In this document: positions 1 through 64,000 of the stretch, piece after piece
Layout: each line of letters starts with the position of its first letter
Position numbering within the stretch: the stretch's first letter is position 1
Assembly (NCBI GenBank): GCA_949752735.1
Contig: OX457052.1
Coordinates: 17,795,149-17,859,148 of the forward strand
Reading direction: 5' to 3'
DNA: 64,000 bases
Source of the DNA: Lumbricus terrestris
Lineage: Eukaryota > Annelida > Clitellata > Crassiclitellata > Lumbricidae
Position numbers and translations under genes: made by a program
The notes under the pieces: model-generated
Databases searched by the model: none
Told to the model about the DNA's origin: nothing
Seen by the model: the letters and a program-made list of their open reading frames with translations, nothing else

Positions 1-23
1 AGCAGCGGGCTCAGCAGAGGGTT
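1..23 (-). CDS. Gene F, start of the stalk exon (partial, runs off the window)
   Basis: First 23 coding bases of the EPAA-repeat stalk exon of gene F, the tandem copy of gene E. On the minus strand an AATAG acceptor is followed by codons for P-S-A-E-P-A-A, exactly as at 16472 in gene E, and the flanking intron is also shared with 16473-16560. The rest of the exon, the transmembrane exon and the tail lie outside the window. Homology to the gene E exon is seen directly; that it is expressed is inferred. Confidence 0.6.
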
Positions 24-127
24 CTATTTATGATTTCAAAACAAAAATAAAACAATTGCAGTCACCAGTAAAGTGTTGAACAATTGTACTAGAACGAATG
101 ACAATAGGTAGCGTAGTTCTAAGGTCT

Positions 128-3100
128 CAGATCAATTTTTTATCAAAAAGGTCCCTTCGTTTGACCAACTTTGAAGCTCAAAAGGTGTGGCGAATTTCAG
201 TTGGATAGACCTAATTCAGTCGCATATTGATTACGTTGACATAATTATGTGACACTTACATATACACACACACTGACATAATACATGCATATGCTCATGC
301 ATGCATAAATATAGAAACATAAACATATAGGCTTCCACAGTCTACACATTCACACATACATTACATTCATTACATGCATACATACAATACATACATTACA
401 TTCATGCATGCATGCATGCATGCATGCATACATACATACATACATACATACATACATACATACATACATACATACATACATACATACATACATTGTAATT
501 GTAATTGTAATTGAACATTTGTATAGCGCCGCTCAGAGATTCAGTGGCGCTCCCGACGCAAAGCTAGTGCTCCCGCTAACAAATAGTATAGTCTTCAGGC
601 GTTTCCTAAACAGAGGAAGAGAGAGACTGAGCAGCTACATACATACATACATACATACATACATACATACATACATACATACATACATGCATACATACAT
701 ACATACATACATACATACATACATACATACATACATACATGCATACATGCATACATGCATACATACATACATACATACATACATACATACATACATACAT
801 ACATACATACATACATACATACATACATACATACATACATACATACATACATACATACATACATACATACAGGGTGGCTCAATAAAAAATGTCCCACCTG
901 ATAAAATGCGATATCTTCGCAACCGATTGAAATTTTTCTACGAAAATTTCCCAATTTGTAGGAAAATGAATTTCCAACAATCCCTGAAAGTTTCATTTGA
1001 AACTTTTCATGTTTGCAAAAGTTACAGCTGTTTAAACTTTCAATTTCGTTTTTTCAAATTTCCGCGGAAAATGAACGTCATTTATAGATTTCCATGTCAA
1101 ATGATATCACTTTTCACTACCACCTCAGAATCTCGTTTTGCAGTTTATTGTAAGGCATAATGAGAGTGTCCACTCCCTGCCTTAACACGAGCTCTAATTC
1201 TTTTTGTGAAGCTCAGCATGGCCTTATTGGTCGGGTCCTGCGGCAACTGATCCCACACTATAGCAGCAAGACTTGCTTCAGCTGGTCAATGTTCTCCAAC
1301 TTGGGATGAAACGTCTTGCAGCGTTCTAGCATAGCTCCCCAGACTTGATAAGCAAGAGGACTAAGGTCTGGCGAGTTTGTTAGTCTTTTGTGCCAATACA
1401 TTTACTTCAGTTGATGGCAATAAGGTAGCGTCATCGTAATCAACCTTGCCCTGCGAGCAAGAAGGCGCACCGTCCTGCTGGAAATTAAAACCAGATGTTA
1501 GAGCATACCTGGTCTTCAATGAGTTTGGGTAAGAGAGTTCAACGATGAGTTTGACATTCAACCCACTGAATGGGAAGAAGTGCAGTCTTTCCTTGCAGCC
1601 GTAACACACGCCAGCAAATCTGATGCCGAAAATATAATGTCCTTTGCAAACTTGACCCTTTCGACTACTACGCGAATTTCGTGAATATCGCGCTTTTTCC
1701 CGTCAAACCACTTCCCGTATCTCTTCCGACATCTGATCTCCATTAGGCCTACATTATACATAAACACGTTTGCAGATAGACTTCAATGTGCTCAGGCTTC
1801 ACTTTTAACTGGGTATTTTGCTATGATCACGCGATGTCCCAGTAGGCCTATCTGTTCACGCAACGTCCGAGTTCCCATTTTATCATCCGCAGAAACTTTG
1901 CCCATGACGTTCAGTTACGGATTCACAAATTGAGACCTCAATATATAAAATATCAACAAATGCTAACAGCTTGGTTCATAAACAACTTCTCTACAAGTCT
2001 TAGTAAGGTCGTATGACATTATCATCATCATGTGTGTTGCAATTTGCAAAAATATCTTCAAGAAATCACATGTATTGTGACGTGATTCTACGGAAATTTG
2101 AAAAAATGGAAAAACGTTTTTGGACAACTGTATCTTCTGAAATAATGTAAATTCATTAATGAGATTTTCAGGGATTGTTGCAAATTCTTTCCTCTACAAA
2201 TCCTGCTATTTTCACAGAAAAATCTCGATTGGTTACGGAGAAATTGCATTTTTGCTGGTGGGACATTTTTTATTGAGCCACCCTGTACATACATACATAC
2301 ATACATACATACATACATAGGTAATTACTGGCATGCGTGTCTCTATATTCTCTCAATCTTTTGCATACAATTATAGCATTAACCACCGACTCTTTGCGAA
2401 TCAAGCGAATATGCATCCAGGCAAGACTCTTTGACGTCGTGAAATTATTGATGCAAGTTTAACGCGCATCCCAGTTGCCTTTCCAGTTTCCATTTAATTT
2501 CGATTTAACTGAGAAATTTCTTGAGCCGAGAAAATAGCGTCGTGCATCGCAGTCAATCTTTGCAGCCGACAAAGAATGATCATAGAAACAGCACAGTACA
2601 CCATCTGTATGGCTTTTACATGCTAAGCACTGGAACCGCTTACCCAGGTGCAAGATGAAGTTGTAGAGATGTAGACTATCAATGACAGTGCAATGATCTT
2701 GCCAACCCGCGTGTTTCTATAGCGCATATTTATATGTAACTGTTGGTTTTTACAAAATCGTCCATTTGCGGCCGTCTTTATGACGCATATCCGCGCGTCT
2801 TTCCATAGCGCATATTTCTGGGGATGGAGGAAGAGGAGGAACGATGGGAAGGAAGGGGGAGGAATAGGGAGGGAGGGAAGAGAGGGAAGAGGAGGGTAGG
2901 GGACGGGAAAAGAAGTGAGGGAAGAGGAGGGGACGGAAGGGGAGGGGATGGGAAGAGAGGGGAGAGGAAGCAAGGGGAGGGGAGCGGAAGGGAGCGGAGG
3001 GGAGTCTTTTCAGCCACAGCAACGCGTGGCCGGGTACAGCTAGTACAGCATAAAAACGTAAGTAATAGCTGAATAATAGCTAGAGAAATGCTAGATATTT

Positions 3101-4846
3101 TTAGAATGTCGTTGAAATGTCATTGACCTTTGCACTTGCTCCAATGGTTGATGAGCGGCCGGTCTATAACGGTCGTATCTTTCATTTGGAGAAAGCAAGT
3201 GTTCCATTCTCTGTTCCAATCGACTCCGCGGCACTCTGCCTCTTTATCGCAGTGTTCCTTACATACCTCCACATTGGGCACGTCATATTGTTGTATTCCT
3301 CCAAGGGTGTGCGCGTCTATCCGAACTGGATCCCAGCAGACTAGACAACATTCATCAACGGTTGAAGGGGGAACACGAAGTGAAACACATTTTTGGCACA
3401 GCATTAAGCGTAGCGTATACTTCGGTTACCGCTACGCAGAGCATAAATAATCTACCGAGCGTAAAACCTAGCATAACATATCGAAGAAAGGTGCAACAAG
3501 CTAATAATATGAGGGCCAGCCTTAGCACAAATGGCATCCCAGGAGAAGCATGCATTTTGGCGCCCCATGCAAAGTATAGGCCTAAATTTAGCGCCCTTAG
3601 ATTCCAACTCAATTGTTCAACCCACGTCAGAATTTAAAGATGAATTAGCCAGAGCCTTGCACAATGCATACGCTGAACTGATTAATTTATTATATTTTTT
3701 ATCAGTGCACTGAGGGCTGGATAAAATTTTGTTGTAAATGGTCATCTATATAAATAAAAACGTAAAACGTTACCGTGCCTAATCAAGGATCTCGGAAAGT
3801 TCTGGACCGATTATTTTGAAAATTTTCGCAAAACTTTCCATTCGAACATGAGCGGGTTTTTATAATGATTTTTTGGAAAAAGCGCAATCTTTTCTACCAA
3901 AAAACACAACTTTAAATTCGAGTCGTCAATTCTCACCCGACGTTGTTTTCAAATACGGCCGTGTGTTCATGCCATCGATATTAATATCGATGGTTTATGC
4001 ATATCCGCTTCTGTTCTTATAGCGCATTTGTTACTGTCGGTTTTGTGTCGATTTGCTTTCGAAAGCGGCAGTGTTTTTATGCATATCCGCGCATGTTCTA
4101 ATACCGAATATTGGCTGTCGGTTTTTACAAGATCAAGGATCTCTGAAACTTCTTCACCGTTTGCTTTCAAATGTTCACACAACTTTCCATATCCGCGCGT
4201 GTTATTATAGCGCATATATATATACTTTAGCTGTCGGGAACGGAGGGGTGAGGGATGAAGGGAGGGGAGGGAGCGGGGGAAAGAGGGAGCGGACGAGATA
4301 GAGGGAGGGAGGGATGAAGGAAGGGGAGGGACGGGAGGGAGGGGACCGGAGGGGAGGCGAGGGATGTGGAACGGGGAAGGGAGAGGAGGGAAGGGGAGAG
4401 GAGACGGGAGGGCGTGAGGGGATGGGAGGGGAGGGGGAGGAGGAGGGGAGGGGAGGAATGGAGGTATGGTGGACAGAGGAAGGGAGGGAGTGCGGCAGAG
4501 GGAGGTAAGGATGGAGGGTAGGACGGTCTTTTCAGCCACAGCAAATTGTGGCCGGGTACAGCTAGTAAGTAATAAAACTATTAAAACACACTTTTGGGAA
4601 ATGACGCCTCCCTTTGTGGAAATGGTGCCAGCTAGAACTTGACGCCCCAGGCAAATACCTGCTTTGCCTATGTGGAAAGTCGGCCCTGAATGATCTGGTT
4701 TATTCTGTGACAAATCTGTATCCGAGTTTTAATTCTTTATGATCAGCCTGTCAACCAACCTGCTGCTGTAGAACACTGAGGCACCACAAGAGCAAAGCCG
4801 ATGCACAAGATACAAACGAACAAGCGAGGTTTATCGTATGCTCCAT
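128..4846 (-). CDS. Gene F: 5' part of a PAN-domain, EPAA-stalk receptor-like gene (incomplete)
   Basis: Minus-strand gene reconstructed from exons 4846-4756 (signal), 3358-3128 (PAN) and 23-1 (start of stalk); the listed left edge only marks intron, as the gene continues past position 1. It parallels gene E exon by exon. A membrane receptor role is inferred from gene E. The introns hold the hAT/Helitron block, a truncated Helitron, a mariner and CATA arrays. Confidence 0.5.
416..495 (+). repeat. (CATA)n / (CATG)n microsatellite
   Basis: Tetranucleotide CATA/CATG repeat. Open frames through it (YIHT or MYVC repeats) are repeat artefacts, not genes. Confidence 0.9.
496..636 (-). mobile_element. 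CR1-like LINE or SINE 3'-end fragment
   Basis: Contains the minus-strand signature of the local LINE/SINE 3' end: TTTGTATAGCGCC, then a GGCGCTCCCGA-like block. It is flanked on both sides by CATA arrays, as expected if the arrays grew from element tails. Only a fragment is present. Confidence 0.5.
637..869 (+). repeat. (CATA)n microsatellite
   Basis: About 230 bases of nearly pure CATA repeat with a few CATG units. A mariner element inserted at a TA within the array, whose remainder continues at 2286-2320. Confidence 0.95.
870..2285 (-). mobile_element. mariner-like DNA transposon with degenerate transposase
   Basis: A 1,416-bp element with long terminal inverted repeats (CAGGGTGGCTCAATAAAAAA at the left, its complement at the right) flanked by TA on both sides, the target duplication of the Tc1/mariner superfamily. 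Minus-strand frames between about 1950 and 1150 give mariner transposase pieces, including FQQDGAPS, NSPDLSPLAYQVWGAMLE and a KERL.F.P block, spread over two frames with stops. It is inside a CATA array that is uninterrupted in the duplicated copy at 17660-17950, so the insertion is younger than the duplication or was lost there. Confidence 0.8.
2321..2704. other. Intronic sequence of gene F, no coding signal
   Basis: Between the stalk and PAN exons of gene F. It matches 17951-18057 and 18708-19000 of the second copy; that copy carries a LINE insertion (18058-18707) missing here. No gene seen. Confidence 0.6.
2705..3043 (+). mobile_element. 5'-truncated Helitron-like element
   Basis: Shares with the 3745-4565 element the block ending TATAGCGCATAT, a long GGGA/GGAA purine-rich stretch, and the terminus CAGCCACAGCAACGCGTGG followed by CCGGGTACAGCTAG. 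The end CTAG after a short hairpin fits the CTRR 3' end of Helitrons. The 5' TC end is absent. Confidence 0.6.
3128..3358 (-). CDS. Gene F, PAN/Apple-like ectodomain exon
   Basis: A 231-base minus-strand exon, phase 1 in and out, coding for about 77 residues nearly identical to the gene E exon at 19909-20139. It has the family pattern: DEC..., CWDPV, VCKEHCDKEAEC, GVDWN, a later Cys in TCFLQM, and NHWSKC. This resembles PAN/Apple domains (paired Cys with a C-x3-C helix). The donor is AAAG/GTCAAT. The expected acceptor reads CG instead of AG just before the phase-1 start, as in gene E. Possible alternatives are an in-frame AG ten codons or more upstream, or one inside the exon that loses the first Cys. 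Confidence 0.65.
3511..4688. mobile_element. hAT-type non-autonomous element in intron 1 of gene F (hosts a Helitron)
   Basis: Left end GAGGGCCAGCCTTAGC and right end AAAGTCGGCCCTG are imperfect inverted repeats. Flanking 8-mers AATAATAT and AATGATCT match at 6 of 8 positions; the orthologous element at 20289-21014 has flanks AATGATCT and AATTATCT. An 8-bp duplication with a CAGGGCC-like end is typical of hAT elements. No transposase frame is visible. The Helitron at 3745-4565 lies inside it. Confidence 0.6.
3745..4565 (+). mobile_element. Non-autonomous Helitron-like element, purine-rich
   Basis: Starts TCTATATAAATAAAAACG and ends in a hairpin (CCACAGCAAATTGTGG) followed by CCGGGTACAGCTAG, that is 5'-TC and CTRR-3'. 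It sits exactly between A and T. The duplicated copy keeps the empty site (GGTCA-TAAGTAGTAAAAC near 20880), which gives precise borders. About 300 bases are GGGA/GGAA repeats with almost no pyrimidines. No Rep/helicase is encoded. Confidence 0.8.
4756..4846 (-). CDS. Gene F, signal-peptide exon
   Basis: ATG at 4846 (minus strand) opens MEHTINLACSFVSCASALLL..., a start-proximal hydrophobic stretch of about 20 residues ending LSVLQQQVG, suited to a signal peptide. The exon has 30 codons plus one base, so it ends in phase 1 at GTTG/GTTGAC, matching the phase of the PAN exon. An alternative donor four bases earlier (CAG/GTTGGT) would be phase 0. The second copy at 21082-21172 conserves ATG and frame with one visible residue change, MTHTINL for MEHTINL. 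Confidence 0.65.
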
Positions 4847-5218
4847 ATCTGCGACCGATGCTGTTTTCTTCTGTTCGTAAAAGCACACACAATAAATATC
4901 AGTGTAAAAATCTGCGTTAAAAATAAGGTCCTCGTGCAATATTTTAAAGTATCAACTATAACAGCCTATTTGATATTGATTTGCGGCAAAGCCTGTAAAA
5001 ACGTAGTAGCCTACGACCACGCTTAATTTCATCGTGCATTTCATTGCGAACTTAACGCTCAAATTTTGATGCGAATCTTCATGAATCGTGGGCGCGAGAG
5101 AAGCATAGTATCTAAATGCTTCTTAGAAGGTCGTTGGCACTGCCAGCGGTCGTGATTATTAATCATCCATCTCTCCAGCTACACGGGTCACTATCCTCGA
5201 TACGGTTCTACCTCATTT

Positions 5219-6000
5219 GTAGGGCGCGGTTGTGTAGGCCTAGTGGGTAGTATAGTTACCTTGCAGCCGGAGAGTTGCACGTTCGAATTTAGGCTACCTC
5301 TATCCGCCTCGTAGGGATCTTGGGCAAGTCCTTCACTCGTAATTGCTCGGCGCTTCTACGTGAAACTCCGATTCAGTGTCCGCGCTGTAGTCGGGGGCGC
5401 TCCTGAGTAGGATGTGTATCTTGAATGGGAGTTTTAACAAGTGCACATACATACAGTGACATCTAGATTGCACGTTCGAATTTAGGCTACCTCTATCCGC
5501 CTCGTAGGGATCTTGGGCAAGTCCTTCACTCGTAATTGCTCGGCGCTTCTACGTGAAACTCCGATTCAGTGTCCGCGCTGTAGTCGGGGGCGCTCCTGAG
5601 TAGGATGTGTATCTTGAATGGGAGTTTTAACAAGTGCACATACATACAGTGACATCTAGATTGCACGTTCGAATTTAGGCTACCTCTATCCGCCTCGTAG
5701 GGATCTTGGGCAAGTCCTTCACTCGTAATTGCTCGGCGCTTCTACGTGAAACTCTGATTATGTGTCCGCGTTGTAGTCGGGGGCGCTTCTGAGTAGGATA
5801 TGTATCTAGCATGGGAGTTTTAACAAGTGCACATACACATAGGCGCAACCACCCTATGGGACCCACGGGACGCGTCCCCCCAACTTTTGAGTGGCACCCT
5901 AACTTTATTATTAAGGTCCCCCCCAACTTTTAGGACGTCATTCATTATGGTCCCCCCAACTTTTAGGACGTGATTGCACCTATGCACATACATACAGTGA
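5219..6000 (+). mobile_element. tRNA-derived SINE, tandemly triplicated (193-bp unit)
   Basis: Begins with a tRNA-like head (box B GTTCGAATT...) and continues through the family body: CTTGGGCAAGTCCTTCACTC, then CGCTGTAGTCGGGGGCGCTC, ending AACAAGTGCACATACATACA. From 5275 a 193-bp unit is present three times (starts at 5275, 5468 and 5661). Units 1 and 2 look identical; unit 3 has diverged and is broken by the MITE at 5838-5984. The second duplication copy (21520-21740) has one unit only. Confidence 0.85.
5838..5984. mobile_element. 147-bp hAT-like MITE, copy 1
   Basis: Ends CATAGGCGCAA and TTGCACCTATG are inverted repeats (10 of 11). It is flanked by a perfect 8-bp direct repeat CACATACA (5830-5837 and 5985-5992). 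The interior repeats the block CCCCCAACTTTTAGGACGT. A second copy is at 62770-62914. The 8-bp duplication suggests hAT mobilisation. Confidence 0.85.
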
Positions 6001-6433
6001 CATCTAGTGTAGCGTTTCTGTGTAATACACTAAGGAATAATCTCGATCGATATTTCGTGGATCAATGTTTTGGGGACAGAAGATGAGATCTAACCCTGAT
6101 GTTCAGTCGCCTTGTTGCCGGAGCCACAGGACATTCGCCGTTTACCCATGAGATCGTCGTATCTTGTATGTCGATCGCAAGCTAACACAACAAACAACGG
6201 TTCATCACTGTATACCAAAGTGGTGAAGCAGCAGAGCACCAAACGTATATGAGATAGATGATCAGCATAAATATTGCCAGTTCTGACAGCCATGCATGTA
6301 GGCCTAGACAATGGAAGACCAGTTTCACAAATGTCCTGATACGACGTTTTAACTTGTGTAGGCCTATGCGCTTTAAAATTTTTAATTTGTAGGTTACCTG
6401 ATCCTTTTCGGTTATTCCGACAATACACAACTC
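6001..6433. other. 5' flank of gene F, no gene seen
   Basis: Shared with 21735-22500 of the second copy (for example GATGTTCAGTCGCCTTGTTGCC). Open frames are short, not conserved in frame and unsupported. Confidence 0.5.
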
Positions 6434-6620
6434 ATTGGCCTATCAACTAGTTGGCCTATCAACTCGCTGGCCTATCAGCTCGTTGGCCTATCAACTCGTT
6501 GGTCTATCAACTCGTTGGCCTATCAACTCGTTGGCCTATCAACTCGTTGGTCTATCAGCTCGTTGGCCTATCAACTCGTTGGTCTATCAACTCGTTGGCC
6601 TATCAACTCGTTGGCCTATC
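6434..6620 (+). repeat. 16-bp minisatellite
   Basis: About 11-12 copies of CTATCAACTCGTTGGC with G/C and T/C variants. The second copy has a single related unit (CATCAACTGGTTGGTCTAT, about 22498), so the array expanded in copy 1. The 16-bp unit is not a multiple of three, hence pseudo-protein frames such as YQLVGLSTRWP. Confidence 0.95.
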
Positions 6621-7592
6621 TCTCGATATGTTAACAGGCGGATCATCAACAGCGATATTTCGTTATTCTTCCACGTGCCAGGAATTCTATAATACCAGGA
6701 AAGTGACTCTGATAATAGCCTACTGTAGCTAGCTAGCTATGCTATGTTGATGCCGAGTGCTTTGCTGGTAATCTAGAAGGAATATGTAGTACGAAGTATT
6801 GCTTGCGCGGCATTAGACAAATAATCCTATAATGCGATAATTTGAAAGCAGAAATGTTACCTTATCGTTATCCGCAATGCCAGTTCTGCTTCTCAACGGG
6901 AGCAAAGTCTACCTTTCAACAGCTAAGAGAGATATCGGTGAATCGTGAGACCATCGGGCTGTAGAGTGGCACAAAGAAAAGGTCTAACAGGGCTCCCAAG
7001 AAGGGAAATTCCGATATGATTCTCAGTCCAAAACAAAATAGGTCCTTCCTGACAGGAAACTGCTTTTTATCCAGGTCACTTCCGTCAGTCGGACTAAAAG
7101 AATAAAATCATTTCATGACGTTACTTGTTGAAATGCAAACATAATTATACCTTACAAGATCCGTCGTGTTTTTTCAGCTTGTGGATAATAACATAAAACA
7201 TGAATTTGCAATAGTAGCCCCTATGCTCGTATGAAGGCTATGATTGACACTGGTTAGGCCCTATAGTAATTTCGCTATCTAGTCCGACTCTGAATGTACT
7301 TATAAATTACTAGAGTGATCGCCTATTAGTAAAAAATTTGAAACAGGACTAAATGATAGTTAGAAATTGAAATCAAGAATAAAATCATATAATTACAGGT
7401 CATGATGAATTGTACTCCCTGTTTGTTTACATATAAATATAGTTCGGGCAGAACAATCAGTGACGTAATTTGCTACGTCATAAATTTATGTAATCATGAC
7501 GATTGACGAGCACAGCAGAGATTACTCTAGTGCATTATAATTGTCTCTTGTTGATTAAATAGTTATAGCAAATTTAATTGTAAAGATATATT
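6621..7592. other. Upstream flank shared by the duplication, no gene seen
   Basis: 6750-7505 matches 22660-23725 closely, including GAGAGATATCGGTGAATCGTG. There are no convincing exons, and homology stops near 7505. Confidence 0.5.
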
Positions 7593-7966
7593 CAAGGGCG
7601 GAGACTTGGGCGGAGACTTGCGGGGGACGACCGAATGGCCGAAGGAAGGACGCGAGATTTTGGGCGACAAATGGCTGAGTTGCCGACGAAATTTTCCATC
7701 TGACTTTTTTTAGTCGTCTGGCCGAAATGTCTAGGGAAAACCCATTTCCTTTGCGAAAAAAGTTGATGTCCTTTTTTAGTCGTAATATAATTTGTTCGAG
7801 GATCTCTTCTCCTTCTGACGTTGTAACCTCGCCATTGTGTTCGTGAAGTGTACATATTCTAACACTTAACGATTGGGGGGACAAATGCATTGGCCGTCCT
7901 CCCACCACACCCACTGAACTGAGGGGGATCGTCCCCCTGTTCCCCCTAAGTCTCTGCATGCCCGTG
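7593..7966. mobile_element. hAT-like non-autonomous element with 8-bp TSD
   Basis: Ends CAAGGGC and GCCCGTG are inverted, and both sub-ends carry related AGACTTGGG / CTAAGTCTCTG blocks. It is flanked by a perfect GATATATT repeat (7585-7592, 7967-7974). The interior GTCGTCTGGCCGAAATGTC is shared with the element at 51539-51920. Confidence 0.75.
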
Positions 7967-8744
7967 GATATATTTTAAATGAAGTTTCAATGCTGCAAGG
8001 AATAGTTCATGTGCCATTGAGTCCCGCTTGCAAAATAGTGTTGGGGTAATTTCTCACTGGCAATCAGTCAGTGGGTCCCTGGACATGAAAAATCACCGAG
8101 GTGCTTCACCGCCTTATCGTCACAAATGGCCAAGGCCAATTCAATATGGCCTCCCCGGCCATTGGAATATTCATCCCTTTTCTTCCACTACATGCAAGTG
8201 TAGGCTAATACCTCTAATATTACTGATTTGTGTATGGAAAATTCGTTTCTGATATTGTTTTTGTCATCCGGGTCAATTTAACCGTGAAAGATTGTGGTCA
8301 GGATCATAAAACATTTTTTAAATTTACTTGTATGTGACAGGCTGCGTTCTGCCAGCCTGAAATCTTGATTACACGAAAATTGAATTGAACTGAATTGAGC
8401 TTGGTTGCATCAGAATGTATCGTGCGCACTGCTAACTTTTATGATTTGCTGTCAGTCACTGTCACCATAATTTTATGCACACAATTGAATGTCATCATTA
8501 CTCTATAAGAACCCACAAGGAAACATTCTGCTGCTGCATGATAATAAGCATGCGACCGTAGCGAAGTTCCTCGACATCAGTGATATTTTCGTTAACGTTA
8601 AGTGAAATTATAACTGAAAATAATTATTTTCGTTAAGCACAACTGTAACTGAAATTTTTTTAAGATGCAGTGGTGTGCATACCTAAAATACGCAATACTT
8701 TTTCTGACTCTTAAATTTTTTTTCTTTACGTTGAATCAAAAAGG
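7967..8744. other. Non-coding, LINE-tail-like patch
   Basis: No gene seen. 8310-8400 ends in AATTGAATTGAACTGAATTGAG, resembling a simple-repeat tail of a retroelement. Confidence 0.35.
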
Positions 8745-9125
8745 GTTGAGTCCAACGGTTGTCTCTGTCGAGTTACCATAGGATCAGAGGGGCGGGACAG
8801 CTATAGTAAGGCGGGTGTTGTCTGTCACCGCCAACTGGATGCACCGTACAATCGAGGTAGTTGTCCAACTTACTCAGGTGACCTGAGCAGGTTTTTTCCA
8901 CTTCCTCCTGAAACTAATCTTGTTTCTGAACACGGAGTTTGACAGGCAGAGAATTCCAGACTGGGAGTAGTTACGGAAACTTAGCCGAAGAGTTTCGTAC
9001 AAGCCAAGTGACCCTTCCGAGGCGCGTTAAGTGGCAGTTTCTTCCGAACGCATTGAGGTCATCTAAGGACGGGGATAGGCCTACTGAGTCACGCAGTCTT
9101 TGACTAGGTAACGCACCTACCAGCC
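8745..9125 (-). mobile_element. Non-LTR retrotransposon C-terminal fragment
   Basis: Minus-strand reading gives PVWNSLPVKLRVQKQ, the WNSLP-type motif near the C-terminus of CR1/L2-like ORF2 proteins, with frame breaks around it. The adjoining block GTCGAGTTACCATAGGATCAGAGGGGCGGGA recurs in similar form at about 47258. Confidence 0.5.
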
Positions 9126-9156
9126 TCTTCCAACAAAGGATCTTGAATTACAGAGG

Positions 9157-11359
9157 CAGAACCGGATTAACAAATGTGGGGCCCTGTTCAACAAAGCTGT
9201 GGGGACCCCAAATTAACCCCTTGGCTGCCACGCCATCAAGGGCTAAACGACACCTCGAGTGCCAGCACAAAACATATAAATTTGGGCAAAAATATGTTGT
9301 TGCAATTTTAGTTTCTGAGGTGCATTAACTGTTGCAATGATTATAATTTGTGATTACATCAATAAAAATCTCACATTTATGATTGTGAACAATTCCTTTG
9401 TAATTCATTTTAACTGGATATTGACGAATTGGTATGATAGAAAGGCATGGGAATGTATAACTGAATGTTCACAGCAAGTGCTGCTGACAGCGTCAATGTT
9501 TAGTCAGATGATATTTCCAGTACTGTACTTTATTTTGGTGTGAAAAGCAGCAAAGCAGTCGTCCATGCAAGGAGCAGGCTTTGATGGACACTTAGTGCAG
9601 TAGACTATACAGCATAATGTGAATCATCCGAATCCATACCACTTTCATCCGGATCAACGCTTACGGAATCATCGTCAGATTTATCTTAACTGATTTCGCT
9701 CTCTATTTCCCTATGATCGCTGTCTTCTAACATATTGAGAACTTGCTCCTTAGTAAAAAAATTGGGCCGTGTTCAATTGTCTATTGTGATCACAAAATGT
9801 TAAAATTTATCACAATGAACGTTGAAAACAACTTTCAAACATCTGTCATAAAACACCAAAAATCGCACAGCATTGGCATGTTCTAACTCCAACAGCAGCC
9901 TTACAAAATTATCAAAAAAGTAGTGAAAGAGTAGCCCAAAGCATTGCGGAAATTACTATTGACCGTCAGGCGCCTAGATTTTGAATAATAAGCAGTGCCT
10001 TCAGTGCCAGACAGAGCACAGACGTAATCGTATATATTGACGAGTAGGCCTACCGTTCGTCAACAGGGCACACAGCATACACATAGTTTATGACGAGCAC
10101 CGCTCGTCAATACGGCAGCCAAGGGGTTAACAGACGCAAAACAAAAAATGACACACAAAACGTGTCGTATTCAGTTGACAATTCGTCTATTATTAATTCA
10201 TTACCTTTATTTTTACAATAATTATCAACAGGCATTTGATATTCCAGTCTAGTTTTAAAGTATACATCTTTTACGGATTTAGATTGAATTTGAATAAACG
10301 AATATTATTAAAGAATATTAAAGTGATTCATGGTCAGACATTTTCTTCTAACCAGAGCACAGCCAGTGCACTCGTAGAAGCAAACAATGCATTGGCAATT
10401 TTAGGCCCCAAATAAATTCTTTGCAGGGAACTTTCTAGCAGTCTTGGGGCAGAACAACGACTAGGACAAAATTTAATGGTTTTTACCAGGGCATTGCCCT
10501 GATTTTCCATGCTGTAGCGCCGCCACTGATTGCAAATTTATCCTATAGTATACATATATTTTCGCGGTTACGCCTCTATAGTAGACCCTGACTCAAGCTC
10601 CATCCTATCTATATGAGCTTTTCACCCCGACTTCTGTCTCTCTATGGGGCTCTGGGCTGCCGTTCACTGCGCTCAGCTATCCGTGGAGACTTGCTTTTGT
10701 AACTTTTTCGCCTACAGTAACTGTGCATGCAGCGAAGAGCATTCTTTTAGAGCCATGGGTCTATAGCTATCTGTAAATAATAGCCTTCCCATGACTCTTC
10801 TCTGGCTTCCTTTGACTCTGCAGGCTCTTTCTTTCGTCTAATTAAGGCTGTTCTTTTTACCAGACCGCGTGGGTTGGGGGAGTCTTTGAGTAGAAATCTT
10901 TAAGGTGCACTGTATAAATTCATGTGATTAATTGATTTAAGTCGCGAAAAAGGAGTGTATATTGAGCCTACAATCTAGGCCTATACAATAATTATAGGCC
11001 TATTTCGTGACGCGTGACAAGCGTCGCAAAGCACTTGAGTTCCGATCAGGTGATGTATTAAGTATTTAAGATAATAAGCAATAAAACTTATAGCTTTTAC
11101 TGGCATTTCTGGCAGATTTTAAGATCAATCTACCTTGTAAAGGACAACGCAATAAGGGCCCCCACACATGTGCAAAAGTTGTATATGTTGAAATCAGTAG
11201 TATTCGAATAATATGACAATTTTGTTTAGAGAATTTAAACTAATTTTTGCTATTATAATAAACAATGACGAAATATTCTATTGCATGTGTGGGGCCCTCT
11301 AAAGTGTGGCCCCACACATGTTCGGCCGAACATGTCGAACATGCCTTAATCCGGCATTG
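9157..11359. mobile_element. hAT-like element, 2.2 kb, hosting a piggyBac-like MITE
   Basis: Ends CAGAACCGGATTAA and TTAATCCGGCATTG are inverted, and sub-terminal TGTGGGGCCC blocks are mirrored as well. Flanks TACAGAGG (9149-9156) and TACAGATG (11360-11367) match 7 of 8. No intact transposase. A TTAA-flanked element sits at 9217-10126. Confidence 0.7.
9217..10126. mobile_element. piggyBac-like non-autonomous element nested in a hAT
   Basis: A perfect 13-bp inverted repeat CCCCTTGGCTGCC at both ends, directly flanked by TTAA (9213-9216 and 10127-10130), the duplication used by piggyBac elements. No transposase frame. Confidence 0.8.
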
Positions 11360-11439
11360 TACAGATGTGCTTTGAACGAATTTACCAATACGTTATGACT
11401 AATTAAGGGATTCAATGACTTTACGCGTCCTGAACGTAT

Positions 11440-11615
11440 GACCGGTTCATTCATCCAGTCGTTCATTCGTTCGTTCGTTCATTTATTCATTCATTCGCTC
11501 GTTCATTCGTTCATTCATTCATTCATTCATTCGTTCATTCGTTCATGCATTCATTTATCCATTAATTAATCAATTGATTAATTAATTCATCCAATCAATC
11601 AATCGTTCATTCAAG
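11440..11615 (+). repeat. (ATTC/GTTC)n microsatellite, imperfect
   Basis: Degenerate four-base repeat running from CATTCATCCAGTCGTTCATTC to AATCAATCGTTCATTC. Confidence 0.9.
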
Positions 11616-12905
11616 ACTGTTTATAGCTTCAAGGGAAATACTCAGAAGTCTGTCATCATTCATGTATAGTTGGAATTCGATGCTGAATGCTGAGCAATTC
11701 GTCGGAACTAGTGGAAGCAAGAGAAGCGACATCAGACGTCAAGGACGTTGGAAAACAGACTTACAGTCATGTAACTGGACAAAAGCGTTCTCGTAAGAAC
11801 TACAGGTTCAAATGAAGTAGCTGTAGGCCTACTCGAGTTTCAGCATACAGCGCTCAAACATGACAAGCAAGTGATAGCGCGTCACCTAAACTAGAATAAT
11901 GATCGGTCTCGCCACTGCATACAGACATTTTTGCTATTATCATCACTGACGAATGAGTGGCATCAGAGTTTGATAGATTGGCTGTGTTTGAACATTTTCT
12001 TTTTCTCGCACAGATCATGAGGCGATTTGAAAGCGTCCAGCAGTCACTTCCTAACCTTGCTATTATAGCTTGAATGGCAGAAACTAGAGTCTTGCGTCTT
12101 ATTCTTTATATTGAAAGCATTAAGCCAGATCCTAGTTTCAGCTAGGTTAAGAAGTGACCGCACGACGCTTTTGCTAATTTTCAATTTCATTTTTTGCACA
12201 ACACGTAGGCCACTAATTTGCACATTTTCGGCTTCGTCCACCAAGTCGATTTCATTCGTTGAAGGACTTGCGTTGTGGCCTAAGCTAGGCTACATGGTCA
12301 AACGTGTATTTTGAAGTGGATAAAGTATCGATATTTTTTTTGAGAGATCCTGTTGTTGCTAGATATCAATATAAATGAGGCCAGCAGTCGACGTCACATG
12401 TAGGTTTAACAGGATTTCTTTTATATACGATCAATAACAATAAATAATTTATGTCTATTTAAGCATGCGATATAGCCATAAAGGTACAAATGTGTTATAT
12501 ATTCTTGTGTTAAGTCGAGGTAAAAATTCACGGAACTCTATCATCAAACATGGAAATAACAACAAAAGTTCCACCGATATTATACAGGCACATTATTACC
12601 AGGTTAGTTATTTAGTTATTGTCATAATTATGGTCACTGTTTATTATACTTTATGTAGGTTAGTGAATGCGTATTTCTAGCGCGGGCGTTTTTATAAATG
12701 CTGGTCGGCACACTGGAGGATATTTAATTAACACATCTTATTCTTAAATCACATTACAGAAGAAAATGTAAGTTTTTGAAAATGGTTAATAAGACTTAAA
12801 CTTTTAAAGGAATCTCTTAGAGAATTTTAACAAGATCGTGCAATACAGAGTCTCGCTTGGAGGAAGCCATACAATAGATTTCACTTGGAATTAACCAACG
12901 TGTGC
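11616..12905. other. Downstream of gene E, no supported gene
   Basis: Short open frames (for example minus 12044-12244) show no recognisable domain, splice context or repeat. The gene E 3' untranslated region should lie here, just below 12906. Confidence 0.4.
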
Positions 12906-13106
12906 CTATCGACCTACATCGGAACCAGCTACGGAACCTGCGGCGGAACCTCTTCTTGAACCAGCCATGGAACCTGCTGTGGAACCTCTTGGTGAACCAG
13001 CTGCGGAACCTGCGGGGGACCCAGCTGGGGAACCTGCCGCGGAACCTGTGGGGGAACCTGCGGCGGCACCACCACCTGCAGCTGCGGTATCAGCGGGAGC
13101 GGTAGC
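12906..13106 (-). CDS. Gene E, cytoplasmic tail exon (Gly/Ser/Ala repeats)
   Basis: After the acceptor GAATTTCAG the phase-0 frame runs 66 codons to TAG (12908-12906). It begins ATAPADTAAAGGGAAAGS and continues as about ten GS-x-x units, including SMAGSRRGSAAGS. RRGS fits a basophilic (PKA-type) phosphorylation site. Phase 0 matches the donor of the TM exon at 14474. Read on the opposite strand the same DNA gives EPAAEP-type repeats like the stalk exon, but that strand has no acceptor and an in-frame stop just upstream. Confidence 0.6.
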   Translation of the reverse strand, partial: ATAPADTAAAGGGAAAGSPTGSAAGSPAGSPAGSAAGSPRGSTAGSMAGSRRGSAAGSVAGSDVGR

Positions 13107-16100
13107 CTGAAATTCGAAAACAAAATATTTTCAGGGGAGATCATTCGTCAAAAAACAATTAATAAAACCTCTCTATGTTTTCATCTATAAAGTAAACAAT
13201 AGCTTTATTTTCGCTATAATGTTAATTGACGATTTCCTTAGTGTTCGACGACGATGTCTAGTATTGGGCTAGTCTCCAACGCCAATTGCCATCCGACACC
13301 TACAGATACAACCCTTCCTTATATTGCATCCCTTTTTCGACCGATCCTTCTTCAAACTTCGCACTTTTTTCACAGGCGAAGGTCTGAAGCAGATCGTCTC
13401 TAACTCTTTCGTCTCAAGCTACAAATAATAGCCTACCTTGCTGAGGTTTAGGAAGCAACGCGATTCGCAGATGTTTAATGAACAGTTGCAGTTTCACAGA
13501 TTTTGAAGGCCTTTAACCTACAACCTGCAAGCGTCCCAGCATGTTTTTATTTGCAAGTATAGTTACTACGTTCCTAGAAATAAAGCCCACGTTGTAGCAC
13601 ACTTCGTCAAACTTTGTCTAAACGGATTGCACCATCAAAAATGCGAGTGCAATTTTTGGCGTGTTAATTAAATAATTCAAATCGACTGAATTGTCAATGA
13701 CGCCAATCAAGACCTGCGTGTCATTTATTTACCCTATACGATTGTTCCTAACAGTTCGCCATCTTTCTATCTCAATTCATCTTCTTGGGGCGCCTGTCTG
13801 AGCTGATCGTTACATTGCTCTACCTCAAAATGTCAGTGCTGGTCTCAAAACGACATGGATAAGAGCTGTTTTGACGGGGCTATTTCGACGGGGCTATTTT
13901 GTCTGAGCTGATCGTTACATTGTTCTACCTCAAAATGTCAGTGCTGGTCTCAAAACGACATGGATAAGAGCTGTTTTGACGGGGCTATTTCGACGGGGCT
14001 ATTTTGTCTGAGCTGATCGTTACATTGTTCTACCTCAAAATGTCAGTGCTGGTCTCAAAACGACATGGATAAGAGCTGTTTTGAAGGGGCTATTTCGACG
14101 GGGCTATTTTGTCGGGAACTACTTTTTCTGGGCTGTTGTGTCGGTGGGCGATTATGACGGGGCTGTTTTGTCGGTGGGCTATTATGACGGGGCTGTTTTG
14201 ACGGGGCTGTTTTGACCGGGCTATTTTGACGGGTCACCGGATAAGACGCCTCTGGAATGATCGACTTTTGACGGTATAGGCCTGGTTGTTTAATTTAATC
14301 TGAATCCATAGACTAAATGTCAGTAAATTCTTTATAAGAAATAAATTCAGAACTGTCAAAGATGATCGATCATCTCAGAATTTAAAAAAAATAAAACCTC
14401 CGGAAATCTCGACCAAAGAAATTTAACAAGCTGATGTCAATGAACTCAGAAAAACTCGGTTGAATTAGTCTACCTGGATGCTCTGGTAGCTTCGAAAGGC
14501 GTTCTGGCTTGCGGTAAGTGGTTTTCCGCCTCCGTCTGGGTCAGGCCGTGTTCTTGAGACTATGTAGGCGACGAGACCGATTATAATCAGAACGAGAACT
14601 GCCATCAGCGCAGCCAACGTAATTATCCCTGAAATAATCGTCAAGAAGCTTAAACTCGAGCGCATAATAATTATACGAATGAATGAATTTAATTCAAAGG
14701 ATGAATGAATGAATTGAATGAACGAATTTGTTTATTGCACACAAAAATCAAACGGTACAAATATGAGTCAATAAAGTACAGTGCAATAGGAGTCCGGAAA
14801 AGCTAATAGCTAGCTTATACTACCCGGACCCCTCTTCCTTGACTATTTTCATGCATGCTATTATTTCACTTAACTAGAACATAATTGACGAAAGTACTAG
14901 TGATGAACATAATATGAAAATTATAATAATAAAAATAATAGTAAATATAATAATACCAAGAAAATAAAAATAAATTATGTTTTTGTTGTTGTTGTGGTAA
15001 CGCGGACGCGTCACTAGAAGACGAAGTCTTGGAAATGTTAAGCACAGCAGGTTTCTGAATGATTGACCGTCTGTGGAATACCAATCCAATTGGTGCCCAG
15101 CCGACCCGAAATCTCTCTCTGGAGTCCATAAGGTCGGTAAGTTAAGTCAGAAGGTTGAAAGAGAGATCTGCTGTTGGATTTTTACGATGATGTCATACTT
15201 GGTTCATAAACGAATGATTCATTGTCAATTGAACAAAAAGGCCTACTGGTAATTCATCGTTTGTTCAAATAGTTTTGCCATATACATAGATCTATGCAAG
15301 CAATAAATCAATCATTCCAAAAATCAATCAATTTCGTTAAACTCGTTTACTCCTTTGACGCCGATACTGGCAAGCAATGCCTAATTGTTCCTAGCATAAC
15401 CATCAGGACTTGTTTAGAAAAAGTTAAGCCTGATCATCAAAAACCTGAAGCTCAGATAATTAATCGAAAGCCGCTTCTCCTCACATTCAACCAGATGAGG
15501 TAGGTAAAGTGCAACGATTGGATTGAGATAGCCACCCCATCCTGAGATTACTACCCATTTTGAAATTGTCATCACGTTTTTCGATTGACATCCAATTCTG
15601 AGAATACCAACCCATTCTGCGATTGCCGCCCATTCTAACATTGCCACCCAATAATGAGACTGCCACCCCATAATGAGATTTCCAGCCATTATGTCCCATT
15701 ATTGCCAAAACATTCTAAGACTGCCAACCCTTTCGTATATATATCCTTCAATAGCTTGAATCCAAACTAGTGCATTTTGGTAACCAGGTCAAATTTTATT
15801 GCAAAAATTTTAACCGTGTTAAGGGAACTTAAGGAATCAGATTTAATACGAGAAAACAATATCAAAATGAATAACAGTTAGGACAAATGAATTAATGCAG
15901 AGATCCATAAAGGAAAGATGAGCTGAGATAAATACCTATCATGAAGGTTGGGCACTTCTTTTCCTTTTTCGATTTCGCTGCAGCACTTTCGCCAGTCTCT
16001 GCCTCGCCCTCCTCCTCTTCCTCAGATTCTGTGCCGTTGTTTGCCTCGGTTCCATTCTCGGCTTCAGCTGGCTCCTCAAGTTCGCCTTCAGCTTCAGGCT

Positions 16101-19100
16101 CAGCAGCGGGCTCAGCAGCGGGCTCAGCAGCGGGCTCAGCGGCTGGCTCAGCAGCGGGCTCAGCAGCGGGTTCAGCAGCGGGCTCAGCAGCGGGCTCTGC
16201 AGCGGGCTCAGCACCGGGCTCAGCACCGGGTTCTGCAGAGGGTTCAGCACCGGGCTCAGCAGAGGTCTCATCACCAGGCTCAGCAGCGGGCTCAGCAGAA
16301 GGCTCAGCACCGGGCTCAGCAGCGGGCTCAGCAGAAGGCTCAGCACCGGGCTCAGCAGCGGGCTCAGCACCGGGCTTAGCTGCTGGCTCAGCACCGGGCT
16401 CAGCAGCGGGCTTAGCTGCTGGCTCAGCACCGGGCTCAGCAGCGGGCTCAGCAGCGGGTTCAGCAGAGGGTTCTATTTATGATTTTAAAACAAAAACAAC
16501 ACAATTGCAGTCACGAGTGCAGTGTTGAACAATTCTACTGGAACGAATGACAATATGTAGTGTAGTTATTAGATCTCAGATTAGTTTTTTTTACCACAAA
16601 AGATCGCTTCGTCTGACCAACTTTGAAGCTTAAAATGTGTGGCGAATTTCATTTAGACCAGTGATTTCCAACCTTTTTTTGCTTGCGGCACACTAGGAAA
16701 GAATAAAAAAATTCGCGGCACACTTAACAATAATTACTAACCTTTTTATATAATTGTTACTATTATTCGATAATATTCTAATTTTAATGTTCTTATTGTA
16801 TAATAATTCTCTAGTGAGTCTAGTCAATGAGCAGATCAAATTAAAACCAGGCGTCAGAGACGACAATCCTACTCGCAGTTCATCGTCGATTCTAAAAAGT
16901 CTCTTCCTCTTTTTACACTTTATTTCAGTTCTGGCTTATAATCTAAATTCACGCAACCACGAAGATGCAAATGGCAGAAGAATTTTGACTGCTTGCGAAT
17001 TGATCGAAGGATTTTATCTCTGAATGGAAGGCCAAAACTCATTCAAACTCTTTTTGGAAAATATTGACTGATAGATTTGTCATTTCGTAAATCAATCAGC
17101 TGTTCTTCATCCTCGGTTGTAAGATTTGTTGTTTCGCCGATTACGAATGAACTGATTTGGCCTACCCAGTCAAAATTGTCGATTGCAAGCGAAGGAAAGT
17201 AATGCTGTACTGCAGGTTTTAGATTTATCAATATGTTTAGTATTTCAGGTGTAATTTTCCTTTTAAACTGAGATTCATTGACCGTGGGAAAACAATCAAG
17301 ATTTCCCTTTGAGATCTTAACCTGCTACAGTGTGAGAGATTAAGATCAACTGACTTTAAGTTTTGATGTTGCAGAGATGATGTTTTCGAATGTTTTGTTT
17401 AGAATCATTACTAATTAATAACATATTAGAATTTTTCCCGCGGCACACTTGGTTGGGAATCACTGAGTTAGACAGACCTAATTTAGTCACAGAGTAATTA
17501 CGTTAACATAATTATATGTGACACTTACATATACACACACTGACATAATACATGCATATGCTCATGCACACATAAATATAGAAACATAAACATATACACA
17601 CATTCACACATACATTACATGTGCATGTAAGCAATGCACATTACCTAATGCACATTACTTACATACATACATGCAAGCATACATACCTACATACATACAT
17701 ACATTAGATTCATACATACATACATACATTAGATTCATACATACATACAAACATACATACATACATACATACATACATACATACATACATGTACATACAT
17801 GCATACATACATACATACATACATACATACATACATACATACATACATACATACATACATACATACATACATACATACATACATACATACATACATACAT
17901 ACATACATACATACATACATACATACATACATACATACATACATACATGTAGGTGATTACTTGCACGCGTGTCTATGTTCTATCATTCTGTTGCGTACAA
18001 TTATAGCATTAACCACCGACTCTTTGCGAATCTAGTGAATATGCATCCAGGCAAGACAGTCGCTTTACGCCCTGCGAATCATGACTGCACACGGCCTCAA
18101 GGGACCAAGTCTGCATTGCATGACGTTGTTAGGATGACCACATTGGCCCGCATGTTACACGAGGCCCCGGCATGGTGGCGATTTTCAGGGCAGCAGGAAC
18201 GCGGCAGATTGCCGGCCATATTGGACCGTTTGATCCGAATTCACTACCTTCCTGAGGATAATCCTGCCTTCGAGAAGCTATGTAGAATGGCAGACGGGAG
18301 GCTCTTCGCTGCCCTCCTACTTAATGAAGGACATGTGTTACACCCACTCCTCCCACCCTTGAAGCCAATTCCATGAGGCCAAGACTACATGACTGAATCA
18401 TCCCTATGGCGGAGAACCTAACGAGGAAATCGTTTTTGACGAGAATGCTTTATCTTATTTGAATGTCTTATGACCTACCATATAAACCAAAGTGCAGCAT
18501 AAATTGTTGGTCATTAAAAGAAGATCATTTTCATTTAAAAAATTATATTGGATTGTGGAATTAGGATTCTGTGCTATTTGAAAACATTTTGACATTGAGT
18601 GGATATAGAAATGATGTAGCCTACGTTTGTTTATTTATACCATGTCTGTGCACCAAAATGCGGATAGCAATTGGTATATTAAAGAATATTCTTATCTTAT
18701 CTTATCTTTGAGGTCGTGAAATCAATGCTGTAAGTTCAACGCGCATCCCAGTTGCCTTTCTATTTCATTTCGATTTCACTAAGAAGTTTCGTGAGCCGAG
18801 GAAATACAGCGTCGCCTTACGTCGTGCATCGCGGTCAATCTTTGCAGCCGACAAAGAATGATCATAGAAACAGCCACAGTTCACCATCTGTATGGCTTTT
18901 ACATGCTAAGCACTGGACCCGCTTACACAGGTGCGAGATGAAGTTGTAGAGATGTAGACTATCAATGACAGTGCAATGATCTTGCCAACCCGAGAAAATA
19001 CTATCAAAGCAAGAAATAAAAGTCGTCCTTCATTCATAAGACTACAACAAGCAGATAAAAAAGATCGGCTCAATGACAATTGCTTCATTGAGAAAAGCCA

Positions 19101-21172
19101 ATGACCCGAAATCTCTCGATTTGAACCAGATGGATTGTCAAGACAGTGTGGAGAGATATGCTGGAGATATGCCACATTCTGCGAAACAATGGCGATAAGA
19201 GAATTGATAATTAATCACATTGGAGTTGATATAGGAGGGTTCACTCTGGAGCACATCAACAAAGCCATCAAGAACTTTACAAAGATACTCACAACAGGCA
19301 CTGGTGGTGGACAGATAGAGCACAAGATTTTAAGCACTCTAAAGTTCGTTTGATAAGAATTAATTGTTATATGACTGAATAAAATCGCGTTTTTGTTACT
19401 TTTTGCTGCGTTATGCTTATTGAATCGCCAAAAATTGGATGGTCTCACGAAAAGTGATATAACTTTTGTTCTGTTTGAAATATGTTGGTGAAATTTCGCT
19501 ATTGTATGTAAATATCAATTGCCATTTAGCTCGTAAAGTTTCATTTACAAATTCTTACTTTCAGTCAAGATATTGGCAAAAATCTTATTTTTTTGTCCCA
19601 CCCTGTAGATTATAGCAATTTTACAGAATCATCGTGCACTTTGTACTTTTGACATTTTCTTAGCCATAGGTCGATGTCTTTATGCATTAGATACCGGTAG
19701 GCCTACGATAGAAGCTGTCATATTAAATTTCTGTAATCCTTGAACATCAAATGTAAGAACTAAATAGCTTGCGAATATAGCACAATACGACGCAAATCTT
19801 AATATTACACAACATAGCATGCTTAATTATGGTAATACAACATAAGAACGTGAATAATAGCTAGAGAAATGCGAGCTATTTTTAGAATGTCGTTGAAATG
19901 TCATTGACCTTTGCACTTGCTCCAATGGTTGATGAGCGGCCGGTCAATAACGTTCGTATCTTTCATTTGGAGAAAGCAAGTGTTCCATTCTCTGTTCCAA
20001 TCGACTCCGCGGCACTCTGCCTCTTTATCGCAGTGTTCCTTACAAACCTCCACATTGGGCACGTCATAGTGTTGTATTCCTCCAAGGGTGTGCGCGTCTA
20101 TCCGAACTGGATCCCAACAGACTAGACAACATTCATCAACGGTTGAAGGGAGAACACGAAGTGAAACACATTTTTGACACAGCATTAAGCACAGCGTAGG
20201 CCTATTCGGCTACGCACAGCATAAATAAACTACCGAGCACGAAACCTACGATAACATATCGAAGATAGGCGCACCAAGCCAATGATCTGAGGGCCGGTGT
20301 CACGAAATAGAGTATCCCTCGTATTAATTGTATCCCCGAAATTAAAAAAGTCGAAAAAATCGCTTCCGCGTCTATTTTTTTGGCAAATTAATTGTCATCT
20401 GTTTTGTTTTGAACGATGACACTAACAGGTATGTTTATTCCTACTAGATAATTTGTTTTTGCTTAGGACACTTAAAACAATTATAGTCACTTAAAATTTT
20501 TATTACAGAATAAATTTTTTTATTATGCGCATTTTTAAAAAAGAGGATAGAATGGTTTATCCCCCGGATAATATAGAACGGTTAATTTCCTCCGGGGAAA
20601 TAGATTAATTCATCCCCTGGATAGCTTTCAGGGGGAATACTCCGTTTCGTGTCACCGGCCTTAGCCCAAATGGCTCCCCAGGCAAAGCATGCATTTTGGC
20701 GCCCCATGCAAAGTATAGGTCTACATTTAGCGCCCTTAGATTCCCACTCAATTGTTCAACCCACGTCAGAATTTACAGATGAACCGGCCAGAGCCTGGCA
20801 AAATGCACACGCTCAACTGAATAATTTATTATATTTTTTATTATTGCACTGAAGGCTGGATAAAATTTTGTGGAAAATGGTCATAAGTAGTAAAACTATT
20901 AGACCTAAACACACTTTTTATAAATGACGCCTCCCTTTGTGGACATGGTGCCCGCTAGAACTTGACGCCCCAGGAAACTACCTGCTTTGCTTGTAATGTC
21001 TAAACTCGGCTTTGAATTATCTGCTTTATTCTGTGATAAATATGTATCCGAGTTTTCATTCTTTATAATCAGCCTGTCAACCAACCTGCTGCTGCAGAAC
21101 ACTGAGGCACCACAAGAGCAAAGCCGATGCACAAGATACAAACGAACAAGCGAGGTTTATCGTATGCGTCAT
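12906..21172 (-). CDS. Gene E: type I receptor-like protein with PAN domain, EPAA stalk, TM segment and Gly/Ser repeat tail
   Basis: Minus-strand five-exon model: 21172-21082 (signal, phase 1 out), 20139-19909 (PAN, 1-1), 16472-15936 (stalk, 1-1), 14628-14474 (TM, 1-0), 13106-12906 (tail to stop). The lengths sum to 1,215 bases, 404 residues, with phase matching at every junction. Predicted order: signal peptide, one PAN/Apple-like domain, about 180-residue Glu/Pro/Ala stalk with two NGT glycosylation sites, single TM helix, YQSI motif, then a Gly-Ser-Ala tail containing SRRGS. Role unknown; cell-surface recognition is inferred by comparison with genes A, B and D. The weak point is the PAN-exon acceptor (CG in place of AG). 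It is duplicated as gene F. Confidence 0.6.
13110..13795. other. Intron 4 of gene E, no feature
   Basis: No repeat or exon recognised. Confidence 0.4.
13796..14110 (+). repeat. 105-bp tandem repeat, three copies
   Basis: Units start at 13796, 13901 and 14006 (GTCTGAGCTGATCGTTACAT) with only isolated differences. Confidence 0.9.
14085..14240 (+). repeat. Short GGGGCTRTTTTGACG tandem repeats
   Basis: About ten variants of a 10-22-base unit (ACGGGGCTGTTTT, TCGGTGGGCTATTATG). The style resembles the subrepeats of the foldback element at 57638-58346, but only one arm is seen. Confidence 0.7.
14474..14628 (-). CDS. Gene E, transmembrane exon
   Basis: Minus-strand exon between TTATTTCAG and CAG/GTAGAC, 155 bases, phase 1 in and 0 out, the same phases as the TM exons of A, B and D. 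It encodes GIITLAALMAVLVLIIIGLV then AYIVSRTRP (stop-transfer Arg) and ends FRSYQSIQ. The IIIGLVxYIV core and the terminal Y-x-x-I/L-Q at the donor match the plus-strand paralogues, tying E to the same family. Confidence 0.8.
14640..15514. other. Intron 3 of gene E, low-complexity patches
   Basis: GAATGAATGAATT-like runs near 14680-14730 and AT-rich ATAATA runs near 14920-14960; no exon seen. Confidence 0.4.
15515..15735 (+). repeat. Degenerate ~20-bp tandem repeat
   Basis: About ten diverged units of the form ATTCTGAGATTGCCACCC (AGATAGCCACCCCATCC, CGATTGCCGCCCATTC, and so on). Confidence 0.75.
15936..16472 (-). CDS. Gene E, EPAA-repeat stalk exon
   Basis: A single 537-base exon (phase 1-1) between AAATAG and ATAG/GTATTT. 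It is built of about 30 four-residue units: EPAA with EPGA, EPSA and KPAA variants. It then passes through an acidic segment with two glycosylation sites (ENGTEANNGTESEEEEGEAE) to a basic end KSKKEKKCPTFMI, which joins the TM exon in frame. The 12-bp unit makes slippage likely, so allele length should vary. The plus-strand GSAAGSAA frame here is a shadow. Alternative: a secreted low-complexity protein, but the in-phase TM exon argues against it. Confidence 0.75.
16659..17465. mobile_element. hAT-like non-autonomous element with empty site in the duplicate
   Basis: Ends CAGTGATTTCCAACC and GGTTGGGAATCACTG are inverted, followed by mirrored GCGGCACACT blocks. Flanks ATTTAGAC and AGTTAGAC match 7 of 8. 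Copy 1 has the uninterrupted site near 200-215, dating the insertion after the duplication. Confidence 0.8.
17660..17950 (+). repeat. (CATA)n microsatellite
   Basis: Counterpart of the arrays at 416-869 and 2286-2320, here without the mariner insertion. Confidence 0.95.
18058..18707 (+). mobile_element. 5'-truncated non-LTR retrotransposon
   Basis: Inserted relative to copy 1. The frame includes RLPAILDRLIRIHYLPEDNP and a C-terminal RLFAALLLNEGHVLHPLLPP, a style common at the end of LINE reverse-transcriptase proteins. The 3' end is a short CTTAT repeat. Family not assigned. Confidence 0.6.
19135..19605 (+). mobile_element. mariner-like element fragment
   Basis: Ends in TTTTTTTGTCCCACCCTG, resembling the complement of the CAGGGTGG terminal repeat of the 870-2285 element. 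The coding remnant is short and unreliable. Confidence 0.4.
19909..20139 (-). CDS. Gene E, PAN/Apple-like exon
   Basis: 231 bases, phase 1-1, ending AAAG/GTCAAT. Cys layout DEC, CWDPV, VCKEHCDKEAEC, GVDWN, TCFLQM and NHWSKC aligns with PAN exons of B (CWDPV, ECKELC, GVDWN, CWFQMQD, NHW). Start is uncertain: the expected acceptor position reads ACCG. A phase-0 alternative begins at 20209 after GTAG, paired with the CAG/GTTGGT donor of exon 1. A third starts at 20121 after GTCTAG and keeps phase 1 but loses the first Cys. Strong identity with copy 1 over the coding part supports a real exon. Confidence 0.7.
20289..21014. mobile_element. hAT-type element in intron 1 of gene E (orthologue of 3511-4688)
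   Basis: Same ends as copy 1, flanked by AATGATCT (20281-20288) and AATTATCT (21015-21022), 7 of 8 identical. It is shared by both copies, so inserted before the duplication, and was later invaded by the 361-bp element. Confidence 0.65.
20296..20656. mobile_element. 361-bp inverted-repeat element
   Basis: Ends GGTGTCACGAAATAGAGTAT and ATACTCCGTTTCGTGTCACC are imperfect inverted repeats, flanked by GGCC on both sides. Absent from copy 1. Superfamily not assigned. Confidence 0.7.
21082..21172 (-). CDS. Gene E, signal-peptide exon
   Basis: ATG at 21172 starts MTHTINLACSFVSCASALLL..., ending VLQQQVG at GTTG/GTTGAC (phase 1). Conservation of ATG and frame with copy 1 favours this start over the longer upstream frame. 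Confidence 0.65.
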
Positions 21173-21519
21173 ATCTGCGACCGATGCTGTTTTCTTCTGT
21201 TCGTAAAAGCACACACAATAACTATCAATGTAAAAATCTGCGTTACAAATAAGGTCCTCGTGCAGCGTTTTAAAGTACCAACTATTACAGCCTATCTGAT
21301 ATTGATTTGCGGCAAGACCTGCACTAACGTAGTAAGGTCACGCTTTATATCATCATTGTAAACTTAACGCTCAAATTTCGATGCAAATTTTCATGGATCG
21401 TGAGCGCGAGAGAATCATAGTCACCACTGGCTTCTTTGATTAATTATCAATTATATTATCCATCTCTCCAGGGATCCTAATCGGGTCCCTCTCCTCAATC
21501 CGACTCTATACCAGCGGGT

Positions 21520-21740
21520 GTGTTAGTTGCCTTGCAGCCGGAGAGTTGCAAGTTCGAATCCACCTCAAGCCGCCTCGTAGGGAACTTGGGCAGGTCCTTC
21601 ACTCACAATTGCTCAGCTCTTCTAGGTGATACTCTGGTACAGTGTCTGCGCTGTAGTCGGGAGCGCTTCTGAGCAGCAGTATCTGAAGGGGAGCTATGAC
21701 AAGTGCACAGTGCACACACATACAATGACATCTAGTGTAG
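21520..21740 (+). mobile_element. tRNA-derived SINE (single copy)
   Basis: Box B-like GTTCGAATCC, then GTAGTCGGGAGCGCTTCTGAG and AAGTGCACAGTGCACACAC tail. Orthologous to the triplicated SINE at 5219-6000. Confidence 0.8.
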
Positions 21741-22242
21741 CGCTTCGGTGTAATACACTTTGGAATATAATCTGAATCTCATCTTCTGCTTGCCTTATTT
21801 GCAATTTAGAAGCTTCACGGTTGCACAATGCTGTCATTGTAAATCGTCGACAAATAAAGAAGTGCACATTGTGACAAGCATGTGACGAAATCACATGCGT
21901 CTATATACAGAACGTTGCAATTCGATGAATATTTTTTATGATTCGTGGATCAATGTTTTGATGATAGAAGACGAGATCTAACCCTGATGTTCAGTCGCCT
22001 TGTTGCCTGAGACACAGGGCATTCGTCGTTTACCCATGAGATCGCCGTATCTTGTATGTCGATCGCAAGCTAACACACGAATAACCGGTTCATCACTGTA
22101 TGCCAAAGTCGTGAAGCAGCAGAGCACCAAACGTGTTCAATATAGTTGATCAGGATAAATATTGCCAGTTCTGACAGTCATGTTGGTCTAGACAATGCAA
22201 GACCAGTTTCACAAATGTCCTGATGCGACGGTATAACTTGTG
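21741..22242. other. 5' flank of gene E, no gene seen
   Basis: Matches 6001-6400 of copy 1. No exon recognised. Confidence 0.45.
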
Positions 22243-22440
22243 TCTCCGCTTGGGATGATGGATGGCGGATTAAGGGAAGCCCTTATAGGGAATGGCTGGA
22301 CGACATCACAGATTGGTGCGAAATGGAAATCCACAAATTGAACAGAATGGCAGAGGAGAGAGACAAGTGGAGACGGATGGTGAAACATGCGATTGACGCC
22401 AACGGTCACTGAACCCATGAACCTCAATGATGATGATGAT
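22243..22440 (+). mobile_element. LINE C-terminal fragment with ATG-repeat tail
   Basis: Reads YREWLDDITDWCEMEIHKLN followed by RMAEERDKWRRMV and a stop, matching the WLDD...D..WR ending common to LINE ORF2 proteins. Ends in ATGATGATGATG. Absent from copy 1. Confidence 0.7.
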
Positions 22441-23764
22441 CCGCTTAAAAAAATTAATTTGAATGTTACCTGACCTTCGGGTTATTCCGACAAAGCACAT
22501 CAACTGGTTGGTCTATTTCTTGAGCTGTTATCGAGAAGATCGTTGAAAGCTATATTCGTTATTGTTTCATGTGCATAGATTCAATATAGACCCGCGGTAC
22601 CAGGAATGCAACTCTACTGACTGCTTGTGGTAAATAGTTATGTCATTTTCGTCCCAAGTGCTGGTAGTCTACTAGAAGGCATTTTTAGCACGAAGTATTA
22701 GACCTATTTGTGCGATCCGCAGCAATGAGGATGGTCACGACGACGACGACGACGAAACGAAGAAATAATTATAGCACGATTATTATATGGAAGCAGAAAT
22801 GTTACCTTACTGTTATCGGCAGCGCCAGTTCTGCTTCTCAACGGGAGCAAAGTCCTCCGTTCAACAGCTAAGAGAGATATCGGTGAATCGTGAGACCATC
22901 GGGCTGTAGAGTGGCACAAAGAAGAGGTCTAACAGGGCTCCCAAGAAGGGAAATTCCGATACGATTCTCAATCCAAAACAATATAGGTCCTTCCTGACAG
23001 GAAACTGTTTTTTCTCCAGATCACTCCCCCGCCAGTCGGGCTGAAAGAAGAAAATCATTTCATGACGTTACTTGTTGAAATACAAACATAATGATACTTA
23101 ACAAGATCCTTCGTATTTTGCAGCGTGTGGACAATAACATAAAACATTAATTTGCAATAGTAGACCCTATGCTTGTATGGAGATTATGATTGACATTGGC
23201 TATATTAAGTTGAAAAGTTCGCTGTGTAGTCCAGCGTTCAAAGAACTTAAAAATGACTAGTCTAAGAGTGATCGCCTATTAGTTTCTGTTTAACTGTTCT
23301 AAGGGTAGTTCAAGATAATTATAGTCATAGCCTAAGTTTCCATTCGTCTGCCTATTATGCAGACACGACTCAACGACTCTGGAACAAGCGGATACTCTGC
23401 GATATATTATTGTGCATAAGTCAATATTCAATTTTCAAAATTTGGAATTATCATCAAGTTAGAATGGATAGGCCTATAACTAAGTGATGTAACGGTAGAT
23501 TTTTATCCGAAACGAGTCGGAGTATAAAAAAATATTTTCGAGCCTAACACCAACTTGAAACAGGGCTGAACGATAATTAGAAATTGAAATCAAGAATAAA
23601 ATCATATAATTAGAGGTTATAATGAATTGTACTCCCTGTTTCTTTACATATAAATAGATACTTTCGGGAAGAACAATCAGTGACGTAATAGACCTATGTC
23701 GCATCTTAGCTTTTTGTGATCATGACGTACTATACCGATTACGCACACTGTGTCGGCATCCCAT
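22441..23764. other. Upstream flank of gene E, no gene seen
   Basis: Shared with 6640-7505 up to about 23725. No supported exons or RNA genes. Confidence 0.4.
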
Positions 23765-23955
23765 GACTTTTTTGCTTGCAGTTCTACACAAAATGTGCAG
23801 TTCTGAATGGATTTCTTTGCTTTCTGAATGTGCACTTCTTTGCAGTTACAAAGGGCAAAAAGCTCATTGTCATCCTATTGGGAGTAATATGCCATGGAGG
23901 ATGGGAAGGGAATGAAGGGATTGTGCAGTTTTAAATTCCTTACAACAGCCCTTGA
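23765..23955 (+). repeat. Dispersed ~185-bp repeat, copy 1
   Basis: Begins with GCAGTTCTACACAAAATGTGC, contains GGAGTAATATGCCATGGAGG and ends AACAGCCCTG. Related copies at 27600-27785 and 29745-29945. Probably a small mobile element whose end resembles GGGGCTGTTTTAA. Confidence 0.65.
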
Positions 23956-25369
23956 GTATGTCACTCTGCTCTGCGGTGCTATAGGGTTTCCTTATCTTTT
24001 ATGCAATAATTAGGATTATTCCTTCGTGACTTAAATTGAAGCTCTTGCACCCTGTTTCGATACAAATACCTTGTCCACTGACTTCCATGGACGGATTTTA
24101 TCATGGGCTGGGGACTAAGTCCCCCAAGAAGACCCAGATTCATGTTTTTACCGTGCAAATTGTGTATTTTCTCGGGCTTAGCCCCCGCCCCGAGAAGGCG
24201 CAGACTCATAAATGTTTTCGGGGAAAATGGTTCTGTTCACGAACGCGAAACTTCCGAATGACTAAAAAAAGGTCATCGACTTTTTGTCCGTGAAATTTTT
24301 TTGTATTTTTCGGCGAGATTTCAGCCCGATGACTAAAAAGTCATCAACTTTTTTGGGCCGAGAAAATATTCGTCGGCGCCGCTCGTTCTGGACCGAGTCT
24401 CAGCCCCAGCAAATTTTAGCCCCTCCAAGAACGGAAACCAAACTCCACCCTTGCTGTCTTCTCTACCAAAGACACGCGAGACCTCCATAATTTAAGCGCA
24501 ACCGACGGCCTCAATTGTGATATGCTCTATATAAACCAAGTATTGCATTTCACAATTACTTTCAAAGCCTGCTTTTCTAAGGTTGTTTGAATGTTCGAGG
24601 TTGTTCCTCTATTATCTATCGCTATCATTGAATTTTTCTTCGTATCGATGCAGTGACCACGCCACAATAGGTTGTAGTTGGTCATTTGATCTGCCTATGT
24701 TACTATTTAAGTGCATTAAGGCTTGCCTAGAATTCTTTCGAATTTCGCCGTTTCTGTATAAATTTATTTCAGTCGTGATTGACATTTAAATACACAACGT
24801 CAACTATTGAGGCTCCATCTATTGTAAGGCATCAACAGATGGATCGATTTTTTAAATTGCCGTCCATTTGTTTGCGCGACCTATATTTCGGCGCCCTTTC
24901 GAACAGGCGCTTTTATGAGCGGCGCCCCTTTGATGCGTGGTCGCCCTTTAGAATTCGACCTTTTGATAGTAAAATCATGTTTATTTGGTTTATTTAAAAG
25001 TTTCTACCCGAAGATTGATAAAAAATCGAACCCTGGGATCTGACATCCGTCCCTGAATTACATTGACGACCTGAAGGGGAACCTATTTGACCTAGAGGGT
25101 TGACGGCGTAATTGCAGTATCGGAGACCGTGTGTGTCGGTTTGGGTCAGGTCAGGCGTCGTGAGGGTCGGTTAAGGCTAGTGTTAGGGATAGTAATTCGC
25201 CTAACTGAAGACGTGCCTAACTGGCTAAAACGAACTGACAGGTTTTCTGACATGGGTTTCACTTTTAGGCTCATAATATTAGCCTATGTTCATTGATTTT
25301 GCGCTTAGACTTCTTTGTTACATGTTTATCGACACTGCCATTTCAAAGATGATTAGTGTTTGAACGCCA
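23956..25369. other. Repeat-derived intergenic DNA, no gene seen
   Basis: 24080-24430 has several GTCATCRACTTTTT and GGGCTTAGCCCCC-like blocks suggesting a degraded MITE. 25313-25360 nearly matches 52554-52600 in intron 1 of gene D. Confidence 0.35.
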
Positions 25370-25521
25370 TTTAGGTCCCCGTGGAGGGACCGTGCTAGCC
25401 CGAGATTTGGAATCTCTGAAATAACTACCTTAGGGACTCAAACCGCGTCTCGCACGCTCTCTTTCACAGAGTTGCGTACAGACGCGCGGCCAGCGCTCTT
25501 ACCGATGTAGCTAAGCTAGCC
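25370..25521 (-). mobile_element. Second tRNA-derived SINE family, copy 1
   Basis: Minus strand reads GGCTAGCTTAGCTACATCGG and TAAGAGCGCTGGCC (box A-like), then a GCGGTTTGAGTCCC box B. Related copy, opposite orientation, at 31786-31945. Confidence 0.65.
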
Positions 25522-26216
25522 AGTAAGAGTTTTAGATTTGCATTATCTGCCCTACTTATAACCGTCATTTTATTCTTCAAAACGTTTGTGTAATTATATT
25601 TCCGATTGAAACATTTGCGCCAATGCATCAGCAAGTCCCAGATGCTGCTCGTTGTTATAGCTATTCGCTTGCAAATGAATGATCTGTTTTAATAACTCAA
25701 GCTTCAAACTCGAAAAGTTACTTATAATAGGCTGGTGAGAAATAGGCCTACCTTGAGGTTGTTATAAGTTAGGCGGCGCTACATAAATAGGCCTACCAAC
25801 TAACAGAAATGTATGCACCCTTATACCATACCAATACCAACATACATGTACATAGGCTTACAAGTATAAATGATATAGGCCACATACATACAAGCATGCA
25901 TACATGTATGCATGCATATTGCATAATTATTAGGCATACGTGCATAGACATAGATAATTAGATATATAGCCTAAGCTAGGCCTATATATGACAAGAATAA
26001 TTATTTATTAGATCTGGCAATATTAATTGCATGTATATTATTCTTAGAATGCATTAGCCTTATGCGCAGGCAGTCAAGCGTGCAAGATAACGCATAGGCT
26101 ATCACACACGTTTACAAATCAGATGAACCTTAACACTTGTCGTGAGGACTCAGTTGCGAGGTTATGCATTGCATAGGCCTACCTTTATATACTAATGCAA
26201 GAAGCGTAATTAACCA
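25522..26216. other. Upstream region of gene A
   Basis: AT-rich with CATACA/CATGCA patches at 25840-25920. No exon seen. Confidence 0.4.
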
Positions 26217-26245
26217 GGAATAGTTTCTTCGAACTGCGATCGTAC
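26214..26245 (+). promoter_or_regulatory. Candidate conserved promoter block of gene A (GGAA core)
   Basis: ACCAGGAATAGTTTCTTCGA then ACTGCGATCG lies about 90 bases before the ATG. B, C and D have AGGAAGTTG at a similar place, and C and D add a following CAGTCGCG. A GGAA core fits ETS-type factors. Function inferred only from conservation. Confidence 0.35.
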
Positions 26246-26307
26246 TCAAGGATTATGCTCTGTCAGTTTAGTCCCATGGCAAAAATAAAAACATAAAATT
26301 ATCTAAC

Positions 26308-26386
26308 ATGGATTACTCTGAACTGTGGAGAATTTCTGTCTACTTTGCAATTGTGTTTCAATGCCTATCATGGTCACTCGCACAAG
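26308..26386 (+). CDS. Gene A, signal-peptide exon
   Basis: MDYSELWRISVYFAIVFQCL then SWSLAQ, 26 codons plus one base, donor CAAG/GTTAGT. The first residues M-D/E-x-x-x-L-x-R-I and QCL recur in B, C and D, fixing the ATG. A hydrophobic core with small residues before the end fits a cleaved signal peptide. Confidence 0.8.
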
Positions 26387-29300
26387 GTTAGTTACTGTAG
26401 GCCTAAAACTTCAGCATTTTTAAAAGCAGTCTACAAAGTCACCTGGTCACCTGGTGCCGTCAGCTCTTGGAGCTCTGGCGACAGTCATGATGTATCCTCT
26501 CCATTGTCTCCTGTTTATTGTCGCCTCTCTTAGCTCTTCCAAGCTCATTCCAGACTTTTCCTGTACTTCATCCATCCACCTCTTCCTTGGTCTTCCGCGT
26601 CTTCTCCTTCCTTCACCGCATGCCGTCATCATCTCCTTTCCAAACCGTTTGATCTCATCACGTGGCCGAAGTAGCTGAATTTCCGCCTGGTTGCTGTTTG
26701 TTGCAGTGTCTCCTCCCTCTCTATTCCGAGCTCCTCACGCACCGACTCGTTAGTTCTCCTTTCCATCCATGAGATCTTTAGCATCTTCCTCCAAATCCAC
26801 ATCTCGCACGCGTTGATTTTCTTTTCCATATCCTGAGTCATCTTTCTAAAAATTGCTATTGAAGTTAGAATGCGCTTGCAAATGTTTATGATGAGCAAGT
26901 AAGTTACTCAAAAGATTTAGTAAGATATATGAACATATCTGATCTCCATCTATCCCTAGCTGCGTTTAGAAAACTAGTCGGATCTTAATGAGTTTTGCTG
27001 AGTGTTGTAATTAGTGTTGCTATGATTCTGATACAAGTTAATGTCTTCAGAACTGCTTTGAAGAAACCATCGTTATTCGTTATGTGATAGGCCTATGGAA
27101 TCACGGAGTTCATGCTGAATTTCAAAATCTAAACCCGTTCCTGTTTACTTGTGTCTTCTAAGTAATACGTTCAATTGTTTTGCAACGGGTATAATTAAGA
27201 CTGATGCATTATTGAACTATCACATTTTCTTTGTTTTTTAATGTGGTTGATGCTTAGGGCCTAGACTTTAGCCCGAATAATTTGGACTGCATAGAAAGTC
27301 TAATATGGAAAAATTACTCGCACAATGCTAGAAAAACGGAAGCATTTTTGTTAGTGTACAGAGTTATCATTAATTTGACTATAAATATTATTATTCATCT
27401 GCCTCAAAATTGTTATTGAAGTTAGAAAAGGTTAAGATGAACAAGTAAGTTACTCAAAATGATTAGTTAGAAATAGGCTATATAGGCCTACTTGCTATAG
27501 ACTATAAGCTTATATATGCATGTATGTGCACTTATTATAGCGCCTCTTCAAGGTTACTACTCAGAAGCGCCCCCGACTACAGCGCGGACACTGAATCGGT
27601 TTTTTTGCAGTTCTAAATGGATTCGTGCAGTTGTAGAAGCACTTCCGTCACATTTCGTGCAGTTAAAACTAGTTTAAAAAGGCCATTTTCCTCAAATTAG
27701 GAGTAATTTACCACGGAGGACGAGAAAGGAGAGAAGATGATGTGCAGTTCCATAGGCCTACATTCCTTAAAAACAGCCCTGATTAGGGTAGAAAAATCCA
27801 ATGGTATTCTGATGCCATTCACTTGGCACTAAGGACAAAAAATGTGCTTTTTTCAGATGTTGATGAATGTTCTCAGCGTTGCTGGATAGTTCAACAAAAC
27901 GCTGGCGTTAATGGAGCCACCGGACAATACGGAGTTGAAAGCGAAGAGAGCTGTAAGTCACTTTGCCTGAACACTGAAACGTGCATCGGACTCGATTGGG
28001 ACAAAAACAGCAGCGTCAAATGTTGGTTCCAAACCACGATATCGCCTATTTTGGAAAGGGAGGATATCGATCATTGGACTGTGGATGATTGTACAGGTTA
28101 ACCACATTCTCAACTTTGATGAAAATGTGTCTCGCCTCTGAAATAACTCGCATTTATCCTAATGCATTTTTATATTTAGCCTTATCAAACGAAGCCACAC
28201 TATTTATGCAGTGTTTAAGTGAAGATGGTGGATCAGAGAGCACATGCTAACGTTTTTATTAAAAACTGGTTATCAGGAAGAGGACAAAAGGTGGGCACAG
28301 GTGATAAGCATTTTATCAAGACGACAGTGCTAAGTGGATCGCCGCAAGGATCATTCATTGGACCATTGCTGTTCGTGCAATGACATAGACGATGGGATTT
28401 TTATCATAAATATAATTTTGCAGTTGATACAAAAACTATACAGACCAATGGGGATGAAAAGAAACAGTGCTGCTACAGAAGAATCTAGAAGAATGGCCAG
28501 GTTGTCTCAAAACTAGCAAATGTTCTTTGATTTGGAAAAGTAGGCCTACTCAGTGATGCATATGGGGGGGGAGGAGGAAGAATGAGTGTCCAAAGTTGCG
28601 AAATTGGGTACGGTATGGCACTGGAGGTGTGTGAAGAAGACAGGGACTCAGGAATGATTATGCACAATTGTGCAAGACGTTCGAAGCAGTTAACTCTAGC
28701 CTAATTTAAGACGATTAGAAGGGAAATCGGCTTAAGCAGTAGGCTTGCCGCAGTTTATGTCAGCTCGCTCATTTTCATAACCAAATATTCCTTAATTTTA
28801 TCTGGTTGTGTCAGAAACCATCTTCTAGCAGCAAAAGCATGAATTCTTGCAGATGATTGCGCTCCATATTGTTGGAAGGATGTACAAACCGATGTTCGAG
28901 CGATCGTGAATTATCATCAGCCAGATATTACAGACGAGAGCCAGTGCAAACTCCGCTGTAGCAACACATCGAGTTGCACTGGCATCGATTGGGTCAATGA
29001 TAATGATTGTTATTTGCTAAACAGCACAGGAACTCTTATTCAAGGAGCGGGAGTACGTCACTGGGACATCAAAAGAAATTTGTCAACCATTTGTCAGAGT
29101 TAGTATAATTATTTTTCTACGATATGTGATTCCAGGCTATGCTCATTCATTCATTCATTCATTCATTCATTCATTCATTCATTCATTCATTCATTACGGG
29201 AATATGCATGGTGCCTCCTCAATGGGACTACTCAGAAGCACACCCAGCACACACCATGCAGCGGAGCAAATAAAACTGTGTTTATGTGAGAGGGGAGTGC

Positions 29301-32300
29301 CTGAGAAGGAGCTATAGAAACTGAGCAGAGCGTGAATGGAGGTCATTCCAGGTCGAGGGGTTTATTTACCTCAGAGAAGGCACCGTTCCACTCATTTGAG
29401 GTGCGAACGAGAAAAGACCGGCAGCAGATCTTGTTCAGATATAGGGCATACTGCTATTTTTTCCAAGAAAACCTTCACTCTGAATGTGCCAAAAACAATA
29501 TAAAAAATAATTAGCAGTTTATAGCTGATTGGAGGTAAAACAAAGTTTTGACGTGGACGGGATTCTTATCAGTCAAGTACTACAGAGGAGAACCTCAGCA
29601 GTAACACATCGAAATGAAAAATTATCGGTTGGGGCTCACCTATTGAAGTTATGGCATTTCCAGTTTAACGCCACTGTGTGGTAAGAAAGACCATTAGCGA
29701 CGCCCTCCTGTGATTTTGAATGGATCTTGAAACTAAGGAACTAGGGCTTTTCTTAACGCGCAGTTGTACACAAAATTTGCAGTTCTAAATGGAATTGTGC
29801 AGCTGTAGAAGCACTTCTGTGCAGTTAAAACTACATGTAGTTGAAAAAGGCTATTTTCCTCCGACTGGGAGTAATTTTCCATGGAAGATGGGAAAGAAAA
29901 GAAGAGGTTGTGCAGTTCTAAAAACTCATTTAAAACAGCCCCGTGAGGAACGAAAATATTTTTAATTGTTTCAGCAAATGCAGGACGACTTACAATAAAA
30001 GTTTTCGACCATAAGCAACTGTGTCTCTTACGAAAGGTGATAGGGACTTTAATCCATATGTTTTTATATTCAAGCTGAAGTTAATCTGTTTGCCGTAATG
30101 TTTTGAATCTATGTTACAGATACAACACAATCTTCTACCCACACAGCTGTCGTTGGTACTACTAAAGGTGAAACATCTCCTACTGTCACAGCAGTAACAC
30201 ATTGAATTGAAAAATTATCGGCTGGGTCTCACCTAGAGTAGTGATGGCATTTGCAGTTTAGCGTCACTCTGTGGTAGCAAAGACCATTAGCGACGCCCTC
30301 CTGTGATTTTGCTAGATAGGCCTACGTCCTTATTATTATATTCGTTTAATGGTAACAAAAACTGATAGACACACCGCTATCAGGTACAAAAATCAGCTTA
30401 TCAAATACAATATAATACCTATAGAATGTCTTTAGCCTTGACTGGTTGGATTTGTCTTTGGATGAGAGCACAATATAAATGACATAAATTACAAAAAAAA
30501 TAATTCTATGCTTATACAGGCTACTATATAGGTTAATGAGATTAGACTTTTTTAAAACATCATTAATGAGCATATGGTGCCTTCCTATACAAAACCCGAG
30601 AGATGTAATGTCTGTCATCTTTGGTTGGCAATAAAAAAATTGTGAGGACGTGGCCTTAATTGGTACGGGCGATCAGCAACTGGTGGGAAAAGCGGTCGGA
30701 GAACATCCTGCATGGATCTTGAAACTATTGAACGAAACTATTTTGAATTGTTTCAGCAAATGCAGGACTGCTTACAGTATATAAAGTTTTGGACCATAGC
30801 CAACTGTGTTTCTTACAACATAGGTGATAGAGACTTCAATCCATATGTTTTCATATTCAAGCTGAAGTTAATCTGCTTGCCGTAATGTTTTGAATCTATC
30901 TTACAGATACAACACAATATTCTACCCACACAGCTACCGTTGGTACTACTACATCTCCTACTGTCACTATCACATCGAGCACCATGATACCTATGCAGAA
31001 CTCTACCGAATATTTAGAGGAAAGAACAACTGAATGTTCCGACAATTTGACAGGTGACTTAATTTGATTTCTTGATTACATCTTTGCATAGGGCAGGCAC
31101 TTGTCAAGTCGTTGCGTAATATAAATTCAAGCTGGGGGAAAACCCGATCTCAATAGGCCTATGTGTTTAAGCTTTGTGCACACTTGATTATATTAAATGT
31201 ATTAAAAGTTGACGTTCACCGATGTCGGCGTCTTGCTGATTATGAATGAAAGTGCAGTTAAGTCATGACATCTCGGGTGCGGTTCGTAATTGAATAAGGA
31301 ACATCACGCCAATCAGTGTCATTGGCAATACTCATCTTTCTTGTTTGGCATATGAAAACCAACCCAACTGGTGGTGTCAAATGCAGGAAGATGTGTTACT
31401 TCGAATGTTGTTGACTACGGGAAAGATGTTCAAGGCCTTTGACATTGAATCAAATGCTCAAAAGGTCAAGGGAAGTCCATTCCAGGTTGTTGGACCAACC
31501 ACAGAGAATGAGCGCCTCTGCATGCATTGTTGCAGAGCGAGTGAAAAGAACCACTGAGTCACAGCACAGCGCAGTGCGCGGCGGCCTATGCGAGTGGAAA
31601 GGGGGAGGCAAAGCTCACACAGATAAGAGGGTGCCCAGCCTGATAAGCATCGCCACACCAAGCAATAATAATTATAATAAGAATCTTCATTCAATTTCAA
31701 ACAATGCAGAATGATTATAATTCATAGCATGACAAAATAAGGGTTACAAGTCATTAACTGTCGGCAGGGCGCCCATCACATCCTATATAGTCCACGTTAG
31801 CTACATCGGTAAGAGAACTGGCGGCCGCGCGTCTGTGAAAGAGAGCGTGCGAGCCGCGGTTCGCTTCCCGACGGTAGCTACTTCAGAGATTCAAAATCTT
31901 GGGCTAGCACGTTCCGTCCACGGGGACCTAAATGGCATGGCGTCCATTCAAACGGGCGAGCGGTAGTGAAGGATCTCACCCTCAGGGTCGAGGCCATAAG
32001 ACAGCCGCTATATACATTTATATAGGCTACTAGGGCCTACTCATTTTACATACTTTTGTTCTAGGTCAGGGAATGAACGGGATAGTAAACGTTTGTGGTA
32101 TTGATTGCTCAAATCTGCATAATTTGTTTGTAGTAATTTTAGATGGATTTCAATGTCTGATCTGGTAACATATATTTTTTCAGGTATAATTGTATTGTCG
32201 GTATTGTTTGGACTTTGCATTTTGATAATAATGGGACTCGTTATATATATAATGAGAATTGGAGGACGAATACATCTGAAAAGTGACATAAAAACTGATG

Positions 32301-32912
32301 AGTTGGGTGATGACAACTATGAAGGCTTACAGGTGTGTATGGTGGTGGTTAGTTTATAGACATTTGGTAATATTATTCTTTTGTCGTTATTCTAAAAACC
32401 GTTTCGTCCAGAGTGATCAAAATGAGTTGATCGAATCTGCTTTTTACAAGTTTTCAATCAAGATAAGGTCTATAAGACATTACGTTTTTTCAGGTTTTGT
32501 GAATTAGAACGTAGATAGCCTGTATGTTAGAGGATGAAACTTTAAATTGCAAATAAATCAGACAATCGGTAATAGTCGCAGTAGGCTACAGTTTTCAAAA
32601 TATGTAACTCCGAATTACAGCACGGTTAAGCATTTATAGAAGACAAACGTCATAATATAAATACATTGTTTGCGATATAAGAATTTCAATGATTAACACA
32701 TTCACCGCCTACACGCCATGTTAAATGACTGGCTGTACTACGAGTTAACTCGTAATAGGCGGCCAATGTGTGATAGCAAGCCGAATGTATTAATCAGTTT
32801 TATTTAATTGCCTTTACAGAAAACCGACACTGCATCGAGAAACGAAGATGGAGTATACACCAACATAGTTATAAGAAGTTCTATCGAGTCTTTGTATGAG
32901 CAGAAAGGCTGA
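26308..32912 (+). CDS. Gene A: type I receptor-like protein, two PAN domains, TM, ITAM-like tail
   Basis: Exons: 26308-26386 (signal), 27857-28096 (PAN1), 28853-29098 (PAN2), 30907-31053 (stalk), 32184-32332 (TM), 32820-32912 (tail). Every junction is phase 1 except TM-tail, which is phase 0. Sum 954 bases, 317 residues; the optional 48-base exon 30120-30167 gives 333. Order: signal peptide, two PAN/Apple-like domains, Thr-rich stalk, TM helix, then DDNYEGLQ and DGVYTNIVI. Two YxxL/I motifs 13 residues apart resemble a wide ITAM. Ligand and pathway unknown. Introns contain LINE, SINE and MITE pieces. The same organisation as gene B supports the model. Confidence 0.75.
26440..26900 (-). mobile_element. 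LINE reverse-transcriptase C-terminal fragment in intron 1 of gene A
   Basis: Minus strand encodes KINACEMWIWRKMLKISWME, then FSYFGHVMRSNG and GRRRRGRPRKRWMDEVQE with a frame break between. These are standard C-terminal blocks of non-LTR retrotransposon ORF2. The fragment at 55022-55390 is the same family type. Confidence 0.75.
27515..27599 (-). mobile_element. Truncated tRNA-SINE 3' end
   Basis: GTGCACTTATTATAGCGCC, ACTCAGAAGCGCCCCCGACT and ACAGCGCGGACACTGAATCGG, cut off where the dispersed 185-bp repeat begins. Confidence 0.75.
27600..27785 (+). repeat. Dispersed ~185-bp repeat, copy 2
   Basis: GCAGTTCTAAATGGATTCGT to AACAGCCCTGATT; see 23765-23955. Confidence 0.65.
27857..28096 (+). CDS. 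Gene A, PAN1 exon
   Basis: Acceptor TTTTTTCAG, donor ACAG/GTTAAC, 240 bases, phase 1-1. Starts DVDECSQRCW, then SCKSLCLNTETCIGLDWDKN, KCWFQT and DHWTVDDCTG. Same length and Cys positions as the gene B PAN1 exon. About 80 residues, usual for a PAN/Apple fold. Confidence 0.85.
28853..29098 (+). CDS. Gene A, PAN2 exon
   Basis: Acceptor TTCTTGCAG, donor CAGA/GTTAGT, 246 bases, phase 1-1. Starts DDCAPYCWKD, with QCKLRCSNTSSCTGIDW, DCYLLNSTG and HWDIKRNLSTICQ. Close to the gene B PAN2 exon. Asn-Thr/Ser sites suggest glycosylation. Confidence 0.85.
29126..29450 (-). mobile_element. Degraded CR1-like LINE 3' end with (ATTC)n tail
   Basis: An ATTC array at 29144-29196 abuts a decayed segment with GGTCATTCCAGGTCGAGGG and GTGCGAACGAGAAAAGACC, resembling the LINE 3' part at 43640-43912. 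Confidence 0.5.
29745..29945 (+). repeat. Dispersed ~185-bp repeat, copy 3
   Basis: GGGCTTTTCTTAACGCGCAG to TTTAAAACAGCCCC; the ends look like short inverted repeats. Confidence 0.65.
30120..30167 (+). CDS. Gene A, optional duplicated stalk mini-exon
   Basis: ATGTTACAG acceptor and AAAG/GTGAAA donor bracket 48 bases, phase 1-1, coding NTTQSSTHTAVVGTTK. It duplicates the first third of the 30907 exon with upstream intron (29955-30119 versus 30752-30906). Without this donor the frame stops shortly after, so it is either alternatively used or dead. Confidence 0.45.
30907..31053 (+). CDS. Gene A, Thr/Ser-rich stalk exon
   Basis: ATCTTACAG acceptor, GACAG/GTGACT donor, 147 bases, phase 1-1. NTTQYSTHTATVGTTTSPTV..., ending LEERTTECSDNLTG, as in gene B (LEERTTHECSDNMTG). 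A mucin-like spacer likely to be O-glycosylated. Confidence 0.8.
31420..31700 (-). mobile_element. CR1/L2-like LINE C-terminal fragment
   Basis: Minus strand: VWRCLSGWAPSYLCELCLPL, RIGRRALR and RSFSVVGPTTWNGLPLTF, the APSYL...GPxxWNxLP signature of these LINEs. In the stalk-TM intron. Confidence 0.75.
31786..31945 (+). mobile_element. Second tRNA-derived SINE family, copy 2
   Basis: GTTAGCTACATCGGTAAGAG, AGCGTGCGAGCCGCGGTTCG and CGGGGACCTAAATGGC match the complement of 25370-25521. Confidence 0.65.
32184..32332 (+). CDS. Gene A, transmembrane exon
   Basis: TTTTTTCAG acceptor, CAG/GTGTGT donor, 149 bases, phase 1 to 0. GIIVLSVLFGLCILIIMGLV then IYIMRIGGR (basic stop-transfer) and the end DDNYEGLQ. 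An acidic lead into YxxL resembles hemITAM or YxxPhi sorting motifs. Confidence 0.85.
32690..32785. mobile_element. Small palindromic MITE-like element
   Basis: ACACATTCACCGCCTA and TAGGCGGCCAATGTGT are inverted ends, with an ACGAGTTAACTCGT palindrome inside. Likely a foldback or piggyBac-type remnant; the duplication is not clear. Confidence 0.45.
32820..32912 (+). CDS. Gene A, cytoplasmic tail exon
   Basis: CCTTTACAG acceptor, phase 0, 30 residues then TGA. KTDTASRNEDGVYTNIVIRS, ending SLYEQKG. Contains YTNI plus a terminal Tyr. The 3' flank (CTTCGTCTGCTGCT) is conserved in C and D. Confidence 0.8.
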   Translation, partial: KTDTASRNEDGVYTNIVIRSSIESLYEQKG

Positions 32913-35490
32913 CGAGAGACGGAATTGTTCAAGGAATGTGCATTGATCACTGCCAAGAATTTTAGCCTGTGTATATAACACTCGTGTAAAGCTAACTATA
33001 ACTTATGGTTATTGATGACACTTGTTGAGTTGCTGCTGCTTCAAAAACTGCTTCGTCTGCTGCTAAAAGATGCAGCTCGCGCGTTGACACAACCAGTGAT
33101 ATTGGCACCTATTCGCTCATCCAATTCACGAGCCATCGTAGCAAACATTTTGGATGCCACACCTGCAGGGCTTCATTCAGCTTTCGGTTACCATTATTCT
33201 TGCAAATTTTAATATTCTTGCAAACAGTATAATTTTATAGATTGAATTGTCCTACATTCACGAGTTAGACGCTTGAATTTTAATCTGGAAAAATTTAGTT
33301 AGGCCTACATCAATTTAGCATCAGTTGTGGTGTAGCAATACGTTACTGGTACAGAGGGTAAATTTTCATATAGGCCTAGCCTATTGGAAGTAGCCGTTAA
33401 TTCGTGCTGCCTGTAAAAGGTAAGAAATAACGAGATTTTGGTCTGCTTAGCCTAATTATTGTGCTTCAGTACTTCGTATTTAATCACTAACGTCCATACA
33501 GCTTTGTTCTTCGAAATCTGACCTTTCGACTGCTGACCTTAAACTTAAACCTTAATTCGAGCTACGAATTCAATATTTTCCGGCAATGCAAAACCACATT
33601 GATAGCCTATTTAAAGAATTGCTTCAACATTGGATGGCAGTATTAAAACGTGTTCATGTGCTTGTTATTCATCTTTCTATGTAGGCTAATAGGCCTATAA
33701 TATATATTAGGCCTATATATTTATGCAACGGAATTTACTTCGAACTTGTTAAAAATCGAGCTCTAGAGTCTAGAGTTTAACATATACAACCCTTGAATTT
33801 CCGACTATTGACCATTATTAGGCGACAATCCACAGAGGAAGTAAGAGCCTTCGCTTTTTACTTTGATGTATGGCAATGCACCAGGCCATAATGGTTTTAA
33901 CAGGAGGCGTACATGTAAGTCATATAACAATGAATGTGATTCTGGTTTATGTAATTCTATTGAGAATACTTCACTGCCCCAAATCAGAGCGGCCTATTGA
34001 TGCATATGGGGGCCTATATGGCCTATTATTGTCCTCATAGGCTACGTCATGATCCGAATCTTTTGGTTTAGACTTTTGGCTTTCGATCAGTTGAAATTAA
34101 ATTAGTAATAATAGCACTAGTAATAATGATGATAATGGCAATAAAAATAAGAGGAAGACGATTTGTATAGCGCCATAGCTCAGTCGAGGTCGAAGGGAAG
34201 ACCGCTGTACATGAGCTTAAATCGTTATTGGCAATCATATGATTGTTTACAACAGATAGGTCTCGAGCTGCGAAGATGGGTTCTTCACAAGGGTCAGGAC
34301 ACTGATCGAGGACACTGGTCCACGCAGTGGGTCCTGAGTCTGAGAAGGAGCAGTCGCCAAACCTTGTAGAAGACTGTGGAACTTGTAGCAAACTTCTATA
34401 GGCCTAGTTGTCTGCTACCTGAATGTAGAAGTCAGAAGCGCATCAAGTCCGACATAATCACATAAGCTTGGTTTAGAATAGACTAGATTCGCTAACTAAG
34501 ATTTTATAACAAAGCTCAGGTTATCATTAATTTTACGGTTTGTTATGTGTGCCATCTATCGGAACTTGTGGAGTTCTTTTCAAGTGATGCAGTGACAGGA
34601 ATGACGCGGGCTAATTTATTCTACGCTTTAGTAATTAATTTTCTACTTTGCTTTTTGCTATTGTCTGAGCTAAAGCTGGACTTATGGATAAAAATAACTA
34701 ACTGTTTATTTTTTGCTCTCGTCTGCACTAGACAGTTGAATAAATAAACGACGATTTATTGAATGACTGAGTGGCAATAGGAAAGTGTCAGCTAATTAAG
34801 CATTACTTGAGACAAAACAACTTTTTCTCTGACATCACTTATGAAGACAGATGCGAAGCCCTTCGAGAGGAAGTCGGACGCCCAACACAAGTGTTCGCTT
34901 CCACCCCCCGCACACACACACACACACACAAATACGTGAATCAAATCATATAGAATCAAATCAAATATATATTGTTCCAACAATGTACAAGATGTTATGA
35001 CCGCACAATATAATAAAAAGTTTCATATATTATTATAGGGTTCAGCCTGTTATGCAGCAAGAAAATGAAAAATAAGCTATATGCATGTGAGACAACAATT
35101 TATCAAGTAAAAAGCAGTCACAACAGATAATGCCGCATTGAGTGACTGGGAGCAACAGACCCACCAAAGGGACAAAGTCCCGCTAAGAGGGGTCAAAATT
35201 TAGCTCGGGAGTAAAAAAATATAGGCGGTGACAGAAGCTTCAAGTGAGCAAAACATAATGGAACAAACCTTAGTGTCGACGATGATAACTTATGCATACA
35301 TGCGTTTAATATGACAATAATTATTGTTTGCCTGTTATCGGTGAAAATATAGGTTGGGATTATGTGCATGCAACCAAGCGTAGGCCTGTCCGATTACCAT
35401 GGGTCTAAATACAGTTCAGGCGAACTTTAACATGTTTTTTCGTTCAGGCTCATTGTGCACAGATAGCATATAATGAAACAGTAATTGGAC
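32913..35490. other. A-B intergenic region, repeat fragments only
   Basis: A TTTGTATAGCGCC LINE/SINE end near 34160, a short CA repeat at 34907-34930, and AT-rich DNA. Open frames lack domains or splice context. Confidence 0.4.
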
Positions 35491-35493
35491 TTA

Positions 35494-35535
35494 ACCAGGA
35501 AGTTGGTTGTACCACGTCTAGTCGCTATTATTCTG
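35494..35535 (+). promoter_or_regulatory. Candidate conserved promoter block of gene B (AGGAAGTTG)
   Basis: ACCAGGAAGTTGG followed by CACGTCTAGTCGC, about 130 bases before the ATG; the same GGAAGTTG core precedes C and D. Confidence 0.4.
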
Positions 35536-35629
35536 TTGTGACATGTTGCACATAGAAGGTAGGCTAATAAAATCCGATCAAATAATTATCCATATCAACC
35601 AGAGGATTTTTAATTGATAGACCTGTAAC

Positions 35630-35708
35630 ATGGAATGCCTAAAACTGTGGAGAATAACTGCAAATTTCATCGTTGCGATTCAATGTTTAACATATTCAGT
35701 GGCACAAG
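35630..35708 (+). CDS. Gene B, signal-peptide exon
   Basis: MECLKLWRITANFIVAIQCL then TYSVAQ; donor CAAG/GTTAGT, phase 1. Same length (79 bases) as the gene A and C first exons. Confidence 0.8.
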
Positions 35709-38700
35709 GTTAGTAAAGCAAAACAATTTATTTTATTGGACTACATAATATTATAGCTGCCATTATAAATTATTTAATATTTTCCAACTTACACACTGTA
35801 TATACCTGAAATGCAATAATTAGGGTTCTTATCCGCAAATAAGTCATGTTAATCATTCTGTAAATACATTTACGACATCAACAATGTGAAGTCGTGTGTT
35901 GACAAGTTAGGGGTGTGGGGTATAGTGCCTTGGTTCAAGGCTCAAATCCACCTCAAGCCGCCGCATAGGGACCTTGAGCAAATCCGTCACTCGAAATTGT
36001 TGGGGCGCTACGGCATGAAATTCCGATGTAGTGTCCGCGCTGCAGTCAGGAGAACCTCTGAGTAGCTGGCTTGAAATGGCGCTACAGAAATGTAGAAATG
36101 AACAAAATAAATAACGACGGTGTTCCTGTGATTCTGACACATAGAAACATTCCTATTGTGATGGGTACTGATGCTTTGTTATTTTAACTAATCTACTATA
36201 AAGCTTACTTTAGTGGATATTCAAAATCTTGTCTTCTTCTTCTGTCATTCATACAATTTTGGTCTGATTAAATGTTTGACGGATGATTGTCGTATCATAT
36301 TAATTTTGGACGCTGTTCCTCTGACATTGTGGTTTCGCTTTTGGAGTTTTACTTTGATTAATCCCTATCTTAGCAGTTGTCCATCTGAACTTCACCTACA
36401 ACCAACATCGATCAATGCCCAGTGCAATATTGCATAATGTGCGCCATAGAAGTCACTTGGCTGAATCAGAATTTACTGGCTTAGATTATAGACCGTACTC
36501 TATTGGAGTAAATCCAGTTAGATAAGATTAGATAACATTAGATTAGACTAAAATTAAATAGGGAAGGTTAGATGCAACATGCCTAATGTTTAGGATATAA
36601 CCTCGCTCCTGCCTACCTTATAGCACGCTCTACTCTTAGTGCTCGTCCTCTGCATGCGCTCCCTTCGTTCAGGTGAACAAAGTCTCCTCTCTGTCCTATT
36701 CAAATTGGGGGGATCATCCGGAGGGAGGTAATTGTTCGGAGGAATGTGTCCAGGGATAAATGTCGGTTCCCCGTTTCTATCTGCTCCGTGATATCTGGTA
36801 CATTTTCCGATTGTGTATTCTTCGTAACTGACTTTCCGGCTTAGGGTATATAATATAATTAATTTATCTTTCTGTCCTATGTGATTTTAACTGCTTATAG
36901 AAGAGAAGCTTGATAGATGTTATTTACCTTTTGATAACTACTGCATCATATAAATTTCCTGAACGGATTAGATTATAACTATCAACGCTTCCGTATTATA
37001 ATAAAAGTAATGTGATAATAATTAGGCGATTATATAAACAGTAAAGGCTACTGTCGGCGTTTCCTCTCAATAGGCTCTACGTTAAATGTCATGCTAATTG
37101 CTCAACGCGACGTGCAGGTTCAATAATAGGCAAAATAGACAATATTATGTTTGGCTTAATTGTTTATGTAATTTTTACCGTCATTATCGCCAATTTTCAG
37201 TCGATAATGAATGTTCTCCACGTTGCTGGGATCCAGTTCACAATAACTCGCACGTTGCTAACGGTATAGAGCTGTATGGAGTGGCCAATGAGGAGGAATG
37301 TAAAGAACTTTGTATAAACAATGGAACGTGCATCGGTGTCGATTGGAACAAAATATTGTACAGCTGCTGGTTCCAAATGCAAGATGAGATCATACATTAC
37401 GAACCGGATGCCAACCATTGGAGTCTGGCCAATTGTACAGGTCAGCTACATCACAGTTCATCTTCATGGATAGGCCTATGCGTCTCGCATCTATAGAAGA
37501 AAACGCGCTCATTCGACAACTGTATATAATATCCTAATTTTATTTAATGCTACTTCTTGTATAGCCATGCTCCACGTCATTCAGTTCACCCATTTTTTTT
37601 AGGTCGTCCACCTTTGTTTGCACCATCCATCATTCGCAACACAAACGTTTTAATTTTCCTGTCATTGCTCATTCTGCATAATTTCGTGTTCAAATAATCA
37701 ATCCCAACTTCTTTGAATTATCTTCTGCATTGAGTTCTAAGCCGATCAAGTCTGCCCTGAAGTTTCATTTCAGAATATGATTTTCGCAAATCTGATTTGG
37801 CAATGAGTGAAATTTTTTATTATCTCTTTATATCTCAGTCTCCAGTCTCCTTTCTGAAATTCCGGAACCACTCCTCAATCAATGCAGCGTCAGCTCATCG
37901 AAATGAATTCTCAAAATAATAATTTATATCGTCATCACCTGTAACTTATATCTCCTCCAAGTACCATCTTTGCAGTTTTCCCACTTACGACTGATAAATA
38001 ATAATTATTCAAACTCTTCAACCTATCCTACCCTGGTTCTACTCCCACGTCATCATGTATACGACCACTATTACCAACAGTCTCATCGTAGGACCATAAT
38101 TTTTTCTCTTCGTCTTAACCTCCCCGGATTCTTAACTGGCACCGGATCGGACGAAAGAACCTATAGCTAGTTTCAATTTTATTTGATATATCGCCAGTAT
38201 TAAGCTGGGCTTTATGTGGCTTTCGTGTGCGCTGAAAATTTTAGAAGAATTACATTAGGCTACAACAGAAGTATGAACTGTTTCAGATGACTGTGTTTCA
38301 TATTGTTGGGGACCGGTCAAAATCAATTTTCACGTGGTCTTCGGCATTCCTCAGTCAGATATTCCAGATGAGAACCACTGCAAACTTTTCTGTAGCAACG
38401 AAACGACTTGCACTGGAATCGACTGGGACGGGGTGCAGTGTTGGTTGATATTCAATGAAAGTCCTGCCACGGATCAAGAAGGAGTGAATCATTGGGACAT
38501 CGAAAGGAATTTGCCAACCATCTGTCAGAGTTAGTGCAATATTATAATTTATGTCATTCTGAATTTAATTCCAAGGAACTAACTCTCTGTGTAATATACC
38601 AGGGTTTTCCTGTGCTTCTGGAGACTCGATAGTGCTGCGAACAACCTTGTACAACAGTGTAGGCTACATGGCTGTCTAGCCTGTCTAAGAGGTAAGCCGT

Positions 38701-38930
38701 GTTCCTGTAGATACTTGAATACTTCTGAAAATATTTTCCTGTTGTTCAAATATAAATGCCACGCTAAATTTTGCTGGAATGTTCATTTTATCTTGAATTT
38801 TAATGTGGACAACGTTGACTATGAGGCAAAGAGTTGAAACCGACAGAATTCCTAAATGCGCAGTTTACAACCAATTTTGTCATCATGCAACGTTTTTGGT
38901 GTGAAATAATAAAGATGATGACTATTATTA

Positions 38931-39001
<71 letters not shown>

Positions 39002-40568
39002 TGACCAAACCACAGCCGCACATGTCTGTTCCAATGTACTGATTTAAAAATTTCATTTGTTAAGGATGCTAAATGGCTTAATCTAGGCCTACTCTAGCTT
39101 CTTAGACATGTCTTGGATCCTGAAACCTGAAGATTCAAATATTTTGAATTGCTTCAGCAAATTGAACATAACTCAATCCTCGTAAGTATTAGGCCTAAGT
39201 AATTTCCAATTTCTATCTCTTGTGACTCAGACGATAATGTTAAACGTGTTCGTGCTACAGAGTTAAATGCTTTTCTCAATTTTATTAATCTGCAGCAGAT
39301 TCAACACACTATTCTACTTACACATCTATCAGCAAGAATAGTTCGTCGACTGTTTCTCGGGCTACTGATTCAAGTAACACATCTCCTACGGTTGGTATTG
39401 GATTGAACACAACGCAGACCTCAACGGACTCTTTGGAGGAAAGAACAACTCATGAATGTTCGGACAATATGACAGGTTATTTTAATTAATATATTGTTGT
39501 AATAATTATACTGGGTGCTGACACTCATCATGCTATTACGTTATTATAAATCCAACATCATTCTCTCTCCTCAGAACCTGTTTCTACTATCGCGGTGCTC
39601 ACATTGCCATTACTGTGAGCGGGGCTATTTAAGTCAAAAGTTATAAACTACATTGCATTATACAATAAAGAGCCTGCATGTATTACTTTTAAAAAACATT
39701 GATCAGGATAAAAGGGCAGTAATTTGAAGCAAGAAGCGCATTATAATGAGCTAGGCCTATTTAAAATTTATGATTAAGAAACGATGATCGCCTGAGGTTT
39801 CCTGTTGGCCAGGAAACCCCAGAAGAGTGATTCTTAGAACTCTTTGATTGTTCAAGTCTGCAAATTTGTAGTTTTTAGGTGATTTTTCAATACCTGCGTT
39901 GATATCGTATTTTCAGGTATCATTGTGTTGGCGGTACTGTTGGGCATTTGCATTTTTCTTATTATCGGACTGGTCATAAATACCATCAGAATTGGACGAG
40001 AATCACTCCCGAAAAGTGACATCAAGAGTGTTGTGTTGGATGACAAGTATGAAGGCTTGCAGGTGTGTATTATGATCGACAGTTGATTAACGCATCGTAA
40101 CCTTGTCTACAGTGTACGCTTCGCATTTTATTCAGCACCATAATAATGATTGAATCCATCAATGCATGCAGGCTCAATGCAAGTTTTGCAAGGTTTGTGA
40201 ATAAAGAGCAGGCCTATATAAAAATAAACTATGCAACTTTTGTCAGTGCAGTAAATAATTTAACCTGTCGTCCATTAACCGAAGAATTGGCAGCGATCGG
40301 CAGTGAAAGATCCTTTTTGCAGTTTGAACATTTCTGTGGAAGATTTAATTTCCATCAGATAGCAAATTCCATTTATAAAGCAAATGTTATTTATTGATTT
40401 TTATAGACAAAATCGGGATCCGTTGATTCATACACGGATTTAGTGCAAGGAAATTTCCCATCGAGCATGGAGGGACAAGCGGACGATAGAAGAGCGACGA
40501 TCGATTCGGCTGAGATTGACCAAAAAATGTGGACTGAAGCGCTGGCAAGAATTGAAGACATCATATAG
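35630..40568 (+). CDS. Gene B: type I receptor-like protein, two PAN domains, TM, ITAM-like tail
   Basis: Exons: 35630-35708, 37201-37440, 38287-38529, 39299-39475, 39917-40062, 40407-40568. Phases 1-1 throughout and 0 before the tail; 1,047 bases, 348 residues. Order as in gene A: signal peptide, PAN1, PAN2, Thr/Ser stalk, TM, tail. YEGL and YTDL are nine residues apart, within the wider ITAM definition (6-12). The tail is the longest of the family. The best-supported gene here: all borders are canonical and each exon has a paralogue in A. Activation through a Syk-like kinase or endocytic sorting are both possible; neither is shown. Confidence 0.8.
35895..36110 (+). mobile_element. tRNA-derived SINE, diverged
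   Basis: GGTTCAAGGCTCAAATCCAC, CCTTGAGCAAATCCGTCACTC, then GTGTCCGCGCTGCAGTC and GGCGCTACAGAAATG. In intron 1 of gene B. Confidence 0.75.
36111..37200. other. Intron 1 of gene B
   Basis: No exon or clear repeat apart from the SINE just upstream. Confidence 0.4.
37201..37440 (+). CDS. Gene B, PAN1 exon
   Basis: CAATTTTCAG acceptor, ACAG/GTCAGC donor, 240 bases. VDNECSPRCWDPVHNN, EECKELCINNGTCIGVDWNK, CWFQMQD, NHWSLANCTG. Most similar to the E/F PAN exon (CWDPV, GVDWN, NHW), linking plus- and minus-strand genes. Confidence 0.85.
37441..38286. other. Intron 2 of gene B
   Basis: No feature recognised. Confidence 0.4.
38287..38529 (+). CDS. Gene B, PAN2 exon
   Basis: TTTCAG acceptor, CAGA/GTTAGT donor, 243 bases. 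DDCVSYCWGPVKINFH, HCKLFCSNETTCTGIDWDG, CWLIFNES, HWDIERNLPTICQ. One residue shorter than the gene A PAN2. Confidence 0.85.
38930..39001 (+). repeat. (ATT)n microsatellite
   Basis: About 24 ATT units in intron 3 of gene B. Confidence 0.95.
39299..39475 (+). CDS. Gene B, Thr/Ser stalk exon
   Basis: CTGCAGCAG acceptor (CAG repeated, three-base alternative possible), GACAG/GTTATT donor, 177 bases. NSTHYSTYTSISKNSSSTVS..., ending ERTTHECSDNMTG. Several N-x-S/T sites. Confidence 0.8.
39917..40062 (+). CDS. Gene B, transmembrane exon
   Basis: TATTTTCAG acceptor, CAG/GTGTGT donor, 146 bases. GIIVLAVLLGICIFLIIGLV then INTIRIGRE, ending LDDKYEGLQ. Confidence 0.85.
40407..40568 (+). CDS. Gene B, cytoplasmic tail exon (long form)
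   Basis: TTTTTATAG acceptor, phase 0, 53 residues to TAG. TKSGSVDSYTDLVQGNFPSS, then an acidic/basic segment ending ARIEDII. The extension after about residue 20 aligns with sequence that is untranslated (after the stop) in C and D. Confidence 0.8.
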   Translation, partial: TKSGSVDSYTDLVQGNFPSSMEGQADDRRATIDSAEIDQKMWTEALARIEDII

Positions 40569-40984
40569 AACTTATCTTAAGCTAACTATAGATTACTACA
40601 TGTAGTTAGGCCTATTGATGACACTTGTTGAATTCCTACAATCACGAGTTAGATATTTAATTTAATCTTTAAAGACACCGAAGAAAAAAAGCAATTAGCT
40701 TTAATTATAATTATGCACCGTATTTGAATGCAACATTTCCTGCCTGGCACAATGGATAAAGTTGCATAATCGAGTAACAGTAAATTATATTAAATAATTA
40801 TCTCGTAAGTAATTGATTTCAGTTTATAAAATGTTGGACCCGTAGGCTATGCGTTGTCATTCCAGTGCATTGAATTTATTCACCTATGCCGCACGCACCC
40901 ATGCACACCTCTACAAACCCACACACTCAATCATGCAATCCTGAAATCTGTATGCCTTTAGTAATGAGTTCAATTTTTTAGACT

Positions 40985-41690
40985 TGGCAAAACCGTATTG
41001 AAATTTTGATAACATTAATTTTACACAGTAAAATACGATGGCAGTATTAAATCATGCACACTACGCTCGTGTCTTTTGCTAAATTTGTCTGCTGTGTTTA
41101 TGATATTTCTAACTCGAGCTAATTAGTAGGCCTACTAAAGCAGTAGAGGGCGAAGGCTAAATTTAGAATTATTTTTTTAAAGCTGGACGTCGAACCCTGA
41201 GATGACTGGCAACGTGTTATGGAAGCGACAGCGCTCTAAAGTGGGACACGACAGAGACGACGATAATAGGCGCATTTGGTTCATAAAGGTTTCTTTTGTT
41301 TATTAGGCGAGATGAATTTCTCTAGCTAACCTTAGTGCGCAAAATCGTATTGAAATTTTGATAATTAATTTTGCACAGTAAAGTACTATGGTAGTATTAA
41401 GCCATGCACAGTACACACTACGTTCTTTGATTTGCTTAATAAATTCGTCTGCTCAATTTATAACATAGGGCCTACCCTTACTCGACCTAATTAGTACTAG
41501 AGCGTTAGAGGGCTAAGAATCTGAATTTAGAATTAGATCTATTGAAAGCTATGAAGTGGAACCTAGAGATGACTGCAACGTGATATGGAAGCAACAGCGC
41601 TCTAAAGAGGGACGCGACAAAGACAACTATTAAGGTCTCTTTTGTTTATTAGGCTAATATTTAGGCGAGATGAATTTCTCTAGCTAACCT
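40985..41690 (+). repeat. ~350-bp direct tandem duplication
   Basis: CGTATTGAAATTTTGATAA, ACAGCGCTCTAAAG and AGGCGAGATGAATTTCTCTAGC each occur twice, about 350 bases apart. Non-coding, downstream of gene B. Confidence 0.75.
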
Positions 41691-42234
41691 TTGTGCCTTG
41701 ACTTATATTTGGGCGACCTATTCCACAATATGGGTGGAACTTCACCTTGCAGAGTATTCCAGGAACTAATAATGTCAGAGAAGTGATGTTGTATCCATAG
41801 AGGTCTCGTTCCGGTAGCGATGAAACGATAGGCTACACTCGAGCCTTCCTATTCAAGACATTTTCACCTCTGTTGTTAATTAATTATCAGTTAGCGATAC
41901 AGAGAACATCTCAGTTCACGATCGTTCGCCGTGGTCGAGATATCAAACATTGCTATGGCAAGCATCGTGTGACGGTCGTGCGATTTTATGGCTCAAGGTA
42001 GCATAACACTTATTGTGTAGGGTTTGTATTTGGTTTCTCAAGAACTATAAGCAATACGATGTCGTCTGCTGCTTATTTTGTGTCTAAACGAGATTTATAT
42101 AGCGCCTCATGTAGAGCATCTTTTAACAAGCGCTTCCGACCAAACCCAGCTAAAGAGAACAATCTTGAGAGTGAAGTATAGAACGTGGTCTCAGTTTACT
42201 TTCATTAATTTTATTGTCGTCTGGTACCTTGATG

Positions 42235-42390
42235 AGTTGACCTTGATGAGTAGTCCCATGATGAGTAGCCCTTTGATGAATAGTCCCATGATGAGTAGTC
42301 CTTTGATGAGTAGTCCCATGATGAGTAGTCCTTTGATGAGTAGTCACATGATGAGCAGTCCTTTGATGAGTAGTCCATAGATCATTTGGC
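42235..42390 (+). repeat. 15-bp minisatellite
   Basis: Alternating ATGAGTAGTCCCATG and ATGAGTAGTCCTTTG, about ten units; the apparent Met-Ser-Ser-Pro frame is an artefact. Confidence 0.9.
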
Positions 42391-42767
42391 CTTTGATCAG
42401 CAGTCCACATACCGTCGTCTGATATCACTTGAGCTGTCCCAGTTCTGTCAAGGATTCCGCTAATCCTGCTCAGTATTTGACCGTCTTACTTAGTGTTTAC
42501 TAAATAATGGACTTGTGTTATTTGGTTGCGGATTAAAATTAAATTGCGCAAGGAACCTTTTAAATTTTAAACTGTAGTACAAGATGCAACAAAGTTCAAA
42601 ATTTTGTTTTTGGCTCTCCGATTTTTCTCGTTTTATTTCGTTTTTAACTTTGAGAAACGCCGGTTATTATCGGGTCTGTCGTTTTAAGCATATCTGGTCA
42701 TAACTTAAGCCGTGATTTGCACTCTGCACCATAGAAGATATAGCCTATAGGCCTACAGGTAAATATA

Positions 42768-43639
42768 GGGGAGAATGTCCTGCATTGGGACAATTTTTAC
42801 ATTTTATGGCATATAATCTGTGTTAGTTGTAGTAGATGTCTATTGTTGATATAGTCCGAAACAGCAACGTTTAATGAACCGAAAATGATTTTATTGTAAT
42901 TTTATCACAAGAATAAAGCCAACATTTTTAGAATTTTCCTTTGTGAAAAAATGTGTCCCAATCCAGGCCATGGCGTCCTGCATTGGGACAACGCATGTGG
43001 AGCATTGGGACAAACAACAGATCTGGCTCTAATCATATCTAGTAGAGTACAAAATATCATATTCCAGTTGACAATATCTAAATGAGTGATTAGAGTAGAT
43101 TAAACAATAATATTATCAAAAATTTATCCAATGCGAACAAGCTTCCAATGACCCATGTAATCCTAATAGAAAATAACCTTACGGGTCAATTTAAAGTGAG
43201 TGCAACGTAACATATATTTACCCATCCTGATAGCATTCTGATGCACACAATATACAGTAAAACCATTTAAGTGTAATTTCATAGGATGAATTTTCTGCAT
43301 TTGGGATAGTCCCAATGCAGGCCATGTTCGCATGTCCCAATGCAGGCCATCAATGGCCAGGGCACTACTTTTGAGATAATAAAAAATGTACTCAATGAAT
43401 TATCCCCAAATTTCACCATATGTTTTGCAATATACTGCCCTAAGCAGTTTACTTGTAGTTTAAGCTAAATTAGCACTGGGCATTTAATGCAGTGGTTGAG
43501 ACTGAGTAAAAAAAATTATTTTCACCCCTAAAATTAAAAATTCAAATATCTCTGTAAAACGTCTTCCTTATTGCAGGATAAGACGTATGATCATTCCTCC
43601 ACATCAAATACGTACCCTGGTTATTTTCACACGCGATAA

Positions 43640-43674
<35 letters not shown>

Positions 43675-43960
43675 GCAATTTATATAGCGCCCCTTCAAGG
43701 ACTCTACTCAGAGGCGCTCCCGACCCAAGCACGGTCAAAAAGAAAAGTCTTAAGCAATCCATAGAATGAGCCCGACGTGTTCCGAGGGTGGGAACGCAGG
43801 TTAGAGGGAAGGTCATTCCAGACGGAAGGGCCAGTGACCGAAAATGCCCTGCTCTGCCTAGTGGCAGTGCGGGCGTAAGGAACCATAAAGTATATAGAGA
43901 CGACTTCTGTACCACCACTGTCCCAATGCAGGACCTGTCCCAAACCTGGACATTCTCCCC
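42768..43960. mobile_element. TA-flanked DNA transposon remnant hosting a LINE fragment
   Basis: GGGGAGAATGTCC at the left and its exact complement at the right are flanked by TA. Both ends also carry TGCATTGGGACA / TGTCCCAATGCA. No transposase seen. A LINE 3' end lies at 43637-43912. Confidence 0.65.
43637..43912 (-). mobile_element. CR1-like LINE 3' end with (CTAT)n tail
   Basis: Minus strand: YARTATRQSRAFSVTGPSVW then NDLPSNLRSH and LKTFLFDRAW, then a 3' region GGAGCGCCTCTGAGTAGAG and GGGGCGCTATATAAATTGC and a GATA tail. The 3' region matches the SINE family tail, identifying a likely SINE partner. Confidence 0.75.
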
Positions 43961-43963
43961 TAC

Positions 43964-45690
43964 TCCGCCACTGGTTTCACTCTGCCAGTGCCAGTCCCAA
44001 ACCTGTATAAAAGGAGGAGAGCGTCGCTAATGATCTTTGTTATCACATAGTCTAGTTAAACTGCAACTGCTACTACTAGAAGGTGAGTGTTCCAACTGCA
44101 GTCGGAAACCTTTTCTTACAATGGCCATTGCTCAGTTTGATAAAAACACAATGGCCATTGCTCAGTTTGATAAAAAACACAATTACAGTTACCATGCTAA
44201 GAGATGGGTACGAATTGCAGAAATGACATGTTGAAATGAAAACGGACCTATTTGGTCAAAACAAAGTGATAGGCTTCATGTAGGCATAGTTAAGTCTACT
44301 TGCATAGACTACGTCACTACGGGTTCATATACCTAATTTCCTATCCAATTATCCATAAAACGATTTGCGAACTTTAAACAGGCATGATCAGATCTACTTC
44401 CCTCATCGCTTCCGCAGACTAATATCTCGGCATCCGCTTGAAATTGTTGTCCAATGCTGTATAGTGTGCCCGTCATTCAATTCTAGATTTAGATTAGATT
44501 CATAGGGTCTGCTAGATAAACCCAGCTTTGCTTAGATTCTGTTAGATGAACTGACAAAAAATAGCCTGCCTTATAAATAATTATTATAAGGTGTTGTTTA
44601 TGTTTTATACCTATCTATTCCATTATAATAATATTAGAATAATAATAATATTCTCTTCTAGAATAGAATAGATCGAAATATCGTAGTCGTAATCGTAGTC
44701 TCGAGATTTCTATAGCGCCCACAAAAGCGAAGTCACGGGAACCGGCTTATTCACAGGTGATTAATGAAAACAAAATCTCCAAGAAAAGGGTCAAGATCTG
44801 AAGAATCAGGCAGGCAGACGGCTAAGGTGGTGATGTTTAGAGTTGAAATGAGGAGAATGTGAGGAGAAGAGGAGGAATGAGAATAGGATTTGCGAAAAAA
44901 CAATGTTTTCAATTTTGAGTGAAGGATGTGCGGATAGCTTTTGAAAGGAGAGACTTAATTGGGTAAGTGAGTTCGGTGAATCAGATATTTGTGCTGAAAC
45001 TGGGGGGTTATTGTTCCAAAGAACAAAATAAAATAACACAGATTGTAAGGCTCGAGCGATTGTAATGATGCTAATTAGACTGCGGGTTCTATCTGCGAAC
45101 TTGGAAGGCTCAGTTTAAGTTTTGCAAGGACGAGGCAGAGATCATTGGAGAAACGCCGACCTGTCTTCGACCCGAGGATTCTGCGGTCAGCGTGCATTTG
45201 GTCAAACACTTCTGAACATGCGCCATATAAATGTTTGTTCACCAACACGCGCATCATACGTGAAGAGGCCTATTGACCTACATAATTATTATGTTCATAC
45301 GTAACCCATAATATTTATTATACAATACATAGACGCATAAATATATTATATATATTTACACATGCTTACAAAGAGCTGTGACATGCCAATCAAATTATTG
45401 CTGACGCAAGTCGCGACCTCTGTTGTCATAAGCTGTCGATAAACTATGAATTCCTCCTTACGTTGAATAATGAGTAGGCCTATTGTTTTCTGTTATCTTC
45501 CGATAACATCGACCAATTGTGCATGCACTCGTGCGTTCTCGATAACGCAAAGGGTCCACACGCATCTTAGGTGAACTTTAACACATGGTGTGAAGGTTCA
45601 ATTCTGGGTAAAATAGTATTTTACTTCCTATATAGTAGGCCTATATATTGGCGCATATATTATAAGCTACAATAATATCATACTTAAGAA
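43964..45690. other. Upstream region of gene C, paralogous to that of gene D
   Basis: 44220-45690 aligns in blocks with 50040-51190 (AAAACGGACCTATT, CATCTGCGAACTTGGAA, GACGAGGCAGA, ATGCGTTCTCGATAA). 44700-45060 holds a LINE/SINE end (TTTCTATAGCGCCC). No gene. Confidence 0.5.
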
Positions 45691-45722
45691 GGAAGTTGAT
45701 ACTTCAAACTTCAGTCGCGTTT
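45686..45722 (+). promoter_or_regulatory. Candidate conserved promoter block of gene C
   Basis: GAAGGAAGTTGATACTTC then TTCAGTCGCGTT, about 100 bases before the ATG; nearly the same in gene D. Confidence 0.4.
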
Positions 45723-45790
45723 CCTTTGCTCTGGCTACAACAAGTGATTCATCAATAGTGGAGCATATATCTTCTATAAAATTGATCAAA

Positions 45791-45869
45791 ATGGACTACT
45801 CTAAACTCTTGAGAATCTTTGTTAATTTTGCGGTTTCGCTTCAATGTCTATCAACTTCACAGTCACACG
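45791..45869 (+). CDS. Gene C, signal-peptide exon
   Basis: MDYSKLLRIFVNFAVSLQCL then STSQSH; donor CACG/GTTGGT, phase 1. Intact. Confidence 0.75.
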
Positions 45870-45884
45870 GTTGGTAAAACAGAA

Positions 45885-46125
45885 ATATGTCGTAGGGCAC
45901 GGTGGTATAGTGGGTATGTTCGTTGCTTTGCAGCCTGAGGGACAGTGAGAGCTGCAGGTTCGATTCCATCACAAGTCGCCGCGTAGGGACCTTGAGAATG
46001 TCCTTCACACACAATATTATTGCTCGGAGTGAAACTCTGATGCAGTGTTAGCGCTCTAGACGGGAGCGCCTCTTAGTAAAGAGCTTTAGGAGTAGCCTAG
46101 TTGTAGAAATAGAGAGAAATAAAAA
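45885..46125 (+). mobile_element. tRNA-derived SINE
   Basis: GGGCACGGTGGTATAGTGGG (box A-like), GGTTCGATTCC (box B), GTAGGGACCTTGAGAATGTC, GGGAGCGCCTC, ending AAATAATAAATAAG. In intron 1 of gene C. Confidence 0.8.
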
Positions 46126-46309
46126 ATAATAAATAAGACACATTCTATTGCGCTTATTATGCCTCAATGTTAGTTTAACTTTCTGTTAATTGATTATTGA
46201 TAAGTTCCGCTTGCAACATAAAAACGGACGATCTAGTTATAAAAAACTTATGCCTGAGTAACATTATTATCTGATTGGCCTTAAATTACATTTTCTATGT
46301 CTCTAATAG

Positions 46310-46579
46310 ATTCGCCACGAAACTGCACTAACACTGGACCGACGTGTATCGAAAGCTGCGCTTCACTGGATGACGGAGATTATCAGTGGTGTGGAGGTTG
46401 TCGCTACTATGTTACTTGTAGCAACAGCATACTTTTTATCCATCCGTGTCCGTCGGTGCTCTACTGGGACGATAATATGAAGCAATGCTATTATGCGTCC
46501 AGCACCTGCACAGAATGTGTGAACGATACCTCAACGGCTACCACGACCAAAAGTACGACTACGAAGACCACAGTTATCG
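46310..46579 (+). CDS. Gene C, chitin-binding (CBM14-like) exon with Thr linker
   Basis: CTCTAATAG acceptor, ATCG/GTAAGA donor, 270 bases, phase 1-1. SPRNCTNTGPTCIESC, YQWCGGCRYYVTCSNS, HPCPSVLYWDDNMKQC, STCTEC, then TTTKSTTTKTTV. The C-x5-YYVTCSN-x-CP-x-LYWDD-x-C order fits peritrophin-A/CBM14 domains, which bind chitin or related glycans in other proteins. Confidence 0.8.
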
Positions 46580-46923
46580 GTAAGAGAATGAGATGACTCA
46601 AAAGTGTCACAATCTACAGCATTCAGAATTCGGTCATCACCAGTTCAATGGCAACAACTTCCCTACATCTTAGGGCCTATTGTTAATGTAAAGAAAAACA
46701 GCATTTGATGTATATATTTATATACTACAGCAGTTTGCACCTCATCCCGCTGCCGCTTTACTCTCACCCCATGTTTTGGCATCCTTGGTCTCTAGTGACT
46801 CGCGTCAATTTGACTGCGCTGACGAATTTTTATAATAGTAGGCCTATATAATTTTTTGCAGTTTTGATTATTTGCGCTACGGCTGGATTCCACTCAAGTA
46901 GGCCATGATCGATAGGCCTGCTG

Positions 46924-47218
46924 TTTGCATAGGTGCCCGCAGGTGTGTTGAAAGCCAATGGTAATTGTTAGAGTTTTTAGAAAGAGCTTGAACTTGCAAG
47001 GCAGAAAGTTATGAGAGTATGTTTATTTCTATAGAGATCTCTAAACGTAGATTTCTGTCTTTCACTGTCTGTATCACTCGTATTATTGGTGCTTTAATGC
47101 AAAGAAATTTGTTAGAAACCAAATGAGTAGTAGTTAAAAACACGGGTGTCAATTTTTGCAATGGTGGGGCAAGTGCGCCTTGCCACTATGTGCGGGCACC
47201 CATGCAAAGTGTTGTGTT
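46924..47218. mobile_element. MITE with 18-bp inverted repeats
   Basis: TTTGCATAGGTGCCCGCA and its complement with one mismatch. The interior (AAGAGCTTGAA, AAGAAATTTGTTA) is shared with 57055-57320. Confidence 0.7.
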
Positions 47219-47224
47219 AAAAGG

Positions 47225-47465
47225 GTTGTCCGTAAGATTAGTCCATTGTGGTCCAGGTCGAGTCACCATATGATAAGAGGGGTGGAACTGTTACTTGGAA
47301 GGTGGTGATCAGATGAGACAGGATAAGAGTAAGACAGGCTTTCCTCGTCTTTCTCTCCTCTAAAAACTTGCCTTTTCTCTCGGGGGTAGAATGCTCTGAG
47401 AGCGTTTTTGGAAGGCTCTTGCTGCGAGAAGCGCTTTATAAATGGTCAGATGGAATACAATACAA
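47225..47465 (+). mobile_element. LINE 3'-end fragment
   Basis: Ends GAAGCGCTTTATAAATGG then AATACAATACAAT; shares GTCGAGTCACCATATGATAA with 8770-8800 in diverged form. Confidence 0.45.
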
Positions 47466-47679
47466 TTAAACATAATAAAAATGCAGTGTAAAACCAGTAG
47501 AAACTTTCGCAACTAGGAAAATCCGACTGACAGCATGCGAACCCTGTGATGTAGGTCCCAGATCTACATGTATGTGTCGCTAGTGGTGTATAGTCTAAAT
47601 AAGACACGTCCGATGATCAGGACACTTCGGTGCCGGCAAGAATCTCAATCAAGTAACAAATGTTTTATGTTTATGTTTT

Positions 47680-47915
47680 ATGTTTGTATGCGCACTTGTT
47701 ATACCGCCCCTTCAAGGTTATATTCATAGACGCTCCCGACTACAGCGCGGACACTGCATCTGAGTTTCACGCCGAAGCGCTAAGCAATTGCGAGTGAAGG
47801 ACTTGCCTAAGGTCCATACGCGGCGACTTGAGGTGGATTCGAACCTGCTACCCTTCGGCTGCATGGCAACGAACATACACAGTACACCGCCGCGCCCACG
47901 AACAAATCCATCATA
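47680..47915 (-). mobile_element. tRNA-derived SINE, minus strand
   Basis: GCGCACTTGTTATACCGCCC, CTACAGCGCGGACACTGCAT, GAGTGAAGGACTTGCC, GGTGGATTCGAACC (box B complement), CCGCGCCCAC. Confidence 0.85.
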
Positions 47916-47949
47916 TTAAACAGGTTCTGATTATTATTAACTTTTACAG

Positions 47950-48003
47950 GAAACTGAGACAAATATGGGATCCGAAGATCGAACGTACGCGGATTTAATT
48001 TAA
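47950..48003 (+). pseudogene. Gene C, truncated tail exon
   Basis: CTTTTACAG acceptor, ETETNMGSEDRTYADLI then TAA. In gene D the aligned codon is CAA, so the tail ends early here. Orphaned from any TM exon. Confidence 0.6.
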
Positions 48004-49259
48004 AGGGAATCCCAACAGCCTCTACATGAAGTGAGAATGAAGACTGGGCGACGATTGATTCGGCTACGACTGTTCAACGAATGTGCACTGAATCAATGGC
48101 AAACATTAAAGTTATAGTCTGACACTTATCTAATAAGCTAACTCCAAATGTTTGGTTATATTGGTGAAACTTTCTGATTTGCTGCTACATGGCTGGCTTC
48201 GTCTGCTGTGAATAATCATAGTGGTGTAAGGAACTATCTGTGATTTGGCATCATTCGCTTCTTCGTCCCGAGTAGATATCAATGGAAAATTATGCCATGC
48301 CTCCTGCGTCGTTTATTTTTGCTATTATCAATATTCTATTTTTCTAGCATTTTTCAATATCGGAATTGAACTTTCCTGAGTTAGAAGCTTTAGAGTTAGA
48401 TGGTAGATATTGAACGGAAAAATTGCGACATCCTTATTTTAGCGTGAGATGTGAGTATTATTGCAACAATGCCTGCTAGGCACATGCGATAAATTTGCTT
48501 TAAATCGAGTTAACAATTTGTTCACGAACTTCACGTTGCTACTAAATGATTCGAAATAAGACGATTTAATTTTTGTCTAACTGCATTGTAGGCCTATATT
48601 TTACTGTACGCACGCACATATTCACCACATATTCAGTGGCGGCGCCAGTGGTAGCCCCTAACGAAGGCCATACGGGGGCTAAGCCCCCCTAAAAATAGTC
48701 ATCCTGTTATTTTGAAATATTTCCACGATGAGTCTCCCCTAAAAGACCAAACAACAACCAAAAAAGAATTTTTGGCGGATGAAAATGGAAAAATGGAGGA
48801 TCAACCCCCACAACTGAAATCCTGACGCCGCCACTGCATATATTCGCACACAACTTGCACAGAACTTCTTCATAATCTGACCTTTCGATATGCGAACATA
48901 AAACCTTCGTGCCTCAATGCTGGCAGAGAATTCAATATTACGCATGAATGGCTACCTTAGTTTTTAGTATTGGCCGAGAGTTGTGTGAGGTCTGGATACC
49001 TTTTTAATTAGCCGTATATACTACTTCAGACTGGTATGCATCAATAGAGTTCTATGCGATGTTTCACTATGAATATTCGTGTTTTTCGCGAGGCTGGGCA
49101 TGAGATAAGTTTCTCTTAAAATTCACCGCACAAACCTTCATCGAGACAGCATCTAGCTTAGCATATGGATGATCATATTACGGCGAAAGTTCAATGACAG
49201 GGCGGTGGAAATTAAACCACTCGCTGTCAGAATATTCATTCAATAGTTTGTGTGCGAAA
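48004..49259. other. Downstream of gene C
   Basis: 48040-48230 keeps the family 3' block (TGTTCAACGAATGTGCACTGA, GCTTCGTCTGCTG). Apart from the MITE, no feature. Confidence 0.45.
48634..48836. mobile_element. hAT-like MITE, 203 bp
   Basis: CAGTGGCGGCGCCAG and CTGACGCCGCCACTG ends (14 of 15), flanks CACATATT and CATATATT (7 of 8). Confidence 0.8.
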
Positions 49260-49348
49260 ATGACAGACACTAAACTGTGAAAGCTTATAATTCTTTGTTT
49301 TGCGATTGCTCTTCAGTGTATGACAACTTCACTGGCTGAAGCCTGAAG
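49260..49348 (+). pseudogene. Relic family signal-peptide exon
   Basis: ATG ACAGACACTAAACTG then TGA, followed by KLIILCFAIALQCMTTSLAEA and a GAAG/GTTAGC donor. Position of Leu, QC and donor matches the first exons of A-D, but a stop at codon 7 and another near the end disable it. It marks a further gene copy now lost. Confidence 0.55.
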
Positions 49349-50676
49349 GTTAGCAAGGGAAAACATGTTTTTTCTAACTAGGACCTATGTATTTTTTTAC
49401 TATTTCATCTTTTGGTCTACCAAAAATGCGACTTTCAAATGTTTGTGAGCATGAATAAGTTATTCTAAACTTTAATTTAAAGCCACTTTAATGAGATTTG
49501 GGTTATGAAAAATGAGCTACATTAGGGCCTATCCGGTGCATGTAGATTACAAACCGGTTATCTGATAGATCCATTTTACACTACGTTAGGTCTCAATTTC
49601 TGATTTTCTCATAGGATCCGCCAGTGTTCAGAGCAATGAGGCGAGTCATGTTTCTGGTGAGCAAGAACCATCGCTCACCCACTACTGTTTAACGCTCGCG
49701 ACCTTGTATTGATCGATGTGCAGTATTTAATTGATCATAATGAATTTATTTTAAGGATTTTCCTGTTTGACTGCCTTATTAGCTGGCAACATTGAATGGG
49801 TAAGGCCCAAACGCAACTTATGTGAACTTTAATATGGTGTGAAGGTTCTACTATTCCTTTATAGAATGATTTTAATTGTATATTGGCCTTGAACTTGCTG
49901 CCCAATGATAAGAGTGTGCATATACAGCGAAATTATGATTTAGATACACATTAATACAACACATGTATTACAGGTAGACAAAAAATTCGACCAAAGCTAC
50001 AGCTCAGCAATGCATCCGCATGTAAAAGTTCGGCACTGTTTACATGAAAACGGACCTATTGGGTAAACAAAGAATAGTGATAGGCATACTTGTTGGTCTT
50101 CAGGCTCATATTATATCTACCCATACAACGCTTTGTGAGCTTTAGACAAGCACGACTCCACTACGTTTTGCTTCTCTCAGTGCTTGCGTAATACCTCGGC
50201 TTCCGATTGAAGTTGCAATGCTAGGTCTATAATAGTGTGCCTGTCACGCTAGTCTAAATTTTGATTACACTAAATTCAAATAATACTAGATAAGCCCAGC
50301 TTGGCTTAGCCTCGGTTAGATACACTTGATTAAATACGTAATGACAGAATATAGGCTTAAATGATAAGAATCGAAATAAAATAACATAGATTTGATTGTG
50401 AAGCACGAGCGATTGTAACGATGTTCATTAGCCAACATGTTCCATCTGCGAACTTGGAAAGCTCAGTTCAAATTTTGCAAAGACGAGGCAGAAGGGATCA
50501 TTGGAGAAACACCGACCGTGCTCGACCAGAGGATTCTGCGGTCAGCGACTGAGCGACTGTATTGTCGAGCACTTTTGCTCATGCGCTACATAAATGTTTC
50601 TTCACTAACACACGCGCATCTTATATTTATTATGAATGCAGACCTACATAATTATTATGTTCATGTATACCCAATG
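49349..50676. other. Upstream region of gene D
   Basis: Aligns in blocks with the upstream region of gene C. An ORF at 50437-50985 is chimeric between this and the SINE and is not a gene. Confidence 0.45.
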
Positions 50677-50962
50677 CGACTTGGTGGCAGACCGATAACG
50701 CGTCCGCTCACGGAGCGGGAGGTTGCGGGTTCGACTCCGGGTATCGACCTTGGGCAAGTTGTTTACGCACACGTGCCTCTGTCACCAAGCAGTATAATTT
50801 GGTACCGGCGTAAGCTGGGAAGTAAACAGCAAGTCCTGCGATACACTGGCCTCATGTCCAGGACCTTGGGATTCGTCCATTGCTGGCTCAGGGCCATGGA
50901 AAAGGAAATGAGCGCCTCCCTATGTTCCTCATGGAACGGGATAGGACTTTATTTTACTTACC
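50677..50962 (+). mobile_element. Third tRNA-derived SINE family, full length with 11-bp TSD
   Basis: CGACTTGGTGGCAGACCGATAACGC head with GGTTGCGGGTTCGACTCC box B. Perfect 11-bp direct repeats TATACCCAATG at 50666-50676 and 50963-50973. The paralogous site upstream of gene C (about 45296) is empty. Confidence 0.85.
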
Positions 50963-51189
50963 TATACCCAATGGCCCATATATAGCCTACAATACATAAA
51001 TGCATAAATATATGTATGCACATGCTTACGTTGAATATGAGTATTGTTTTCTGTTATCCTACGGTAACGTCAAACCAATTGTGCATGCAGCCATGCGTTC
51101 TCGATAAAGGATAGGCACACACGCATCTCATGTGAACTTGAACACATGGTATGAAAGTTCAATTTTCTGCATAAAATATAGGATACAAC

Positions 51190-51225
51190 AAGAAGGAAGT
51201 TGATTTTTCAAACTCAGTCGCGTTG
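51190..51225 (+). promoter_or_regulatory. Candidate conserved promoter block of gene D
   Basis: AGAAGGAAGTTGATTTTTC then CTCAGTCGCGTT, 93 bases before the ATG; matches gene C. Confidence 0.4.
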
Positions 51226-51286
51226 CATTTGTTCTGACTTAGGTTACTACGAGCGTTTTATCAAATTGCAATAAAATTGATCAAAT

Positions 51287-51362
51287 ATGGATTACTCTAA
51301 ACTTTGCAGAATGTTTTTAAATGTTGTGATTTCGATTCAATGCCTATCAACAGCACAGTACA
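51287..51362 (+). CDS. Gene D, signal-peptide exon
   Basis: [20 protein letters not shown] then STAQY; donor TACA/GTTAGT keeps phase 1 although one codon shorter than the paralogues. Confidence 0.75.
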
Positions 51363-54300
51363 GTTAGTAAAAGAATGTTCTCAAGACAACGAAGCTAATG
51401 CTGAAAAATAAATAATTTTATCTTTCTCTAAATCATCAAAGTTAGATTCGCTTGAAAAAGGTTATGACGGACAAAAAAAACTTGTTCAAGACAATAATAG
51501 TATTCCTTTATAAATTTCAAACTGACACGCCGTAGAATCAGAGGCGGATACAGAAATTTTCGAAGGGCGGGGCCAAAATAATTTAGTGTCTTGGAAATCT
51601 GATGTTTTAGTCGTTTGGTCGAAATGTCGGGAGAAAGATGCCACTTTGTCCGCCAGGACGATCGATGACCGTTTTTTAAGCCGTCGTTTGGCCGAAATAT
51701 TGGCAAAAAAGAAAAAGACAGCATTTCTTCAAAAAGTAGACTATGACATTTTTAGTCATACGTTACTTTTCTCTCTGTCTTCTCTTTTCTTTTTCCCGTT
51801 GCATTGCATCGAACCTCTAGGGGTCGGCACGCCCATTTTGCCGGCAAGAATAGCTGGTGACAAATGTGCAAATATCTCAATTGGGGCCATGGCTGGATTG
51901 GGCCTCTGGATCCGCCCCTGCGTAGCACAATCATAATTCATAATATTGGCGGATGATTAAAAAGTTATTCCAAAAGTCAAATTTGACTATTTGGCAACCA
52001 TGCCAGGTGTCCATCATTTCCTACCGTACTGTTTATTTTACCAAACGCTATTTGGTAAATGATAGGTTGAGTCGACTTTCAGGTGGGAATCGATTTCGCG
52101 TCCGCCCCGATATTAGTTATATCATATCCTTAGAGCCAGCGTTTAAAGTGTTAAAAGAGAAGTGCCTGGGCGCTCCTTAACTTTCCATTATGTGCTGGCA
52201 AGATAAGTGGCAAGATGGCGTTCAGATTTTAAAATAAGTGCATGGACGCTGTCCATGAACGTCCAACCACACTTTAAGTCCTGCTTAGACCCATAAAATT
52301 ATTATATCCTATCTCTGTCTAGCCTTATTTCAGCGTAGGAAAGCATGCCGTTTTATTGATCGGGTGTTCTACGATTCGGGCACAAGTGAAAGTCATCGAA
52401 CTACTTTGAAGGAAACTAGCGTCATGCGTCATGTCCGCGTCGTGATAAATTTGGATATCTGGAATCTCTTCGGCTGTCCTATTATGTCTTCCCTAGATTT
52501 GAGTGTTTTAATAAATACCTCATGGTCACTGATAGATTATTGGACTAACACAGCTTGTTACATGTTTAACGACACTGCCATATCAAAGATGATTAGTGTC
52601 GCCCTCCTCCTTTATCCAGGCTTGGGACTGGCACTGACAGAGAACAACCAGAGGTGGAGTTCACAGTTCCTTTATAGGCTATTTATCTGTTCTTCTGATC
52701 CATCTTTTGTACTTTAGCCCAAATAATCCCAGACTTAGGCCTACAACTTGATGCTCAGTACATTGCTGTAGACTTATTTAGACAGACAAGGCTATAGGTT
52801 AGACCGTAGAGGACACCAAATGCACATTACATAAAATATTAAATAGCTTGCTACTGAGCGCAATTGCATACTTCCCAAACTTATCTGCTGCGGCAATTCA
52901 CAGCAGATGTTGGTTTGTAAGTACCGGTATTGACGCAGATTTCGTTGTTGGCCAATAATATTTTGATTTGTTTGTATCTACCAGTTCCGCCGCGATACTG
53001 CACGGACACTGGACCGACCTGCACCGAAAGCTGCGATCCACTCGATAACGGAGTACCCCTATATCAGTGGTGTGGGAGTTGTCGGAACTTTATTCAGTGT
53101 AGCAACGGCATCCTTCACTACCACGATTGTACAGCGAACCTCTACTGGGACGACGATTTGATGACCTGCGCCGCTGTGTCCGACACCTGCACAGAATGTG
53201 TAGTCCATACCTCTACGGCTACCACGACGAAAAGTACGGTCACGACCAAAAGTACGGTCACGACCAAAAGGACGACCACGACGAAAAGTACAACCCCGAC
53301 CAAAAGTACGACACCGACCAAAAGTACGACCTCGAAGACCACAGTTACCGGTAAGATTACGGCAAAAGAAAGGGAACCAATAACGTCACAACTCACAACC
53401 TCTAGAGCATTCAGAATTCGTGGCCAGTTCAATGGAAATGACTTCCGCACAAGTTAGGGCAGCGGTTCCCAACCCGTGGCCCGCGGGCCAAAAGTGGCCC
53501 GCCTGGCCTACAAAAATGGCCCGCAGCATCTCAATGAATTAAGAAAAATACAGGTAAAAATTGACAATTTGGACAAGATTGAATATATAGGGTGACACGC
53601 TTTCGCCATTATTTATAAGAAAATGCAAAGACGACAATTTTTGCGTAAAAACTGCGTTCATCATAATTATTAACACAATAAAGAAACTGTGTATATGCCT
53701 AGCCTCGTATACAAGCGTGACAAGACACTGTTGTATGTATGTATGTATGTATGTATGTATGTATGTGCACTTGTTATAGCGCCCCTTCAAGCTCTCTCTA
53801 CTCAGAGGCGCTCCCGAATGCAGAGCGGACACTGCATCGGAGTTTCACGCCGAAGCGCTGAGCAATTGTGAGTGAAGGACTTGCCCAAGGTCCTTACGCG
53901 GCGAGGTGGATTCGAACCTCGAACCTTCCGGCTTCAAGGCAATGACGCCACCACTAGACCACCGCGCCCCACGTTGTAACCTATATAGGACATACACAGA
54001 CGTAGGCTATTAGCGTACAGTGTCTCCTTTCTGCTTAATGACAGCACTGCCTCTATCCGGCATGACTGGATCCGCCTCTTAAGTGTCCCAACTACTATCG
54101 ATCTCCACGCTCGTTGGAGGTGACGCTTGAGCTGATCAACGTTCTTTGGCTCAGGATCTTTATAAACGCTGAAAGATAAAATACTCCACAAGTTCTCAAT
54201 AGGAGAGAGGTCCGGAGAGTTGGGTGGCCAATCTTTCGGCTCTATGTGTGACGGGAGGTTGTCGTCTAGCCACTTTGTCGTCACAGCTGATGTATGACAG

Positions 54301-57300
54301 CGTGCGCCATCCTGCTGAAATACTCATAATAGGTCATTGTCAACAAATGACTTTCGTTGCATGACACTGCCGTTGTCATTTTCTCTCTCGAACGCTGGCT
54401 TCGCGATCTGCTCGAGAATGTTGGCGATTTTACGTATTACTGCGAGTTCAGTCTGCAGGGTACCATTTGGCACAAATTCAAGTTTAATGAGACCCATGGC
54501 AGTCATCCCACCCCAAACCATCACCGACGGACTAAACTTCATATGTGGAGCAGGCGGAACGTAAGCTTACTCTTCCTATGCCAAATAGAGCTAGTGCTGT
54601 CATTAAGCAGAAAGGAGACACTGTACGCTAATAGCCTACGTCTGGGTATGTTCTATATAGGTAACAACAGTGCCTTGTCACGCTTGTGTACGAGGTTATT
54701 CGTACACACAGTTTCTTTATTATGTTAATTTTTCCGCAAAAACTGATCGTCTTTACATTTTCTTATAAATAATGGCGAAAACAAACCGGATCACAGTCAA
54801 ATTTGTACCAGTATCTTTAATGTGACTGAAGTATACACTGAAAAATATTATAGAAAAATATGAAGCCGTTACTGAGATAACGCATTTTGAAAACGGTGAA
54901 CGAACTTTCGTGTCACCCTATTATAATTCTTTTCTATTACAAATTATTTTATTTGGACGTTAATAAATCGCATCAAAATAGAATGTTTGATGCGATTTAT
55001 TAACGTCCAAATAAAATAAAGGAGGATGTCAAACGAATAGAAGCGTTCGAGATGTGGATATGGAAAAGGATGGAAAGGGTCAGCTGGACAGAGCATACAT
55101 CAAACGAAGAAGTATTGAAGAAGGTGGAAGAGGAAAGATCCTTGATGAAAACAATTAGAACAAGGCAGAAGAACTGGATGGGACATATACTGAGAGACAA
55201 CTCCTTGCAAAGAGACATAGTGGAGGGCAAAATGGAGGGGAAGAGGGGAAGAGGAAGACCGAGGGAAAAGTTCTTGGACTGGATGATGGAGGATGGATAT
55301 GGAAGACTCAAAGAAAAAGCACAACACCGAGAAGAGTGGCGTCGTTGGGCATCTGGACCTGCCGAGAGGCAGCAGTCCTAAAGAAGAAGAAGAAGAAATA
55401 AAATAACATTCTATTTTGATTCAATTAAAACAATTTTATACGCCTTTAGTTAATTAAATTTTAGCCTTCTGCAGAAATTGTCCTATTTAGGCTACATTAG
55501 GCCTATATTCTACTTCTATTCGTAGGACAAAGGTTATTAGAAATGTTAGCCTACTTCGTTGACCGTTTAATGCGCTACTGTTTCAGGTACTACATCCCCT
55601 ACTGCTAGCAGTGCAACGAGCACCAATGCACCTCCGAGAAGCTCAACAAAGTCTACGGAGGGTCTGCAGAGCTCAACCAAGTCTTTCGATGATCTACAGA
55701 GCACAGCTGAATCATATGAAGAAGGAAAAGCTGAATGTCCGGACGATTTACTACCAGGTGACTTTAATCGACACCTTCTTAGACTTCACTCATGGCTGAC
55801 ACTCACTACGATATTGCGTAATACGAATCCAATCTGCAAAATCAATCGGCAAAATACATTGCCTTAATGGACGTGTTTTAATTGATACTGCAATTGCATT
55901 TGTATGCGTGTAGTCTAAGTTACCGGTACTTAAGGTTCAATTATATGTTTTTGCCAATTAAATTTTTTGTAGTGAAGTAGACATAACAGGCTACGGTTTG
56001 TAATTTAATGAGTAGCCACACGGGTAACACCACGATAGTCGGTGCCAATGCAGCCCTAAACTGTTGTGTGAATACGAGAACCAACACAAGTTATGACTTT
56101 TAAAGGGTGCTTGCCATTGCTGTGACTTAGATGACGTGTTACTTCGGACGTCGCTGGGTACGGGAAGGTTGGTCATTGGTCAACGCCTTTGTTTTGGAAA
56201 TCAAATGTGTTATCTCAATATCCAGATGAATTCGTCTTATGCTTCTGGTGAGTTAATGTAAACGACTGCAGCATGCGTCGATTTGGAGTTTGTTAAAACT
56301 CTTTACTAGCCTCGTCACAGTCAGTTCGCTCCAGTGAAAAAGAGATCAAACGCCCAATCGCCAGATCCAACAATACTCTTCCTGAATTGAAGCGTCATTC
56401 TGTCGCACGATATTCAAGCTCAACAGAATAGATCTGACTCTGTATATTACACTGTAGCCTTGTTGCGAGAATTTTTATCACTATAGAGACCCAAGGGATA
56501 AATTATTGTAAGCTTACACCTTAGATGTGCTATTTGTTGTGGCTTCTGACTGTTATCAGCTGCATATTTTGCAAATATGGTAATTTGAACGTCTGCGCGT
56601 GTTTTTCAGGTATAATTGCATTGGCGGTATTGTTGGGACTCAGCATTTTAATAATAATCGGACTCATCATATACATCGTCAGATTTAAACGACAACCACA
56701 TCTGCAAAGCGACACCAGATGTAGTGTAGAGTTGGATGACAATTATGAAACTTTAAAGGTGCGTAAAGTGACCAGTTTAAATATTCGTTGTAATCTCATC
56801 GTTTATTGTTCTACCCTTTGTTTCAGCGCCACAAAAATTAGCTGAAGGAGCACAGATTCTAGGCACACATTCGGAGCAAATTAGCTGAAGGAGCGCATAT
56901 TCTAGGCACACATTCAGAGCAAGGTGGAAGAAGCATTTGTTTTTGGCAGACTTTGTGAACGTGGCGCAGGGCTGTATTAAAGATAAGTTGTGTGATAGTT
57001 CATCAGTGGGGTAAAGACTGATAAAACCTGAGAAAAAAATGCAATGTAACACCATGGGCGCCCGAAGAAATTTTTGCAGGAGGGGCAAAAACAATGGTCA
57101 CGGTTAATTTTTTTAGCAAGAGCTTGAAAATGCAAAGCAGAAACTTAAGAACACGGTTATTTTTCACAGAGGTTTCTATAATGTCAAATTCTCAGTTTAA
57201 CATTGTGTATAATTTTGTAACATTGGCACTTTAGTGCGAAGAAATTTGTTAAAAACCAAAAAGCAGTAGTTAAAAATAGTAAATCGATTTTCCAGGGGGT

Positions 57301-58571
57301 CAAGTGCCCCCTCTTGAAACAAATGGGCGAATGCAGGCCTAAATTAATAAATTATGAGGCTCACTGTGACCTATTTTGCTAATTGATGGAATTTTCTTGT
57401 TGTTATGACACTTAACATTATTTCGGCTAGTTAGCGCAGAGAGCGCCTCTGAGTAGGTTTCTTGAAGAGGCGCTATATAAATACTTGAAATAAATAAATA
57501 AATAAACAGAAGAATACTTTCGAAGCTAAGAAATGCTACTGACAGTATGCCAACTATGCCCTAGGAAAAATACAATAGGCCTATAGACTTACTCTGTAAC
57601 GGTCTCTGTGTTGAGAGTGGTGTCGAAAGGTATCCTGTCAACAGGGCGCAATTCAAAAGGGCGCAATCAACAGGGCGAAAATCAATAGAGTGCAAGGTCA
57701 TTAGAGCGCATGATCAAAAGGGCGAAACTCAAAAGGGCGAAAATCAAAAGGCCGCATTTTTAAAAGGGCGAAACAAATGGGCGAATGCAGGCCTGCCAAT
57801 TAGGAAATAGGAAAATATTAAGAAATAAAGATGATTAAAAAACAAAAATGTGGTCAGTTAGCCTAGACCTAAATATTTTCTAATCCGTAAAACCTAATAT
57901 TAAAAACACGATTGATCGTTACATTATTTTATTATAAAAAGCTACTTTGATTCCAAAAAGGTTACTAGGCTACTAAAATATAGACTACTAAGACTGATCG
58001 TCATATTGGAAAAAGAGAGTTGCCGATATAGCAAAGCTACTTTAATCATTTCAAACCCGTGTGATTTTGATTGCTCCTCGTCTTTAAAAACACGCTCTTT
58101 ATTTAACTTTTCTGTTTGCACCTTTAAAACTTGCGCCCTGTGACTTATCGAGGGTCAATTAAATTGCCGTTCATTGAACGTTCGTTCTAGCGATTTTCGC
58201 CCCTTTGATTGCGCCCTTTTGGTTTCTCTTATGCTCTTGTCTTTTCGCCCTTTTGACCACGCGCTCAAATGAACATGCGCTCTATTGATTATCGCTCTGC
58301 TGATTGCGCCCTTTTGTTTGCGCCCTTTTGATTTGCGCCCTGTTGATAGCAAACCGTGTCGACAGGTTATAGAAGACGCATCCGATGATAAGGAAACTTT
58401 ATGCAATAATGAATCTCAATCAGATAAAAACAAATCCAATACAGTACTATAATAGTCTATAATAATTATAATTTTTAACGTTTACAGAGGACGGAGTCGA
58501 AAGTGAGAGCCGAATATCAAACGTACGCGGATTTAGTTCAAGGAAATCCCAAAAGCCTGTATGCGAACTGA
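51287..58571 (+). CDS. Gene D: type I receptor-like protein, CBM14 domain, mucin stalk, TM, tyrosine-motif tail
   Basis: Exons: 51287-51362, 52985-53350, 55587-55757, 56610-56758, 58488-58571; 846 bases, 281 residues, phases 1,1,1,0. The ectodomain has a chitin-binding-like domain instead of PAN domains, then TTKST repeats and a second Ser/Thr-rich exon. The TM exon (LDDNYETLK) and tail (YQTYADLV) are clearly paralogous to A and B. YETL and YADL are 13 residues apart. A glycan-binding surface receptor is inferred; no function is proven. Introns are crowded with a Tc1/mariner, SINEs, LINE pieces and a foldback element. Confidence 0.75.
51539..51920. mobile_element. hAT-like element, 382 bp
   Basis: CAGAGGCGGATACAG and CTGGATCCGCCCCTG ends (13 of 15); flanks CGTAGAAT / CGTAGCAC match 6 of 8. 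Related inside to 7593-7966. Confidence 0.65.
52430..52610 (+). pseudogene. Possible decayed PAN2-like exon in intron 1 of gene D
   Basis: A frame reading [20 protein letters not shown] then DTA resembles SNTSSCTGIDW...CYLLNSTG of the gene A PAN2, but most Cys are gone and no good splice sites frame it. A near copy of 48 bases at 25313-25360 could make it just a repeat. Confidence 0.25.
52985..53350 (+). CDS. Gene D, CBM14-like exon with TTKST repeats
   Basis: TATCTACCAG acceptor, ACCG/GTAAGA donor, 366 bases. [54 protein letters not shown], then about eight TTKST-type 15-bp units. The gene C exon has only about two such units, so the repeat has changed length since duplication. Confidence 0.85.
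53464..53530 (+). mobile_element. Solo hAT-like end
   Basis: CAGCGGTTCCCAACCCGTGG then CCCGCGGGCC, a common hAT terminal style. The other end was not found. Confidence 0.4.
53590..54918 (-). mobile_element. Tc1/mariner-like element with long inverted repeats, transposase broken
   Basis: GGGTGACACG and CGTGTCACCC ends flanked by TA; inverted repeats extend over 200 bases. Minus-strand pieces [20 protein letters not shown] and [15 protein letters not shown] are transposase DDE-domain blocks, separated by frame breaks. The left repeat is split by the SINE at 53735-53972. Confidence 0.8.
53735..53972 (-). mobile_element. tRNA-derived SINE nested in the transposon end
   Basis: (ATGT)n, then GTGCACTTGTTATAGCGCCC to ACCACCGCGCCCCAC; box B complement GGATTCGAACC. 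GTTGT on both sides is the target duplication, and the right inverted repeat near 54669 shows the empty sequence. Confidence 0.85.
54944..55019. repeat. Perfect 34-bp inverted repeat, 8-base loop
   Basis: Arms 54944-54977 and 54986-55019 (core GACGTTAATAAATCGCATC) around ATAGAATG. It directly abuts a LINE fragment, and CATTCTATTTTGAT recurs at the far side (about 55409). Confidence 0.9.
55022..55400 (+). mobile_element. LINE reverse-transcriptase C-terminal fragment
   Basis: [55 protein letters not shown], ending in stop and an AAG-repeat tail. Same type as 26440-26900. Confidence 0.8.
55587..55757 (+). CDS. Gene D, Ser/Thr stalk exon
   Basis: CTGTTTCAG acceptor, CCAG/GTGACT donor, 171 bases. 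[20 protein letters not shown], two STKS.....LQS repeats, ending [10 protein letters not shown], equivalent to ECSDNLTG of gene A. Confidence 0.75.
55758..56609. other. Stalk-TM intron of gene D
   Basis: No feature recognised. Confidence 0.4.
56610..56758 (+). CDS. Gene D, transmembrane exon
   Basis: GTTTTTCAG acceptor, AAG/GTGCGT donor, 149 bases. [20 protein letters not shown] then IYIVRFKRQ, ending LDDNYETLK. Confidence 0.85.
57055..57320. mobile_element. Partial MITE related to 46924-47218
   Basis: CATGGGCGCCCGAAG start and shared AAGAGCTTGAAAATGCAAAGCAG interior. Confidence 0.5.
57430..57505 (+). mobile_element. LINE/SINE 3'-end fragment
   Basis: AGAGCGCCTCTGAGTAGGTTTCTTGAAGAGG, GCGCTATATAAATACTTG, then an AAAT-repeat tail. 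Confidence 0.6.
57638..58346. mobile_element. Foldback-type element made of short subrepeats
   Basis: Both arms begin TCAACAGGGCGCAA and consist of many 12-18-base units such as TCAAAAGGGCGAAAA, inverted between arms; the middle (about 57810-58130) is unique AT-rich DNA. Flanks GTCGAAAGGT and GTCGACAGGT may be the target duplication. The gene C intron lacks it. Confidence 0.8.
58488..58571 (+). CDS. Gene D, cytoplasmic tail exon
   Basis: CGTTTACAG acceptor, phase 0, [20 protein letters not shown] then PKSLYAN and TGA. YADL plus overlapping YQTY. Following sequence is conserved with C. Confidence 0.8.
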   Translation, partial: RTESKVRAEYQTYADLVQGNPKSLYAN

Positions 58572-59229
58572 AAAACCAATGACAACATACAGATGATGAC
58601 TGGGTTCGGCTGCGATTGTTCAACGAAATAATGTGCTCTGAATCACTGACAAACATTAAAGTCACAGTCTTGACACTCTCGTCTAAAGGCAGCTAACTGC
58701 AAATTTATATGGTTATTGTTGAAACTTCCTGAATTGCTGCTACTGAAGTGCCTTCGTCTGCTGCGAATTGTCACCGTTTATAGAAACTATTTGTGATAAA
58801 ATTATTGCACCAGCCGTTACTGCATTCCCCCATTTCATCCCGAGTAGATGCCAATGCAAAATCTCGTGTCACGTCTCCTGCAGGCTGTCATTTATTTTTC
58901 TATTCTCAACATTCTATCATTCTTGCAGTTTTCGATATTGTAAATATGGCTGAAATATTAATCGGAAAAATTGCAACATCCATTTAACGTGAGTGAATAT
59001 TATCATAACAATGCCTGCCAGGCTGCCAGGCACATGTGGTAAATTTGCATTATCGTATTAACAATATTAGCTTACGTTGCTACTACGGTAAATGATACGA
59101 ACATACGAAACAAGACGATTTACTTTTTGTTTCACTGCATTGTATTTTTTCAGCACGCACACACAACATGCACAAAACTTTTGTTCAAAATCTAACATTT
59201 CGACGTGTCGGCTATCGCCCAATTGCTAA
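58572..59229. other. 3' flank of gene D
   Basis: Conserved block CTTCGTCTGCTGCGAATTG at about 58752; otherwise AT-rich, no gene. Confidence 0.45.
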
Positions 59230-59758
59230 CGTTACTTTTCTCTCTAAGATGCTGGAACGCATTGTTGTCAACTTGCTCATTGCTTATTTTGATATGAATT
59301 AATTGATTCCGTCGCAGCAGTCGGGATTCCGTCGGAATCATTCCACGGAGACTCTCCTGCTTCGACTTTTTCTCTGACTTCTACGGCGCAGTTGACCGTG
59401 GTAAAGTTATTCTCCTTGCTGTCTTTGGCGTAACCTCTGCCTTTTTTGATTCCGTGGACCACACAATTCTCCTGCAGCGCCTCTCCACTTCTGTTGGCTC
59501 AGTGAACAAACCTCTTGATTGGCTTATGTCCTTCTTAACTGACCGCTCAAACTGTGCAGGTCTTGGGTCGTCCAGGTCTGCTTGGGACTCTGCCCCTCTT
59601 GGGGTGCCCCAGGGTTCCGTCTTCGGCCCGCTGCTGTATCTTCTCTATACTGCTGATGTCTGCTCCTTACTGACGTCTCAGGGGCTTATGCACCAGCTAT
59701 ATGCCGATGATGGCTGATGCGGTGGCCGCTGTCAGCCAGATGTGTAGGAAAATGGGTG

Positions 59759-60359
<601 letters not shown>

Positions 60360-60601
60360 ATGGCGTCCAATCGGCTACTCTTAAATCCCTCCAAAACACA
60401 TATTATTTGGTTGGGTGGCCGTAGGCAACTCCAGGGTATTGACCCTTCTCAACTTACCCTGCTATATCCTCATATCTCTTTTTCCCTCACAGTTCCTGAT
60501 CTGGGACTCACCCTCGATTCAGAACTCACTCTGTCCCAGCATGTGAACTTTGTTGCTTGGAGGGAGTGCCTATTATCAGCTTCGTCAGCTCCGGGCGGTC
60601 T

Positions 60602-60606
60602 CCCGC

Positions 60607-60660
<54 letters not shown>
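60602..60660 (+). repeat. (CT)n array inside the LINE
   Basis: Second CT expansion, after VSRSL and before DAVVVLV. Confidence 0.9.
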
Positions 60661-60662
<2 letters not shown>

Positions 60663-61496
60663 GACGCGGTCGTCGTCCTTGTCCACGCTGTTACAAGTCG
60701 AATCGACAACTGTTGCTCCCTTCTTGCTAGTCTTCCCCTTGGGGTTCTGGGGCGACTTGATCGTGTCTTACGCTCGGCTGCTCGCCTTGTTGGGCGGCTT
60801 CCTAAATTTGCTCCTATCTCTGCTTATTATGCCCGATGTGCTGCATTGGCTGCCTGTGCCCCAGCGGATCTCATACCGCATTTCTGCTGTGGTCTCTCGC
60901 TGTGTCCTTGGCTCTGCTCCGTCATACTTGCATGATCTTTGCTGTCCAGTCTCTAACGTTACAACGCGTCTCAAGGTAATTCTTGGTCTGCATGCAGGCT
61001 TACCGTCCACGTTAAAGATGTGCGATCTTTACAATTGAATACAATTAAATGCCATTGCACGTTGCCTTGCTAAGAGATCGATACGATATGAATTGTAGAA
61101 AAGACACAATGCCAAAGGGTCGATATTAGCTTTCTGAGTTCATTCCGCACATCGAGTTCATGCATTACGTTTAATGGAATAGGCACCGATTATGATTACT
61201 GTAATGAGAGTAAGGAAAAAGCCAAGCCTCAATCCGTGATGACGTACACTGACTTCTTGTATTCAATTTAAGATCTCTACTCGTTTATAAGTCTCTCAAC
61301 GGAACCTCTAATTGCGTGATTACTGTATCAGGACGCAGATCGCTCGAGAAAAGAGATCTTCGCGTACGGCGGATGAGAACCCATTTCAGTGACTGCGCTC
61401 TCTCGGTCAGTGTTTAATCTATAGTCCCCCTCCTCGGGGGGATTGAGGTTTCTGGGGGAGACACCGAGACTGGGAGGGGGAGGGTGCGTCCTTCCC

Positions 61497-61995
61497 CATC
61501 AGAAACCTTTTGAATTTCCACATTGCAATGGAAGCATTTTATGGGGTCATCTTAAAAAAAATAGCTGTACTGTTTCAGTGACCCATTGGACATTTTTTGA
61601 ATTTCCCACATTGCAATGGCAGCATTTTAAAGTGTTGTCTTAACAAAATAGCTGTACTTTTTCAGTGACCCATTAGAAACTTTTTGAATTTCCACATTGC
61701 AATGGCAGCATTTTAAGGTGTCGTCTTAACAAAATAGCTGTACTTTTTCTGTGACCCATTAGAAACTTTTTGAATTTCCACATTGCAATGGCAGCATTTT
61801 ATGGGGTCATCTTAACAAAATGGCTGTAGCCTACTTTTTCAGTGACCCGTTAGAAACGTTTTGAAATTCCACATTGCAATGGCAGCATTTTAAGGTGCCG
61901 TCTTAACAAAGTACCAGTACTTTTTCAGTGACCCATTCGAAACTTTCTGAATTTTCACGATGCGATGGCTGCTTTTAATGTGTCATCTTAACATG
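61497..61995 (+). repeat. 86-91-bp tandem repeat, six copies
   Basis: TGAATTTCCACATTGCAATGG recurs at about 61511, 61599, 61685, 61771, 61862 and 61948, the last copies more diverged. Non-coding. Confidence 0.9.
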
Positions 61996-62280
61996 ATAGT
62001 ATCATATATTATAGTAGTTAATAATGTCATTATAATCATATGATAATAAATAATATCACGGTATATTATAACACTTCATGTGAAACAATGATGAAAACAG
62101 TAGCTAAAAACCAATATCATTTCGTCAAATATTTCTGCGGGGGGAAATGTCAATCCTGGGGAACTCCCCCCCCCCCAGAGACGTCTAGATTAAGCATTGG
62201 CCACCAGCTCAAATCTTGACAAATCACGACGAGTCCCTAGGGGTCTATTTGAGTAATCTGCGAGGTCCATAAAATTTAAT

Positions 62281-62511
62281 TTGTATTCATGCCACTGGAC
62301 ACAGGACGTGTATGATATGCATAATTATGATGCGCCTGAAGCAGCGTTTCTTTGGCTGCCAAATGCGACCAAAGCTTCGATCCGATTTCTCTGCAAAGAC
62401 GGACAACACAGACTTGCAACGTGCAACAATGCAACAGCCGCAAGCGTTTCTGTTTGCTTTGTGCTGATCAGAGGGACTTTCCGTTGCGTTTCTGAATCAA
62501 CGGGCAGATGA
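62281..62511 (+). other. Unrecognised 76-codon open frame
   Basis: MYSCHWTQDVYDMHNYDAPE..., several Cys and NAT sites, but no family match or clear splice sites. Possibly an exon of the next gene; equally a chance frame. Confidence 0.2.
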
Positions 62512-62555
62512 TGATCAGGAGACAGGCTATCTTCTGATCATCATCTGCCCGTTGA
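62497..62555. repeat. 22-bp perfect inverted repeat
   Basis: TCAACGGGCAGATGATGATCAG and its complement, 15-base loop, 40 bases before the candidate signal exon. Confidence 0.85.
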
Positions 62556-62596
62556 TTAGACAGCTAACGATTGAATAGGTCTACTTACTACGGCGG

Positions 62597-62663
62597 ATGT
62601 TCTTAGCAGAAGCTGTTGGAATGGCTGCGAAGATTGCTGCGATCATCTGCGTTTTGCTTTGCG
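62597..62663 (+). CDS. Candidate signal-peptide exon of a further gene
   Basis: MFLAEAVGMAAKIAAIICVL then LC, donor GCG/GTAAGT, 22 codons plus one base (phase 1), as in the other first exons here. Sequence is not obviously paralogous. No downstream exon found before the window end. Confidence 0.4.
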
Positions 62664-62769
62664 GTAAGTTGTCTATTCTAACTTTCCATTTCTGATGTTG
62701 CAGGATTTCCAAACTACAAAAGTATTTTGGTTGAGGACAACCTGTCACTTTACCTGCATTACCTGACAT

Positions 62770-62914
62770 CATAGGCGCAACCACCCTATGGAACCCACGG
62801 GACGCGTCCCCCCAACTTTTGAGAGGTCCCCCTAACTTTATTATTATGGTCCCCCAACTTTTAGGACGTGATTCATTTGGTCCCCTCAACTTTTAGGACG
62901 TGATTGCACCTGTG
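62770..62914. mobile_element. 145-bp hAT-like MITE, copy 2
   Basis: Same ends as 5838-5984 and a perfect 8-bp duplication CCTGACAT (62762-62769, 62915-62922). Confidence 0.85.
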
Positions 62915-62992
62915 CCTGACATATAGCATAGTCAGATTCCGCATGATCTTTATTGAAACCCGTGCAAATGAATAATTAAAGGCCTAGGCCAG

Positions 62993-63065
62993 TGATTTTC
63001 AACCGGGGTTCCGCGGAACCCCTGGGTTCCGCGGGCGTCGGCCAGGGGTTCCGCGGCAGTTTGGT
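62993..63065 (+). mobile_element. Solo hAT-like end
   Basis: CAGTGATTTTCAACCGGGGT then TCCGCGGAACCC; second end not seen. Confidence 0.45.
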
Positions 63066-64000
63066 AGAAATTTTAGTGCACCGACTGAAATCCTAAAAGA
63101 ATCAGCAATGAGTAGATTCTTTTCCAACCTTTAGTCATTCTTGCTTAAAAAACATTATTACGTGAATGTATTGTTTTTTCTATAGGCCAATTATGTCGTT
63201 CAATATTTGTTTTTCTGAAGGCGCTTGCATCAAGTAGGCCTACGTTTCCAACTGTCCAGTCGGACAAAGCATTTTTATCATTGGTTTAAAACTATTTGAA
63301 CACTCGAGATCTGTTCTGACTAAACAGAATGTGATGATCACTCGACCAACGACTTGTTTGGCTACTTAGTTCCTCTTTTGAACAGTTCATTTTGAAGAGC
63401 CAATGGTTAAATTTCTCATCCAGAGTTAGCGGGTAGGCCTATTCAAAATTTTGCAAATGTAAAGGCTGAGCATTGAGCACTATATTTGTCTGTAATATCT
63501 TTAATCGACAGGCCTAGGCCCTATACACTGTCTATTTGCTTCTCGGAAAGTCACATTAGATGTGTGAAATTAGGATAAAATGTGTGATTATTGTGACAGA
63601 ATCACTTTTCAGGTGCAGGGATAACTAGCAAACGAAGCTGACACTGTGCAAATAAGCTGAGGCCCCATTCACTCACCACACTCATGACGTTTGAGCCCCC
63701 AAAAGATTCATTTATGTTGAAGATCAATCATTATGCGTCTGCCTACGTACCGGTATCTCTCTACGATGCGTCCAAGACTCAATCCAAGCAAAAATTTGCA
63801 GTAGATCTAAACTCGAACAAATACTTTAGGCCTAATACAACTTGTCCATTACATTGATCCAGAAGAGAACACAATTTTAGTTTCATTTTTTAATACTCTA
63901 TCCGTCTGTCAGATGGATTGATAGTAACTTTGTTGGCGAAATAGAGCAGAAATACAGTTATTTTTCACTTACACTATAGGTTCTAGAATTCTAAAGTAAG
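63066..64000. other. No supported feature
   Basis: AT-rich, with TAGGCCTA-type octamers; no exon or known repeat recognised. Confidence 0.4.

Follow-up and report, generated by a model that had tools for sequence, protein, structure and literature searches.

A gene cluster for putative type I receptors that combine PAN or CBM14 ectodomains with ITAM-like tails in the earthworm Lumbricus terrestris

A tandem array of receptor-like genes on one earthworm chromosome

The stretch of DNA analyzed here (64 kb, C18:17,795,149-17,859,148 of Lumbricus terrestris; hereafter the window) contains part of a tandem array of related genes that occupies at least 425 kb of C18, a 39.89 Mb scaffold, and that continues well past both ends of the window in the flanks we examined. 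C18 is 39,888,740 bases long and fits chromosome 17 (39.89 Mb) of wcLumTerr1.1 as listed in the assembly report (PMC10799228); the genome copy we searched comprises 1,056,305,194 bases in 331 contigs and represents one haplotype of one worm, slightly smaller than the 1,056,547,181 bases in 361 scaffolds given in that report.

Three of the window's genes are complete: spliced as predicted, with AG/GT borders, gene A (26308-32912) has a frame of 317 amino acid residues, gene B (35630-40568) one of 349, and gene D (51287-58571) one of 281; the intron between the transmembrane (TM) and tail exons is in phase 0, and all others are in phase 1. The three share one architecture (Table 1): a signal exon; two PAN exons (A and B) or one CBM14 exon (D); a Ser/Thr stalk; a TM exon that closes with YxxL; and a tail exon that supplies another YxxL/I. 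Blastn comparison of A and B yields six segments, five of them on exons (signal, PAN1, PAN2, stalk, and TM) and one outside (30713-30761), with no segment for the tail exons. As the A/B segments are so largely limited to exons, it is these rather than the introns that have been retained. No relatives of gene B were found in the protein database at E≤0.01 among 936 candidates.

Table 1. Exons and exon remnants of the receptor-like genes in the window
Feature	Position in window	Strand
Gene F PAN1-like exon, copy of E, same acceptor change	3128..3359	-
Gene E candidate tail exon, Gly/Ala/Ser-rich, no tyrosine	12906..13106	-
Gene E TM exon ending YQSI	14474..14628	-
Gene E stalk exon, EPAAEP-type repeats	15936..16472	-
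Gene E PAN1-like exon, acceptor AG reads CG	19909..20140	-
Gene A exon 1, signal peptide	26308..26386	+
Gene A exon 2, PAN1	27857..28096	+
Gene A exon 3, PAN2	28853..29098	+
Gene A exon 4, Ser/Thr-rich stalk	30907..31053	+
Gene A exon 5, TM and YEGL	32184..32332	+
Gene A exon 6, tail with YTNI, stop	32820..32912	+
Gene B exon 1, signal peptide	35630..35708	+
Gene B exon 2, PAN1	37201..37440	+
Gene B exon 3, PAN2 (fold modelled)	38287..38529	+
Gene B exon 4, Ser/Thr-rich stalk	39296..39475	+
Gene B exon 5, TM and YEGL	39917..40062	+
Gene B exon 6, tail with YTDL, stop	40407..40568	+
Gene C exon 1, signal peptide	45791..45869	+
Gene C exon 2, CBM14 and Thr-rich end	46310..46579	+
Gene C tail-exon remnant (YADL), out of frame if joined to exon 2	47950..48003	+
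Relic signal exon with stop codons	49287..49337	+
Gene D exon 1, signal peptide	51287..51362	+
Gene D exon 2, CBM14 and Thr/Lys repeat stalk	52985..53350	+
Gene D exon 3, Ser/Thr-rich stalk	55587..55757	+
Gene D exon 4, TM and YETL	56610..56758	+
Gene D exon 5, tail with YADL, stop	58488..58571	+

Profiles built from the family were scanned over 264 kb (the window, 60 kb upstream, 80 kb downstream, and 60 kb in two extra blocks; 5 kb of the total are N), giving 34 PAN matches (2 of them fragments of <60 residues), 17 TM, 12 signal, 10 tail, and 5 CBM14 matches. The deuterostome setting implied by the original prediction had to be given up: the host is an annelid, and the invertebrate code translates its mitochondrial COI into a full-length protein. 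In this protein AAA stands at Lys sites and ATA at Met sites that we take to be conserved, an assignment at odds with the mitochondrial code of echinoderms. Besides the mitochondrial contig C331, C318:35670-38654 also matches COX1, in a split form, and is either a nuclear copy or a contaminant.

TM exons of the family are confined to one region of the genome

A search of the whole 1.06 Gb genome (E≤1) produced 13 matches to the B-type TM exon and 7 to the E-type TM exon, together 20 distinct TM exons or remnants that all lie within C18:17,650,996-18,076,139, with none elsewhere; some of the 20 are partial, and 5 are weak (E 0.003-0.045), one of these with a stop codon. With all 20 matches in one C18 region, the similarity goes far beyond that of unrelated hydrophobic helices, the condition by which the original prediction proposed to be judged. 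The predicted gene cluster is real and bigger than claimed, with 20 TM places genome-wide, although its details differ: C is incomplete, and E and F belong to another subtype. Six TM exons had been counted in the window, a number we reject because the family has four there (A, B, D, and E); C has lost its own, and F has one beyond the window, at -2940 to -3095. In an alignment of the 12 TM exons of the first 204 kb, YxxL/I stands at the same place at the exon end in all 12, as predicted, whereas the proposed core IIIGLV-x-YIV is exact in the E-type exons only.

Incomplete and divergent copies

Gene C retains signal, CBM14, and tail exons without a stalk or TM exon between them, the alignment with D and with another CBM14 gene, H (79.3-98.9 kb), jumping across that stretch; C is accordingly rejected as a full receptor. 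Because the frame of the joined exons stops shortly past the CBM14 exon, C is either a soluble derivative or a pseudogene. The relic first exon of the original prediction was recovered near 49287, with stop codons in its sequence. Gene G (75656) aligns as a copy of the 3′ half of A; a third ectodomain type ahead of the TM exon at 75656 was considered and rejected, no such exon being found there.

Genes E and F, on the minus strand, are duplicates of one another (blocks 70-93% identical) and form a separate subtype with a single YQSI motif and a long repeat stalk. The EPAAEP-type repeat exon that makes up this stalk varies in length (Table 1 for E; -518 to 23 in F). For neither gene was a signal exon found on the minus strand; where a PAN acceptor normally has its conserved AG, both read CG; and the tail exon is rich in Gly, Ala, and Ser and has no tyrosine; the shared exon set of the original prediction is thus full in A, B, and D, but not in C, which has no stalk or TM, nor in E and F, which have no recognized signal exon or tyrosine tail. 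E and F may be degenerate. The stalk, TM, and tail exons of E nonetheless join in frame, and the E and F PAN exons have diverged more at silent than at coding sites (Ka/Ks 0.15, from few changes), so that these exons may still be in use.

Such copies raise the question of whether most of the array consists of decaying or unexpressed duplicates, with a few genes (A, B, and D) making protein. The loss of stalk and TM from C, the reduction of G to the 3′ half of A, the relic at 49287, the lost PAN acceptor of E and F, and the stop codon in one remote TM match are all consistent with this. We nevertheless judge it improbable, since three genes in the window are intact, E reads in frame from stalk through TM to tail, and the exon-limited similarity of A and B shows constraint.

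Identity of the PAN and CBM14 ectodomains

The original assignment of the ectodomains to PAN and CBM14 is upheld by Pfam matches and by a confident PAN fold model. With 30.4 bits, B exceeds the Pfam cut-off for PAN_1, which A narrowly misses (20.9 vs 21.4), and CBM_14 scores above the cut-off in C and in the D exon. Among the PAN exons scanned (21 of the 23 PAN matches in the first 204 kb; E≤0.01), PAN_1 was matched by 15, PAN_4 by 8, and PAN_3 by 3. The B PAN2 exon alone has no Pfam match at E≤0.01; its fold model has a pLDDT of 89 and a pTM of 0.76, and a Foldseek search with the PAN model returned 77 matches at E≤10, of which not one reached E≤0.001; the top ones have E values of 0.03 or worse, but probabilities of ~1 and TM-scores of 0.57-0.74. 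The top structures are the HGF N-domain, plasminogen, and the apple domains of factor XI and kallikrein. A PDB search with a single PAN sequence gave no useful match; a PAN profile search gave 10 PDB sequences, including saratin, a leech inhibitor.

All five CBM14 exons match CBM_14 (Pfam, E≤0.01) and have invariant cysteines in alignment, and the CBM14 profile matches tachycitin, Avr4-type, and CBM14 chains, some of them weakly; the CBM14 fold model is poor (mean pLDDT 52). No Ig family was found in A, B, or C (Pfam, E≤1), which have PAN or CBM14 instead.

ITAM-like motifs in the tails

The second YxxL/I is present in nine of the ten tail exons found, Cys replacing Tyr in gene H, and the best-conserved tail columns (I and L merged) are the L/I, D, and Y of the motif. 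Eight of nine TM-tail pairs have both motifs, as YxxL-x(9-13)-YxxL/I. Measured against the textbook ITAM, YxxL/I-x(6-12)-YxxL/I, four of the nine pairs have the spacing, four more have a spacing of 13 (which becomes 10 or 12 under some alternative acceptors), and one is without the second Tyr; a stricter pattern (spacing plus an acid at -3) is found in two, and an ITIM-type site, [SIVL]xYxx[ILV], in just one, so that the tails do not qualify as ITIM tails. The tail profile found no tail exon for 8 of the 17 TM exons in the 264 kb. The ITAM-like tails of the original prediction therefore hold insofar as two motifs occur in eight of nine pairs, but textbook spacing is limited to four of nine, the strict pattern to two of nine, and tails were found for about half of the TM exons. 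Taken together, the gene models, the Pfam matches, the PAN fold model, and the genome TM searches support a clustered family of type I receptors in which PAN or CBM14 makes up the ectodomain and the tail is ITAM-like.

YxxL/I also fits the AP-2 endocytic sorting pattern, and the main rival to a recognition function starts from this double meaning: the genes may encode adhesion or scavenger-type proteins of gut or body-wall epithelium, whose PAN and CBM14 domains would hold mucus, collagen, or chitin and whose YxxL/I would be an AP-2 endocytosis signal. CBM_14 is a chitin-binding family, the PAN domains resemble apple domains that bind proteins and glycans, and four of the eight paired tails exceed the textbook ITAM spacing, all of which would suit such proteins. 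Two YxxL/I motifs 9-13 residues apart in eight of nine pairs, the second of them with D ahead of L/I, are however more than a single sorting signal needs, and fast turnover of copies is commoner among recognition genes; on balance we consider the epithelial explanation possible but rather unlikely.

Ectodomain exchange and turnover of copies

A tree of 32 PAN exons divides into two clades of 17 and 15 (support 100/100), and since A and B each hold one exon of each clade, the ancestral PAN gene had the order PAN1-PAN2. C, D, and H retain homologous signal exons (e.g., 85% for C vs H, 65% for C vs A), and the TM exons of D and H are homologous to those of the family; CBM14 has replaced the PAN pair, with three exons of it in H. 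A genome search with the CBM14 exon gave 81 matches at E≤0.01, and the best of those outside the cluster map to 0.46-0.56 Mb of the same chromosome (54-59% identity). Two of them apparently share its exon form, and the exchanged exon may therefore have come from there.

Several observations concern the wider distribution of the two domains. The CBM14 exons at C18:455856-563528, 54-59% identical to the D exon and similar in exon form, are accompanied by more at 3809798-3851552; other CBM14 matches, at C6:45480494-45483175 and 45761753-45767245, fall inside open frames of 84,345 and 11,657 residues, which could reflect an N run or a giant repeat frame. PAN_1 has at least 39 genome matches (150 of 618 candidates scored), among them further groups at C1:58.2-58.5 Mb, C9:6.15-6.18 Mb, and C18:23.3, 31.3-31.5, and 32.8 Mb, and PAN domains look widely expanded in L. 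terrestris.

The Nei-Gojobori rate ratio is 1.00 in CBM14 (2 disjoint pairs) and 0.61 in both PAN and TM (5 pairs each); the difference between CBM14 and TM in D and H is not significant (p 0.09-0.15). The ratio is at least 0.93 in 7 of all 10 CBM14 pairs, a hint, short of proof, that change in CBM14 is relaxed or diversifying. We reject faster ectodomain evolution as a proof of function, PAN and TM having the same ratio and the CBM14 difference falling short of significance.

In the flank at -59999 to -46587, a 2.9-kb tandem copy of a PAN1-PAN2 unit, 8.4 kb away, is 98% identical, and a third unit is 91% identical. The 98% copy may be either a recent duplication or an assembly duplicate. Turnover of copies is evident from this tandem copy, from G as the 3′ half of A, and from the absence of two exons from C, and it appears to be fast and to proceed by duplication, deletion, and exon replacement.

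Candidate functions and known systems

We infer an immune or self-recognition use, and see about an even chance that the locus is a fast-turnover array of ITAM-like type I receptors serving, probably, immune or tissue recognition. On such a scheme, i) the PAN or CBM14 ectodomain would bind a glycan, chitin-like, or protein ligand on the surface of coelomocytes or epithelium; ii) a Src-type kinase would phosphorylate both tail tyrosines; iii) a tandem-SH2 kinase of the Syk/Shark type would dock and start phagocytosis, encapsulation, or cytotoxicity; and iv) rapid duplication, deletion, and exon replacement would be expected of a recognition repertoire.

Among comparable systems, vertebrate FcγRIIA, likened here by description, carries an ITAM in the receptor chain itself, with tandem YxxL/I at a spacing of 12 residues and an Ig ectodomain. 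The VCBPs of amphioxus and tunicates are immune-type proteins with a chitin-binding domain, but they are secreted and have Ig V domains, whereas earthworm CBM14 sits on a TM receptor. PAN/apple proteins (HGF N-domain, plasminogen, factor XI, kallikrein, saratin, and plant SRK) share the fold and the cysteine-rich module; they are secreted proteases, growth factors, an inhibitor, and a plant kinase, and none has the TM and tail of the earthworm family. Alr of the cnidarian Hydractinia has an IgSF-type ectodomain, unlike the earthworm PAN and CBM14. As described in PMC12065747, Alr is likewise a cluster of candidate recognition receptors with ITAM/ITIM-type motifs, and fester/FcoR of the Botryllus fuhc locus is a clustered type I receptor family with ITIM, hemITAM, or core YxxI/L/V tails. 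The Botryllus ectodomains are Ig and Sushi in a tunicate, and the earthworm genes have PAN pairs or CBM14; Botryllus FcoR and Hydractinia Alr are the closest working analogues, with other ectodomains. Literature searches for PAN domains together with ITAMs in echinoderms, with allorecognition, or with sea cucumbers found no paper.

These analogues invite a more specific reading, in which the array is a histocompatibility-like complex that compares self with other worms and drives second-set graft rejection, using PAN/CBM14 ectodomains, ITAM-like tails, and exon replacement but no Ig. Quicker second-set allograft rejection and coelomocyte transfer are reported for L. terrestris in PMC6113390, and other invertebrate allorecognition loci are, according to PMC12065747, clusters of YxxL/I-tailed receptors. 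Those loci have Ig-type ectodomains rather than PAN or CBM14, and the earthworm PAN exons give no evidence of excess selection over TM (0.61 in both), so that we regard this reading as improbable. If true, it would represent a self/non-self system without Ig domains, and the second-set rejection and coelomocyte transfer reported for this very species (PMC6113390) make a link between the array and graft rejection worth testing.

Earthworm transplantation immunity has been on record since the 1960s (Cooper 1969, cited in PMC2248247). One mapped locus of intact, fast-changing, ITAM-like receptor genes offers concrete candidates for earthworm recognition; and we know of no recognition receptor identified for earthworm graft rejection. 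Should the recognition reading prove true, a tyrosine-signalled receptor cluster could be built on PAN and CBM14 instead of Ig domains.

Repeats in the window

At window positions 832-2323, 53973-54668, and 57654-58316, inverted repeats (205, 91, and 74 nt) resemble the terminal repeats of DNA transposons, their arms lying 0.5-1.1 kb apart. A dispersed, SINE-like repeat of ~110 nt is found in both orientations at 5275-5853, 21545-21676, 47721-47915, 53794-53969, and other positions.
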